Below, one piece after another: positions 1-49,383 of a DNA stretch of 49,383 nt (position 1 is the stretch's first letter; each line of letters opens with the position of its first letter). Both the position numbers and the translations under genes were made by a program. The DNA is from a virus, in the IMG/VR virus record IMGVR_UViG_3300001472_005966, positions 3,796-53,178 of that record; one strand, 5' to 3'. The notes under the pieces were generated by a model that had not been told where the DNA came from, searched no databases, and saw only the letters and a program-made list of their open reading frames with translations.

Positions 1-915
1 GATGTATTTTCAGTGACAGATGGATTGCAGACAAACACAGTTAAAACACCTTTTGATTATTCTATTGCAATAGGTGTGAGAAAGATTGCTAGATTTGGTT
101 ATGAAAATCGAGCTAATGTGTTTTATGACGGTACAGAAAAATCATACGGAGACGCTGCTACAATTGGAAAAATAAATGGCTTTGAATTTTTATTTGAGGC
201 AGATTGGACTAGACAGCAAGGAACGTCGTTTTTTAATCAAGATCATTTTTTACGATATGTAGCTAATCATTGGATAGCTAAGGTTGAGTATGTCCAAGAT
301 GGATTTGCAGATATTCAATATTTTGAATCTTCAGAAAGATATAGACAAAAAGTAGGCGATAAGTTGTCGTTTAATATAGGAGCAGTACAGCGTATATCGG
401 AGCCATATGGATACAATCCATTAGAAAGTTGGTTGTTATCCGATGGTAATCTGCACTACACTCAGTTAGCAATACAAGAAGGGTATTCAGTTGAATTTGA
501 TGGTTTTGGTGGTGTTACATATTTTGATCCAGCAGGAGAGTTAGTAGCAGAAAACACTCAAGTGTGGGAAGCGGTTGTTGTTCCAGAAGTGTTAGCAAAA
601 TACACAGAGGAAGAGCGAAGTGCTCTACCTTTACAGTGGAATCATTCCCTTGTTATAGGGTTTGACTTCTATCATTATACTAAAGATTTTTGGTTGCACT
701 CATGGGGTAATGTAATGCCAGTGCACCTAAAGGCAGATGGTGATTACTCATATCACAACTTTAACAGCGGTCAGTGGATCGACTATTCTGGAGGATTAAT
801 TTTCGGTTACAAGTTCAATAAAAGCTTAGGAGTGTTCCTAGAAGGCAAATATAACAAGTACTGGAATCGTAGTTGGCACAACTTTAGTGTTGGTGTCAAT
901 TACATAATTTTTTAA
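1..915 (+). CDS. Outer-membrane beta-barrel-like phage protein (5' truncated)
   Basis: The reading frame is already open at base 1, so the true start and any signal peptide lie outside the window; the GTG at 13 is probably not the start. About 305 residues are visible. They are rich in aromatic residues and alternate polar and hydrophobic residues (for example SLVIGFDFYHYTKDFWLHSW), and the chain ends in SVGVNYIIF. A C-terminal beta strand ending in Phe is typical of outer-membrane barrel proteins recognised by the Bam machinery. No enzyme motif is seen. The next gene starts 2 nt downstream, and membrane and lysis genes follow, which suggests a role in the host envelope, such as modifying the cell surface late in infection or blocking superinfection. 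That role is inference; a structural role cannot be excluded. Confidence 0.6.
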   Translation, partial: DVFSVTDGLQTNTVKTPFDYSIAIGVRKIARFGYENRANVFYDGTEKSYGDAATIGKINGFEFLFEADWTRQQGTSFFNQDHFLRYVANHWIAKVEYVQDGFADIQYFESSERYRQKVGDKLSFNIGAVQRISEPYGYNPLESWLLSDGNLHYTQLAIQEGYSVEFDGFGGVTYFDPAGELVAENTQVWEAVVVPEVLAKYTEEERSALPLQWNHSLVIGFDFYHYTKDFWLHSWGNVMPVHLKADGDYSYHNFNSGQWIDYSGGLIFGYKFNKSLGVFLEGKYNKYWNRSWHNFSVGVNYIIF

Positions 916-917
916 AA

Positions 918-1202
918 ATGGCAAAAGAGTTAAATGAGGATACAGGTTTTAAGATAAGTATCAAAACTTTGGTAGGTCTTGCTTTTGCAATTGCGACCAT
1001 AGTAGGAATGTGGTTTGCATTACAAGCAGATATACAAGAAGCAAAAGAGCTTCCGATCCCTCCAGATCCTGAAGTGACACGGATGGAGTACGATATGAAA
1101 GATCAGTTGGTTCGACAAACTATTATGACAACTCAAGAAGATGTCACAGAGTTGAAGGAAGATATGGATCGTATAGAGGAAAAAATTGACAAACTAAGAT
1201 AA
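918..1202 (+). CDS. Small membrane protein with coiled coil, possible spanin-like
   Basis: The 94-residue protein has a short N-terminal polar segment, one transmembrane helix at about residues 13-35, a Pro-rich hinge (PIPPDPE, about 46-52) and a charged C-terminal helix with heptad-like spacing (about 60-94). The expected topology is N-terminus in the cytoplasm and coiled coil in the periplasm. That is the architecture of inner-membrane spanins, and the gene lies 350 nt upstream of endolysin and holin genes. No matching lipoprotein o-spanin is obvious: the next gene has a Sec signal without a convincing lipobox. The spanin role is therefore only a possibility; an anchor or scaffold for the neighbouring exported proteins is the alternative. 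The ATG at 918 follows directly on the upstream stop and no Shine-Dalgarno sequence is visible. Confidence 0.55.
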   Translation: MAKELNEDTGFKISIKTLVGLAFAIATIVGMWFALQADIQEAKELPIPPDPEVTRMEYDMKDQLVRQTIMTTQEDVTELKEDMDRIEEKIDKLR

Positions 1203-1207
1203 AAGCT

Positions 1208-1537
1208 ATGAGATTAATATTGATGTTTGCGTTAATATGTTTGTGTGCTACGAAGAGTTATTCTCAAGTGGTTGTTAAACATTTTAATGCTTCGTGGAAT
1301 GATGCTAATAAGGTAGCTTGGCTCGGAAAGTTAACAGACTGCAGTGTTAAGTATTATGATCTTACCAAATATCCTAAACTAAAAACAAAATATAAAATAG
1401 TGGTATTACCTACTATAATAGTGTTTGTTGATGGAGAGGAAAAGAAAAGATATCAGGCTAATATTATGATGCAAATTGATGCAAAGCAAGAAGATGTGCA
1501 AGAGTTTGTGGATGAGTCTATGATGAGTGATTTCTAA
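1208..1537 (+). CDS. Exported thioredoxin-fold protein lacking the CxxC motif
   Basis: Residues 1-20 form a Sec signal peptide with a hydrophobic core (LILMFALICLCA) and a likely cut near SYS|Q, a form common in Flavobacteriia. The mature part reads as a thioredoxin fold: beta strand VVVKHF, the active-site region FNASWNDANK (26-35), and the cis-proline loop VLPTIIVF with Pro68. Aligned to the classical FWAPWCGPCK segment the spacing is exact, but both cysteines are replaced by Asn (N31, N34). The protein should therefore be unable to do disulfide exchange. The only other Cys in the mature part is C45. It probably acts as a binding or chaperone module in the periplasm. It sits between a membrane protein gene and the endolysin gene, so a link to lysis or envelope change is likely but unproven. 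Confidence 0.7.
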   Translation: MRLILMFALICLCATKSYSQVVVKHFNASWNDANKVAWLGKLTDCSVKYYDLTKYPKLKTKYKIVVLPTIIVFVDGEEKKRYQANIMMQIDAKQEDVQEFVDESMMSDF

Positions 1538-1551
1538 TAAAAAAATAAAAT

Positions 1552-2523
1552 ATGTTGTTAAAAAAAGGAAGTAGAGGTTTAGAAGTAAAGGAGTGGCAGA
1601 AGGTGATAGGTACGCCAGCAGATGGAATATTTGGTGCAGGTACAGAGAAGTTGACAGTTGAGTGGCAAAAGAAAAATGGCTTGGTAGCAGATGGAATTGT
1701 TGGTCGAGCAACATGGGAAGCTGCAGGAATTGACACAGATAACACTAAGGACACTACGGCTGAAGATACAGCGTATGATAAGGATGATAAGTTAGCAAAA
1801 CACGGAACATACACAACTAAAGGTGGTCTTGTGATTGATAAGGTGTATTTGGATTCTGATGAGTATGTAAGAGATTATGGCAAGATTGAACCGTTAGGAT
1901 TCTTTATACATCACACTGCTGGTTGGGACAATCCATACAACACCATACACAGCTGGAACAAGGATAAGCGAGGAAGAGTAGCTACTCAGTACTGTATTGG
2001 AGGTTCTAATGTAAAGGGTAAAGAAGCTAAATACGACGGAACTGTCGTAGAGTGTTTTCCTGATAATTACGTAGGTTGGCACTTAGGTAAAGTGGGTAAG
2101 TTTGCAATTTCAAAGATGTCTGGAGGAGTAGAGCTTAATAACTTTGGATACCTAACTAAGAAACCTTCGACCTCTGGAGACAAATATTACACATATGTTA
2201 ATACAGAAGTTAAACCGGAATTTGTTTGTGATTTAGGTTATAAGTTTAGAGGACACCAATACTGGCATGCTTATACAGAAAAGCAGATTGAAGCTCTTCG
2301 ATTGCTTATATTACATCTTAAAGACATTTATCCAAAAATGGATCTGGTTAATGGATTACCTAAACTCCTAAAAGAGGGAGTACATCCTAAAGATGCTTTT
2401 GAGTTTAACTCAGATGCTTATAATGCAAAGCAATTTGGATTATGGACTCACACAAATGTTCGTAAAGATAAGTTTGATTGCTTTCCACAATTAGAATTAG
2501 TTGATATGCTTAAAGCTTTATGA
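1552..2523 (+). CDS. Endolysin: peptidoglycan-binding domain plus N-acetylmuramoyl-L-alanine amidase
   Basis: This 323-residue lysis enzyme should cut the amide bond between N-acetylmuramic acid and L-alanine in peptidoglycan. Residues 1-60 form a PG_binding_1-type domain, with the repeat pair DGIFGAGTE and DGIVGRATW. A charged linker follows (about 61-90). The catalytic domain is of the Amidase_2/T7 lysozyme type: FFIHHTAGW (His120/His121), then W-H-L-G at about 176-179, and GLWTHTNVRKDKFDCFP with His300 and Cys310, which match the His/His/Cys zinc ligands of that family. The order of binding domain first is less common in phages of Gram-negative bacteria but is known. There is no signal peptide, so release depends on the holin encoded next, whose start overlaps this stop (ATGA at 2520). 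Confidence 0.9.
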   Translation: MLLKKGSRGLEVKEWQKVIGTPADGIFGAGTEKLTVEWQKKNGLVADGIVGRATWEAAGIDTDNTKDTTAEDTAYDKDDKLAKHGTYTTKGGLVIDKVYLDSDEYVRDYGKIEPLGFFIHHTAGWDNPYNTIHSWNKDKRGRVATQYCIGGSNVKGKEAKYDGTVVECFPDNYVGWHLGKVGKFAISKMSGGVELNNFGYLTKKPSTSGDKYYTYVNTEVKPEFVCDLGYKFRGHQYWHAYTEKQIEALRLLILHLKDIYPKMDLVNGLPKLLKEGVHPKDAFEFNSDAYNAKQFGLWTHTNVRKDKFDCFPQLELVDMLKAL

Positions 2524-2927
2524 AAACTGCAGTAATCTCAATAACAACTACATGCGCCTTTGTGTGTTCTTACTTCCTAGGTCTTGCTATGGATAATGCA
2601 GAACAATTTTTATCAGTAGGTTGTGTTGTATTATTGGATGGCTTTTTTGGTGTTATAGCAGGTGTTAAAAGAGAAGGATTTAGAACATATAAAGCAATAA
2701 AAGTTTTAAGAACTTTAGCTTTGTGGTGGGTTATATTAGGTGTACTCCTTTCTATAGAGAAGAGTTTTGTAGGAACCTCTTGGTTAAGTGAAACAGTTAT
2801 TGTGCCATTTTTAATTTTCCAAATAGTTAGCGCATTAAAGAATGCGTCGCTGAGTGGATGGATAAAAACAGACCTCTTCAAGAAAATACTAGAAAAGATT
2901 GATCAGCATAAGGAAACTAAAGAATAG
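2520..2927 (+). CDS. Holin (phage_holin_4-like)
   Basis: The 135-residue protein has several hydrophobic segments: about residues 5-22, 28-46, 63-82 and 90-107. A conserved-looking middle region (LLDGFFGVIAGVKREGF) is followed by a charged C-terminal tail ending in DQHKETKE. The segment pattern and the DGFFG motif resemble the Phage_holin_4 family, which forms lesions in the inner membrane and lets the endolysin out. The ATGA overlap with the endolysin gene suggests translational coupling and supports a lysis pair. The family assignment is by eye; that it is a small multi-pass membrane protein coupled to an endolysin is seen directly. Confidence 0.75.
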   Translation: MKTAVISITTTCAFVCSYFLGLAMDNAEQFLSVGCVVLLDGFFGVIAGVKREGFRTYKAIKVLRTLALWWVILGVLLSIEKSFVGTSWLSETVIVPFLIFQIVSALKNASLSGWIKTDLFKKILEKIDQHKETKE

Positions 2928-2931
2928 TTGA

Positions 2932-2940
2932 CTATTTATT
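2932..2940 (+). promoter_or_regulatory. Candidate late promoter box (CTATTTATT)
   Basis: CTATTTATT lies between the holin stop and the Ntn hydrolase start at 2953. It is one of nine copies of a TATTTAT[AT] box placed 12-33 nt before genes that start a block. This copy has T instead of A at the last position of the core. Confidence 0.5.
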
Positions 2941-2952
2941 AGAAAGCCTGTC

Positions 2953-3825
2953 ATGATAAAATTACGTAACCTTCTTCACGAATTAAACGAGTGTGTGATT
3001 GCGCGCTGCCGTGTTGATGGCAATGTAGTTTTGGCAAAGAACCGCGATAGAATGTATGCTCCAGATCTTGAAGTAGTGCACGAAATTGTGAATGGTATAG
3101 AGATGGTTTATATGCGAGACGTCTTAACCGATTGGAGTGAAGGTCTAAATGAGAAGGGTATTGGTGTAGTAAATGCATCTTTAATGGTTGGTTTTGATGA
3201 AAAAGAGGGAGATTTAGCAAAAGATAAAGCTAAAAAAGGTAAGAATGGTAAGCCTTCTTATGATGGATTAAAAATCAGAACCGCATTACAACAATCTAAA
3301 TTATCACAATCTATGAGATCGGTGATTAATTTTAGAGGTGATGATGAAGATGATGTTGGGGTCAAGGGGCTTACAATTGTATCAAACGCTAAGCATAGCT
3401 ATATTATTGAAATGACTTCACAACATGTTCCTATAATAAAGCGAATAGGTCCTGATGAAGTAGTGACAAGAACTAACCATGGAGTTGAGTATCCTGATAC
3501 TGGTTATACAGGTGGATTAAAAAGAAAATCTTCTTTGTCTAGGCAACAAATAGCTTACGATGCATTGTCGGATATTTCATCGCAAGAGCAGGTATTGGAT
3601 GCTCTATCGAAGCAACATGATAGTGATAAGTGGATGAATCCGTATAGACGAGATAATAGTTTTGGATTTACAACATCTTCACAAGTGATGATGGATCTTA
3701 GTAATCTTAAATTTGAGTTTAGACATGATGCTGGCAACTCCACTTTTAAAGGATTGGTAAATAAATTACCACAAGGATATGAACCAAAAATACAAGTTAC
3801 AATAGAAACTACTACAGATAAATGA
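2953..3825 (+). CDS. Ntn-hydrolase (acyltransferase/choloylglycine hydrolase-like) with N-terminal leader
   Basis: The 290-residue protein has the sequence pattern of cysteine Ntn-hydrolases of the penicillin V acylase/AAT type: Cys14, then DGNVVLAKNRD with Asp32 18 residues later, GIGVVNASL (about 70-77) and TRTNHGV with Asn175. Members hydrolyse or transfer amide-linked acyl groups; the substrate here is unknown. Such enzymes need Cys at the mature N-terminus. Here it is preceded by a 13-residue leader, MIKLRNLLHELNE, whose end (L-N-E) matches the [LI]-x-E cleavage motif of T4 prohead protease gp21. The leader resembles the start of the gene at 4822. The gene heads a late operon and overlaps the next gene by ATGA. 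A Lys-rich loop (about 84-103) is unusual. I infer a head-packaged, injected amidase; an ordinary autoprocessing enzyme is the alternative. Confidence 0.7.
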   Translation: MIKLRNLLHELNECVIARCRVDGNVVLAKNRDRMYAPDLEVVHEIVNGIEMVYMRDVLTDWSEGLNEKGIGVVNASLMVGFDEKEGDLAKDKAKKGKNGKPSYDGLKIRTALQQSKLSQSMRSVINFRGDDEDDVGVKGLTIVSNAKHSYIIEMTSQHVPIIKRIGPDEVVTRTNHGVEYPDTGYTGGLKRKSSLSRQQIAYDALSDISSQEQVLDALSKQHDSDKWMNPYRRDNSFGFTTSSQVMMDLSNLKFEFRHDAGNSTFKGLVNKLPQGYEPKIQVTIETTTDK

Positions 3826-4820
3826 AAGATTTTCTAAGGAATGCAGATTATATTCGTGAGTTAGCAAAAAAACAAAAGTTGCAGGAGGAAGGAGCGTTTA
3901 AAGCTAAAAAGAAACAAGATCAAAGAAGAAGGAAAGAGGCTTTTTTGCGATATCAACAACATCTACAGGCTTACGGTAGTAATACTGGAACAGCTGCAGC
4001 CAGTGGTTTTACAAACACCTACTCTGCTAAATTTGATGGAGATGTAGCGGATAGTACTATAGGGTTTGGTGATAATATGGTAATCTCACCTTCCAGTTCT
4101 TTTAGTATAAGTACATGGGTAAAACATGATTCAAATCCAGGAGAAAGCGGAGTTAGAATTGCTAGTAAAGTAGCTTCAGGTCGAGGTGTAGAATATAAAG
4201 GATTAAGTTTAACTGTAGATAGTTTTAGTGGAGTAAAAGTTTTAATTCAAGGACGGGAGCCCGTCACCAACAATCCTAAGGGATTAACTGTAAGATCTGC
4301 TGTACACAGTGGATCAGACAATGCTGGAGGAGGTAATATTATTCCAAACGCATCACTTGGTTGGTATCATCTGGTAGTAACATATAATGGAAATTTTAGT
4401 AGTTCTGGAATGGATATATATGTAAATGGTATTAGTCGTGTATCACAATCATCAAATGGGACACACGCGGAATCATTTGATACCAGCAACATGACTCCAG
4501 GATCTTCTACCAATGACACAACACCATTCCACATTGGTTCACGTAATGGTGCAAGTGATTTTATGAACGGCAATATAGATGAATTTGTATACTTTACTGG
4601 ATCTTTGGCTCAATCTGATGTAAGTAACTTATATAATAGTGGTGTTCCTACAGATGCTACTAGCATTGATTATAGTAACCAATTTATAGCTATCCAACAT
4701 TATTATAGAATGGGTGATAATGATGGAGGTACTGGAACAACAGTAACTGATCAGGTAGGTAGTGTTAATGGTACACTCACCGGAGAGGGAATAGTGTTTG
4801 AAGAAGATGTACCAGGATAA
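3822..4820 (+). CDS. LamG/concanavalin A-like domain protein, probable virion surface or fibre protein
   Basis: The 332-residue protein has two parts. Residues 1-50 are a strongly charged helix rich in Lys, Arg and Gln (KAKKKQDQRRRKEAF). Residues 65-285 form a LamG/concanavalin A-like jelly roll, recognised by FSISTWVKHD (93 on), GWYHLVVTYNG, MDIYVNG, PFHIGSRNG and the closing strand NIDEFVYFTGSL followed by DVSNLYNSG. A short C-terminal region (YYRMGDND) follows, as in many phage and flavobacterial LamG proteins. Such domains bind carbohydrate or protein ligands, so adhesion to the host surface or decoration of the virion is likely. The N-terminal helix contains I-R-E and L-Q-E sites, which might be cut by a prohead protease, but it does not resemble its neighbours' leaders closely. 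ATG 3822 overlaps the upstream stop. Confidence 0.7.
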   Translation: MKDFLRNADYIRELAKKQKLQEEGAFKAKKKQDQRRRKEAFLRYQQHLQAYGSNTGTAAASGFTNTYSAKFDGDVADSTIGFGDNMVISPSSSFSISTWVKHDSNPGESGVRIASKVASGRGVEYKGLSLTVDSFSGVKVLIQGREPVTNNPKGLTVRSAVHSGSDNAGGGNIIPNASLGWYHLVVTYNGNFSSSGMDIYVNGISRVSQSSNGTHAESFDTSNMTPGSSTNDTTPFHIGSRNGASDFMNGNIDEFVYFTGSLAQSDVSNLYNSGVPTDATSIDYSNQFIAIQHYYRMGDNDGGTGTTVTDQVGSVNGTLTGEGIVFEEDVPG

Positions 4821-4821
4821 C

Positions 4822-5208
4822 ATGATTAAGCTACAACAAATATTAGAATCAGTAAACCAAGCTGAATTAGATGAAGTGGAAGCTTACTTAGATAAGATGT
4901 TTGCTGCTATTGGAATTGATATAGAATTCACAAGACATTTTATGGATCGAGTAAACGATATACGTAATCGTAAATCAATAGAGCCAGAAGAGATTGAGGA
5001 TCTGTTTACAAAGACATATGAGGATCACGGACAGGAGATAAAGAGTTTAGGAGCTAGTGGAGAGGCTGTAATCACTGATATGGAATCTAATATTAACGTA
5101 CCGTTTGTTCTTAGATTCAATCCTAGAACCAAAAAACTGGACTTAATATCTAAAACAGTTATGCGTAAACTTAATTTTAAAACATCGGGTAAAAAGTTGA
5201 AAGTATAA
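4822..5208 (+). CDS. Small conserved-looking protein, RelE/DUF4258-like, with N-terminal leader
   Basis: The best start is ATG 4822, one nt after the upstream stop. The frame can be extended to a TTG at 4798, but 4822 gives a start, MIKLQQILES, that resembles the leader of the Ntn hydrolase at 2953. The 128-residue protein contains FTRHFMDRVNDIRNRKSI, then a helix EPEEIEDLFTKTYEDHG, then strands AVITDMESNINVPFVLRF and LDLISKTVMRKLNFKT. The His-x3-Arg pattern followed by strands ending in a TV-x-R-x-x-NF segment recalls the RelE-superfamily RNase fold (DUF4258/BrnT type). That is a fold-level guess only. The leader contains I-L-E, a possible prohead-protease site. It closes the late operon that starts at 2953. 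Confidence 0.55.
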   Translation: MIKLQQILESVNQAELDEVEAYLDKMFAAIGIDIEFTRHFMDRVNDIRNRKSIEPEEIEDLFTKTYEDHGQEIKSLGASGEAVITDMESNINVPFVLRFNPRTKKLDLISKTVMRKLNFKTSGKKLKV

Positions 5209-5228
5209 TATAATTTTCGTATATTAAG
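5197..5228 (+). promoter_or_regulatory. Host-type promoter before the phosphoribosyltransferase gene
   Basis: TTGA at 5197-5200, a 19-nt spacer, and TATATTAAG at 5220-5228 form a promoter similar to the Bacteroidota -33 (TTTG) and -7 (TAnnTTTG) elements. The -7 element begins 12 nt before ATG 5232. The same arrangement, spacer and distance occur before the primase gene at 39418. Transcription would begin at or very near the start codon, giving a leaderless or near-leaderless message. Confidence 0.5.
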
Positions 5229-5231
5229 TGT

Positions 5232-5738
5232 ATGGAAAAAATATTATTTGGTCCTCATGCAATAGAGGACAAAGTTTTAGAGCTGGCAGAAAAAATGAAC
5301 GGTCTTTATCCAGACGAACCAAAAGCACTGTATCCAGTATTAACACCAATCCTGCAAGGAGGTATTACATTCTTTCAGGATGTAGCTAAAAACCTACTAT
5401 TCGACGCTTATGTGGATTGTGTAGGAGTTGAGTCATATAAAGGTCAAGCTAGAGGTGAGATTAACTTATATAAAGATTGGAATATTAATTTGGCAGATAA
5501 GGATGTTTGGTTGGTAGATGATATTTGTGACTCTGGAAAGACGATGGCATATTTAGAAAAACTCGCTTACGATAGAGGAGCAAAACACGTTTACAAAGCA
5601 ACTTTATTAAAGAGACATGACTGTCCAATGGAGCTAGACTTTTGCGGATACACTCTACAAGATGAGTGGGTGTTTGGGTATGGCATGGATCATCCGGATG
5701 GATTAGGAAGATTAAGCGACTCTATTTTCCAAGTTTAA
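5232..5738 (+). CDS. Purine (hypoxanthine-type) phosphoribosyltransferase
   Basis: The 168-residue protein is a type I phosphoribosyltransferase, which joins a purine base and PRPP to give a nucleoside monophosphate in the cytoplasm. The PRPP-binding loop is VWLVDDICDSGKTM (residues 92-105), with the acidic pair and Gly-Lys-Thr expected. Residues 39-47 (PILQGGITF) resemble the loop that holds pyrophosphate, residues 65-83 form the flexible catalytic loop (SYKGQARGEINLYKDW), and DEWVFGYGMD near 140-150 matches the hood of HPRT-like enzymes. Exact base preference (hypoxanthine, guanine or xanthine) cannot be read from sequence. It probably salvages purines from degraded host nucleic acid for phage DNA synthesis. 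It has its own host-type promoter, unlike the late genes around it. Confidence 0.85.
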   Translation: MEKILFGPHAIEDKVLELAEKMNGLYPDEPKALYPVLTPILQGGITFFQDVAKNLLFDAYVDCVGVESYKGQARGEINLYKDWNINLADKDVWLVDDICDSGKTMAYLEKLAYDRGAKHVYKATLLKRHDCPMELDFCGYTLQDEWVFGYGMDHPDGLGRLSDSIFQV

Positions 5739-5750
5739 TTATATTCCAAG

Positions 5751-5759
5751 CTATTTATA
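5751..5759 (+). promoter_or_regulatory. Candidate late promoter box (CTATTTATA)
   Basis: CTATTTATA lies in the 37-nt gap between the phosphoribosyltransferase stop and ATG 5776. It matches the core found before eight other genes. The TATTTATA core begins 24 nt before the start codon. Confidence 0.55.
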
Positions 5760-5775
5760 ATAAACACGTACATAA

Positions 5776-7092
5776 ATGGCAACAATTTCAAGAACTGGTA
5801 TTAGCAATACTTCAACAATCGACGCAGAGCATATTACACGAATCATTGATGCGCTAGACGGTGCAACAGCCACTGAAGTAGTAGCTTCTGGATCTTTTTC
5901 TGGATCATTTACTGGATCTCACGTTGGAGACTTTTCGGGAGACGGAACAAACATAACTGGAGTAACTGCTGAGTGGGATGGCACCCATAACGGTAACGCA
6001 CAGATTACTGGATCGTTAGTTATTACAGCTAATCTGACAGCATCTGGTAATATAAGTTCAAGTGGAGACATAACAGCAGCTAATTTTGATACTGTTGGGA
6101 AAGTAACGGCAGACATATCAATTACGACCCCAATCGTAAAGAGTGCTACAAGTGTTTTACAAGTCCTTGATAACTTAGATGTAGTTGGCCACATGACAGC
6201 CTCAGGTAATGTGAGTGCGAGTGGTAATATAGTAGGTACTGATATAACTGTAATAGATGACTTATTTATTAAAGATTCTATTTATTCAGTGGGTGCTGAT
6301 GATCCATCCATAAAACTAAATGCAGGAGCAACAAACTTTGATGTAGATATTGGAGATGTAGATGGAGCTTCAGCTGAGACTATATTTAAAGTAAAAGACA
6401 GTAATCAAAGTTTTCAATTTTTAAATGGAAACGTAACAGCTTCCATTATAAGTGCGTCGGTTGGTTTTATTGGAGATTTAACTGGAAATGCAATTACTGC
6501 TACAACTGCAACTAACGCAACTAACGTAGCTATAACTACAGAAAATTCAAATGCTGCTTTCAACATACACTTTGGAAATGCTACGTCTGGAAATGATGGA
6601 GTTAATGTAACTAGTAGCCTCTCCTTTAATCCAGGCATTCAAAGTGGTGTGTTAACTGTTGGTGCTCTAGCCAATGTAAAAACAACTCACGTAACAGCAT
6701 CAGGCTTTATTACTGCTCCAAACATATCTGCAAGTGTTGAGATTTCAGCCGCTAGATATGTAGAAGCGGTTCAAGATGTTGCAGCTGCTGGAAATAATCA
6801 AGATAGTGCTACTCAGATTGCTGCAGGTATGTCAAGAGTGTTTGTTACATCTGCTGATAATTCTAAAGGTGTCAAGCTTCCGTTAGTGTCGGCAGTTTCA
6901 CGTGGAACAACATACACTATTCACAATACTGTTAGTAATAGAACATTAGAAGTGTATCCTGGAGTGGATGATAACTTACTACCAATGCTACCTACCAACG
7001 GCCCAGCAACAGTGCCTGCAGGTGCAGTTTTAGTAGTAACAAAGTATACTGACCTCAGATGGTTGTGTTACTTTGGTGGCGCAATATCATAA
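5776..7092 (+). CDS. Fibre-like structural protein with repetitive Ser/Gly/Thr-rich shaft
   Basis: The 438-residue protein starts with a short conserved-looking head (MATISRTGISNTSTIDAEHI). It then has a long repetitive region rich in Ser, Gly, Ala and Thr, with near repeats such as SGSFSGSFTGSHVGDFSGDG and TASGNISSSGDI / TASGNVSASGNI (roughly residues 35-310). This is the look of trimeric phage fibre shafts made of short beta repeats. The C-terminal 110 residues (AAAGNNQDSATQIAAG...VFVTSADNSKGVKLP...YTIHNTVSNRTLEVYPG) form a compact domain of the type found at tips of virion appendages. No enzyme motif is seen. Its late box and neighbours fit a structural role; receptor binding is inferred. 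Confidence 0.6.
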   Translation: MATISRTGISNTSTIDAEHITRIIDALDGATATEVVASGSFSGSFTGSHVGDFSGDGTNITGVTAEWDGTHNGNAQITGSLVITANLTASGNISSSGDITAANFDTVGKVTADISITTPIVKSATSVLQVLDNLDVVGHMTASGNVSASGNIVGTDITVIDDLFIKDSIYSVGADDPSIKLNAGATNFDVDIGDVDGASAETIFKVKDSNQSFQFLNGNVTASIISASVGFIGDLTGNAITATTATNATNVAITTENSNAAFNIHFGNATSGNDGVNVTSSLSFNPGIQSGVLTVGALANVKTTHVTASGFITAPNISASVEISAARYVEAVQDVAAAGNNQDSATQIAAGMSRVFVTSADNSKGVKLPLVSAVSRGTTYTIHNTVSNRTLEVYPGVDDNLLPMLPTNGPATVPAGAVLVVTKYTDLRWLCYFGGAIS

Positions 7093-7184
7093 TAAATTAA
7101 ATTTATCTGACAAAATAGTTGACTTTCTGGATTATTTTTCTGATATTAAAGTTTATACATTAACATTTAAAAACACATAATACT

Positions 7185-7451
7185 ATGTTATTTACTTCAT
7201 TATTAATTACTAGTGTATTTGTTAATATAGGGCTAGCTATTGTCTTATATAGAAATAATACAAATACTAAAGATTTACAATTCAAGGTTAAAGCCATACA
7301 AGGGTGGGCTGACCAAGCTTACCAAAAAATAGCAAAGCTAGAAGAAACAAGAAATTCTCTTCTCGAGCATGTAGCTAATATGGATAAGCCAGTGAAGCCT
7401 GCAACGAATAAAAAACCAACAAGACGCTCTTCTAAAAAATCAAAAAAGTAG
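7185..7451 (+). CDS. Small single-pass membrane protein with Lys-rich tail
   Basis: The 88-residue protein has one N-terminal transmembrane helix (about residues 4-22), a helical coiled-coil-like segment (about 28-68) and a very basic tail (TNKKPTRRSSKKSKK) that should stay in the cytoplasm or bind nucleic acid. I do not recognise a family. It follows the longest gap in the window (92 nt), which contains TTGA at 7119 and TATTAAAG at 7144 and may hold a weak promoter. A TM helix and coiled coil are also seen in the unrelated-looking gene at 9122. Confidence 0.55.
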   Translation: MLFTSLLITSVFVNIGLAIVLYRNNTNTKDLQFKVKAIQGWADQAYQKIAKLEETRNSLLEHVANMDKPVKPATNKKPTRRSSKKSKK

Positions 7452-7452
7452 T

Positions 7453-7902
7453 ATGAATAGCTACTACGATGCTTTAGTGGATAATGGTTTTTTGTCAAAG
7501 GCAAAGCATCAAATAACAAAAGCAGCTGCTAGTCTAGACCTAAATGCTTTCGGGGAATCACCATCTATAGAAAATGTCAAAGGTGAGTGGATGTGGCATT
7601 TTAGTCGCAGTGAAAAGAAGCTGGATTTTGACTATCTGTGCGAGGAATTATCTCTTTTTGATCATATTACTGATCACTTAGATGAACTCGACAAAGAGCA
7701 TGATATCATGGTTTTGAACGCGTTTGATATCCTTATATACGTGAGTCCTCACAAAAAATCCATAAAAAAATCGATTAATTTAGATTTTAAAGAGCAAGGA
7801 ATGTTGCCATATTACGTTACAAAACGTAAGGTAAATGGCCAGTTTTTATGGTTTTGTTTAACTTGGACTGTGTTTCCCTTCCAACCTATTAGTGAAAATT
7901 AG
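7453..7902 (+). CDS. Hypothetical protein
   Basis: This 149-residue protein starts one nt after the stop of the small membrane protein gene and is probably co-transcribed with it. It is mixed alpha/beta in appearance, with many aromatic residues (GEWMWHFSRS, FLWFCLTWTVFPF) and one basic stretch (SPHKKSIKKSINLDF). No signal peptide, transmembrane helix or catalytic motif is evident. I do not recognise it. A gap of 58 nt with a possible promoter follows. Confidence 0.5.
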   Translation: MNSYYDALVDNGFLSKAKHQITKAAASLDLNAFGESPSIENVKGEWMWHFSRSEKKLDFDYLCEELSLFDHITDHLDELDKEHDIMVLNAFDILIYVSPHKKSIKKSINLDFKEQGMLPYYVTKRKVNGQFLWFCLTWTVFPFQPISEN

Positions 7903-7907
7903 CATTT

Positions 7908-7940
7908 TTGAGAAAAAAGTTGTATAGTTACTACTATAAT
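7908..7940 (+). promoter_or_regulatory. Weak host-type promoter candidate
   Basis: TTGA at 7908-7911 is followed after 20 nt by TACTATAAT (7932-7940) in the gap before ATG 7961. The layout is similar to the two clearer promoters at 5197 and 39383, but the -7 element differs and the start codon is 21 nt downstream. Confidence 0.25.
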
Positions 7941-7960
7941 AGTCACACAAGTAGAAAGCT

Positions 7961-8380
7961 ATGCCTTATTTAGAATGTCAAAATTGCGGACAAATGGAGT
8001 ACAGAGATCAGATTACTCCAGGTACTATACTAAAACACTGTTCTGATTGCGTAAGAGAGATGTGGGATCCAAATGATCTTCCAAAACCTAAAAGACCTTC
8101 CGGATTCCATAGAGGATGGAAGTTTATGAAGGTGTTTGTGCATGAGAATGGCACAGTGTATTATAAAGGAGTGGAGCAGCCTAAATTAAAAGGAACACTG
8201 CCTGCAACGCCTAGAAAAGAACCTAAAAAAGACACAAGAAGTAAATCTCAAAAAAGGCGAGATCATCAAGAACTTCTTGTCAATATAAGTAAGTTAAAAA
8301 AGCAAATTAAAAAAGAGAAACGCGTTACATACAGACGTAAATTAGAATCACAGTTAAAAAAACTAAGCAAGCAGTTATGA
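7961..8380 (+). CDS. Zinc-ribbon protein with basic coiled-coil tail
   Basis: The 139-residue protein has an N-terminal zinc ribbon with four cysteines in two knuckles, CQNC (C6, C9) and CSDC (C27, C30). A middle segment (about 45-75) contains WKFMKVFVHENGTVYYKGVEQP, which looks like a small beta unit. The C-terminal 60 residues are very basic and helical (RSKSQKRRDHQELLVNISK onward), likely a coiled coil or nucleic-acid-binding tail. Phages use such proteins as transcription or recombination helpers, but no specific family is evident. Its stop overlaps the HD hydrolase start by ATGA, so the two are probably translated together. Confidence 0.6.
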   Translation: MPYLECQNCGQMEYRDQITPGTILKHCSDCVREMWDPNDLPKPKRPSGFHRGWKFMKVFVHENGTVYYKGVEQPKLKGTLPATPRKEPKKDTRSKSQKRRDHQELLVNISKLKKQIKKEKRVTYRRKLESQLKKLSKQL

Positions 8381-9120
8381 GTTACACAGCAGAAGAATTA
8401 CAAGATAATTATAAAAAGTTTTTGTCTTTTATAGACGAGTACGTCACAGGAGATAGAAAAGAAAAGTTAAAGAAGTTATATCAAGATCATGAGGAGCGTA
8501 TTATGATGATGCCTGCCTCAGGCACAGCTCACTACCACAATTGCTTTATTGGTGGTTATGTGGATCACGTTATACGTGTTATGGAGTGTGCATTGGATGT
8601 AGATAAGCTTTGGAGTAAGCATGGAGCAACAAAAGATTACACTACAGAAGAATTAATCTTTTCTGCAATGAATCATGACTTAGGAAAGATAGGAACAGAA
8701 GAAGCTGAGCAGTATATTCATAATCCGTCTGATTGGCATAGAAAGAATCAAGGAAAGCTGTACACTAACAATCCGGTAAATGCTTTTATGACTGTTCCAG
8801 ATAGAGGATTAAAACTTCTTTACGATAGAGGTATTACTATTACTGACAATGAATGGTTTGGAATTAAATTACATGATGGTATGTATGAAGAATCTAACAA
8901 GCCATATTATGTTAGTTGGAATCCAGACAGCGCCTTACGTACTAATCTTCCTTACGTGTTACATCAAGCGGATGCAATGGCAGCTCGTATTGAATCTAAT
9001 ATGATGAAAGAAGAACCGGTAACTACTTTTCCAGAAAAGAAAACTGCTAAGAAAAAAGGAAGCATCACAGACTCAGATAAAGATAATCTGAAAAATACAT
9101 TCGATAAATTATTCAAATAA
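8377..9120 (+). CDS. HD-domain metal-dependent phosphohydrolase
   Basis: The 247-residue protein shows the HD-superfamily pattern: His64 in GGYVDHVIRV, the HD pair His100-Asp101 in MNHDLGKIG, His166-Asp167 in KLHDGMY, and Asp199 in VLHQADAMAARIE. These residues bind one or two metal ions and hydrolyse phosphate esters, often of nucleotides. The HDLGK form is close to that of cytoplasmic HD nucleotidases and phosphodiesterases. The substrate is not clear; candidates are dNMPs, cyclic or signalling nucleotides. A 55-residue basic C-terminal tail (EKKTAKKKG...) follows the catalytic domain. The gene overlaps the zinc-ribbon gene and precedes the membrane protein and late sigma genes. Confidence 0.75.
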   Translation: MSYTAEELQDNYKKFLSFIDEYVTGDRKEKLKKLYQDHEERIMMMPASGTAHYHNCFIGGYVDHVIRVMECALDVDKLWSKHGATKDYTTEELIFSAMNHDLGKIGTEEAEQYIHNPSDWHRKNQGKLYTNNPVNAFMTVPDRGLKLLYDRGITITDNEWFGIKLHDGMYEESNKPYYVSWNPDSALRTNLPYVLHQADAMAARIESNMMKEEPVTTFPEKKTAKKKGSITDSDKDNLKNTFDKLFK

Positions 9121-9121
9121 T

Positions 9122-9433
9122 ATGTTAGTAGTAGTTATAACACTGTCTGTATTGTTAGCCGTAGCATTATGGCTTCTAATCGTTCAGTTTAAAAAATCAG
9201 AAAAATTAATGGGATTTCTTGAATTGTATGTCAGAATGTTATCTGTCATAGCACTTCGTACTGATAAAGCATACAAGAGAATGCAGGAAATTGATCGTTT
9301 AGGTTCATTTGAAGCTGACGACGAAACTGGATATATATTTCAAGAGATAAAAGCAGCAACCACAGACTTAGATGAGTTTGTTAAAAAATACATAAGCAAT
9401 GATGCAAAAGAAGAAAAGAGCGAGAAAAAGTAA
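9122..9433 (+). CDS. Small membrane protein of unknown function
   Basis: The 103-residue protein has one N-terminal transmembrane helix (about residues 2-22) followed by helical segments with LRTDKAYKRMQEIDRLGSFE and ETGYIFQEIKAATTDLDEFV, and a charged tail. The second half looks conserved and acidic. The C-terminal coding region overlaps the next gene by 35 nt in another frame, which argues for coupled translation. No function is recognised. Confidence 0.6.
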   Translation: MLVVVITLSVLLAVALWLLIVQFKKSEKLMGFLELYVRMLSVIALRTDKAYKRMQEIDRLGSFEADDETGYIFQEIKAATTDLDEFVKKYISNDAKEEKSEKK

Positions 9434-10133
9434 AAAACAATATTTCGGTCCTGAGGTTGATGTGGCTATAATCGAATATAACGCAACAGAGGATACAGAA
9501 GTAAAGAGTAGAATATACGAAAGAGGTATTAGAAAACCAATGGAGAAGTTGGTTGAAAACATCATTCACACCTTCAAGTTTTATTACACCGACAATGTTC
9601 CGTTGCATGAAGTTCAACATGAAGTTGTATCTTTTTTATGTGAAAAGCTAGGTAAATTCAAACCAGAGAAGGGAAGCAAAGCGTTCAGTTATTTCAGCAT
9701 GGTTGCAAAAAATTACTGCATTTTAAAGAATAGAAAAAACTATAAAAAGTTAATCGAAACAAAACGTATTGATTATGACCTCTCCATAGAGATTGCAGAT
9801 TCAACACCTACAGCAGATGAAGAAGGTCCAGATTTAGAAAAGTTTTTTGAAAAGTATTTAGAGTATTGGGATGATAAGGTTGAATTATACTACAAAAAAG
9901 AGCGTGATCAAAGGTTAGCAGAAGCAGTATTGGAATTGTTTAGAAAGAGAGATAGAATTGAAATTTTTAACAAAAAAGCATTGTACGTTTATATTCGCGA
10001 GATGACCAACGCTAACACTCAGCAAATCACCAAAGTTGTAAAAGACATGAAATTGCGTTGGAAGCATATGTATAGTGATTTCTTAGAAAAAGGCTACATC
10101 CCTAAAGAAAAAATATACGAAATTGAAAGGTAG
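9399..10133 (+). CDS. 55: Late-transcription sigma factor (T4 gp55-like)
   Basis: The 244-residue protein starts with a basic segment (KKKRARKSKKQ). It contains a sigma region 2-like stretch: PLHEVQHEVVSFLCEKLGKF, then EKGSKAFSYFSMVAKNYC and ILKNRKNYKK (about residues 67-123). The PEKGSKAF-SYF pattern is what T4-type gp55 proteins show in the segment that binds core RNA polymerase and the late -10 box. A charged central region and a C-terminal helical part (EMTNANTQQITKVVKDMKL) follow. It would direct host RNA polymerase to late promoters; the TATTTATA boxes listed here are candidate targets. The first ATG (9399) is followed directly by a second (9402). Assignment is by pattern, with no search behind it. 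Confidence 0.65.
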   Translation: MMQKKKRARKSKKQYFGPEVDVAIIEYNATEDTEVKSRIYERGIRKPMEKLVENIIHTFKFYYTDNVPLHEVQHEVVSFLCEKLGKFKPEKGSKAFSYFSMVAKNYCILKNRKNYKKLIETKRIDYDLSIEIADSTPTADEEGPDLEKFFEKYLEYWDDKVELYYKKERDQRLAEAVLELFRKRDRIEIFNKKALYVYIREMTNANTQQITKVVKDMKLRWKHMYSDFLEKGYIPKEKIYEIER

Positions 10134-10375
10134 TGTTAATAAACGTATCTCAAGACTATATTCGAGATTTTATTTTAGATGAAATCAAAGCATGGGAAGA
10201 TGTTTGTGGTACACCAAACTTGCACGCATTTGAGTTTGATCCTTTAGAGCCAGACATAGAGGGTAAGTTAACAGAGTTGGGATTCTATGAAAATAGAATA
10301 GCTTGGACAGCTGGTATTCGCATCAAGAAGTTGTATGAGTATTTAGAGGATATTGAAAGTAGAGGAGTTTCGTAA
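10133..10375 (+). CDS. Small hypothetical protein
   Basis: This 80-residue acidic protein uses a GTG start that overlaps the late sigma stop (TAGTG at 10131-10135), so translation is probably coupled. It contains SQDYIRDFILDEIKAWEDVCG and ENRIAWTAGIRIKKLYEYLEDIE, likely two or three helices. No family is recognised. Its position next to the sigma gene would fit a sigma partner, such as the T4 gp33 co-activator, but nothing in the sequence shows this. Confidence 0.5.
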   Translation: MLINVSQDYIRDFILDEIKAWEDVCGTPNLHAFEFDPLEPDIEGKLTELGFYENRIAWTAGIRIKKLYEYLEDIESRGVS

Positions 10376-10389
10376 AACTTACTTTTCAC

Positions 10390-10398
10390 CTATTTATA
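10390..10398 (+). promoter_or_regulatory. Candidate late promoter box heading the baseplate block
   Basis: CTATTTATA within the 15-nt string CCTATTTATATAAAA, which is identical before the genes at 18606 and 28412. The core begins 19 nt before ATG 10410. Confidence 0.65.
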
Positions 10399-10409
10399 TA
10401 AAAAGCACT

Positions 10410-10751
10410 ATGGATAAAGATTCACCACTATTTGATAATAAAAACTTTTCTGATCTTTTAGCAGACATTTACAATAACACTAAAAAGAAAGAGAAGCAAA
10501 TCACTGAGCTGATCAATCAACTCAAACCAATGATTCGTAATATGACTGATGCATCTATGATGGTTCCTTTAGTTAAAGAGTATCTTGAGGTCTCAGTGAA
10601 AAACGATGACAATTTAGTGAAATTGACAGCGATTGTGCAACGATTGCTAGTATCCAGCAATAAGAATACTAACACAGATGATGGCATGTTGTCTGAGGCT
10701 GAAAAGCAACAATTAATGGATGCAGCACAAGATTTACTAGATAAAGGATAG
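10410..10751 (+). CDS. Small structural-block protein of unknown function
   Basis: The frame is open from 10353, but ATG 10410 is the better start because it lies behind the late box and avoids overlap with the upstream gene. The 113-residue protein is helical and charged: NFSDLLADIYNNTKKKEKQ, MMVPLVKEYLEVSVKNDDN, LVKLTAIVQRLL, and a C-terminal helix AEKQQLMDAAQDLL. It is the first gene of the tail/baseplate block and starts a run of closely spaced structural genes. A chaperone or small baseplate subunit is possible; no family is recognised. Confidence 0.6.
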   Translation: MDKDSPLFDNKNFSDLLADIYNNTKKKEKQITELINQLKPMIRNMTDASMMVPLVKEYLEVSVKNDDNLVKLTAIVQRLLVSSNKNTNTDDGMLSEAEKQQLMDAAQDLLDKG

Positions 10752-10754
10752 AAT

Positions 10755-11930
10755 ATGGGATTTTTCAGCGGATTATTTGGCGCTCTTAAAGCATCGCCAG
10801 CACCAGTACCACCTCAACCGTATTTACCATTTAATCGGTCTGGAGTGGGTCATGTGTTGGATGTTATCCTAAATGAAAATCACCCCTCCTATGATCCAGA
10901 TCAAAACAGAATAATAGGTACTGTATTTTATCGAAACGCTTTTGCGTCACCTGGAGGAACTTCTTTTAGTTTCATGGAAGCTTTGTTAGCACGACAAGCA
11001 AATCCGCTCGATCGTAGTAATTTTAAAGTACCGTTACCGGGAGAGCAGGTTTTAATCTTTGATGCTAAATCAAGCAAACTTGATGGCCCTGACGTATTCA
11101 TGACTACAGAAACCTTCTACGGTCCAGTAGTTGGTACTAGTGCTAACATCACATCAAACTCTGCACCATTTATTGGAATTGATCCTGATAGGATTAATCC
11201 ATTCCTTCCAGGACAGAGAACAGTAGGAGAGTTGTCTCGCAGATTTGATAAAAAAATTAAAAGTTTAGGCGCATTTAAAAACAACCAAAACAAATCTATT
11301 GTACATAAGCAAGTAGCATTGAATGAGGGTGATTTTGTATTGCAAGGTCGGTTTGGAGGAAGTATCAGATTTGCAGGAACACCCGACCCTGCAAACCTTA
11401 CTAAGGTAATAAAAGAGCAACAATTTGCTCAAACAGAAGCTGGAGTGCCTGGAGATCCTATTATCCTTATGCGAGTAGATAATGATAAAAACACAGCGTC
11501 TGAGAGTGAAAACAAATCATACCAATCAGAAGATGTTAATGTTGATGCAACTTCAATGTACTTAACTTCTACACAACAAATACCAATAAAATTAGCCTTA
11601 CCTGATGGAAATGATTTAGCTCATCCATTAGCTTCTTGGGCTAATACATATGGTATTGAGCTTTCCACTGATGTCAAAAAAACTGCTAACAAAGCTAAGG
11701 ATGGAGAGGATGCTAGGAGTGGAGCAAATAAAACAGCACCGAAGGAGGGAAACAAGGGCGAGGATGTTAAAGTAAACGAAGAGCCACCCTCAGAACAACC
11801 ATCACCAGACGATACAACTTCTCAAGACGAAACACCAATTTCAGATGGAGAATCAAATGACCCAGCTAGCGAAGGATACAACGGATTCTATACACAAGGT
11901 CAAACTGGTTTAAGTGGAGCACAAGATTAA
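10755..11930 (+). CDS. Baseplate hub/spike protein, gp5-like OB-domain protein
   Basis: In the 391-residue protein, residues 25-135 resemble the OB-fold domain of T4-type gp5 hub proteins: VLDVILNENHP, RIIGTVFYRN, NPLDRSNFKVPLPGEQVLIF and a second strand set FYGPVVG. Residues about 190-245 contain LQGRFGGSIRFAGTP and GDPIILMRVD, a pattern seen in gp5-like spike proteins. Residues 306-391 are a low-complexity tail rich in Lys, Glu, Asp, Ser and Pro, likely disordered. No lysozyme domain is seen, unlike T4 gp5; the peptidase in the gene at 14030 may take that role. The assignment rests on pattern and on its place in the baseplate block. Confidence 0.6.
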   Translation: MGFFSGLFGALKASPAPVPPQPYLPFNRSGVGHVLDVILNENHPSYDPDQNRIIGTVFYRNAFASPGGTSFSFMEALLARQANPLDRSNFKVPLPGEQVLIFDAKSSKLDGPDVFMTTETFYGPVVGTSANITSNSAPFIGIDPDRINPFLPGQRTVGELSRRFDKKIKSLGAFKNNQNKSIVHKQVALNEGDFVLQGRFGGSIRFAGTPDPANLTKVIKEQQFAQTEAGVPGDPIILMRVDNDKNTASESENKSYQSEDVNVDATSMYLTSTQQIPIKLALPDGNDLAHPLASWANTYGIELSTDVKKTANKAKDGEDARSGANKTAPKEGNKGEDVKVNEEPPSEQPSPDDTTSQDETPISDGESNDPASEGYNGFYTQGQTGLSGAQD

Positions 11931-11932
11931 TT

Positions 11933-13069
11933 ATGGGAGCAATACCAAAAGATACAATTGATAAGTTTAACGGACTCATAACTGAGAAGGGTGATGAGCT
12001 TGCGCGTGCTCATGTGATTCGTATTGTAGCTGGAACTAATTCTACCTTATGGGCAGATTATTTAAAAGTGTTAAGAGCGGGACCTGCAACTGCTAAGGAT
12101 GTTCTAAACACAAGAATCCAAGAAATTATTGCAAAGAATAAAGCAAGGTACCAAACAGAAGATATAAACGGAATTGATCCAGATACAATGTGGAAAATTG
12201 TTGATGGAGTTTGGTGGCCTAGTATTAAGGAAGTTGATGTGGCATTAGTAGATCATCCAACAGCAAAGGAGCTGACCTCTATGAGAGGAATTGCTATGAA
12301 AACTGTGATGAAGATGCACAGCAGTGGTCGTGGAAAACCTTATGCTAGAAAATTAGACTTTGCTTTTGCACCTTTAGAAGCAGGATACTTTAGTGACCTT
12401 ACACAAGCGTATACTGAAATAATGATGTGGACCAAGTCTTACACACGATACACGCCTAAGACAGCGTTTGATAATAAGTCAGGAACATCTAGTAATGCAG
12501 GAGATGTAGATCAATCCAAAACTAAAGCATTTCTGCAAGAAGTGTTTACAACCGAACAAGCAGCAAAGGTTTGGTGGATTAGCCAATACGGAAACAATCC
12601 CACACTAGGACGTCCAATACTGACAGGTGCTAATCTAAATTCATATTTGGGTTATTTTAATATGATGATTGGTTGGAATGGAGGTGATACTGCTTTAATT
12701 AAAAGAGGTATCCAAGCAGAAGAAAAAAAATCGTTTAGTATCTTTCCATTTGATTCAAATAAGTTTACATTTAATGATAGTCCTACATCTCATGATGTAA
12801 AGAGTATAGGATGTTGCGTAGCAGCTATACAAGCACAATACAAATGGATACAAGCACAAAAAACAAACGAAAACAAAGATTTTTATCAGGGGTGGTTTGA
12901 TAGATTTTTCAAGAATCCAAAATCGCTTGTTAATATGCTAATCATAATAAATGAGCGCGTTCACAATAATGGAGCAAATGAATTTCAATACTCACCCAAA
13001 TGTGGAGCTAGAATGAAAGCAATGGCAGCTGCGTTAGCTGCTCAATTCAAACTCGAAATAGGAGACTAA
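11933..13069 (+). CDS. Baseplate-block protein of unknown function
   Basis: The 378-residue protein lies between the gp5-like and spike-like genes and is probably part of the baseplate hub or tail tip. It is mostly helical, with many Trp and Tyr residues (WWPSIKEVD, IMMWTKSYTRYTP, VWWISQYGNNP). A central Gly/Asn-rich part (GRPILTGANLNSYLGYFNMM) and a Cys pair (IGCCVAAIQ) are visible. The C-terminus ends in a helical Ala-rich segment (RMKAMAAALAAQFKL). Its TAATG junction with the next gene suggests coupled translation. I do not recognise a family. Confidence 0.55.
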   Translation: MGAIPKDTIDKFNGLITEKGDELARAHVIRIVAGTNSTLWADYLKVLRAGPATAKDVLNTRIQEIIAKNKARYQTEDINGIDPDTMWKIVDGVWWPSIKEVDVALVDHPTAKELTSMRGIAMKTVMKMHSSGRGKPYARKLDFAFAPLEAGYFSDLTQAYTEIMMWTKSYTRYTPKTAFDNKSGTSSNAGDVDQSKTKAFLQEVFTTEQAAKVWWISQYGNNPTLGRPILTGANLNSYLGYFNMMIGWNGGDTALIKRGIQAEEKKSFSIFPFDSNKFTFNDSPTSHDVKSIGCCVAAIQAQYKWIQAQKTNENKDFYQGWFDRFFKNPKSLVNMLIIINERVHNNGANEFQYSPKCGARMKAMAAALAAQFKLEIGD

Positions 13070-14025
13070 TGGCAGTATACACTTACGATCAGATAAAGCA
13101 GATTGTCGCTCAAAATGGAGGACTGCCTCCTGCCATAGCAGCTACCGTGACAGCACCACAACCTGGTCAACAATTCACCGGAAAGACGACTATTGATATA
13201 GGTAAGTATCAAGACGAAGTAATGGCTCTTTCCTTTGCTGAAGAATCTGACACAACCTTCGATCTAAAAGTCAAAGGAACAGCGCAAGATGTAGAAAAGC
13301 TTCTTGGAATAAACGAACGAAGCTTTAATACATACGCTCCTGGAGCAGTTGGCGGTAGCATATTTTTAAACAGTAGTCGTGTTGTTATAAACGCTAAAGA
13401 CGATTACGCAATGATGTTTGGAAAAAAAGGAGTAGCAATAGCATCACCAGAAGCAGTTAATGTTGATTCTGGAAAAGCTATAACATTATTTGGTCATGAG
13501 CAGGTGTTTATAGGTGTTCCTAATCGAGGCAAGGAAATAACCGAAGACTTGAGCAAAGCAAGAGATCCAGGAAAGTCGGTAGGAGATCCAACACCAGACG
13601 AATTATACGAGCCTTTAGCCTTAGGCATTAAACTTATTAATTTTCTAGAAGACTTTATTGTAACCCTAGAAAACTCAGAAATAGCTGGACCATTAGGTAA
13701 TGGAGTATTTCAACCATCATCTTTGGCAGAGTTTGAGTTATTAAAAACTAGATTACCTGAAATCATAAGTGAATATGGATATATAGACGGTTTAACTCAT
13801 GGAACAGTTGATGCAGAGAGATTGAAGACTGTAAAAGCAGCCAAAGAAAAAGCTAAAGATTATGTTCCACCAAGAACTTTAACTGGAGTAACTACGGGTA
13901 CAGTTGGACCTGGAGGACCTGGACAAGCAGGACCACCACCAAATCCAGTAACTAACCCAATGGCAGCAGTTCCAGGATTTTACGATACACCTGCATCACC
14001 ACTGTATGGAGATGAATTAAGTTAA
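13069..14025 (+). CDS. Baseplate spike-associated protein with repeated beta strands
   Basis: Residues about 100-165 of this 318-residue protein contain consecutive short strands with regular spacing: GGSIFLNSSRVVINAKDDYA, MMFGKKGVAIASPEAVNVDS and GKAITLFGHEQVFIGVPNRG. This resembles the beta-prism or beta-helix shafts of gp5/VgrG-type spikes. The first 60 residues and a helical region (about 185-255) flank it. The last 50 residues are Gly/Pro/Thr-rich (GPGGPGQAGPPPNPV), a likely flexible linker or tip. Its place just after the gp5-like gene suggests that the spike function is divided over two polypeptides. The role is inferred. Confidence 0.5.
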   Translation: MAVYTYDQIKQIVAQNGGLPPAIAATVTAPQPGQQFTGKTTIDIGKYQDEVMALSFAEESDTTFDLKVKGTAQDVEKLLGINERSFNTYAPGAVGGSIFLNSSRVVINAKDDYAMMFGKKGVAIASPEAVNVDSGKAITLFGHEQVFIGVPNRGKEITEDLSKARDPGKSVGDPTPDELYEPLALGIKLINFLEDFIVTLENSEIAGPLGNGVFQPSSLAEFELLKTRLPEIISEYGYIDGLTHGTVDAERLKTVKAAKEKAKDYVPPRTLTGVTTGTVGPGGPGQAGPPPNPVTNPMAAVPGFYDTPASPLYGDELS

Positions 14026-14029
14026 TATT

Positions 14030-15451
14030 ATGGCATCATTAGAAGGAAAATTAGCACAATTTGGAGATAATGTAGTATTTAGAGAAGCATATGACTATTT
14101 TCAAGCACTAAATGCAAAACTACGAGAAAGCACTACAAAAGAGTTGGTGCTGCAACCAAGCTACTTATCAAAGTTTGAGGTAGTTGATGATCTCCGCAAA
14201 AAACTGCGAGATGAGTTTAAAACAGCAGCACCTCCAGGAGTGGAGAGTTTTGATGCTGCATTGTCCCCATTATTAGATCCAGCAAAAGAGATGTTGGAGA
14301 TTGCACAAGGATCGGACTACTCAAAACTAGAAACGTATATTAACGATTGTGTCACTAAAGCAAAAGGAGCGTTTGATCCACCACTAGCTGTTCCTTTCAA
14401 ATCTGCAGCAAGCGGAAGCGCAGCTCCTGCAAATGTGTATAGTGTACCCAACACAACAGACTTAGACCCAAGACGACATGGTCGTATTATTATGATTGAA
14501 GAGTATGATGGTGCAATAAAAAAATGGTTACAAAACAATGCTCTACTATATGGCTTAACTTTCTATGGAAATGTTGGATTATACTACATAGGATTTAAGC
14601 AAACAAAAGAGCAAGCAACTAGCACAACAGCTATTATTAATCTAGTAAATAGATTCCAACAAACAGCAATACCAGCATCAGCAATTCAACTAAAATCTTC
14701 AGCAATTCAAGCAGCAAAAGATCCAGTATCTGGAGACTTGGATCCAATAAGATTAGGTGGCTCATCGGTACAAGACAATAACGGAAAGGCTTTCAGTATA
14801 TTATATCGAATAAACAAACAATCTGGAACTAAGGAAACCATTACAGCATTCCAAAGAATGAATGTAGCTGCAAAAGCAGCAGGTGTAACCTTGACGTGCA
14901 ACTCAGGTTTCCGACCGGCAGCAGGTCCAAGTGTAAAATGGGTATCAGATAGTGGAGTAAATGGTAAATTTACAACACAAGAAAGTTTAAGAAGAGATCC
15001 TGGTAGATGGAAGGATGGCTCAACATATAAAAATAGTAAAGGTAAAACCGTAACTAAACCACTCCACCCACACTGGACAAAATACGTAACCAATAATGGA
15101 AGTGTAGGCGCTAGCGGATTGTTTGGTCCAAAAAGCGGCAAAGAGGCTTTTATATGGTATGCTACGTCAGGTGCATTCATTGCAGCAACTGCTCCTCCAG
15201 GAAGATCAAACCATGGTAGTGGAATCTCTTTAGATTTTAACACCGGCTCTCGTACCGGATTTGGAGGATCTCTTAATGTAGCTGTTTATAAATGGTTAGC
15301 GTTTAATGCTCATAAATTTGGATTTATAAGAACAGTAAACTCGGAGGAATGGCACTTTGAATATAGACCTCAAATGGCATTGAAAGGACCAAAAGCCAAG
15401 TGTACAAAGTTGTGGTACTCAGATCTTGGACTAGATAATATACCAATATAA
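14030..15451 (+). CDS. Tail-associated peptidoglycan peptidase, VanY/peptidase M15 domain
   Basis: The C-terminal 200 residues of this 473-residue protein are a VanY-type (M15B) zinc peptidase: the Ser-Gly-Phe-Arg segment in TCNSGFRPA, the first ligands in SNHGSGISLDF (His395, Asp402) and the third in EEWHFEYRP (His442). Such enzymes cut D-Ala-containing or other peptide bonds of the cell-wall stem peptide. The N-terminal 130 residues are helical, and a middle domain (about 150-260) includes RHGRIIMIEEYDG and a second globular part. Placed in the baseplate block, it should make a local hole in the wall at DNA entry, the work done by the gp5 lysozyme in T4. It has no signal peptide, as expected for a virion protein. 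Confidence 0.8.
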   Translation: MASLEGKLAQFGDNVVFREAYDYFQALNAKLRESTTKELVLQPSYLSKFEVVDDLRKKLRDEFKTAAPPGVESFDAALSPLLDPAKEMLEIAQGSDYSKLETYINDCVTKAKGAFDPPLAVPFKSAASGSAAPANVYSVPNTTDLDPRRHGRIIMIEEYDGAIKKWLQNNALLYGLTFYGNVGLYYIGFKQTKEQATSTTAIINLVNRFQQTAIPASAIQLKSSAIQAAKDPVSGDLDPIRLGGSSVQDNNGKAFSILYRINKQSGTKETITAFQRMNVAAKAAGVTLTCNSGFRPAAGPSVKWVSDSGVNGKFTTQESLRRDPGRWKDGSTYKNSKGKTVTKPLHPHWTKYVTNNGSVGASGLFGPKSGKEAFIWYATSGAFIAATAPPGRSNHGSGISLDFNTGSRTGFGGSLNVAVYKWLAFNAHKFGFIRTVNSEEWHFEYRPQMALKGPKAKCTKLWYSDLGLDNIPI

Positions 15452-18400
15452 TGCCAATTAACTTTGAACTAGATTTTGTCCAGCCTTTATTAAAAGATCT
15501 GCAAAACGGCAGCTTTAAAGACGTTGAGGATTTTGCAAATGGTGTAACTAAGTATTATGTGCGAACAATAGAAAAAGGAGCACCAATAGGAATACCACCA
15601 ACACTTCCAGCACCAGCAGCATCCGGAGCCCCTGCTCCAGTAGGAACCGGTACCGGTGACAGCTTTCGATTACCGTTTAACGATGTTAGTAAGCAAAAGT
15701 TTAATAGAGCTGTGTTTGCTTATTTCAATACAAAAGAACTAATATTACAAAAAGGAAATTTAGAACAGAAAAAGAGAGCATTAGAGGGTATTATAAGAAA
15801 AGCAAAGTATCAAAAAGAATTAATACAAGGTCAGATAACTCTGATTAAGACTTTAACTCAAAAAGTGAAAGAACTTCCAATCTACATAAAAGAATTGGGT
15901 GATACTGCTAAAGAAATGTATGCATCATATAAAGCAGATTTACTAAAAGTCGTTGACGAGATAGAACAAATTGCCGCATCCGACATTGATGTTAATGTTA
16001 GCTTCAAAGACACCTTTCCAGAAGAGTATGCCGTGATAGAAACCTTAAAAAATCTAGAATTTAAAGCTAGCTCAATTGATGAAATTCGTCAAACCTTCAA
16101 TAATATTTTAACTGTTACGCAGTATATAGAGAAAGCTAATCGTGTAGCGTCTAACGAAAACGAAACTAAAAGATATATAAAAAAACGACTATCAACAGCA
16201 GCTCAAAAAATTGTAAAAATTGTAACATCATTAATAGAGCCTGAGAGCTTTAGTGATATTATGACTGAATTTATAGCTGACAAATCATATATAACTGAAG
16301 CTACAAAAAAAAGACTAAGACAAGCTGATCAAGCTGTAGAAGCTATTAAGTTTATTAAATTTATTGTAGAGCCTCAAATAGCAGTATTAAAGAAAAAAAT
16401 AGAAATCCAAAAAACAAACATAAAGACTAGAATTAACAAACAACTTGATGCACAAAAAGAAGCAATTGCTAAAAAAGCTAGTGAAATAACTGGAAAAAAG
16501 CTGAAGTCTGAGAGAGTGAAGTTGTTTGAAAAATATATAGACGATGCCAAGCGGTTAAAAAAAGAAAATGAAGCTAATATTATTAAGGCTAAAAAAACAA
16601 TAAAGCTAGTAGCAACCATAGCAAAGGAAGGAACCGCAATATTAGCAGCAGGTACAAAATTGACAGAAGATGTTATAAATGAAGTTGAAACCCTAAAGAC
16701 AGAGTTTAAAACAATAGCAGAACGTACTAAAAACGATGTTGAAGAGGTTAAGAGTATAAGTTTGTCTGGCTCAAATACATCAGGTCGATTGAGATCTTAT
16801 CTAACAAAACGTGGACTTGAGCAAGTTTACCAACCAATAAATGCAGCGGTAGGATCTTTGACAATTGATTTTATCGATATAAGAAAATTGCTAGAAAAAA
16901 CAGATAACAAATACGATCAATATGAGGATAAAATATTTTCGTTAGAAGATCAGTTTATAAAAATTGAAAACGCAGTAAGAGAGTTACAAAACCTCCCCAA
17001 AAAACAAAGACCAGCACGAACAAAAACTAAAAGAGAGCGTAGAGCTAGAAACACACTTATAACTGTTTTACAAAAGCTAGATGTATTATTGCTACGTCTA
17101 AAAATTTTTATGAACAAACAACTGCAACGAGCCGAAAAATTCGCTAACGAGCAGATAGCAAAAGCAAAGGTGCTAGCAAAACAAATTGAAATTGCAATAA
17201 TCAACTCACTACCTATTCCAGAAGAGTTAAAAGATGTTGAAACTAGAAGAGCTGCAATAGAAGAAAAAAAAGAAACAATCAAGCAGTATAAAGTAAAATT
17301 ACAACAAACAAAACAAAAAATACAAGCAAGTGCATTACTAGCATCTAACGCAGTATTAATAGGACAGAATCTAGCAGGAAAGGATTTTTCTTCCGCCTCA
17401 AACGAACAACCTCTGCAAAAAATTGCTAATGCCAAATTCCAATTCTTTACTGTAGGTGTAGATGCTAAAAGTGCTACATACAAAAAACAAGAAGATGACA
17501 AAAAGCGTTTTTTAAAAGAAATTACTACTTTAAAACAAATTGAAACATTGGTATCTATTGCAACTCTAACTCTTAAAGGTTTGAAAGATAATCCTACTAA
17601 AATTGCAAATGGACCAACAAATTTTGTTGAAGAACTCAAACGTGATTTAGAATTATTAGTGAAAAGAATCCAAAATCAACCACAGATTGATTTAACTGGT
17701 GCAGCGCAAAGCGGAGTTGATAAATCGTTTGAAATTCTTAGAAATTTTATAGAAGGACCAACTAATAATCCAAAAGGACTTATTGCTACTATAACAGATA
17801 TGAAAACTGAACTTAAAGGACGATTGTTAAGTGAGGTGATTAAACCAGTATCCTTTGGCCCACCTCTAATGAATTTAGAACAAAAATATTTAATAAAAGT
17901 CAAAAAGTTACTAGCTCAAATGATAGGAGCTGTAGAGCCTGAAGAAGAGGAGCAGAAGGAAGAAGATCGAACTAACGAAGGACTGATTACTAGCAGTTTT
18001 AAAAACAAGCAAGAGGCAAAGGAAAGAAAATTGCAAGCCGCAAGAGAAAAGCTTGCTGATAATAAAATGTACAAAGTGCTACGAGATATGTATAAAATTC
18101 TAAATGAAGGCAGAGGTTCGTTTGTAATATTTTTAATAGAAAAAATAACAGAACTACTCGAACGCTTTGAGGTGTTTGTACGTACACAAATAGATAAAGT
18201 TGTTTCTTTTATAAAAAAAGAAGTCAAAGGAAGAGTTGATAAAGAAAAAAAGCAATACGAAGATCGACTGCAAGCTATCCTCAAAAAGAAACTACAAAAC
18301 GACTTAATTCCTCAATCTATAACTTACAACATAGCGTCATTATTGTTTTGGACTGGAGCTGTGTGGACAAATACAACTGGAGCGACTTTTCAAGTAATCA

Positions 18401-18570
18401 CTATTCCACCGTTTAAAAAACTAAGAATTGATGGACGATTAGAGGGAACAGCTCCATCAGTAAGAGAGTTAGCAAAAAACTTTGAATCACAATTAACACA
18501 AATGCAAGGATTATGTATCCCTAATCCAGCAACTGGAATTCCTCCGTTTCCATTTACTGGATATAAATAA
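15451..18570 (+). CDS. Very long Lys-rich coiled-coil protein, tape-measure candidate
   Basis: This 1039-residue protein is dominated by charged helices with heptad spacing from about residue 85 to 970, for example IRKAKYQKELIQGQITLIKT and QKIQASALLASNAVLIGQNL. It is rich in Lys, Glu, Ile and Gln. The N-terminal 80 residues include a Pro/Ala/Gly linker (TLPAPAASGAPAPVGTGTG), and the last 90 residues form a compact end (SLLFWTGAVWTNTTG...PPFPFTGYK). Length, helicity and position before the gp25/gp6 genes fit a tape-measure protein, which sets tail length. At about 0.15 nm per residue the helix would span roughly 150 nm, longer than in T4. I see no clear transmembrane segments, which weakens the case; a baseplate scaffold is the alternative. 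Confidence 0.45.
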   Translation: MPINFELDFVQPLLKDLQNGSFKDVEDFANGVTKYYVRTIEKGAPIGIPPTLPAPAASGAPAPVGTGTGDSFRLPFNDVSKQKFNRAVFAYFNTKELILQKGNLEQKKRALEGIIRKAKYQKELIQGQITLIKTLTQKVKELPIYIKELGDTAKEMYASYKADLLKVVDEIEQIAASDIDVNVSFKDTFPEEYAVIETLKNLEFKASSIDEIRQTFNNILTVTQYIEKANRVASNENETKRYIKKRLSTAAQKIVKIVTSLIEPESFSDIMTEFIADKSYITEATKKRLRQADQAVEAIKFIKFIVEPQIAVLKKKIEIQKTNIKTRINKQLDAQKEAIAKKASEITGKKLKSERVKLFEKYIDDAKRLKKENEANIIKAKKTIKLVATIAKEGTAILAAGTKLTEDVINEVETLKTEFKTIAERTKNDVEEVKSISLSGSNTSGRLRSYLTKRGLEQVYQPINAAVGSLTIDFIDIRKLLEKTDNKYDQYEDKIFSLEDQFIKIENAVRELQNLPKKQRPARTKTKRERRARNTLITVLQKLDVLLLRLKIFMNKQLQRAEKFANEQIAKAKVLAKQIEIAIINSLPIPEELKDVETRRAAIEEKKETIKQYKVKLQQTKQKIQASALLASNAVLIGQNLAGKDFSSASNEQPLQKIANAKFQFFTVGVDAKSATYKKQEDDKKRFLKEITTLKQIETLVSIATLTLKGLKDNPTKIANGPTNFVEELKRDLELLVKRIQNQPQIDLTGAAQSGVDKSFEILRNFIEGPTNNPKGLIATITDMKTELKGRLLSEVIKPVSFGPPLMNLEQKYLIKVKKLLAQMIGAVEPEEEEQKEEDRTNEGLITSSFKNKQEAKERKLQAAREKLADNKMYKVLRDMYKILNEGRGSFVIFLIEKITELLERFEVFVRTQIDKVVSFIKKEVKGRVDKEKKQYEDRLQAILKKKLQNDLIPQSITYNIASLLFWTGAVWTNTTGATFQVITIPPFKKLRIDGRLEGTAPSVRELAKNFESQLTQMQGLCIPNPATGIPPFPFTGYK

Positions 18571-18578
18571 AAACTTGC

Positions 18579-18587
18579 CTATTTATA
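18579..18587 (+). promoter_or_regulatory. Candidate late promoter box before the wedge genes
   Basis: CTATTTATA inside CCTATTTATATAAAA, identical over 15 nt to the boxes at 10390 and 28389. The core begins 26 nt before ATG 18606. Confidence 0.65.
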
Positions 18588-18605
18588 TAAAACAACACTA
18601 TTATT

Positions 18606-19040
18606 ATGAAAGCAATAGATTTTGCAAAACTCCTAAAGGAGATTATCAGAAAGGAAGTGCGAACGGTTATACGACAAGAGTTACGAGAAGCACTAAAAAC
18701 AAACAAACAACCAATCAAAGAGCGCGCTAATGATATACATAGCACCACACACGCTCCAGTAACTCAGCAACCAATTCACAAGACTGGAAATGCTAGTTTG
18801 GATGGAATATTAATGGAAACTGCAAATGCCATGAGAAATGGTCAAGCAGCTCCACTTGGTGATGATGGAGCATATCCAGAAATGGCACCACAATTTACAG
18901 CTGATCAAGCGCAAGGATTTGGACACATGGCTAGCCAACAGACAGCTATGCCTCCATCTGGAACAGACGCTTTTGTTAAAGACTACTCATCAATTATGAA
19001 GTCAGCAGAAGCAATACACGATAAAAAGTATAATAGATAA
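18606..19040 (+). CDS. Small structural-block protein
   Basis: The 144-residue protein has a strongly charged N-terminal helix (FAKLLKEIIRKEVRTVIRQ, then ELREALKTNK; residues 6-35). A polar, probably flexible remainder is rich in Gln, Ala, Met and Pro (QAAPLGDDGAYPEMAPQFTA). The N-terminal helix contains L-K-E and L-R-E motifs, which would also match prohead-protease sites, but the gene lies in the tail block, so I give that little weight. It overlaps the gp25-like gene (TAATG). I cannot assign a function beyond a probable virion or assembly role. Confidence 0.55.
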   Translation: MKAIDFAKLLKEIIRKEVRTVIRQELREALKTNKQPIKERANDIHSTTHAPVTQQPIHKTGNASLDGILMETANAMRNGQAAPLGDDGAYPEMAPQFTADQAQGFGHMASQQTAMPPSGTDAFVKDYSSIMKSAEAIHDKKYNR

Positions 19041-19483
19041 TGGCAATAGAGATAAACCAACCAGCATTAGATTTTGAACGAGATGTAGCAATAGGTTTTG
19101 ATTTACCTATGAATTCATCCCGCGGGTCTGGTTTTGCTCTAAATTACACATCACTAGATCAAGCGGTGGCTAATGCTAAAAATCTACTACTCACCAACCA
19201 TGGCGAAAGACCTATGCGTCCAACTTTTGGTTGTAATTTGCGAGGAGTTTTATTTAACAATAATACAGATGAATTTGTAGAAGAAATAGATGAATTAATT
19301 CGTGAGAGTTTTAAGGTGCAATTGCCGTATATTAATATTCAAAAACTAGAAGTATTAAGATCAGAAACTAATCCAAACTTATTAGGCATTTCATTAAGTA
19401 TAAATTTAATTGGAAACGAATTCGATACAAGACAGATAGATGTTACGTTTGATAATGATAGTGAAACACCAACAAACTACTAA
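19040..19483 (+). CDS. 25: Baseplate wedge subunit gp25-like
   Basis: The 147-residue protein matches the gp25/GPW family of baseplate wedge proteins, relatives of TssE of the type VI secretion system. The pattern is clear: SLDQAVANAKNLLLTNHGER (residues 35-54), then PMRPTFGCNLRGVLFNNNTD, with the conserved Arg-Pro...Phe-Gly-x-Leu arrangement, then a helix EIDELIRESFKVQLPYINIQ and closing beta strands (LGISLSINLIG). It joins the wedge to the tail sheath and hub. TAATG overlap with the upstream gene and a 2-nt gap to the gp6-like gene show that it is part of a wedge operon. Confidence 0.9.
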   Translation: MAIEINQPALDFERDVAIGFDLPMNSSRGSGFALNYTSLDQAVANAKNLLLTNHGERPMRPTFGCNLRGVLFNNNTDEFVEEIDELIRESFKVQLPYINIQKLEVLRSETNPNLLGISLSINLIGNEFDTRQIDVTFDNDSETPTNY

Positions 19484-19485
19484 GC

Positions 19486-21432
19486 ATGCCAACAGAGCCA
19501 TCAAAAAATATACAATATTTAGGAAGAGACTTTGATACGATCAAAGAAGGATTGGTAGAGTTTGTCAAAAACTACTACCCTAACACAGCTAATGATTTTA
19601 ACGAAGCATCGCCTGGTATGATGTTTCTTGAGTTGATAGCCTATGTTGGAGATACATTAAATTATTATATAGATTCTCAATTTAAAGAATCCCAACTCCT
19701 TCAAGCAACTGAAAGAAGAAACGTACTAGCAATCGCAGCTGCTATGGGATATAAGCCGTTAATCAGTGTTCCTGCTACTGTAGATTTAGACGTGTTTCAA
19801 CTAATGCCTTCTACAGGAACTGGAGACAACGCAGTCCCAGACACAAGATATGCTTTAAAGATACAGCCTGGCATGCAAGCTCAAGCTGTGCTATCTCAAC
19901 TCATCGAGAACTCTTACAATGCTAATAGTACAGACCAATCTAATGTAGTAGATTTTTATGTTCAAGAAGCGGTTGATTTTTCAATCAATACAGCAGACGA
20001 TCCAATTGAATTTCAAGTTTATAGCATAGATGGAACTGGAAATTACGAATACTTTTTAGCTAAAAAAACTGTTAAAGCTGTGTCCGCAACTCCTCAAGTA
20101 TATGAAGAAGAGGTAGGTTCAGTTAAAAAGTTTTATAAATTCAAAATACCTTTTAACGATATAAACAATCCTAACTTTATTGGAATAGATTCGATCATAG
20201 ATTCAGACGGAAACACATGGACAGAAGTTCCATACTTAGCTCAAGACACAATATTTGAAGCTGTAACCAATACAGCATTAAACGATCCAGATGCAGCTGT
20301 ATATAGCGATGAGATTCCTTATCTTCTAAAGCTAAAAAAAGTACCACGACGATTTGTTACACGAATACTAGACGACGGTATTGAGATACAGTTTGGTAGT
20401 GGGATAAGTAACTCAGCAGATGAAGAATTGCTACCAACTCCAGAAAACATAGGATTGAATTTACCAACTGGAAAAATAGATATAGACCAAGCTATTGATC
20501 CCAACTCACCTGGAATTACAAAAGCTTATGGTATTGCACCATCTAACACAACCCTTACTGTAACTTATTTGACTGGAGGAGGTATAAAATCAAATATAGC
20601 TAGTGATCAGATAACAAACCTGACAGCTGTAGATACAAATACTGATAGTTTTCCTATAACCACTGGAATGTTAAACACAACAGTGTTAAACTCAATTGCA
20701 TGCAACAATCCAACCCCAGCTGTTGGAGGAAGATCGCAAGAGACTTTAGAAGAGGTTCGACAAAACGCCATTAAGCAGCTTTCAACACAAAATAGAGCAG
20801 TAACGCGAGACGATTATTTAATAAGAGCGATGACTATGCCTCCAAAATTTGGAAGCGTTAGCAAAGTTTTCATCACCCCAGACGAACAAAATAACCTACT
20901 AACAAGTGATGTAGGTGATACGGTGTCAAACCCTCTTGCAATGAATATGTATGTGTTAGGTTATAATAGCAATAAAAGCTTAATGACAACAAACAATGCT
21001 ATCAAAGAGAATCTTAAAACATATCTTTCCCAATACCGAATGTTGACTGACAGCATTAACTTACGTGACGCTTTTGTTGTAAATATACAAGTAAACTTTG
21101 ACATTATACCCTTGAGAGATCGTAATGCAAACGAAGTACTGCTTAATTGTATTAATAAAGTACAAGACTTTTTTAATATTGATAAATGGCAAATAAACCA
21201 GCCGATACAATATACAGATATTTACAACACACTTCTGCAAGTACCTGGTGTACAGACAGTAACAAATGTTATAATCAATAACCTTAATGATTCAAGTTTA
21301 GGATATAGCAATATTGCTTACAACATACAAGATTCAACTAGAAATGGAATTATATACCCAAGCCTTGACCCAATGATATTTGAAGTAAAATTTCCATCTA
21401 ACAATATTAAAGGACGAGTAGTAAATTATTAA
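19486..21432 (+). CDS. 6: Baseplate wedge protein gp6/baseplate J-like
   Basis: The 648-residue protein has the hallmark N-terminus of gp6-type wedge proteins: IQYLGRDFDTIKEGLVEFVK, SPGMMFLELIAYVGDTLNYY and ESQLLQATERRNVLAIAAAM (residues about 9-86). The C-terminal half contains the J-like core, GRSQETLEEVRQNAIKQLST, then NRAVTRDDYLIRAM and a closing region with FFNIDKWQINQPIQYTDIYN. gp6 forms the ring that holds baseplate wedges together and is the counterpart of P2 gpJ. The length is close to T4 gp6 (660 residues). It directly follows gp25, as in many contractile-tail phages. Confidence 0.9.
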   Translation: MPTEPSKNIQYLGRDFDTIKEGLVEFVKNYYPNTANDFNEASPGMMFLELIAYVGDTLNYYIDSQFKESQLLQATERRNVLAIAAAMGYKPLISVPATVDLDVFQLMPSTGTGDNAVPDTRYALKIQPGMQAQAVLSQLIENSYNANSTDQSNVVDFYVQEAVDFSINTADDPIEFQVYSIDGTGNYEYFLAKKTVKAVSATPQVYEEEVGSVKKFYKFKIPFNDINNPNFIGIDSIIDSDGNTWTEVPYLAQDTIFEAVTNTALNDPDAAVYSDEIPYLLKLKKVPRRFVTRILDDGIEIQFGSGISNSADEELLPTPENIGLNLPTGKIDIDQAIDPNSPGITKAYGIAPSNTTLTVTYLTGGGIKSNIASDQITNLTAVDTNTDSFPITTGMLNTTVLNSIACNNPTPAVGGRSQETLEEVRQNAIKQLSTQNRAVTRDDYLIRAMTMPPKFGSVSKVFITPDEQNNLLTSDVGDTVSNPLAMNMYVLGYNSNKSLMTTNNAIKENLKTYLSQYRMLTDSINLRDAFVVNIQVNFDIIPLRDRNANEVLLNCINKVQDFFNIDKWQINQPIQYTDIYNTLLQVPGVQTVTNVIINNLNDSSLGYSNIAYNIQDSTRNGIIYPSLDPMIFEVKFPSNNIKGRVVNY

Positions 21433-21433
21433 T

Positions 21434-22555
21434 ATGATACTAAGATTCTATCCAAAAAAAGACACAACAATATACGAAAACTCACCAGAAACAAACGCTG
21501 GGTTAGATAGTGTATTAGATATATCCAAAGCAGCAGCTACCGGATCAACTGGAGCAGCAGCTACATCAAGTTTTAACTCGAGAATATTGTTGGATTTTGA
21601 TTATACTGCAGTTTCAAAGAGTATTGTAGATTTGGGATATGATCCAAATACTTTTGATTTTGGTGTAAAACTATACGCTACAGAAGCATCTGAAATTCCT
21701 TTAGACTACTCCCTAGAAGCTTTTCCTATATCACAATCATGGAATATGGGAATTGGCAAAAAAGGAACAACTCCTGCAACGACAGAGGGTTGTAGTTGGT
21801 ATTATAGACAAGGGAAAACAACACCAACCACTGCGTGGCTGACTGAATCATTTGCAGAATTATCAACTGGCTCTTGGTCTGTGAATCCAGGAGGTGGTAC
21901 ATGGTACACATCGAGTCAAGCATCACAATCGTTTAGTTACACAACGACTGACGTTGATATGGACATTACAAGCATTATTCGTGAAGTGCAAAGTGGAGCT
22001 GTAGATTTCAATGGAATTATAATAAAAAAGACAGATACTGACGAAAAATCTCTAACTAAGTTTGGAAACCTAAGCTTCTACAGTAAGGAGACGCATACAA
22101 TATATGCACCGGTACTTGAAGCACGGTTTGACGAATCAAATTATCAAACCAACACCGGATCGCTCACAGTATTAGATACAGAAGAAGATTATAATTTAGT
22201 ATGTACAAATTTAAGAGAAGTTTATAAAGAAACAGCTAGACCAAAATTTAACTTCGCTCCGCGATACAGGTATCCAGCTTTATTATTTCAGACATCCTCA
22301 CTATTCTTAGACTCTTACAGACTTCCAACTGGATCGCAATATGCTGTGTATTATGCAAATTCCGATGATGCAGTAATCCCATTTTCTGAATACACCTATA
22401 TGGCATCTGATAGTAGAGGAAGCTTTTTTAGATTGCATCTTGACAGTTTTCAACCTGAAAGATATTATCGAATAATGATTAAAGTGCCAGAAGACGATAA
22501 TGTAAGCTACGAAGTACGGGATCATAATTTTATATTCAAAATAGAAAGACAGTAA
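21434..22555 (+). CDS. Baseplate/tail protein with DNRLRE-like N-terminal domain
   Basis: The 373-residue protein begins with ILRFYPKKDTTIYENSPETN and AGLDSVLDISKAA, then SRILLDFDYTAV. This is the pattern of DNRLRE (CBM96-type) beta-sandwich domains often found in surface and adhesion proteins. A Trp/Tyr/Ser-rich middle part (CSWYYRQGKTTPTTAWLTES and on) and a C-terminal beta-rich part (about 245-373, NFAPRYRYPALLF, PERYYRIMIKVPEDDN) follow. It sits 1 nt after the gp6-like gene, in the wedge block, so it is probably a peripheral baseplate subunit. The specific role is unknown. Confidence 0.55.
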   Translation: MILRFYPKKDTTIYENSPETNAGLDSVLDISKAAATGSTGAAATSSFNSRILLDFDYTAVSKSIVDLGYDPNTFDFGVKLYATEASEIPLDYSLEAFPISQSWNMGIGKKGTTPATTEGCSWYYRQGKTTPTTAWLTESFAELSTGSWSVNPGGGTWYTSSQASQSFSYTTTDVDMDITSIIREVQSGAVDFNGIIIKKTDTDEKSLTKFGNLSFYSKETHTIYAPVLEARFDESNYQTNTGSLTVLDTEEDYNLVCTNLREVYKETARPKFNFAPRYRYPALLFQTSSLFLDSYRLPTGSQYAVYYANSDDAVIPFSEYTYMASDSRGSFFRLHLDSFQPERYYRIMIKVPEDDNVSYEVRDHNFIFKIERQ

Positions 22556-22564
22556 AACCAAAGC

Positions 22565-25500
22565 ATGGAATACAATCAACAAAACATATTCTATGCAAAG
22601 GAAGGCGAGTACGTTACACTAACTGGCCAACCTTACATTGGCGCTTTTCATAAGATGCCATCTGGAGCTCTTATGACCGGAACTGGACACTCTGACACTT
22701 CTGAGGTGATTGTGTTATTTACAAACAGACGAACAGTGAATTCGGATCCTCTCGAAACTACTTCACCAAACACGGATTTAAACGAAAACAACACAGTGTA
22801 TGATTTGCTACCCGTGCTAGTAAATAAACCTCCCATTATAACAAACCCAATTACAAACGCATCAACTCCATCTGTAAAACCTTATGCAGCTGCAAAAACT
22901 TCACTAAAAGGAAATCACATGTACCAGTTTCCTGACGGAACTGTTAAAGTTCATGCTGGAACTACAATTGTGTTGAGAATTGAAGCTGAACAACCTGATG
23001 TATTTAATGTTGAAAACGGAGTGTTAAAGATAATTCCACCTAAAACAGAACTCACTTATAGATGGAATTTAGACGGTGATAATATTGTTGCCAATGATGC
23101 AGTACCAGACTTGCGATCATCAAGGATAGTAAATGGCAACACGCTTACAATTAAAAATATTTGTCCACAATTTGCTGGCACTTATGGATGCATAGTCTCT
23201 AATGACATAGGTGCAACAGATGGTGGTTCTATTAACCTAGAGGTATTCAACTCAGACCTTGATAGTTTTTTTTATACCAACCTTATACAAAATCCTAATG
23301 GTAGAGTAGGAGGTGAGCTTTCAGCAGATAATTGGAATACTGTAGGTGGTGATGTTATTTCACGAAAATTAATACAAAAAAGTAATGGATTTCGCGACAA
23401 GAGAATAGCTGTAGATTCTATGAATCCAGATTTTCGTTGGACTAAAGAGATGCTACACCCTAAGCCATATCAACTTGAAGGAGGTGTCTTACAAAACAAT
23501 CCTCTAAAACGAATTGATTCTTACTTTGCTAAAGAAAATCATGAATATATTCTTAACGGTGGATCAACCACTTTAGAAGTGTATCAAGATATCGATCTAA
23601 TAGACATACGAAATCAAATAAATGGATCTATTTATGGAGTAGGTGGCGTTCGAGCAATAATTTCCTTTTACCTAGGAATGGCTGTACACAACTTTATCCC
23701 AGCATGGCCAAACATTACTCCTGACGCAGCAACAGACATCGAAAACTACGACATTAATAATCCAAGAATGGGTTATTTCAACTTTAGAAGGATGGGTCCG
23801 GGTTTTGTGCAAGAAAGAATTTATGTTGAAATTGAAGAATATGATCGTGAAGAAAGATTACTTAGTTTAGATCCAACTGGTAATCCACGAAAAACATTAG
23901 ATCGTATAGTTGATCCATGGAATAGTCGTATTCCAAAATATTACAATCAAAGATACTTTGCTGATCCTGAAGAAGATGGAAGACCTGCTTCAATAGACGG
24001 TGATAGCCGGGATCAACATCTGTATGTTATAGATGAATTGAATCCAAACCCAGCAGATCGCTATACCTATGGTCAGTATGCCGAATTTCACAAAATAGAA
24101 CTTCCGTTCTTGAATCCTAAAACTAACAAAATTCGTATTAATTTTACTATTGAAGTAATGGGTGATCTTGGATTTGTAATGCAAGAAACGAAAATAGGAT
24201 TACCAGTCACATCTTTACGAAGTGGCGTGTTTGCTCAACCTGGTTGGCAGGGCACATTTGCTCAAAACAGTCCATCCAATAAGACAAATCAACCATCCTC
24301 GGAGCGTAGAATTATTGATGTCATAAAAAACGAATACAGAACAAGCGCATCTTGGCCTAATTCGGTAGAACAACGATTACCAAAATCACCATCATCAAAA
24401 GCGTTTGCGACGGGATTCAACTTATGTTTAATCCCCAATGAAACAGGAAAAGAGGCAGAAATAAGAGCAACTGTAGATAACATATATACACAAAACCAAA
24501 CAGTAAAAGCACTTGTACCTGGTCCAATAGAAGACACTACTGCCACTGAACAAACAAAATATAAACATATTGATGTGAGTTTTGGTTTAGACAAATTCAC
24601 TAGTATTATTAATGTAAAAGTTGAGAGTTATGATCCAAGTAAACCATCTAATAAAGAGGTAGAACAGTATATAGCAGGATTATTTCCATTCCTACCAAGC
24701 TCAACAACAACACTACCGTCCGCTCCCACAATACAAGGAGGTGATAATCTAAACACCAACCCTCCTGGAGGATTGTTTAATAACATGACAAAAACAAACG
24801 GTTTATTGTCCCCAATATACATACAACCTATAGACGATCCACTCCAAACTAGATATACGCAGCTACACACTCAAACTCTAGACAAAGGAGTAACAAATAG
24901 ACTATTTGATCCAAATCCAACAATAGCTCCAAGGTTTCCAATATACTGGTACACTCTTAAAGATGAGGATAAGATAAACATATACGAAACAGGATCTGTA
25001 ACAACCGGTGCTTTAGAAAAATACACATACTGGGCTGTCCCGGGTTCAGATCTCAACTACGGACAATATATACAAAACTGGAATAACGGGCCTTTTTCAC
25101 CGGGTCAAGGTTTCTTTAAGCCTAAGATGGATGAAAAAGAAACTACTTGGATGCAGGAGAGTAGATTCATTATAACATTAGGTGTGCATTATGTCAGTGA
25201 GAGTGTAGATAATACCGGAAGTTTATTTGCTGTAGATAATTATTATTTAGACTGCAAACCAGATCAAGCTATTATACACAAAACACCAAACCTAGGAGGT
25301 GTTGAGTATTTGCCAAGTTTTGATAAGTTTGAGTATCCATCAGAAAACGATATTACTAATCTTGCTAATCCAAACGCCAACACCGCATTTGCAGTGCAAG
25401 GATTAACTCCAGAAAACAATACGACTGATGGTGGTACAAAAGTATATAAGTCGTTTGGTAGTGCGTCTATTAACATGAAGCCCGTTGTAATAGATATAGG

Positions 25501-25897
25501 TAAAACAGCGGGATCAAATATAAAAACAGCTACAATAAGATTACCTGATGAGTTTTTAACTCGTTCAAGACTTCAAGGAGGTTTAGGCATACCTATGGAG
25601 GATATAGATGGAAGTGGCTCAATGGGTCCTGCTTCAAATTATTTTGTATGCTTATACGGAGTACGGCCTGCAACACTAGCTAATAAGATAGAAGGATTTA
25701 CAGAAGCTGATAACGGAAGTGATGTACTGCTTACTGATACATTTGTAGGAACACCTTTGGCAGGTAGTGATGCATCTCGAAACATAAACTACCTAGTAAA
25801 AAACATTAAAATAGACCGAGTTGATTATCAAGAAGGAAGCGAGGAAGATCCACTCTTAAATTACAGCGGATATACTCCGTCAATAGGAGAGCCTTAA
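22565..25897 (+). CDS. Large virion protein with Ig-like domain (paralogue of next gene)
   Basis: The 1110-residue protein carries an immunoglobulin-like domain at about residues 130-225, with LTYRWNLDGD (the Trp strand) and the tyrosine-corner strand AGTYGCIVSNDIG. Directly after it comes DLDSFFYTNLIQNPNGRVGG, which also follows the Ig domain of the next gene. Long beta-rich regions follow (for example LPFLNPKTNKIRINFTIEVM). The C-terminal region ends in KNIKIDRVDYQEGSEEDP. Ig-like domains on tails usually assist weak attachment to the cell surface or stabilise appendages. Gene position indicates a baseplate or proximal fibre protein. No cleavage or enzymatic motif is seen. Confidence 0.6.
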   Translation: MEYNQQNIFYAKEGEYVTLTGQPYIGAFHKMPSGALMTGTGHSDTSEVIVLFTNRRTVNSDPLETTSPNTDLNENNTVYDLLPVLVNKPPIITNPITNASTPSVKPYAAAKTSLKGNHMYQFPDGTVKVHAGTTIVLRIEAEQPDVFNVENGVLKIIPPKTELTYRWNLDGDNIVANDAVPDLRSSRIVNGNTLTIKNICPQFAGTYGCIVSNDIGATDGGSINLEVFNSDLDSFFYTNLIQNPNGRVGGELSADNWNTVGGDVISRKLIQKSNGFRDKRIAVDSMNPDFRWTKEMLHPKPYQLEGGVLQNNPLKRIDSYFAKENHEYILNGGSTTLEVYQDIDLIDIRNQINGSIYGVGGVRAIISFYLGMAVHNFIPAWPNITPDAATDIENYDINNPRMGYFNFRRMGPGFVQERIYVEIEEYDREERLLSLDPTGNPRKTLDRIVDPWNSRIPKYYNQRYFADPEEDGRPASIDGDSRDQHLYVIDELNPNPADRYTYGQYAEFHKIELPFLNPKTNKIRINFTIEVMGDLGFVMQETKIGLPVTSLRSGVFAQPGWQGTFAQNSPSNKTNQPSSERRIIDVIKNEYRTSASWPNSVEQRLPKSPSSKAFATGFNLCLIPNETGKEAEIRATVDNIYTQNQTVKALVPGPIEDTTATEQTKYKHIDVSFGLDKFTSIINVKVESYDPSKPSNKEVEQYIAGLFPFLPSSTTTLPSAPTIQGGDNLNTNPPGGLFNNMTKTNGLLSPIYIQPIDDPLQTRYTQLHTQTLDKGVTNRLFDPNPTIAPRFPIYWYTLKDEDKINIYETGSVTTGALEKYTYWAVPGSDLNYGQYIQNWNNGPFSPGQGFFKPKMDEKETTWMQESRFIITLGVHYVSESVDNTGSLFAVDNYYLDCKPDQAIIHKTPNLGGVEYLPSFDKFEYPSENDITNLANPNANTAFAVQGLTPENNTTDGGTKVYKSFGSASINMKPVVIDIGKTAGSNIKTATIRLPDEFLTRSRLQGGLGIPMEDIDGSGSMGPASNYFVCLYGVRPATLANKIEGFTEADNGSDVLLTDTFVGTPLAGSDASRNINYLVKNIKIDRVDYQEGSEEDPLLNYSGYTPSIGEP

Positions 25898-25905
25898 AAC
25901 AACAT

Positions 25906-28374
25906 ATGAAGCAAAGAGTAAATATAAAAACAGCTAAGCCAGACGACGCATTACGTGTAGGAGATTTTGCTTTATTACCGGATAATCCACAACCACCGGT
26001 AATCACCTCACACCCAATACGTAACTTTTCTCAATTAACATGGGCATCCGTATTGCCAGATGGTGGTCTAGCATTTAAAGAGGTTAATCCTATATTTGAT
26101 GTGTTTACTGTGAGAAAGGGTACACGAGTTAGGTTTGAATTCTTTTGTGTTGATCCATCTAATGTTAACAATATAAATGATATTTCAAGTTTGCAATTTG
26201 TATGGAAAAGAGATGGAAACTCCTTATTCACAATCAATAATCAAAACGATGGACTTGGCACAACTACTATAGAATTCTCAGAAGATCAATGCACCGGCGA
26301 AATTGAAGGTGAATATGTGTGTGAGATATCAAACGAGTTTGGCACATCTCAAACTGTACCTTTTACATTAAATGTACTGGATTTAGATAGTAGTGGATTT
26401 TTGTATACCAATCTAGTTAAAAATGGTGATGGAGAATTGGGGTTAGAACATTGGACAAGTGCAAGTGGCAAAATTTTATCAGTTGTTAGCAATACCTCAA
26501 AAAGATATAATCCTAACACAATGACAAGATACTTGTCTGATTATCCAGTCATTCCAATTAACGATCCAGAATACACGCCACCACTACCTTTTAGATTTAG
26601 CACTCAAACTAACAAATGGCAGTTATTTTATCCAATGTATAATACATGGGTTAATTCAGAGCCAGATTTGCTCAATTTAGATATACCAACATCTGACGCA
26701 ATGAAAGCTAAGTTAGCTAATTGGTACCACTACACTAGTATTAGCCGACGTGTAAGCATTATTCCAAATGAAGATATCAACAATGAAAACACACCTCAAG
26801 GATTTTTCCCTGCGCCAGCTTTTATTGATCGCTACAACAGAAATGGAAACACTCAAAAAGGCTTTTTTCCATTAGAAGAGGAGTTAAAGAAGGGAGTTAG
26901 ACCAACAAGCTATTTTACAAGAGATTTAATTGAGTTTAATGAAGATGAAGAGCATGAGTTTACACAAACAATTGACATTAGTGAAGCGGCTAGTTTGATC
27001 GATGGGCAGGTGGGGGGTGTTGACTACATGACAGCACAATTCTTTTCATATGTTGGAATTGCGTTAAGTAGATACAAAATTAGAGTAATACGAGACGGAG
27101 ATGTTGTAGAGTATCCATGGCTTGTTTATGATTACGAAAGCTATAAAAGCTTTTTAGCTGGAGGAGGAGTATCTCCTATTACTTGTGATCCATTAACACC
27201 TATTGAAATAATACCATGTACAGACGACACAACAGAAATTAGTATTAAGTATTTTGATCAAGAATTAGCAGAGAGTAGCGAAGAAATCCTAAAAGGACCT
27301 GAAGCTATTGATTTGTGGGCAGTAAAAGAGAAGGTAGATATTGGGTTAATGTTATTTCCAATATATGCTTTTTTTGATGATGATGACGATAACGATTCGG
27401 GTCATGATATACTAATCTATGGTCAAAAGTACACAAACACAAGAGCGTTATTTAAACTTTTGTCAGAGGAAGCTGAGAGTGGTTTAGGAATGTTTAATGA
27501 TGCCGTAATAAGCAACTCCACTGGTCCAGGAGGTGGTACAGCTGGACAGTTTACTGGAGTAATATCTCCCAACATTGATGACATTAATATTAGATTTTTA
27601 GCAAAGAGATATGGATCATTTTATTCACAATGGAACAAAGCATATCCCAAAAGTACGTGGATCAAAGAAACTGATTCAAATGATGCATCCGTACAACCTT
27701 GGTATATTGATATAGTAGATGATAAGCGTAAAGGACTTGCAGTTGATCAAGGTGCTGGAGCTGAAGCGTTTTTTGCTGTTGGAAGAGATATTGATATTCC
27801 ATTAGGAACCCGACAAATATCTATAACAGTAAAGTTTAAAAACGATACACCGTCTAGAAATGACAATTCTGCCACTTCTAAAAACTGGAACCGAACAGAC
27901 ATATACAACAATTTATTTAGTGTAGAGGGTACTGCACAAAATGTACCTCAACCATACTTTGCATATGGTGAGCCAAGGTGTGCTATCACAAAAATGAAAC
28001 TACAGCTAGTACCAAATAGAGACATAGCATCCGAAAAACACTCAACATTCACAATACCACCAAATAATGTTACTGTAGCTGGAATAGCAAAAAATCTAAT
28101 ACAGCAACCTTTATGGAATACAGCAGGCAAATCAGAATTCAAATACAAACTCATACAACCACAACCCCTTCCTGCATCGCCACAACCAACACTAGATACG
28201 GTTGAGAGCGGAAAACAAGATTACACAGATGCAATAGACGCAGGAAACTTGGGCGAATATACAAACCCACCTTCACGATTCTCTCCAAAAGAAGAAGCAG
28301 ATCTCGGAGAAGCTCAGATTAATCAAGAAGGTATTGATTTTGATAAGGGAGATGTGGACATAGAAGATCCGTAA
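25906..28374 (+). CDS. Large virion protein with Ig-like domain (paralogue of previous gene)
   Basis: The 822-residue protein has the same layout as its upstream neighbour: a Pro-rich start (LLPDNPQPPVITSHPIRN), an Ig-like domain at about residues 60-155 with QFVWKRDGNSLF and GEYVCEISNEFGTS, then DLDSSGFLYTNLVKNGDGEL, and later the strand IPLGTRQISITVKFKNDTP followed by ITKMKLQLVPNRD. Each has a counterpart in the 22565 gene. The two therefore seem to be a tandem duplication that has diverged strongly. An acidic stretch (FFDDDDDNDSGHD) is peculiar to this copy. The C-terminus is acidic and probably flexible. Role: baseplate or fibre component, inferred. Confidence 0.6.
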   Translation: MKQRVNIKTAKPDDALRVGDFALLPDNPQPPVITSHPIRNFSQLTWASVLPDGGLAFKEVNPIFDVFTVRKGTRVRFEFFCVDPSNVNNINDISSLQFVWKRDGNSLFTINNQNDGLGTTTIEFSEDQCTGEIEGEYVCEISNEFGTSQTVPFTLNVLDLDSSGFLYTNLVKNGDGELGLEHWTSASGKILSVVSNTSKRYNPNTMTRYLSDYPVIPINDPEYTPPLPFRFSTQTNKWQLFYPMYNTWVNSEPDLLNLDIPTSDAMKAKLANWYHYTSISRRVSIIPNEDINNENTPQGFFPAPAFIDRYNRNGNTQKGFFPLEEELKKGVRPTSYFTRDLIEFNEDEEHEFTQTIDISEAASLIDGQVGGVDYMTAQFFSYVGIALSRYKIRVIRDGDVVEYPWLVYDYESYKSFLAGGGVSPITCDPLTPIEIIPCTDDTTEISIKYFDQELAESSEEILKGPEAIDLWAVKEKVDIGLMLFPIYAFFDDDDDNDSGHDILIYGQKYTNTRALFKLLSEEAESGLGMFNDAVISNSTGPGGGTAGQFTGVISPNIDDINIRFLAKRYGSFYSQWNKAYPKSTWIKETDSNDASVQPWYIDIVDDKRKGLAVDQGAGAEAFFAVGRDIDIPLGTRQISITVKFKNDTPSRNDNSATSKNWNRTDIYNNLFSVEGTAQNVPQPYFAYGEPRCAITKMKLQLVPNRDIASEKHSTFTIPPNNVTVAGIAKNLIQQPLWNTAGKSEFKYKLIQPQPLPASPQPTLDTVESGKQDYTDAIDAGNLGEYTNPPSRFSPKEEADLGEAQINQEGIDFDKGDVDIEDP

Positions 28375-28388
28375 ATTATTTAACACAC

Positions 28389-28397
28389 CTATTTATA
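28389..28397 (+). promoter_or_regulatory. Candidate late promoter box
   Basis: CTATTTATA inside CCTATTTATATAAAA, the same 15 nt as at 10390 and 18579. The core begins 22 nt before the GTG start at 28412. Confidence 0.65.
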
Positions 28398-28411
28398 TAA
28401 AAGACAACTAA

Positions 28412-31400
28412 GTGGCATACGGATCTAAAAATATTAGTCAAATTGTTAGAGGTGCTTCACCTTCACAAGCTGTAAAGCAACAAGAGCGAGTACCCTTAAC
28501 ACCTCCACCAACATCAGGAGATACTTCAATAAAAGCTACAGCGGTAGTGACCTCGTCACGTGACCGCGAAATCCCGCAACAGGACAACACACGTCCAGTA
28601 CAGGCGTTTGGTACCAAACCACAAACACTAGCTAACTATCCAAATGATGTAGTTAGGTTAGACCTTTTTAATGCAGACCAAAACGGAAATACACTTAATT
28701 ATCTTGGAACGAATTACCGCGTACCAGACTTTACAATTGAAAGATTTAAGGAGGAGGGTAGACAGTCTAGCCTTTCAAATGATCCATCACCAAACGTATC
28801 CGTACTACTCAACGTAGAGGAAGATATACAAGAGTTAGGATACATTGCTGGAAGATATAAACCAGTATACAAGTTTCACAGAAACATATTAGGATCTGGA
28901 GATGGTCATAAAATTGTTGTACAAGAGATAAGTTCAAACGGACTAGAGGTAAGAGTACGACCAATACTATCATCCACTTTAGATAATACCAGCTTTTTGA
29001 ACCAATTTGAAACTGGTTTGTTTGTCACTCCAAAAAGCGAATTGCTAAGCAACCTTTACTTATTTAGAGAAGCCAATTTATTCTTCCCAGTTTTTGACTA
29101 TGTGCAAGATAAATTTACTGTAAACTCCTCTCCGTACAGTATAATATTTAAACTTGCTGCTCCTATTCCTCCATCCATTGTAGTTGGAGATGAGTTGTGG
29201 TTAGCGCAAGAAGTTAGTGGAGATTTTACCACAGACATAACACTAATACCACCTGATCTAAAACCTACAACTTTAGAAATTGCCTCACCAAATTTTGATA
29301 TATTAGCTAGAGTTAGGACTGGGATTTCGACTGAATATAAAGGTAAAGAAGCCCTTGTAGGAGCTGAATCTGGATCACTCAACAGTGTTTACTATCAGTT
29401 GCAAGATAGAATTTCAAGTAGCTCTCTAGTAGAGAATATAAGTATGAATGTTGATTTTCGCAAATATGAAAATTTCATAACTTATTCTAATGCCGAGTCT
29501 CGGTTATTTAATTTTAGATACAAACTTAGATTAATTGAATCCTATGATGCTCGAGTAGCAGCTCTGACTACCGACTTAAACGGATTACCAAACTCATCAA
29601 CATCTGCAAGCAACGCAGCACAAACAAACATACTAATAAACGCTAAGCGTAAAAGTTCTGTTATTGGTGGCTTTGATGCTTACGAACGATATTTGTATTA
29701 TGAATCAGCTAGCTATGAAACTAGCTCTTATGGTGAATTTTACCCATCAACATGGCCAAAATCCAACTCAACAAAGCCATTCACAAATTTGCCAGTAACT
29801 TCATCGGAAGCTGTTGAGTGGTATAATGGAGCTATTTCATCAGCAAGCCTATACGACGGCAATAATACAAATTCTTTGTTACGAAATGTACCTGCACACA
29901 TCGTGGAGGATTCGGATAACGAAACTTTTAATCAAGTTGTAAAACTAGCAGGTCATTATTTTGATGACATAATTCCTTACATTGACGAATATACAAATCA
30001 ATATAATAAAAGTCAAGAACTATCAGCTGGTTTAAGTAAGGATTTATTGTACCTTATAGGTCAAAACTTAGGGTTTGAGTTTGAAAATGGAGCTGCTTTA
30101 GATGATTTGTGGAATTATACATTAGGTACAGATGCAACGGGTAGCGTAAGCACACTATACCAAACGTCCACAGAAGATACCATGAAAGAGACTTGGAAGC
30201 GTTTAATTAACAACCTTCCTTTTCTTGTACGAACTAAAGGTACCGAAAGGTGTTTACGAGCTTTAATTACGTGTTTTGGAATCCCAGAAACAATCCTACG
30301 TATAAAAGAATATGGAGGACATGAGGGAGGTTTTGATAAAAAATCAGATCTTGTATATGATCGTTTCTATTACGCTTTTGTAGCTGGATACAATAGACAA
30401 ACCTCAGGACTACCAGCGCAACAAATTGAAGTACCGTGGCAACCATTAAGTGGTAGTAGTAAGTTTGCACAAACTATTGAAATGCGTGTCCGCATGGCTG
30501 ACAATCAAACCAAGAATCAAACCATTATGGAGGTTCCTGGCAAGTGGAAAATTGAAGCATTTCAGAGCGCAAGCAAAAAGCATATAGGAATTTTCTTAAG
30601 CGGAAGTGGAGCTGCAAATCAATGGGCTACTGCAAGTGTAAGTTCATCAATATACGATACTAACACAGAAGACCCATACACCGATCAAGACACAAGATGG
30701 CATCATGTAGCGTTACGTAGAGAGAACCAAACTGAATTATCTGGAAGTGATCAAACATACACTTTAATTGTCAAAACGTCACGATACAATAAAATAACAT
30801 CAACAACAACTGCTTCTTTGTTTATTGACGGAAATACATCTGAATCGTATAATGGAAGCTTTCTAACCACCGGATCTTTGTGGATACCTGGATCTGGAAG
30901 TTTTGAATTAGCAGACTCGCATTCAATGAATATCCTATCAGGTAGTGTTCAGGAATTTAGAATGTGGTCATCAGAGTTGCAAGATGCAATTTTAGACAAT
31001 CACACACTAACACCAACTAGCTTTCAAGGTAATACTGATGGCGTGTTTACTGGAAGCACTTCAAGTTTTGACAGCTTACTATATAGATTAACATTAGGTA
31101 CAGACAATAAAACAACGCTAGATGATTATTATCCAACAACTAGCAGCTTTAACTCTCAGCATCCTAATCAAAATTTAGTACAACCATCAGCATCTTTTTA
31201 CAACGTAACAAGCTCAGCTTACTTTAGAGTAATAGAACAAAACTCACTAGAATGGCCTGACTTAGGAGCAAACAGAAGTGTTTCCACAAAAATTCGCATC
31301 GACAACACTACTTTAGCTGGCAATCAATTATTTAAAGACAATAAAGTAGAAAAACCTCTTACCGATAACAACCCTCCCGACAATTCAAAGTTAGGTGTAT

Positions 31401-33073
31401 TCTTATCACCAACAAACGAAGTCAACCAAGACATTGCAGAGCAATTTGGTGGAATTAGCATTGATGATTTTATAGGTAATCCAGCACAACTAGGCTTAGA
31501 TGACTATACAGATTTGCAATCATTAGCCAGAGTTTATTCTAAAAAATACAAAGGAACAAATAAACCAAACGAATATATTCGACTACTACAACACTACAAT
31601 GCAGCACTGTTTAAGCTAATTAAGCAGTTCGTTCCATATAGAGCAAACACACAAACTGGACTGTTAATTGAGCCTACAATCTTAGAGCGTAGTAAATTAC
31701 CAACTCCACCCCCGGTAGCTGAAGATTTACTACTAACAGCATCTTTAGATTTAAGTCCAGAAAAAGTGTTTCCTATAAAAGGTGAGGTAGAAGATCCAAC
31801 AAACCAACCACTAACTCATTATGTGGCTGCAGCAACCATAGGAGGTGATCTATCTGATTATTTAGAAATTGAAGGAACAGCACAAGATTTATTGCCAAAG
31901 CAAAATACAGCTTCTATTGATCTCAACATACTAAAACCAACAGGCATATACGGTGTAGTTGCAGAAACCACTCCTCCTATTGATATGACCGGTGAACCTA
32001 CTGGAACATTCTTTGAAATGGTAGACGGTACTGCTGTAGATTTAGGAACTAATGGTGCAGGCCACAACTCACGATACGAAGGAAGTAAGTATATTTATAT
32101 GACTTACAATTCGAGTGGTAGTAATCCTCGAGTATTGAGATCTGTAACAGCAAGTCGTTATGACGCTTGGGAAGCAATAAACCCAACAATATTAACAAGT
32201 CGATTTAGCGAACGAAGCTCTCCAGACGAAGCTAAATATCAAAAAGACATTTGGAGCTACAAAGCACTTGAACAATTGTATCCCGTAGCATATAGCGGAA
32301 TAGTAACAGCAAGCATTAACACACTACTCACATCTTCAGCTGATGTCGATAAAAATGTATGGATAACTAATTTTGGCTTACGATTATCAAGCTCTTACGA
32401 TAATATTACACAATATGCTTCGCCATTTAACACTACAACGTACTGGCAATTAAGTGGATCCCGAAGTGGTGTAGATCCAAACAACGGACCTTATAACGGA
32501 TTAAATTTTAGAAACACCACTAGTGGACGCTTTACTGGATCAGTTTTGCTTAATAGCTTTTTTAGTGAAAGACAAGATGCATCTACAAAAGATTACCGCT
32601 ACAGAGTTTCCGGAAACTTTAGAACTTCAGCTACTGGCGGAGGTAATGACAATGCAGTAGTAACATTCCAGTTTGGAAAAGAAGGATCACAATATACAAA
32701 AGCTGTAAGCATTAGCGACTTAAATTTTGCAGTGACATCAGGAACAGGATCTTTTAATTTTATAACACAAGCAGATGGGCCAAATTTAGTAATTACAATC
32801 GAAACAAGAAAAATAGGAGCTGGATTTGTTGTGGTCAAAGATCTTCATGTGCAACCACTAAACTACTTCGAATCTGTGCAAGATTACCACTTATGGAATG
32901 CTAAAGGAATGGTGAATGCTCGATACGAAGGATGTAAACTAACATCTACAGATTATAATGTAGATAGTCCAGATACAGTAGATGGAGGACCGGTAATTAC
33001 AATAACAGAAGGTGGAGGAAAACAATTAGCAGTTAAACCAGGAAAGCAGGCAGGTACGTTTGATATTAGATAA
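28412..33073 (+). CDS. Giant baseplate wedge-like protein with P2 gpI-like segment and LamG domain
   Basis: The GTG start is the first one behind the late box and gives 1553 residues, the largest gene of the window. Residues about 505-635 contain HYFDDIIPYIDEY, then WKRLINNLPFLVRTKGTE and CLRALITCFGIPETILRIKE followed by YGG. The KGT...FG...EYGG arrangement resembles the P2 gpI/T4 gp7 tail module that packs against gp6. Residues about 684-865 form a LamG/concanavalin A-like domain (TRWHHVALRRENQ, ASLFIDGN, GSVQEFRMWSSEL). The remaining parts are beta-rich. It may therefore be the gp7-equivalent wedge protein enlarged by adhesion domains. The gp7 link is inference from a short motif and gene order. 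Confidence 0.55.
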   Translation: MAYGSKNISQIVRGASPSQAVKQQERVPLTPPPTSGDTSIKATAVVTSSRDREIPQQDNTRPVQAFGTKPQTLANYPNDVVRLDLFNADQNGNTLNYLGTNYRVPDFTIERFKEEGRQSSLSNDPSPNVSVLLNVEEDIQELGYIAGRYKPVYKFHRNILGSGDGHKIVVQEISSNGLEVRVRPILSSTLDNTSFLNQFETGLFVTPKSELLSNLYLFREANLFFPVFDYVQDKFTVNSSPYSIIFKLAAPIPPSIVVGDELWLAQEVSGDFTTDITLIPPDLKPTTLEIASPNFDILARVRTGISTEYKGKEALVGAESGSLNSVYYQLQDRISSSSLVENISMNVDFRKYENFITYSNAESRLFNFRYKLRLIESYDARVAALTTDLNGLPNSSTSASNAAQTNILINAKRKSSVIGGFDAYERYLYYESASYETSSYGEFYPSTWPKSNSTKPFTNLPVTSSEAVEWYNGAISSASLYDGNNTNSLLRNVPAHIVEDSDNETFNQVVKLAGHYFDDIIPYIDEYTNQYNKSQELSAGLSKDLLYLIGQNLGFEFENGAALDDLWNYTLGTDATGSVSTLYQTSTEDTMKETWKRLINNLPFLVRTKGTERCLRALITCFGIPETILRIKEYGGHEGGFDKKSDLVYDRFYYAFVAGYNRQTSGLPAQQIEVPWQPLSGSSKFAQTIEMRVRMADNQTKNQTIMEVPGKWKIEAFQSASKKHIGIFLSGSGAANQWATASVSSSIYDTNTEDPYTDQDTRWHHVALRRENQTELSGSDQTYTLIVKTSRYNKITSTTTASLFIDGNTSESYNGSFLTTGSLWIPGSGSFELADSHSMNILSGSVQEFRMWSSELQDAILDNHTLTPTSFQGNTDGVFTGSTSSFDSLLYRLTLGTDNKTTLDDYYPTTSSFNSQHPNQNLVQPSASFYNVTSSAYFRVIEQNSLEWPDLGANRSVSTKIRIDNTTLAGNQLFKDNKVEKPLTDNNPPDNSKLGVFLSPTNEVNQDIAEQFGGISIDDFIGNPAQLGLDDYTDLQSLARVYSKKYKGTNKPNEYIRLLQHYNAALFKLIKQFVPYRANTQTGLLIEPTILERSKLPTPPPVAEDLLLTASLDLSPEKVFPIKGEVEDPTNQPLTHYVAAATIGGDLSDYLEIEGTAQDLLPKQNTASIDLNILKPTGIYGVVAETTPPIDMTGEPTGTFFEMVDGTAVDLGTNGAGHNSRYEGSKYIYMTYNSSGSNPRVLRSVTASRYDAWEAINPTILTSRFSERSSPDEAKYQKDIWSYKALEQLYPVAYSGIVTASINTLLTSSADVDKNVWITNFGLRLSSSYDNITQYASPFNTTTYWQLSGSRSGVDPNNGPYNGLNFRNTTSGRFTGSVLLNSFFSERQDASTKDYRYRVSGNFRTSATGGGNDNAVVTFQFGKEGSQYTKAVSISDLNFAVTSGTGSFNFITQADGPNLVITIETRKIGAGFVVVKDLHVQPLNYFESVQDYHLWNAKGMVNARYEGCKLTSTDYNVDSPDTVDGGPVITITEGGGKQLAVKPGKQAGTFDIR

Positions 33074-33093
33074 CGTTTTTCTTAATAACTGCA

Positions 33094-33101
33094 TATTTAT
33101 A
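33094..33101 (+). promoter_or_regulatory. Candidate late promoter box
   Basis: TATTTATA inside TATTTATATAAAACA, matching the three best copies from the second base of the box on. It lies 33 nt before the GTG at 33127, the longest distance among the nine copies. Confidence 0.55.
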
Positions 33102-33126
33102 TAAAACAAGATAAAACTTATTACAC

Positions 33127-33873
33127 GTGGGATATTTAGATAATACAACCGTCACAGTAGACGCAATCTTAACCAATAAAGGACGAGAGATCCTGGCGGC
33201 AGGAGGCCGACTAAACATCGTAAAATTCGCATTATCAGATGACGAAGTAGATTACGATTTATGGAATCCAGCTCATACATTAGGGACTAATTTTTATGGC
33301 AAAGTTATAGAAGACATGCCAGTTTTAGAAGCACTTCCCGATGAAACGCAAATGTTGCGATACAAGCTAATTACTTTGCCTAAGGATGTTATCGGTATTC
33401 CAGTCATTAGTGTTACACCATCAGCTGTAACATTCACATCTCTAACACAAGAGATAACTGTTGCGCCAAGCACACTAAACTTGCAAGGTGCTAATTCTAC
33501 AAATGGATACACTTGTATTCTAAGCGACGATACTGTTGCAACTTTAGAAGTAGCTCCAGATGGTGCCGTATCTAAAGCACGAAGACAAACATCAGCTATT
33601 GGAAGCAATCCAGGAAACGCAGATTTATCAGCAGCAGCAACTAGCTTTATAGATGACGAAATTACTGGCACCTCAACGACTGGTAAAACAATTACTAGAA
33701 CTGGAAGCAAGTTTATTATTAAAGCTAAGCCACAAGCTGATACAACCAAAACCGTAAAAGCATTACTTACAATTGTAGGAAACGAAACTGGTGGATTTAA
33801 AACAGTAGTTGTGACTGTAGATCCAACTCAATTCACAACATTAGACATCACTACAGCAACATCTATTAGATAA
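33127..33873 (+). CDS. Structural protein, probable baseplate/fibre connector with Ig-like part
   Basis: The 248-residue protein starts at a GTG with GYLDNTTVTVDAILTNKGRE and LNIVKFALSDDEVDYDLWNP, a conserved-looking N-terminal module of about 90 residues. The rest (about 95-248) is Thr/Ser/Val-rich with strand-like segments (VISVTPSAVTFTSLTQEITV, GYTCILSDDTVATLEVAPDG, KTVKALLTIVGNETGGFKTV) that look like one or two Ig-like or Big-type beta sandwiches. It has its own late box and is followed 11 nt later by another structural gene. The role as virion component is inferred from content and position. Confidence 0.55.
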   Translation: MGYLDNTTVTVDAILTNKGREILAAGGRLNIVKFALSDDEVDYDLWNPAHTLGTNFYGKVIEDMPVLEALPDETQMLRYKLITLPKDVIGIPVISVTPSAVTFTSLTQEITVAPSTLNLQGANSTNGYTCILSDDTVATLEVAPDGAVSKARRQTSAIGSNPGNADLSAAATSFIDDEITGTSTTGKTITRTGSKFIIKAKPQADTTKTVKALLTIVGNETGGFKTVVVTVDPTQFTTLDITTATSIR

Positions 33874-33884
33874 ATAAAAACAAA

Positions 33885-34964
33885 ATGGCAGAAATATATA
33901 AAGATTTTCAAGGAGATGACATAGTACCTGGAGATACTCAAACAGTGTCACAACCAGTATGGTCTGAAAATATGAATCCATATTCACAGTCTTACGGTGG
34001 ATCCTATGGAATAGGGTTCTTTACATCATCAGCACAGGTGTCGCAGTCTGGTGATTATTATGTAAATACATTTCACAGAAATCCACAAGACACGAATGAG
34101 TCAGCTACTGCAGCTGTCCAGTTTGCTGTAGCTTATGGAAACAGACTAGGAAGCGGGTCTTTTGGAGATCCTAATACTGTAGGACAAAACGCAAACGATA
34201 CTCCTACCAGAGCAATATACTCACAATACCGAAACCAACTCTTACCACCCACAGATACTGCATTTACTTTTGGAAGTGATACACCTGACGATATTTTAGT
34301 AATTAATGTTGCTAGAGCTAGATTCAGACAAAAAATTGATCCAGGAAACTGGGAGTTAAGAATAGCATCTGCATCAGAAGCCTTAACTGCTTTTAATGGA
34401 ATCAACTCATACCTAACATTTATTGATAATAGTGGAGAAGAAGAAACACCTACAGTAAACGAAGCTGGACGTGTAGTTGGTATTTTTAGTGGCTCCGGAG
34501 CTGTAACAGCATCTAATACTCAGTATGGATTATTTTATCCAGATCATGGTGTGTTAGTGTTTAACGCAACAAGACTAAAAACAGAGACAGGGATGGACTT
34601 TAATACTGGTAATGCAACAACATTATCAGCAGCTGGAACACAACCTAAAAACTCTGTAACTGCTTCAATGTACATCTCAGCATCTACATACTTTGCCGCA
34701 AGAAGCGAAGAGAAAATAACGTCTACACACTACTTTGTCCGTGTAACGAATAAGAATTTTAATTTTTCAAACAATCCAACCTTTGTATCTGGAAGCACTG
34801 GCCAATTTAAACATGCAAGCATGTTGAGAAATCCAAGTGTATATGTTACAACAATCGGAATGTACGATGACAATAATAGACTGGTAGCTGTAGCTAAATT
34901 AAGCAAACCATTACTAAAAAGCTTTAACAGAGAGGCGTTAGTGAAGGTTAAGCTAGACTACTAA
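33885..34964 (+). CDS. Structural protein sharing a C-terminal domain with the next gene
   Basis: The 359-residue protein has an N-terminal region rich in Tyr, Gly and Ser (NMNPYSQSYGGSYGIGFFTS) and a middle part with DDILVINVARARFRQKIDPG and NWELRI. The C-terminal 85 residues (about 275-359) contain YFVRVTNKNFNFSNNPTFVS and PSVYVTTIGMYDDNNRLVAV, then AKLSKPLL. The gene at 35042 ends in a similar domain (EFNRSNNPTV, PYVTAIGLYNEYGEMLAVAK, then LGFPLKL). The shared ending suggests a common attachment point in the virion. A rho-independent terminator follows 25 nt after the stop, so this gene closes a transcription unit. No family with known function is recognised. Confidence 0.6.
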   Translation: MAEIYKDFQGDDIVPGDTQTVSQPVWSENMNPYSQSYGGSYGIGFFTSSAQVSQSGDYYVNTFHRNPQDTNESATAAVQFAVAYGNRLGSGSFGDPNTVGQNANDTPTRAIYSQYRNQLLPPTDTAFTFGSDTPDDILVINVARARFRQKIDPGNWELRIASASEALTAFNGINSYLTFIDNSGEEETPTVNEAGRVVGIFSGSGAVTASNTQYGLFYPDHGVLVFNATRLKTETGMDFNTGNATTLSAAGTQPKNSVTASMYISASTYFAARSEEKITSTHYFVRVTNKNFNFSNNPTFVSGSTGQFKHASMLRNPSVYVTTIGMYDDNNRLVAVAKLSKPLLKSFNREALVKVKLDY

Positions 34965-34988
34965 AATCACATAATCAAACTAGCCAAT

Positions 34989-35016
34989 AATCCCTTTCAA
35001 CATAATGGAAGGGATT
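34989..35016 (+). terminator. Hairpin terminator
   Basis: AATCCCTTTC and GGAAGGGATT flank the loop AACATAAT. The stem has ten pairs, one of them T-G. A short TTTGCTTT run follows; the T-tract is weak. It sits between the stop at 34964 and the late box at 35030, as expected for the end of the tail block. It is the only clear hairpin I found between genes. Confidence 0.65.
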
Positions 35017-35029
35017 TGCTTTATCGACA

Positions 35030-35037
35030 TATTTATA
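35030..35037 (+). promoter_or_regulatory. Candidate late promoter box
   Basis: TATTTATA, 12 nt before ATG 35042 and 13 nt after the terminator hairpin. It lacks the downstream AAAA of the best copies. Confidence 0.5.
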
Positions 35038-35041
35038 TGTA

Positions 35042-37978
35042 ATGGCAGGAGTTTTTAAAAATTTAGACGCATCCGATATAAGGCTTACGCCTTTTCGAGC
35101 ACATAAGAAATGGTTTAGCACTGTTTGCTATAAAACCTATTACTCAAATGTTCAGGCTAGCCCAGTTAGTGTTGGATCATTAGAAGGATCAAGTAAGGCT
35201 GGAGTTAGAGGACTTTACGTCACTGATGTTAGTAGTAGCAGATTATTACGTCTAAACCAGGATGACGGTTATGAAATTCTAAACGATGTAATAACACCAA
35301 ATCCAAACGGAGTAACTGCTTATGGTATAGGGCACACACAGCAATATATACATGCAGCAGCAACTGCAAATGGTTTTGGAGCAGTAGATCCATACAACAA
35401 TCTACTTGTAAAAGGAACACCATACACAAGCTCAAAGGTAACAGACGTAAAGAGTATATCCGTGTGCGAGTTATCCAGCGGAGCAAAAGATACTGTTTTT
35501 GTTGCTGGAACTCTAGGTGTAACATCAAAGACTTTTGCTGTTAGCACAGGAAACTTTGGAGGTGTTGAAGGGTTAATTATGCCTTCGTCTATTGATGCAG
35601 GCTTAACAGCGTCGTTTAGTGCTGTAAATGCAGAAGGTAAAACTATAAACGACAAAGTGTTAGCAATAGCAGCTTCCGGATCATTAGGAGCTTATGCCGT
35701 ATCATTTACTGGATCACTTCCACAAGCTCTAACAGCTAGCTTTAGCTCATCAGTAAGTCCAGGTAGTGCGTTTGGATACGCTGTATATGGAGCAAGTGTT
35801 TATGGAGCTACAACACCAACAGCTCTCAAAACCTTTTTATATTGTGGAACCCAGAATAGATATTTTGCATTGTTTGAGGACGGAAAATTGTTTTGTGTTA
35901 AGGACACCGCAATATCTCAACTAATAACATCCAACGTTGCAGACATTTTAATAGATAAAACTAACTTTATTTCTGGATCGTCAACTTTACAAGAGAGTAA
36001 AGTGCATGTTGTATATAATGATGGACAAGTTGGTATTGATTTATATGCTGTAGATACACCGTACAATGTAGCGTCATTTGATAAAGTAATTGATGCAAGA
36101 CAGTGGGTAGCATTAAAGCCCAAAGTCAAAGCCACAATCCAAACCAATCAAACACCAGCAACAATAGGAATATTTGCTGGATCTACTAACAGCTTGAAAG
36201 AGTCTGTGTTTTTCACAATTAACCCCGACACATATGCAATATCTGACCCAGATCATTTTGGAGCTACAAAAGGAGATTTGCAAATTGGAACCACATTAAA
36301 AACTAATGCATCAAGTTCAGATATTTTTATAGGATTTAGCTCATCATATAGCGAAAGGTTTATTCAATTTGATGTAAACTCAGAACCAACCTTTTCTGTG
36401 TATAAAGCAGATTACAATCCAACACCATCACATCCAAGCTACAACCCCCTTAACACACTATTCGACCAAGGCAATCCACACTTCCAATACTACGAACCCG
36501 TTACAGTTAATAAAAAATTTCAACGTGTTGTACACAAATCTGTAAACCATTTATTTTATGAAGATTTTTATAGCAACACAAAAGCAGCATTTGGTAATGG
36601 GAATATAAACACTCAAATTAGAGATTTAGAAGATCAAGCATATATTGTTAATCTTGCACAAACAAAGTTTGGAGAGGGTATTCAGCAATCCTCTTTGTCA
36701 ATTAAAGCAAATTACAATATAAGTGGTAGTAATAATGAATCCATAGAAATAAAAGACGACCTAAGTGGTAATCTTTTTGTGTCTGGAGGATTAATTTCAC
36801 CAATATCTCCATCTACAAGGGTGAGCGAGTCGTTATCGATTAATAGTGTAGGAGAGTGGCCTACTCGAGATTTGTACAAATACAACGGTAAAGGTGCAAT
36901 TAACTTAACTAGCAGCTTTAATCGCGGTAATTGGGTAATGGAAACTCATTACAAAAATATAAAATTCACAGATATTGCTGGAGCCACTATACCAATACCT
37001 CAACCTATTGACTTACTAGGAGTTGTTCCTACGTTTAGTAGCAGCTTATCATCAAGCATACACATACAACCTTCAACTGTACAAAACTATAGACAGTCTT
37101 ACAATTTTGAGAATAACGATTTTACAATCACTTTCATGATAAGACCTACCGCTCACTCAATACATCCTTCAGGGTCTGCTATCTTAAACAAACAAGGCAC
37201 CTCTGAAAATCATGGAGTAGATATAAATGGTAATGTCTTCACATACAAAAGCGACAATCGAACACCATATGCTATTACTATGGATTCTGGAAGTACGATG
37301 TTACGTTTTAAGCGCGATAATTTATTTGAACAAGCCCAAGTTTCTGGTAGCTTAACATTGAATCAACTGCATCACGTAACATGCCAACTAAGCTCTTCTA
37401 CGTTGATGATGTATATTGATAACGTACTACAAACAACCTCACCTGATGTTATAGATGGAGCTGCATGCTCTAATAAGTCTGATATACACATAGGTAACAG
37501 TGTGTCAGCGGACCAAGGATTTGATGGGTTAATTGACAATATTAAAATGTATGCTGGATTAATGAGTAGTAACGATAGATTTTTATCTTACCATACACTA
37601 GGACGAGCTACAACAATTGTAGGCAATGTGTTTTATAATCACGGACAAATGGTACTTGGATCAATTATATCAAGATACATGGACATAAAAGAAGTCGTAG
37701 CAAGAGGAACTCATACAATTTATGAAAAAGAAATAGCATGCACAGTTGGGGCAGGAGAGTTTAATCGAAGTAATAATCCAACAGTACAAGAATACAATCC
37801 TGCATCAAACCAATACGAGTTTAGACCATTCACAACTGGATCAGACTTCAAACCATACGTAACAGCAATTGGATTATATAATGAGTATGGAGAAATGTTA
37901 GCAGTTGCAAAACTAGGATTCCCATTAAAATTACCAAGTAACGTAGATACAACCTTTATAGTCAGATATGATAAATAA
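35042..37978 (+). CDS. Large fibre-like virion protein with concanavalin A-like domain
   Basis: The 978-residue protein opens with FKNLDASDIRLTPFRAHKKW, a compact module probably used for attachment. Residues about 60-480 are beta-rich with short repeats (GLYVTDVSSSRLLRL, LYCGTQNRYFALFEDGKLFC, FIGFSSSYSERFIQFDVNSE) that might be a propeller. A lectin-like LamG/concanavalin A domain follows at about 690-845 (DFTITFMIRPTA, HHVTCQLSSSTLMMYIDN, FDGLIDNIKMYAGLM). The last 100 residues match the ending of the upstream gene (EFNRSNNPTV ... VTAIGLYNEYGEMLAVAKL). It is most likely a fibre or whisker carrying a glycan-binding module. Its stop overlaps the next gene by 11 nt. Confidence 0.6.
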   Translation: MAGVFKNLDASDIRLTPFRAHKKWFSTVCYKTYYSNVQASPVSVGSLEGSSKAGVRGLYVTDVSSSRLLRLNQDDGYEILNDVITPNPNGVTAYGIGHTQQYIHAAATANGFGAVDPYNNLLVKGTPYTSSKVTDVKSISVCELSSGAKDTVFVAGTLGVTSKTFAVSTGNFGGVEGLIMPSSIDAGLTASFSAVNAEGKTINDKVLAIAASGSLGAYAVSFTGSLPQALTASFSSSVSPGSAFGYAVYGASVYGATTPTALKTFLYCGTQNRYFALFEDGKLFCVKDTAISQLITSNVADILIDKTNFISGSSTLQESKVHVVYNDGQVGIDLYAVDTPYNVASFDKVIDARQWVALKPKVKATIQTNQTPATIGIFAGSTNSLKESVFFTINPDTYAISDPDHFGATKGDLQIGTTLKTNASSSDIFIGFSSSYSERFIQFDVNSEPTFSVYKADYNPTPSHPSYNPLNTLFDQGNPHFQYYEPVTVNKKFQRVVHKSVNHLFYEDFYSNTKAAFGNGNINTQIRDLEDQAYIVNLAQTKFGEGIQQSSLSIKANYNISGSNNESIEIKDDLSGNLFVSGGLISPISPSTRVSESLSINSVGEWPTRDLYKYNGKGAINLTSSFNRGNWVMETHYKNIKFTDIAGATIPIPQPIDLLGVVPTFSSSLSSSIHIQPSTVQNYRQSYNFENNDFTITFMIRPTAHSIHPSGSAILNKQGTSENHGVDINGNVFTYKSDNRTPYAITMDSGSTMLRFKRDNLFEQAQVSGSLTLNQLHHVTCQLSSSTLMMYIDNVLQTTSPDVIDGAACSNKSDIHIGNSVSADQGFDGLIDNIKMYAGLMSSNDRFLSYHTLGRATTIVGNVFYNHGQMVLGSIISRYMDIKEVVARGTHTIYEKEIACTVGAGEFNRSNNPTVQEYNPASNQYEFRPFTTGSDFKPYVTAIGLYNEYGEMLAVAKLGFPLKLPSNVDTTFIVRYDK

Positions 37979-38630
37979 ACTTAATTACAAACTAGTCGAT
38001 TATCCATATATTACAAAACCTTTAGAAGATGAAACCGTCTTTGATAAAATGATTATTCCAGACTTTTTCGATCGTATTGGCTATGAGCTAACTTACGTAG
38101 AGGGAGAGTATCACAAACAGTCAAACATTCCTGGACACATACTCGTACCTGGACGTCCAACAGACGCCTCAGCATGTTTTCAAGACTGGATGTCTCAAGA
38201 CGTGCCACACGCACACATCTTCTTAGACCACTGCCACCTAAACACCAGATACGGATACGCTGGCGAAGCTTTAGAACAACTTAAAGAGTTTGCAAAACAC
38301 AACAAACGTCTCCAAAAGTTAGTTAACATTAAACCTAAGTATATGGCTGACTTTTGTATCGATTGGATAGAAGATGGCAAGGTTTTTGAATTAATGCACA
38401 TCGAACACGACTTTCACGATTTTGAGTTATACAAGCAACATGTTGTCTTTTTAGAAGATCTAATTCTTAACCAAGATTGGGAGCAGGTATATGCAGATCT
38501 CAAACCACTCATTGCGGAAGACAGTTTTGACGAGTATGAGCAGTCCAAGACTAAAGCAAAGTACTTTGGAATTGATCACTTAGAATATTTGCACGAACCT
38601 AAAATGCTATCATTTTTAAAAGTTTACTAA
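37968..38630 (+). CDS. Unknown protein, His-rich centre, first gene of the speD/replication island
   Basis: The 220-residue protein has a central segment DVPHAHIFLDHCHLNTRYGY (about residues 74-93) with four His and one Cys, then a helical region and IEHDFHDFELYKQHVVFLED. The clustered His and acidic residues might bind metal. It contains no signal peptide or transmembrane helix and looks like a soluble enzyme or regulator. The gene overlaps the fibre gene before it by 11 nt, and speD starts 1 nt after its stop. Co-expression with SpeD suggests some link to polyamine or SAM metabolism, but the sequence does not show it. No family is recognised. Confidence 0.55.
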   Translation: MINKLNYKLVDYPYITKPLEDETVFDKMIIPDFFDRIGYELTYVEGEYHKQSNIPGHILVPGRPTDASACFQDWMSQDVPHAHIFLDHCHLNTRYGYAGEALEQLKEFAKHNKRLQKLVNIKPKYMADFCIDWIEDGKVFELMHIEHDFHDFELYKQHVVFLEDLILNQDWEQVYADLKPLIAEDSFDEYEQSKTKAKYFGIDHLEYLHEPKMLSFLKVY

Positions 38631-38631
38631 C

Positions 38632-39027
38632 ATGTTAGACCACAAACACCTCATATCCAAGGGAACGCTTAGCGAAAAGCTTACAACAGATCAAGTGAAG
38701 GATTTGATTGATAAATTGGTAATAGCTCTTGATATGCGTTATGTAGAAGGAATGCCTATGAATCCAGTTGTAGGATACGAACCCAACGAATATCCAGGAG
38801 TATCTGGAGTTGGTATCATTACAACATCACACATTGCTATACATACGTGGGACGATAGTTTGGACTATCAACTAGATATTTATTCATGCAAGACCTTCGA
38901 GAAGGATAGTATAGATTTGGTAATCAGTCTGTACGGAATGAAAGAAACATCAGCTAAGTTATTCGATCGAAACTACAAAATAAAACAGTTATGGCCAGAA
39001 GAAAAAAATCAAGCAAAAGAGCAATAG
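38632..39027 (+). CDS. speD: S-adenosylmethionine decarboxylase proenzyme (SpeD)
   Basis: The 131-residue protein is a prokaryotic-type SAM decarboxylase, which makes the aminopropyl donor for spermidine. Seen: GVGIITTSHIAIHTWDD with Ser66, His67 and His71, and LDIYSCKTF with Cys86, at the spacing of the pyruvoyl-forming Ser, proton-transfer His and Cys of the family. The residue before the cleavage Ser is Thr65, where bacterial enzymes normally have Glu. Self-cleavage at Thr65-Ser66 would give the pyruvoyl cofactor. Spermidine could neutralise packaged DNA or support host growth; speD genes are known in some marine phages. No spermidine synthase gene is in the window. The end overlaps the endonuclease gene by 37 nt. 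Confidence 0.85.
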   Translation: MLDHKHLISKGTLSEKLTTDQVKDLIDKLVIALDMRYVEGMPMNPVVGYEPNEYPGVSGVGIITTSHIAIHTWDDSLDYQLDIYSCKTFEKDSIDLVISLYGMKETSAKLFDRNYKIKQLWPEEKNQAKEQ

Positions 39028-39398
39028 CTAAGAAGCATGGGTTTAGGAGTGGCTTAGAGGAGGATATAGATAAATCACTCAAGAGTCGTGGTGTCAGTGG
39101 TGAGTATGAACAACACAAAATATCATACTCAAAACCAGCTACCAACCACACATACACTCCCGACTTCAAACTTCCAAATGGAATTTTTATTGAGACAAAG
39201 GGTAGATTTGTATTAGCAGATAGGCAGAAGCATGTCTTAATAAAAAGTCAGCATCCTGAGTTAGATATAAGGTTTGTGTTTCAAAATGCAAACAACAAGA
39301 TTAGAAAAGGGTCAAAAACCACATACGCAGATTGGTGTGTAAAAAACAACTTTATTTACAGTAACAAAGAGATACCAAATAGTTGGTTAAACGAATAG
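38991..39398 (+). CDS. T7-type endonuclease I (Holliday-junction resolvase)
   Basis: The 135-residue protein is a close match in pattern to T7 gp3 endonuclease I, which cuts branched DNA. Shared features are FRSGLEEDIDKSLKSRGV, NHTYTPDFKLPNGIFIETKG, RQKHVLIKSQHPELDIRFVF and the C-terminal IPNSW. The T7 active-site residues Glu20, Asp55, Glu65 and Lys67 correspond to Glu23, Asp58, Glu68 and Lys70, all present with the same offset of three. It should resolve replication and recombination branches before packaging, a task done in T4 by the unrelated endonuclease VII. A basic N-terminus (MARRKKSSKRAIAKKH) probably contacts DNA. Start ATG 38991 lies inside speD, in another frame. Confidence 0.9.
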   Translation: MARRKKSSKRAIAKKHGFRSGLEEDIDKSLKSRGVSGEYEQHKISYSKPATNHTYTPDFKLPNGIFIETKGRFVLADRQKHVLIKSQHPELDIRFVFQNANNKIRKGSKTTYADWCVKNNFIYSNKEIPNSWLNE

Positions 39399-39414
39399 TT
39401 TTCCGTATATTTAG
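39383..39414 (+). promoter_or_regulatory. Host-type promoter before the primase gene
   Basis: TTGG at 39383-39386, a 19-nt spacer and TATATTTAG at 39406-39414, with the -7 element starting 12 nt before ATG 39418. Spacer and distance are identical to the promoter at 5197-5228, and the 22 nt ending at each ATG agree at 18 positions. TATATTTA is close to the Bacteroidota -7 consensus TAnnTTTG. Part of it lies in the end of the endonuclease gene. Confidence 0.55.
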
Positions 39415-39417
39415 TCT

Positions 39418-40341
39418 ATGAATGTATCACAAACTGAGGTTGTGATGAAGGTACTACATGGACATTTAGGAAGATCTACGCCACATAAAAATGGAGAAAA
39501 GAGCTTTCACTGTCCATTCTGTAATCATCACAAAAAGAAGCTGCAAGTTAATGTCTTGACGCAAAAATGGCATTGTTGGGTATGCAATGCGCGTGGTCAG
39601 ACTGTGAACTCACTTCTAAAGAAAAGCAAAGCTCCTGAGTATGTTTTCCCTAAAATACGAGAAGTCTATGGTGATGTAAAGGTTACAACACAAAAGAAGA
39701 AATCCAACAAACTATACTCTTTGCCAGAGCAATACAAACCACTACACAACCAAAGGAACACTCCACACTATAGAAACGCTATACATTATGCAGTACATAA
39801 GAGAGGGCTTTCTCCTATTGATATAGTCAAGTATGAGATAGGATATTGTGAAGATGGCCCTTATGGAGGCATGTTAGTAGTGCCTAGCTTTGATGAAGAT
39901 GGATTCCTAAACTACTATGCTGGTAGAAGCTTCTATGATACAGACCATAAACACAAGAATCCTCCAGTATCAAAGGATGTTATTGGATTTGGTAGCCATA
40001 TAAACTGGAAAGAGCCTATTGTAATAGTGGAGGGTGCATTCGATGCAATATCAACAAAGCGTAACGTGATTCCATTGTTTGGTAAAAAGATACTTCCAAC
40101 ACTAAGATCACGTATTTTAAGTGAGCGACCTCCTAAGCTTTACCTAGCCTTGGATCCAGACGCATATAAGGATAGTCTGGAAGAGATAGAGTACTTCATC
40201 AACAATGGCATAGAGGTGTACTACACAGACTTGAAAGATAAAGATCCAAATGAAACTGGACACAAAGGCATGCTAAGCATGTTAGAGCAAGCTCAACAGC
40301 TTAGCTTTTTTGATTTGATAAAATATAAAATGAACATATGA
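39418..40341 (+). CDS. DNA primase (zinc ribbon plus Toprim; T4 gp61-like)
   Basis: The 307-residue protein makes RNA primers for lagging-strand synthesis. An N-terminal CHC2-type zinc ribbon is seen: FHCPFCNHH (C32, C35) and WHCWVCNARG (C53, C56). The Toprim core has the acidic residue Glu205 in IVIVEGAFDAI and the DxD pair Asp246/Asp248 in YLALDPDAYKD. The middle segment (RGLSPIDIVKYEIGYCEDGP, MLVVPSFDEDGFLNYYAGRS) is the usual linker and N-terminal part of the catalytic domain in phage primases. No helicase domain is fused, so a separate helicase is expected elsewhere in the genome. The gene has a host-type promoter, fitting early or middle expression, and overlaps the next gene by ATGA. 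Confidence 0.88.
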   Translation: MNVSQTEVVMKVLHGHLGRSTPHKNGEKSFHCPFCNHHKKKLQVNVLTQKWHCWVCNARGQTVNSLLKKSKAPEYVFPKIREVYGDVKVTTQKKKSNKLYSLPEQYKPLHNQRNTPHYRNAIHYAVHKRGLSPIDIVKYEIGYCEDGPYGGMLVVPSFDEDGFLNYYAGRSFYDTDHKHKNPPVSKDVIGFGSHINWKEPIVIVEGAFDAISTKRNVIPLFGKKILPTLRSRILSERPPKLYLALDPDAYKDSLEEIEYFINNGIEVYYTDLKDKDPNETGHKGMLSMLEQAQQLSFFDLIKYKMNI

Positions 40342-43300
40342 GCCAAGGAATTACACTACCCAACAATGTTGATTACATCTTTCACATCGCTGATGTACAC
40401 ATTAGGAACTGGAAACGGCACAAAGAGTTTAAGCAGGTGTTTGACAGAATGTTTGAGGAATTAGACAAGTGTTCTCCTAACACCATCGTAACAGTTGGAG
40501 GTGATATTGTGCATGCTAAAACAGAGATGAGTCCAGAGCTTATCAGCATGGTATCCTACCTATTCAAAAAATTGGCAGATAGAAGACCTACATTTGTGAT
40601 CACAGGAAACCACGATGCAAACCTAAATAATCCACACAGATTAGATGCATTAACTCCAATCGTTCAAGGACTGAAACATCGAAACCTTTGGTACCTAAGA
40701 GACTCAGGATTGTATGATATATACACACCAGATCAGAAAATAGGACTCAGTGTATTTTCTTTATTAGGTGAAACTGACAAATATATCACATACGATAAGA
40801 TAGATAATCCAGACCAATACGATTTACTAATGGCTTTGTATCATGGCACAGTTGCCAATAGTAAAGTGGATAGTGGTATGAATATTGAACATGGATTGAG
40901 CTGGGATACGTTTGCTGGTTTTGATGTAGCACCACTAGGAGATATACATAAACGTCAAACATTATCTACAGCAAATCCGTTGATGTTCTATCCAGGCTCA
41001 ACTGTACAACAAAACTTTGGAGAAGCGTATGAAGGACATGGATATGGTATCATTGATGTACGAGACCGAAAAGATATCAAATGTGAGTTTCACGATCTAC
41101 CTAACGAATACGGGTATTATACGTTAGAGATTACTGATGGTGTATTGCCAGACAATCTACCTATCACAAAGCACACAAGACTACGCATCAAGACAATGAA
41201 AACAGATGCGGCTCAGATGAAGCGTGTTCTTGCAACGATACGTAAGAAGTACAAAAACCGAGATGCAATAGTTATCAAACTCGACAAAGGTGGCCGGAAC
41301 GGTGATGAACATCTAGGTACACAACTAGACCAAGGAGACGTACGTAACATACAATACCAAAACCAACTACTAACAGAATACCTAACCGATGAAGGTGTAG
41401 ATGAAGACTCGATTGCCAAAGTTTTAGAAATCAATAAGAAGCTTAATGGTGAGTTGCAGCAGCCTGAGGTAGCTCGCAGTGTAATCTGGAAACCTAAGAA
41501 GTTCGAGTTTAGCAACATGTTCAGCTATGGAGAGGACAACACCATTGACTTCAGCACTAAGATGGGTACTTGTGGTATATTTGCACCTAACCATGCCGGC
41601 AAGTCTGCCATATTAGACGCTCTATGCTTCTGCCTCTTCGATCACTCGTTCAGAGCTAGTAAAGCTGACCAAGTACTTAATCGCAAGAAAGAATCATTCG
41701 AGTGTACCTTCAACTTTGAGCTCGAAGGATTGGACTATTTCATTCACAAAAAAGCCTTCAAGTACCGTAGTGGTGCGTTAAAGGGTAGATTGCGTGTGGA
41801 GATTGACTTTTGGTACATCAACGAGGATGGAAACAAGGTGTCACTGAATGGTGAGATGAGACGTGACACTGGTAAGATCATACAATCCTATGTAGGTACG
41901 TTTGATGACTTTATCCTAACTGCATTATCACTGCAACAGAACAACTCCAACTTTATTGACAAGACTCAGAGCGAAAGAAAGGATCTGCTAGCCAACTTCT
42001 TAGATGTTACTATATTTGATCAACTCCATGACCTTGCCAATAGAAGCAATAGAAATGCATCAATTATACTAGAAGAGTACCAAAAGCAAGACTTTGAAAC
42101 TAAACTAGGTGATGCAGAAAAGTCTTTAGATGAATACACTATAAAGCATGACGATGCTATAGCGGTGCATAAAAAAGAGAAAGCTATACTTGATGATCAG
42201 ATCGATAAAATGTTAGTGTTATCTGAGCAATTGGAGCCGTGTGAAGAAGATAGTATAGATATTTCTGATGTATCAGAATCACTTGAAGAATACGAACAAG
42301 AATTGACATCTTTGCAAGAAGACAAAAAAGTATCGACAAAGAAGTGGGAGGAGTCTAAGAAGAGATTAACTGGATTAGAGTATGATAAGGAGCGTGCATT
42401 GAACAGCTTTGATCAGGATCTATACACTACCCACAAAGCAAAGGTACTAGAAAAGATTGAGCTAGATACGGAGTTGGGAGAGTTAAAGATTACAATCAAA
42501 AACAAGTTGTCAAAACTTGAAAAACTTAATAAACATGAGTATGATCCGAACTGCAAGCACTGCGTGTCAAATGTGTTTGTACAAGATGCAATGAAGACGA
42601 AACTAGAGCTTGAGGAAGATAAAACAACAGTAGCTGACTTTTTACAAAAGCGTATGCGAATCGTTGATTTTATCGAAAACAATAAAGAAATACAAGCACA
42701 AGCGGACTACATAAGAGACATTGCAACTGACTATAATAGCGCACGAGCTGATAAAGGTGATGCTGAGTCTGAGTATGAACGTCTTAATAAAGACATAGCA
42801 GCATGCGAAGTCAATATTGCAGAAACCGAATCGCAAATCAAACAATACAACAAGGCTGTAAAAGTCATAGAACGTAACAATAAAACGAATGACAAGTTAA
42901 GTAAGTTGAACATAGAAAAAAATAAACAAACTATAGTCGTACAGAAAACTAACAAGTCTGTACGTGATTTCTATGGTAAAAAGTGTGTAGCTGAGGAGAC
43001 AATTGAAGAGAGTACAAAAACAATCCAACACATGACTCAGTTAGTAGAAGATCAAGCAATATATGATATCTACTGCAAAGCTATGTATAAGGATGGCATA
43101 CCATTTCAGCTTATATCAAAGGCTGTTCCATTCATAGAGCAACACGCCAACACTATACTAAATCAGATAATTGATTTTGAGATTGCATTAGAAACAGATG
43201 GCAAGAATATAAATGGATTCATATGTTATGAAGACGAAAAGTGGCCGTTAGAGTTGAGTTCTGGGATGGAAAAATTCTTATCTTCTATAGCTTTGCGTAT

Positions 43301-43529
43301 AGCATTAATTAAGATCACAAACCTACCGAAGCCTGATTTTATTGCTATTGATGAGGGATTAGGTGTTTTAGATAGCACCAATCTAAACTCAATGCACACA
43401 CTATTTACTAATATGAAGGACACTTTCAGGTTTAGTTTAGTTATCTCACACATTGATGTAGTAAGAGATATGGTTGACAATATTATAACAATAGACAGAA
43501 AAAACGAATTGTCGTATATAAACTGTTAA
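40338..43529 (+). CDS. 47/46: Fused gp47-gp46 (SbcD/Mre11-SbcC/Rad50) recombination nuclease-ATPase
   Basis: This 1063-residue chain joins two proteins that are normally separate. Residues 1-380 are an Mre11/SbcD-type phosphoesterase: IADVHIRN (Asp19, His21), VGGDIVHAK, ITGNHDANL, ALYHGTV and PLGDIHKRQ bind the metal ions. From about 390 on is the Rad50/SbcC-type ATPase: Walker A APNHAGKS (416-423), a Gln-containing LSLQQNN segment, a long coiled coil, the zinc hook CKHC (739-742), signature ELSSGMEKF (972-980) and Walker B FIAIDEGLG (about 1001-1009). The complex resects DNA ends for recombination-dependent replication. T4 gp47 and gp46 have 339 and 560 residues. The first Walker A residue is Ala instead of Gly. 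It follows primase by ATGA. Confidence 0.9.
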   Translation: MSQGITLPNNVDYIFHIADVHIRNWKRHKEFKQVFDRMFEELDKCSPNTIVTVGGDIVHAKTEMSPELISMVSYLFKKLADRRPTFVITGNHDANLNNPHRLDALTPIVQGLKHRNLWYLRDSGLYDIYTPDQKIGLSVFSLLGETDKYITYDKIDNPDQYDLLMALYHGTVANSKVDSGMNIEHGLSWDTFAGFDVAPLGDIHKRQTLSTANPLMFYPGSTVQQNFGEAYEGHGYGIIDVRDRKDIKCEFHDLPNEYGYYTLEITDGVLPDNLPITKHTRLRIKTMKTDAAQMKRVLATIRKKYKNRDAIVIKLDKGGRNGDEHLGTQLDQGDVRNIQYQNQLLTEYLTDEGVDEDSIAKVLEINKKLNGELQQPEVARSVIWKPKKFEFSNMFSYGEDNTIDFSTKMGTCGIFAPNHAGKSAILDALCFCLFDHSFRASKADQVLNRKKESFECTFNFELEGLDYFIHKKAFKYRSGALKGRLRVEIDFWYINEDGNKVSLNGEMRRDTGKIIQSYVGTFDDFILTALSLQQNNSNFIDKTQSERKDLLANFLDVTIFDQLHDLANRSNRNASIILEEYQKQDFETKLGDAEKSLDEYTIKHDDAIAVHKKEKAILDDQIDKMLVLSEQLEPCEEDSIDISDVSESLEEYEQELTSLQEDKKVSTKKWEESKKRLTGLEYDKERALNSFDQDLYTTHKAKVLEKIELDTELGELKITIKNKLSKLEKLNKHEYDPNCKHCVSNVFVQDAMKTKLELEEDKTTVADFLQKRMRIVDFIENNKEIQAQADYIRDIATDYNSARADKGDAESEYERLNKDIAACEVNIAETESQIKQYNKAVKVIERNNKTNDKLSKLNIEKNKQTIVVQKTNKSVRDFYGKKCVAEETIEESTKTIQHMTQLVEDQAIYDIYCKAMYKDGIPFQLISKAVPFIEQHANTILNQIIDFEIALETDGKNINGFICYEDEKWPLELSSGMEKFLSSIALRIALIKITNLPKPDFIAIDEGLGVLDSTNLNSMHTLFTNMKDTFRFSLVISHIDVVRDMVDNIITIDRKNELSYINC

Positions 43530-43534
43530 CAATA

Positions 43535-43543
43535 CTATTTATT
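43535..43543 (+). promoter_or_regulatory. Candidate late promoter box
   Basis: CTATTTATT in the 19-nt gap before ATG 43549, with the core starting 13 nt upstream. It marks the return from replication genes to structural genes. Confidence 0.45.
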
Positions 43544-43548
43544 AGTAT

Positions 43549-45675
43549 ATGAGCTTTGTTTCTTTTTATAAAAAACCACAACCGAGAGGATACTCAACGA
43601 GAGATTATCTTATAGAAGATACGAGTCCTGACTCACCTAACTACTTTCAGATCACAGAGTTTTCTGACACTTTAGGTGGTGGTCGCTACATAATGAGATT
43701 AAAAGGAAACGGTCTAAACCTTCGAGCAGATAGTGATATCGATATAGAGGTGATTGATGCAAATGGTGATAATATGTTTGCAGAAGTTACAAATTATGTA
43801 GATCGTTTTAACGATTATTACATAACTATCGAAGTGTACGATATTACTGCAAAAGGTCTAGCAGTTGTGTATTTGGTAGGTGAAGCTGTGGTTGATTTGG
43901 AAGGTAATCCAATCCCAAAAACAGTCAACAGAGATTACAATGTTAGATGGTCAAGAGCTGTTAATATTGTTCCGATGGAAAGAAACACTTCTAAGTTGGT
44001 GTTTAACGACCCACCATTAATTGACATTGTACAAGTACAAACACCAGAAAGAGAGTTTACAAACGCTGCGGCTTTGAGTGGTAGTCAGTTTTTACAATAC
44101 ACGTCTAGTGCAGATGATTTTACAATACTGACACCTAATTTTAAAGGATACGACTTAGATTTCCAATCAAGCGAAGAGATTTTAGATGTTAATCTTCAAA
44201 GAATATTACTCAACCCACTACAAAAACCACGAACAGTTAATAGTGTGAACTCTTCACTACGATCAGAAATTTCTGAAATCCAAAACGGATATCGTAGAGA
44301 TTTGACAACTAGATTTAGTACGACGGTTAAGTCTGCAAATAAGTCTATACAAAAAGATTTTCTAGGAGGCACATTTCAATTTTTTGATGCCGCCAGTACA
44401 CCTGCAGAATTTAAACCAACACTACCATCCCACTTTGCTATATCAGGCAGCACATCAGATCAATTAACACTGTTCACAGCCAACATTGTAGAAATAATGA
44501 CTGACACAGAAATGAGAATTAGCAAACCAATTGAGTTGGTTGTACTTAACGCTAATGCTTTAAGTGGTGGATCAACAACAATTCAACGAATTCGTGAAAC
44601 AAGCAAATTTACTGCAAGCATTGCGTATTTACCGTCTGATCAAGAGTTTGTAACTAGCTCAACTGTAAACATGAATTATTTAGAGACTACGTTTTCTGAT
44701 ATGAAGCCTATAGGTGGAGATGTTTATAGAATTAAAACATCCTATCGAAAAGGAACTTCTACTGGAGATTTTAAGGTGATATATGACTCTATAATTAAGC
44801 CTGTCGAATACTTGACAGATGCAGCATTCCCAAACCAAACTACATATGCAAAAAGGGATTCAGACTTTAGACTAATAGGTCACTTCACATCTCAGCAAAT
44901 TGCAGATAGTTATTGGTCCTATCTTGTAGAAACACCAAACGCTATATATCAAGGAACAATTCCATCAATTAACAGCTCATCGTTGCACGAGAGTGTACAG
45001 ATAGAAGCTGATTTTACACACTCTGGTTTGTTTACAACACAATTTGATCAAAACTATAATTTAGAACAATTATATACATTAGGTTTTAACCTAACCTTAG
45101 AACCTAATACAGAACTTGAAGTGTATATGAATAGTGATCCTTTAAACACAAACACAGCAATTCCAAACGCATCTCCTAAAGCATTTCTAAAAGATATCAA
45201 TCTTGAGAAGGATAGATACGGAGGAGGAGTTAATCGTTTTGGAAAGTTTGTTGGAAGGGTGCAAAACAATAGAGATGTTAAGAAAGGTTATGGTAGAGTT
45301 GAGTTTGATTTTAAAACAGACTCGTCTGGATTAGGAGGACCAGTCTTTAGAGTTAAACCTATAGATTTTGTTAATGTGACTGGAAGTGCTTATTGCAGTG
45401 AGATTAGCATAAAACCCTTAGCTATAAATGGATTTTCACCAAACTTAGTACAATTTCAAATTCCAATGAATACAGAGATTGGCGACATACTTTCTATATC
45501 ACAGTCCCTTGATTTTAAAATAGAGTACTTTAACTTTACAGGAGAGCAATCAGAATATACAACGTTTTTAAATGATCTATCGGTTAATGTGAAAGCTGAA
45601 ATACCATCAAACACTTGTCAAACTAACCACTTTATATTCCAATCTTTTAAGTCCATAGAGAGTGGATCGTTTTAA
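43549..45675 (+). CDS. Large structural protein of unknown type
   Basis: The 708-residue protein has no enzyme motif. The N-terminal region (about 1-150) is beta-rich, with YFQITEFSDTLGGGRYIMRL, DSDIDIEVIDANGDNMFAEV and ITIEVYDITAKGLAVVYLVG, suggesting Ig-like or similar sandwich domains. A helical stretch at about 225-275 (SSEEILDVNLQRILLNPLQK, SLRSEISEIQNGYRRDL) and another long beta-rich part follow. The end has SISQSLDFKIEYFNFTGEQS and YTTFLNDLSVNVKAEIPSNT. It leads a three-gene structural block behind a late box. A fibre, whisker or head-surface protein is most likely; I do not recognise a family. Confidence 0.55.
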   Translation: MSFVSFYKKPQPRGYSTRDYLIEDTSPDSPNYFQITEFSDTLGGGRYIMRLKGNGLNLRADSDIDIEVIDANGDNMFAEVTNYVDRFNDYYITIEVYDITAKGLAVVYLVGEAVVDLEGNPIPKTVNRDYNVRWSRAVNIVPMERNTSKLVFNDPPLIDIVQVQTPEREFTNAAALSGSQFLQYTSSADDFTILTPNFKGYDLDFQSSEEILDVNLQRILLNPLQKPRTVNSVNSSLRSEISEIQNGYRRDLTTRFSTTVKSANKSIQKDFLGGTFQFFDAASTPAEFKPTLPSHFAISGSTSDQLTLFTANIVEIMTDTEMRISKPIELVVLNANALSGGSTTIQRIRETSKFTASIAYLPSDQEFVTSSTVNMNYLETTFSDMKPIGGDVYRIKTSYRKGTSTGDFKVIYDSIIKPVEYLTDAAFPNQTTYAKRDSDFRLIGHFTSQQIADSYWSYLVETPNAIYQGTIPSINSSSLHESVQIEADFTHSGLFTTQFDQNYNLEQLYTLGFNLTLEPNTELEVYMNSDPLNTNTAIPNASPKAFLKDINLEKDRYGGGVNRFGKFVGRVQNNRDVKKGYGRVEFDFKTDSSGLGGPVFRVKPIDFVNVTGSAYCSEISIKPLAINGFSPNLVQFQIPMNTEIGDILSISQSLDFKIEYFNFTGEQSEYTTFLNDLSVNVKAEIPSNTCQTNHFIFQSFKSIESGSF

Positions 45676-45687
45676 TAAATATAAAAT

Positions 45688-47154
45688 ATGAGTTTTACAG
45701 ATTTAAAAAATAAAAGAGTGACATATAGTCATGCATTTGATTTTTATTATAAGTGGTGTCCTACTGGCAGCAACAAAATAGTTGGAGGATGGCCTAATAA
45801 CATGGCAAATGTAAACGAAGATTGGGATGGACAAAATCGAAGTATATCAAATGCTTATTACAACAACGCCATTGCCACCTCGCTCGACTTTGACACTCTC
45901 ACAGCTCTTACACGAGAACCTGCAATTATATCTGGTAGTGCAGGAGCATTGCCGTGGGGATCTCCTGCAGCAGATTATTTATGGAATTGTCTTGTACCAA
46001 CTCAATCTGGATTTAGTATTGACTCAACAGCCAGAGGTGGTGGTAGTTTTAACAATACTATGATTTTTACTTTTACCTATAACAGTGCTAGTTTTTTTAG
46101 AGGTGACTTACGAGGTGATTATGGCTTTGTAAAATATCCAATAACTTCAAGCTGGAAAGCTGTAGAGCCTTTAATGACAGCTTCAAATATGATATATAAA
46201 ACATTTGCTAGTAGTGTTGGAGGTGGAACCGTAGAATATCCAGCTACTATTAACAAACCAACACCCTCGGACGTTTACGCTCAACCATCAGCGTTTAGTG
46301 CAGGTATTCCTAAATACACTGAAGTAGGAGGTGTAACTCTAGGAGGAGGTGTTCCATTAGCAAACGGAACTAATCCAGGCATGATAACATTTGGAGATGC
46401 TTCAACTGGATCGTTTGATGGAAGGTTCTACGATCTTGCAGGAGGTATTGGAATTTCAAGACAAGATGTGAGTGCATCCTTAGCTGGATATGCTTCACAA
46501 TCCCATCTACAAACGTCTGCTGTTCAAATAAACCTGTCAAACGAATTAAAACGACGACGATTATTTTTCCCCACTGTAACAGCAACGAGAGATGATTCGA
46601 TTACTGCTGATCCGTCCTCAGGAGTGAATTGGTTTTGTAGCGACATGTATCCACTTCCAAATCCAATTCAAAGTACTGGAGGTATTTTTAATACAAATGG
46701 AGGAATTTTTAATGTTAAGTTCAATCTAAAAAGAAACCTTAATATAGATATGTATCCTGACACAGGCGCAGGTAGTGAATTGTTAATTTACATTTTTAAT
46801 ATTCAACCAAATGTTGGTCTTATAAATGAGCGAGTAGCAGGAACAGCGGGATTTTATCCACCTGATAATAATATTGTGAGAATAAAAAACGTTAATCCAG
46901 CAATGTCTTTTATAAACCCTGCGACAGGATTCCAATTAGAATCTTTCAATATCAACGTTGTGCAGTATGGATTAGATGCTCAAATAGTGTTTGAAGCTAG
47001 TGGTAGTTTAGATTCTGATTCTTACTTTGGATGTATTATTGATGATATTGAATTTTGCCAAGTAGGTGTAGCAACTGATCCATCCTTACTAGCACCGACA
47101 ACGATTGGAGGTAATATTACAAATGAAGTGGCATTTCCAGCAGACAGATCATGA
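45688..47154 (+). CDS. Structural protein of unknown type, probable fibre or tip
   Basis: The 488-residue protein starts 12 nt after the preceding structural gene. It is rich in Gly, Asn, Ser and aromatic residues and beta-rich, for example SHAFDFYYKWCPTGSNKIVG, GGVTLGGGVPLANGTNPGMI and NGGIFNVKFNLKRNLNIDMY. The N-terminal YSHAFDFYYKW segment and the Gly-rich middle (GGGSFNNTMIFTFTY) suggest a compact receptor-binding or capsid-surface domain. The ending (FGCIIDDIEFCQVGVATDPS) contains two Cys close together. No enzyme motif or known family is recognised. It overlaps the next gene by ATGA. Confidence 0.5.
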   Translation: MSFTDLKNKRVTYSHAFDFYYKWCPTGSNKIVGGWPNNMANVNEDWDGQNRSISNAYYNNAIATSLDFDTLTALTREPAIISGSAGALPWGSPAADYLWNCLVPTQSGFSIDSTARGGGSFNNTMIFTFTYNSASFFRGDLRGDYGFVKYPITSSWKAVEPLMTASNMIYKTFASSVGGGTVEYPATINKPTPSDVYAQPSAFSAGIPKYTEVGGVTLGGGVPLANGTNPGMITFGDASTGSFDGRFYDLAGGIGISRQDVSASLAGYASQSHLQTSAVQINLSNELKRRRLFFPTVTATRDDSITADPSSGVNWFCSDMYPLPNPIQSTGGIFNTNGGIFNVKFNLKRNLNIDMYPDTGAGSELLIYIFNIQPNVGLINERVAGTAGFYPPDNNIVRIKNVNPAMSFINPATGFQLESFNINVVQYGLDAQIVFEASGSLDSDSYFGCIIDDIEFCQVGVATDPSLLAPTTIGGNITNEVAFPADRS

Positions 47155-47690
47155 TAAATAATAATAAAGTAAGAAACACAACAACACCTTTCAAACCAAT
47201 TGAAGGATTAGCAACTGGAGAAACTTTGGGTAAGATTCGCTTAAAGAATATTTATACAAGTTGGAATGGAGAGAGTGTGTCTGACATAAAAGCAAAGCAT
47301 AACACTAATCCCTATCTAGTAAGAATAGGCACACCTAACACAGATGCTAAACTTCAATCCGACAACATATACTTTATTTCACACTACCTCGCTTACAATC
47401 CAATCACACAAGATCTTGAAAACAGAGATATAATATCCAGACGAGTTATGGAAAAATTCTATGTCGGACAATCTACAATAGAGGGTGAGTATGATCAGTG
47501 TAAGTTAATTGTAAACGGAAGTGCAGTCCTAGAAGACCTTTACTTATATAAGAATGAAAATTTAAAACACAAGTCATTATCTAGTGTGATTACAAAACTG
47601 CTAGATAGAGTTGATCAGCTCACAAAAGAAGTTGCACAATTAAAGGCTAAAGTGAAAACGCAGCCTATTTATACAAAAGACTCTTTATAA
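47151..47690 (+). CDS. Structural protein with C-terminal coiled coil
   Basis: The 179-residue protein has a beta-rich part with IRLKNIYTSWNGESVSDIKA, FISHYLAYNPITQDLENRDI and YDQCKLIVNGSAVLEDLYLY. A C-terminal helix (SLSSVITKLLDRVDQLTKEV and AQLKAKVK; about 138-168) has clean heptads with Leu and Val. The order of a small beta domain followed by a trimerising coiled coil is typical of phage fibre or neck whisker ends. The late box for the next gene (47665) lies inside its last codons. Function is inferred from shape and neighbours only. Confidence 0.5.
   Translation: MINNNKVRNTTTPFKPIEGLATGETLGKIRLKNIYTSWNGESVSDIKAKHNTNPYLVRIGTPNTDAKLQSDNIYFISHYLAYNPITQDLENRDIISRRVMEKFYVGQSTIEGEYDQCKLIVNGSAVLEDLYLYKNENLKHKSLSSVITKLLDRVDQLTKEVAQLKAKVKTQPIYTKDSL
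47665..47673 (+). promoter_or_regulatory. Candidate late promoter box inside the preceding gene
   Basis: CCTATTTATACAAAA differs from the best consensus by one base (C for T). The core begins 25 nt before ATG 47691 and lies within the last codons of the upstream gene, yet still matches. Confidence 0.5.
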
Positions 47691-49383
47691 ATGAACGATT
47701 TATCAAAATTTCTAGTTGATAGTATTCTCAACGAAGTTGAAGAGGGAATTACAGTAATGTTGCCTGGTGGATTTAAACCTCCACACGAAGGACACTTAAT
47801 GCTTGCAAAGGGTTATGAAGATATGCCACAAGTAAAAGAAGTTGTTATTCTAATAGGACCAAAAGAACGTGATGGTATTACTCTTGAAGATAGCGAAAAA
47901 ATATGGGAAAAACTACTAGCTGGAACCAAAAAGATTAGAGTAGAGAGATCAAGATACCCAAGTCCACTACTCACTGCATACAAATATATTGAAGAGAAAG
48001 CTCAATCAGGAGAATCGTATGCTTTAGGGTCAAGCAGCAAAGGTAGTGATTACGATCGTATTCGTGGCTTTGTAGATCAACACCAAAATGATGGAAAATA
48101 TTATAAAGATGGTGTGAGTGTTGTTGAGTTGCCACTTGATAAATCAAAACCATTATTCTACAAAAATAGAACTGATGATCAAAACGGTAAGCCAACCTCA
48201 GCGTCGCAGCTACGATCTGACTTAGCAGCTCAGGATTTTGAAAATTTTAAAACAAATTATCCAAGCATAAAATCTGATCAACAGCTTAGAGACATATTCG
48301 ATCTATTATCAAAAAAAAAGATCAAGGAGGACCTCTCCCAATCTACTTTGGATGAGATAGAAATTCCTGCTGTCTTACGTAAACAATTTGAACAATTAAA
48401 AAGTAAGTTTGGAGCTTTTATTGACAAACTAAAGGTTGAAAAGCAAGAAACTAAAGACGCATTTATAAAGCTATATGACGCGGTAAAGAAAGGTCAAAAG
48501 TTACCAAATCACGAAAGAAAAGAGATTGGCGATCAAATGAAAGATGTTTTGAAATTAGCTGGATTTACAGCAGCATCTGTGTTACCTGGAGGAGTAATCT
48601 ACCTACTCTTAGCTCGTCTGCCAATACTAAAAAAAACACTAACACCCTCAGCATTTCTAGATATAGAGACTCCAGCAGAATTTATGGCTGTCAGTGAGGG
48701 TCGCAATCTTTTAAAAGAGGGAGGAGCAGCTGGACACATGGCTCATCCGTATGAAGATATGGATATGACTTTTGATGATATCGAAGATATGATTGATGCA
48801 GCTTTAACCGGAAAAGTGGAGTATGCTCAAGAGAAGTTAGATGGACAGAATCTTATGGTAACATATAAAGACGGCAAAGTGCTTTCAGCAAGAAACAAAG
48901 GACAACTGAAGAATGCAGCTGAAAAAGCAATGACTAAGAATGATATGGAAAAGTCAATGCAGCACTTACCAGATAATGTTCGTAATGCATTTCTTGATGC
49001 AATGCAAGATATGACGGATGCGATATCCAAACTTAATCCAACCGAAAAAGAAGAGTTTTTTGGAAACGGTACCAAGTTTATAAACATGGAACTCTTACAT
49101 CCTTCCAGTGAAAATGTAGCTGCTTACGGAGTAACTCAACTAAGAATGCACAACGTGCAGGAGTATGATGAGAATGGAAACGTCGTAGGAAGTGATAGTG
49201 ACGCACCTACTAAAATACAACAAGCCTTAGATCGAGTAGAAGCTTCTAAACAAGACACGTATGAAATAAGAGCTACTGACTTAGTGGATCTTAAACAAAC
49301 TAAAGATTACGAAAAACAAAAGCAAGAACTACTTAAAGATCTTGGTAGTGTTAGAAGCAAGTATCAGCTAACTAAGGAAAGCA
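47691..49383 (+). CDS. Nucleotidyltransferase plus membrane-like segment plus RNA/DNA-ligase-like protein (3' truncated)
   Basis: The frame is open from ATG 47691 to the right edge (564 codons so far). Three parts are visible. Residues 20-200 form an HxGH-type nucleotidyltransferase: VMLPGGFKPPHEGHLMLAKG with His32 and His35, as in cytidylyl- and NMN adenylyltransferases. Residues about 270-325 contain RKEIGDQMKDVLKLAGFTAA, then SVLPGGVIYLLLARLPI and PSAF, a hydrophobic hairpin that resembles LETM1-type segments. From about 360 there is a ligase-like catalytic region: EKLDGQNL (Lys382 in a KxDG motif I), SARNKG and NMELLHPSSEN (about 465), as in covalent nucleotidyltransferases. The N-terminus, MNDLSKFLVDSILNE, is a leader ending in L-N-E. 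Ligase activity and head packaging are inferred. Confidence 0.7.
   Translation, partial: MNDLSKFLVDSILNEVEEGITVMLPGGFKPPHEGHLMLAKGYEDMPQVKEVVILIGPKERDGITLEDSEKIWEKLLAGTKKIRVERSRYPSPLLTAYKYIEEKAQSGESYALGSSSKGSDYDRIRGFVDQHQNDGKYYKDGVSVVELPLDKSKPLFYKNRTDDQNGKPTSASQLRSDLAAQDFENFKTNYPSIKSDQQLRDIFDLLSKKKIKEDLSQSTLDEIEIPAVLRKQFEQLKSKFGAFIDKLKVEKQETKDAFIKLYDAVKKGQKLPNHERKEIGDQMKDVLKLAGFTAASVLPGGVIYLLLARLPILKKTLTPSAFLDIETPAEFMAVSEGRNLLKEGGAAGHMAHPYEDMDMTFDDIEDMIDAALTGKVEYAQEKLDGQNLMVTYKDGKVLSARNKGQLKNAAEKAMTKNDMEKSMQHLPDNVRNAFLDAMQDMTDAISKLNPTEKEEFFGNGTKFINMELLHPSSENVAAYGVTQLRMHNVQEYDENGNVVGSDSDAPTKIQQALDRVEASKQDTYEIRATDLVDLKQTKDYEKQKQELLKDLGSVRSKYQLTKES

Follow-up and report, generated by a model that had tools for sequence, protein, structure and literature searches.

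Unrelated enzyme genes of a marine T4-like phage open with a common short N-terminal tag, and only three genes bearing this leader lie in the window, that is, the whole stretch of 49,383 nucleotides analysed here (Table 1). The first-pass annotation had placed these reading frames and their leaders at 2953, 4822 and 47691, and all three were confirmed there. A box of the form CTATTTAT(A) stands on the sense strand ahead of both the Ntn hydrolase gene and the nucleotidyltransferase-ligase gene, which points to late expression of the two. No separate box precedes the gene at 4822, which directly abuts the gene before it. The earlier proposal that each gene follows a late box or lies in a late operon agrees with the arrangement found. 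In G001, a 165.6-kb relative that is ~99% identical to the window, CTATTTATA occurs 25 times in the sense and once in the antisense orientation.

Table 1. Leader-bearing genes, predicted cleavage sites (slash) and late-type boxes; coordinates are those of the window unless G001 is named.
Feature	Position	Strand	Remarks
Late-type promoter box CTATTTATTA	2932..2941	+	21 bases before the Ntn start
Ntn hydrolase leader MIKLRNLLHELNE, tandem sites LHE/LNE/	2953..2991	+
Cys14 codon, predicted N-terminal nucleophile	2992..2994	+	directly after [LI]-x-E
AAT/penicillin-acylase-like Ntn hydrolase, putative zymogen	2953..3825	+	290 aa
Leader MIKLQQILE	4822..4848	+	followed by SVNQ
Small protein, 'RelE/DUF4258-like' in the first-pass annotation	4822..5208	+	128 aa
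Late-type promoter box CTATTTATA	47665..47673	+	before the nucleotidyltransferase-ligase gene
Nucleotidyltransferase-ligase leader MNDLSKFLVDSILNE	47691..47735	+	followed by VEEG
Cytidylyltransferase/NMNAT-like domain and linker, ending LLKE	47736..48719	+
Ligase-like domain (GGAAGHM...EKLDGQN), from internal site LLKE/GGAAGHM	48720..49382	+	continues past the window end
Main leader cluster	G001 8609-14438		outside the window

The small protein encoded at 4822 is the weakest of the three leader cases. It had been described as a possible RNase, but a Pfam search of the protein assigned it to no family, the best matches being due to chance, and an RNase fold is without support. Its C-terminal domain matches phrog_23027 (E = 7e-17). 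The homologue in G007 opens with MIKLKNLLLE, and the leader, kept in near relatives, is absent from distant homologues; the pattern used to scan this family missed 17 of the loci scanned. The set of three leaders put forward earlier stands for the Ntn hydrolase and the nucleotidyltransferase-ligase protein, and is weaker for the 4822 protein, whose leader only near relatives keep.

Form and spread of the leader

The leader has the form MIKLKDILxE. A collection scan with its DNA pattern, which serves as an independent control for the leader, found it opening unrelated reading frames in at least 119 viral contigs, compared with 0 contigs for a scrambled DNA pattern of equal degeneracy. The full leader is present at 12 of the 187 N-termini of G001 and at 0 of 809 internal Met positions (shuffles expect 0.05), by a regular expression composed after the cassette described below had been seen; this is far beyond chance. 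When only [LI]-x-E with its last residue at position 8-16 is required, 36 of these 187 N-termini match compared with 18.7 in shuffles, so this loose motif is insufficient on its own and was dropped as too weak.

Nine consecutive genes of G001 carry leaders of the MIKLKDILxE form and make up a cassette, and further leader genes exist besides. In the cultured Flavobacterium phage immuto, leader genes are located between the tail genes and the terminase. This cassette goes beyond what the first-pass annotation had described, as do the [LI]-x-E before the catalytic Cys of the Ntn hydrolase and the second site in the nucleotidyltransferase-ligase protein.

The window's own 53-kb record ends before the head genes and has no PF03420 match for that reason, and the search for a gp21-like protease, which had been suggested earlier as a check, rests on G001. 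A gp21-type prohead protease (PF03420/S77, E = 6e-27) with GELDHP and GISSRG motifs is encoded there, ~10 kb downstream of the nucleotidyltransferase gene, so the lack of a prohead protease, which was named earlier as a refutation of packaging, is not what the relative shows. An S77 protease was found in 7/7 leader-bearing contigs of at least 115 kb, where its presence discriminates only weakly because most T4-like phages have the protease and fragments cannot show its absence. The major capsid protein contains LLKE/GSATTAG at residue 55, and the counts of [LI]-x-E sites in two core-region proteins are 9 vs 2.8 and 12 vs 4.4.

Conserved sites in the Ntn hydrolase and the ligase-like protein

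The Ntn protein begins with MIKLRNLLHE-LNE/CVIAR. The first of its tandem sites, LHE, is lost in L014 and L015, and LNE is kept. Directly before the catalytic Cys, [LIV]-x-E is found in 60 of the 62 distinct Ntn homologues and the remaining two read Met-Cys, so that a free N-terminal Cys is predicted for 62/62. Cys14 never varies among the cluster representatives (33/33); 31 of them have [LI]-x-E directly ahead of it, and the other 2 have Met there. In the 80% cluster representatives, Glu at P1 and Leu/Ile at P3 are each present in 31/31, with P2 and the flanks variable; the leaders are 7 to 74 residues long and share no conserved position except P3/P1. The homologue in the cultured Chryseobacterium phage MA9V-1 reads FLNE/C.

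As solved relatives sought by sequence gave no real match, a comparison of folds was needed. The AlphaFold2 model of the Ntn protein (pLDDT 86.9) was matched by Foldseek to isopenicillin N acyltransferase (2x1c, E = 8e-10, TM 0.61), and the best matches were this enzyme, NAAA, acid ceramidase and penicillin V acylase, indicating an Ntn fold with a conserved Cys nucleophile. By Pfam, 14 of 30 family members match AAT (PF03417) at E <= 0.01 (best 4e-7), and the window protein lies below the curated cut-off (20.4 bits vs 23.2). The phage enzyme resembles Ntn hydrolases of the AAT/choloylglycine-hydrolase type (2x1c, BSH, penicillin V acylase) in its fold and in having an invariant Cys where strand 1 begins; it differs in its sub-cut-off Pfam score and in its predicted activator, which would be a viral maturation protease and not autoproteolysis or Met removal. 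The genome_contigs scan yielded no cellular homologues and therefore no cellular contrast.

The nucleotidyltransferase-ligase ORF is open at the window end and encodes 757 aa in G001. Similar leaders, ending in ILNE or ILKE, are found in L001, L002 and L004. The nucleotidyltransferase domain matches phrog_395 (E = 1e-4) and Lak-phage homologues (E = 1e-19), and the ligase-like domain contains a KxDG-type motif, EKLDGQN, with the RNA_ligase profile reaching E = 0.012, below cut-off, in the homologue L111. Ahead of GGAxGHM, [LI]-x-E is present in 69 of 77 distinct loci, deep within unrelated polyproteins; the eight loci without the Glu comprise seven with LLM/GG and one with LQC/GG.

Proposed packaging and cleavage, and comparison with known systems

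These patterns make it probable that the leader is a capsid-targeting sequence of the T4 type, that its cargo is packaged and cut by the S77 protease, and that the Ntn hydrolase is made as a zymogen and the ligase-like domain is freed. For the window's phage, we infer the following course of docking, cleavage and injection. Leader proteins would be synthesized as precursors late in infection and docked onto the prohead core by the ~10-residue amphipathic leader, the gp21-type protease would cleave after [LI]-x-E as the head matures, and the trimmed proteins would remain with the DNA to reach the next host. In the Ntn hydrolase the cut would fall directly before the catalytic Cys and leave a free N-terminal nucleophile, and the enzyme would therefore be a zymogen activated inside the prohead, its nucleophile unmasked by the protease. 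A second cut in the nucleotidyltransferase-ligase protein would release the ligase-like domain. The leader would be a portable tag on many unrelated enzymes, turning over as a cassette.

Known relatives with the Ntn fold mature via autoproteolysis or Met removal, so the protease would not be strictly needed for this step. The best structural matches of the Ntn protein self-cleave before the nucleophile, and the phage enzyme might do the same between Glu and Cys, the leader being a true capsid tag and [LI]-x-E serving for tag removal only. We consider this unlikely, as Leu/Ile at P3 and Glu at P1 never vary although the leaders differ in length and have no other conserved position, the identical P3/P1 pattern stands ahead of an unrelated ligase-like domain without such chemistry, and the two Met-Cys homologues are leaderless.

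A docking helix for a late baseplate or lysis apparatus, with [LI]-x-E incidental to its amphipathic form, would suit the position of the window's Ntn gene next to endolysin and holin-like genes. It would also suit a coiled-coil-like protein of the baseplate region at 18606 (MKAIDFAKLLKE; MKAIDFAKLLKEIIRKEVRTVIRQEL), which matches the regular expression and was rejected as a decoy with baseplate genes around it and a long charged helix. In other phages, however, the Ntn gene is part of a leader cassette or follows the major capsid gene, either immediately or a short way on, and a pure helix leaves unexplained the invariant Glu directly ahead of Cys or GGAAGHM, which makes this reading very improbable. 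It counts against the capsid-targeting reading that one of the two Met-Cys forms has baseplate genes as neighbours, since a late position is then not enough to predict an [LI]-x-E site. Finally, three cassette genes (starting at 11215, 11637 and 12208) have identical codons over AAG CTT AAA GAC ATA TTA, as if the shared 5′ ends were recent DNA copies arising by gene conversion or recombination at start codons and retained to serve translation and not the peptide, but this is hardly credible because most leaders differ at synonymous sites, which shows that it is the peptide that is conserved, the upstream DNA is not shared, and the contigs of the collection scan have the peptide with degenerate codons.

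Returning to the capsid-targeting reading, studies of the T4 sequence have covered a few small proteins. Should its rule extend to the present genes, injected effectors could be read from genome or metagenome sequence via the leader, and the presence in cyanophage virions of enzymes that were inseparable from contamination would be explained. The Ntn hydrolase would be a viral zymogen timed by particle assembly, harmless where it is made and active on delivery. More broadly, a T4-like prohead protease is probably also an activating enzyme, which unmasks a packaged Ntn hydrolase and frees polyprotein domains so that effectors are active only after maturation, with a portable leader serving a large, fast-changing cargo pool in aquatic T4-like phages.

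On inspection of the T4 genes, IPII and IPIII open with an equivalent leader, MKTYQEFIAE, and the likeness to the T4 capsid-targeting sequence drawn in the first-pass annotation holds for length, amphipathic form and the [LI]-x-E end. The specificity of gp21 is L/I-X-E and the targeting sequence has 10 residues (PMC9026906); the two systems have in common a ~10-residue N-terminal tag ending in [LI]-x-E, an S77 protease and late genes. Unlike IPII and IPIII, the candidate cargo of the window's phage consists of large enzymes from many families, nine in one cassette, and two of its enzymes have sites that would do more than remove a tag.

Our literature search found no virion proteomics for the window's phage or for any phage with the exact leader, and the nearest evidence, by analogy, comes from leader-bearing proteins that others detected in virions of related phages. 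All 4 genes of the T4-like cyanophage S-CREM2 with a T4-style leader are in its published virion proteome (4/28 virion vs 0/146 other, p = 6e-4), for which the authors were unable to exclude carry-over in the CsCl preparation, and the virion NMNAT of S-SCSM1, likewise a T4-like cyanophage, opens with MKSFLQFLKE. According to the accessible text of these reports (PMC10665884, PMC9602691), the virions contain cytidylyltransferase/NMNAT, kinase and SAM hydrolase with MKxFxxFLxE or nearly so; that text leaves carry-over open, does not mention a link between leader and packaging, and differs from the present case in the spelling of the leader and in describing no Ntn zymogen. The polyvalent and head-packaged effectors of Iyer, Aravind and colleagues (ART, Nudix, Macro; PMC9503650) are likewise virion-carried and of overlapping enzyme classes; in the accessible part of that work they were recognised by fusion to other domains (MuF, portal) and by their neighbouring genes, and no common leader is named. 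MKNLIRxIL, a candidate for a lineage-specific spelling common to several cargo genes, is found in Ntn-bearing jumbo contigs at the Ntn gene and one other site only.

Prohead protease and head genes

Re-reading the window (bases 3796-53178 of the 53,178-base IMG/VR virus record) placed the three leader-bearing ORFs and their leaders exactly where the first-pass annotation had put them. The remainder of the genome was read from the relative G001 (IMGVR_UViG_3300025168_000034, 165,609 bases), which matches the three window proteins at 99-100%. The three had been proposed as head-packaged, injected proteins, a proposal that called for a gp21-like protease elsewhere in the genome; G001 encodes one, matching PF03420 (Peptidase_S77, T4 gp21 family; E 6e-27, Pfam), about 10 kb downstream of the nucleotidyltransferase gene. 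It keeps the GELDHP and GISSRG motifs, which carry the family's His and Ser. As assigned by eye and homology, the genes run from nucleotidyltransferase-ligase through small late genes, terminase, portal, protease, core and scaffold to major capsid protein. The last has a propeptide site, LLKE/GSATTAG (slash, predicted cut), at residue 55, and two core-region proteins contain 9 and 12 [LI]-x-E sites, against 2.8 and 4.4 expected.

Features of the window and of relative G001
Sequence	Position	Feature
Window	2953	Ntn hydrolase, start
Window	4822	Small protein, start
Window	40338-43529	Single 1063-aa ORF; SbcD-type metallophosphoesterase and SbcC-type SMC ATPase, apparently fused
Window	47691	Nucleotidyltransferase-ligase, start
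Window	48720	Ligase-like half, start, after LLKE/GGAAGHM
G001	8609-14438	Nine consecutive leader genes
G001	46873-48781	GroEL-/GroES-like pair (L088), phage-encoded, judged by eye only
G001	101673-102077	S77 protease match

Late-type boxes, CTATTTATA in the sense orientation, occur in the window and in G001, where 25 are in sense and one in antisense; reverse-complementing their core, TATTTATA, gives the T4-style TATAAATA box.

Predicted cleavage sites in the Ntn hydrolase and before the ligase-like domain

The Ntn comparison covered 62 distinct homologues from 95 loci, one of them in the cultured Chryseobacterium phage MA9V-1. [LIV]-x-E stands directly before the invariant Cys in 60 of the 62, behind leaders of 7 to 74 residues that show no other likeness. 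Among 31 leader-bearing representatives of 80% clusters, position -1 is always Glu and -3 always Leu or Ile (31/31 each), while position -2 and the flanking positions have entropies of 2.5 to 3.6 bits. The remaining two homologues start Met-Cys, without leader; one (L216, of L215/L216) adjoins SSB and UvsX genes and the other (L214) sits amid baseplate-like genes. The AlphaFold2 model (pLDDT 86.9) places residues 1-12 below 50 and strand 1 from residue 15. It matches isopenicillin N acyltransferase (E 8e-10, TM 0.61) as well as CV2077, bile salt hydrolases, penicillin V acylase, NAAA and acid ceramidase, a superfamily that requires a free N-terminal Cys. On the simplest reading, this Cys is reached in two ways, by Met removal or by predicted prohead-protease cleavage. 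From the fold, an N-acyl amide would be a natural guess for the substrate. Among other phages, the gene directly or shortly follows the major capsid gene in L193 and L163, and lies within a leader cassette in L175 and L163. The literature searched, with subscription journals mostly outside its scope, turned up no previous account of an Ntn hydrolase activated by a capsid protease.

The nucleotidyltransferase-ligase (757 aa) has a comparable site inside the protein. In 77 distinct loci the ligase-like domain starts 50 to 997 residues into the ORF, often behind unrelated upstream parts; [LI]-x-E precedes it in 69, with Leu or Ile at -3 in all 77. The site is kept in 39 of 46 clusters of the upstream sequence (clustered below 50% identity), and the two-domain arrangement recurs in Microcystis phage Mel-JY01, there with IIAE/GGLGGHM. 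The exceptions are LQC/GG (n=1) and LLM/GG (n=7), the latter replacing LxE/GG at L379, L405, L412, L414, L421, L422 and L429, phages in which protease specificity may have shifted. Between its two enzyme domains, the window protein has a linker (about aa 225-340) that includes a hydrophobic stretch, LAGFTAASVLPGGVIYLLLARLP.

The leader as a tag

The cassette genes in G001 start MIKLAEILNE, MIKLKDILNE, MMKLKNILLE, MIKLKDILFE (twice), MIKLKDILYE, MIKLNNILLE, MKLKGIVKDIVLE and MKLKDILKE, and most leaders differ in codons. The proteins behind them are unlike one another: one is a HAD phosphatase akin to polynucleotide kinase 3'-phosphatase, another weakly matches HD/YfbR, and others weakly match ART and GNAT. 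Judged from sequence, the leader is a tag across the whole cassette. The strict form opens 12 of 187 N-termini in G001 and follows 0 of 809 internal Met (0.05 by shuffling), and relative G002 carries a smaller cassette with some genes swapped. In IMG/VR the leader DNA pattern matched at least 120 contigs, of which at least 119 have a leader ORF, at least 51 two or more and at least 24 three or more; a scrambled pattern of equal degeneracy matched none. By eye, the ORFs behind these leaders include ART-like, HAD, Nudix, exonuclease, P-loop and kinase-like proteins. The 4822 leader is present in near relatives and in the relative G007, and in distant homologues it is missing or the protein is joined to further domains; the RNase role suggested for this protein found no support.

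Such a tag is T4's device; as a general tag, the leader had no earlier description in the same literature. T4 IPII and IPIII begin MKTYQEFIAE, the first 10 residues of IPIII suffice for head targeting, and gp21 cleaves after L/I-X-E (PMC9026906). The virion proteins of Synechococcus phage S-CREM2 in Table 3 of PMC10665884 include a SAM hydrolase (MKDFDSFLEE/), a kinase (VKRFDAFLTE/), a cytidylyltransferase (MKNFSSFLTE/) and a small protein (MKDLHSFLTE/), the only four T4-style leaders found in that genome. They account for 4 of 28 non-structural or unknown virion genes against 0 of 146 undetected genes from our own ORF calling (Fisher p = 6e-4, only indicative because the pattern was set knowing both T4 and S-CREM2). 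The virion NMNAT of S-SCSM1 starts MKSFLQFLKE. The S-CREM2 (PMC10665884) and S-SCSM1 (PMC9602691) authors leave carry-over open.

In the cultured Flavobacterium phage immuto (L138, NC_055915), hypothetical genes lying in a row between the tail and the terminase genes carry leaders, for example MKKSQLRQIIKE and NFDLKKFLVENKLT, that may represent a further spelling. In Phage C48C1 (L444, OQ984149), an in-frame leader, KNFSQYLLE, lies upstream of the annotated cytidyltransferase start, so start-codon mis-annotation can hide leaders.
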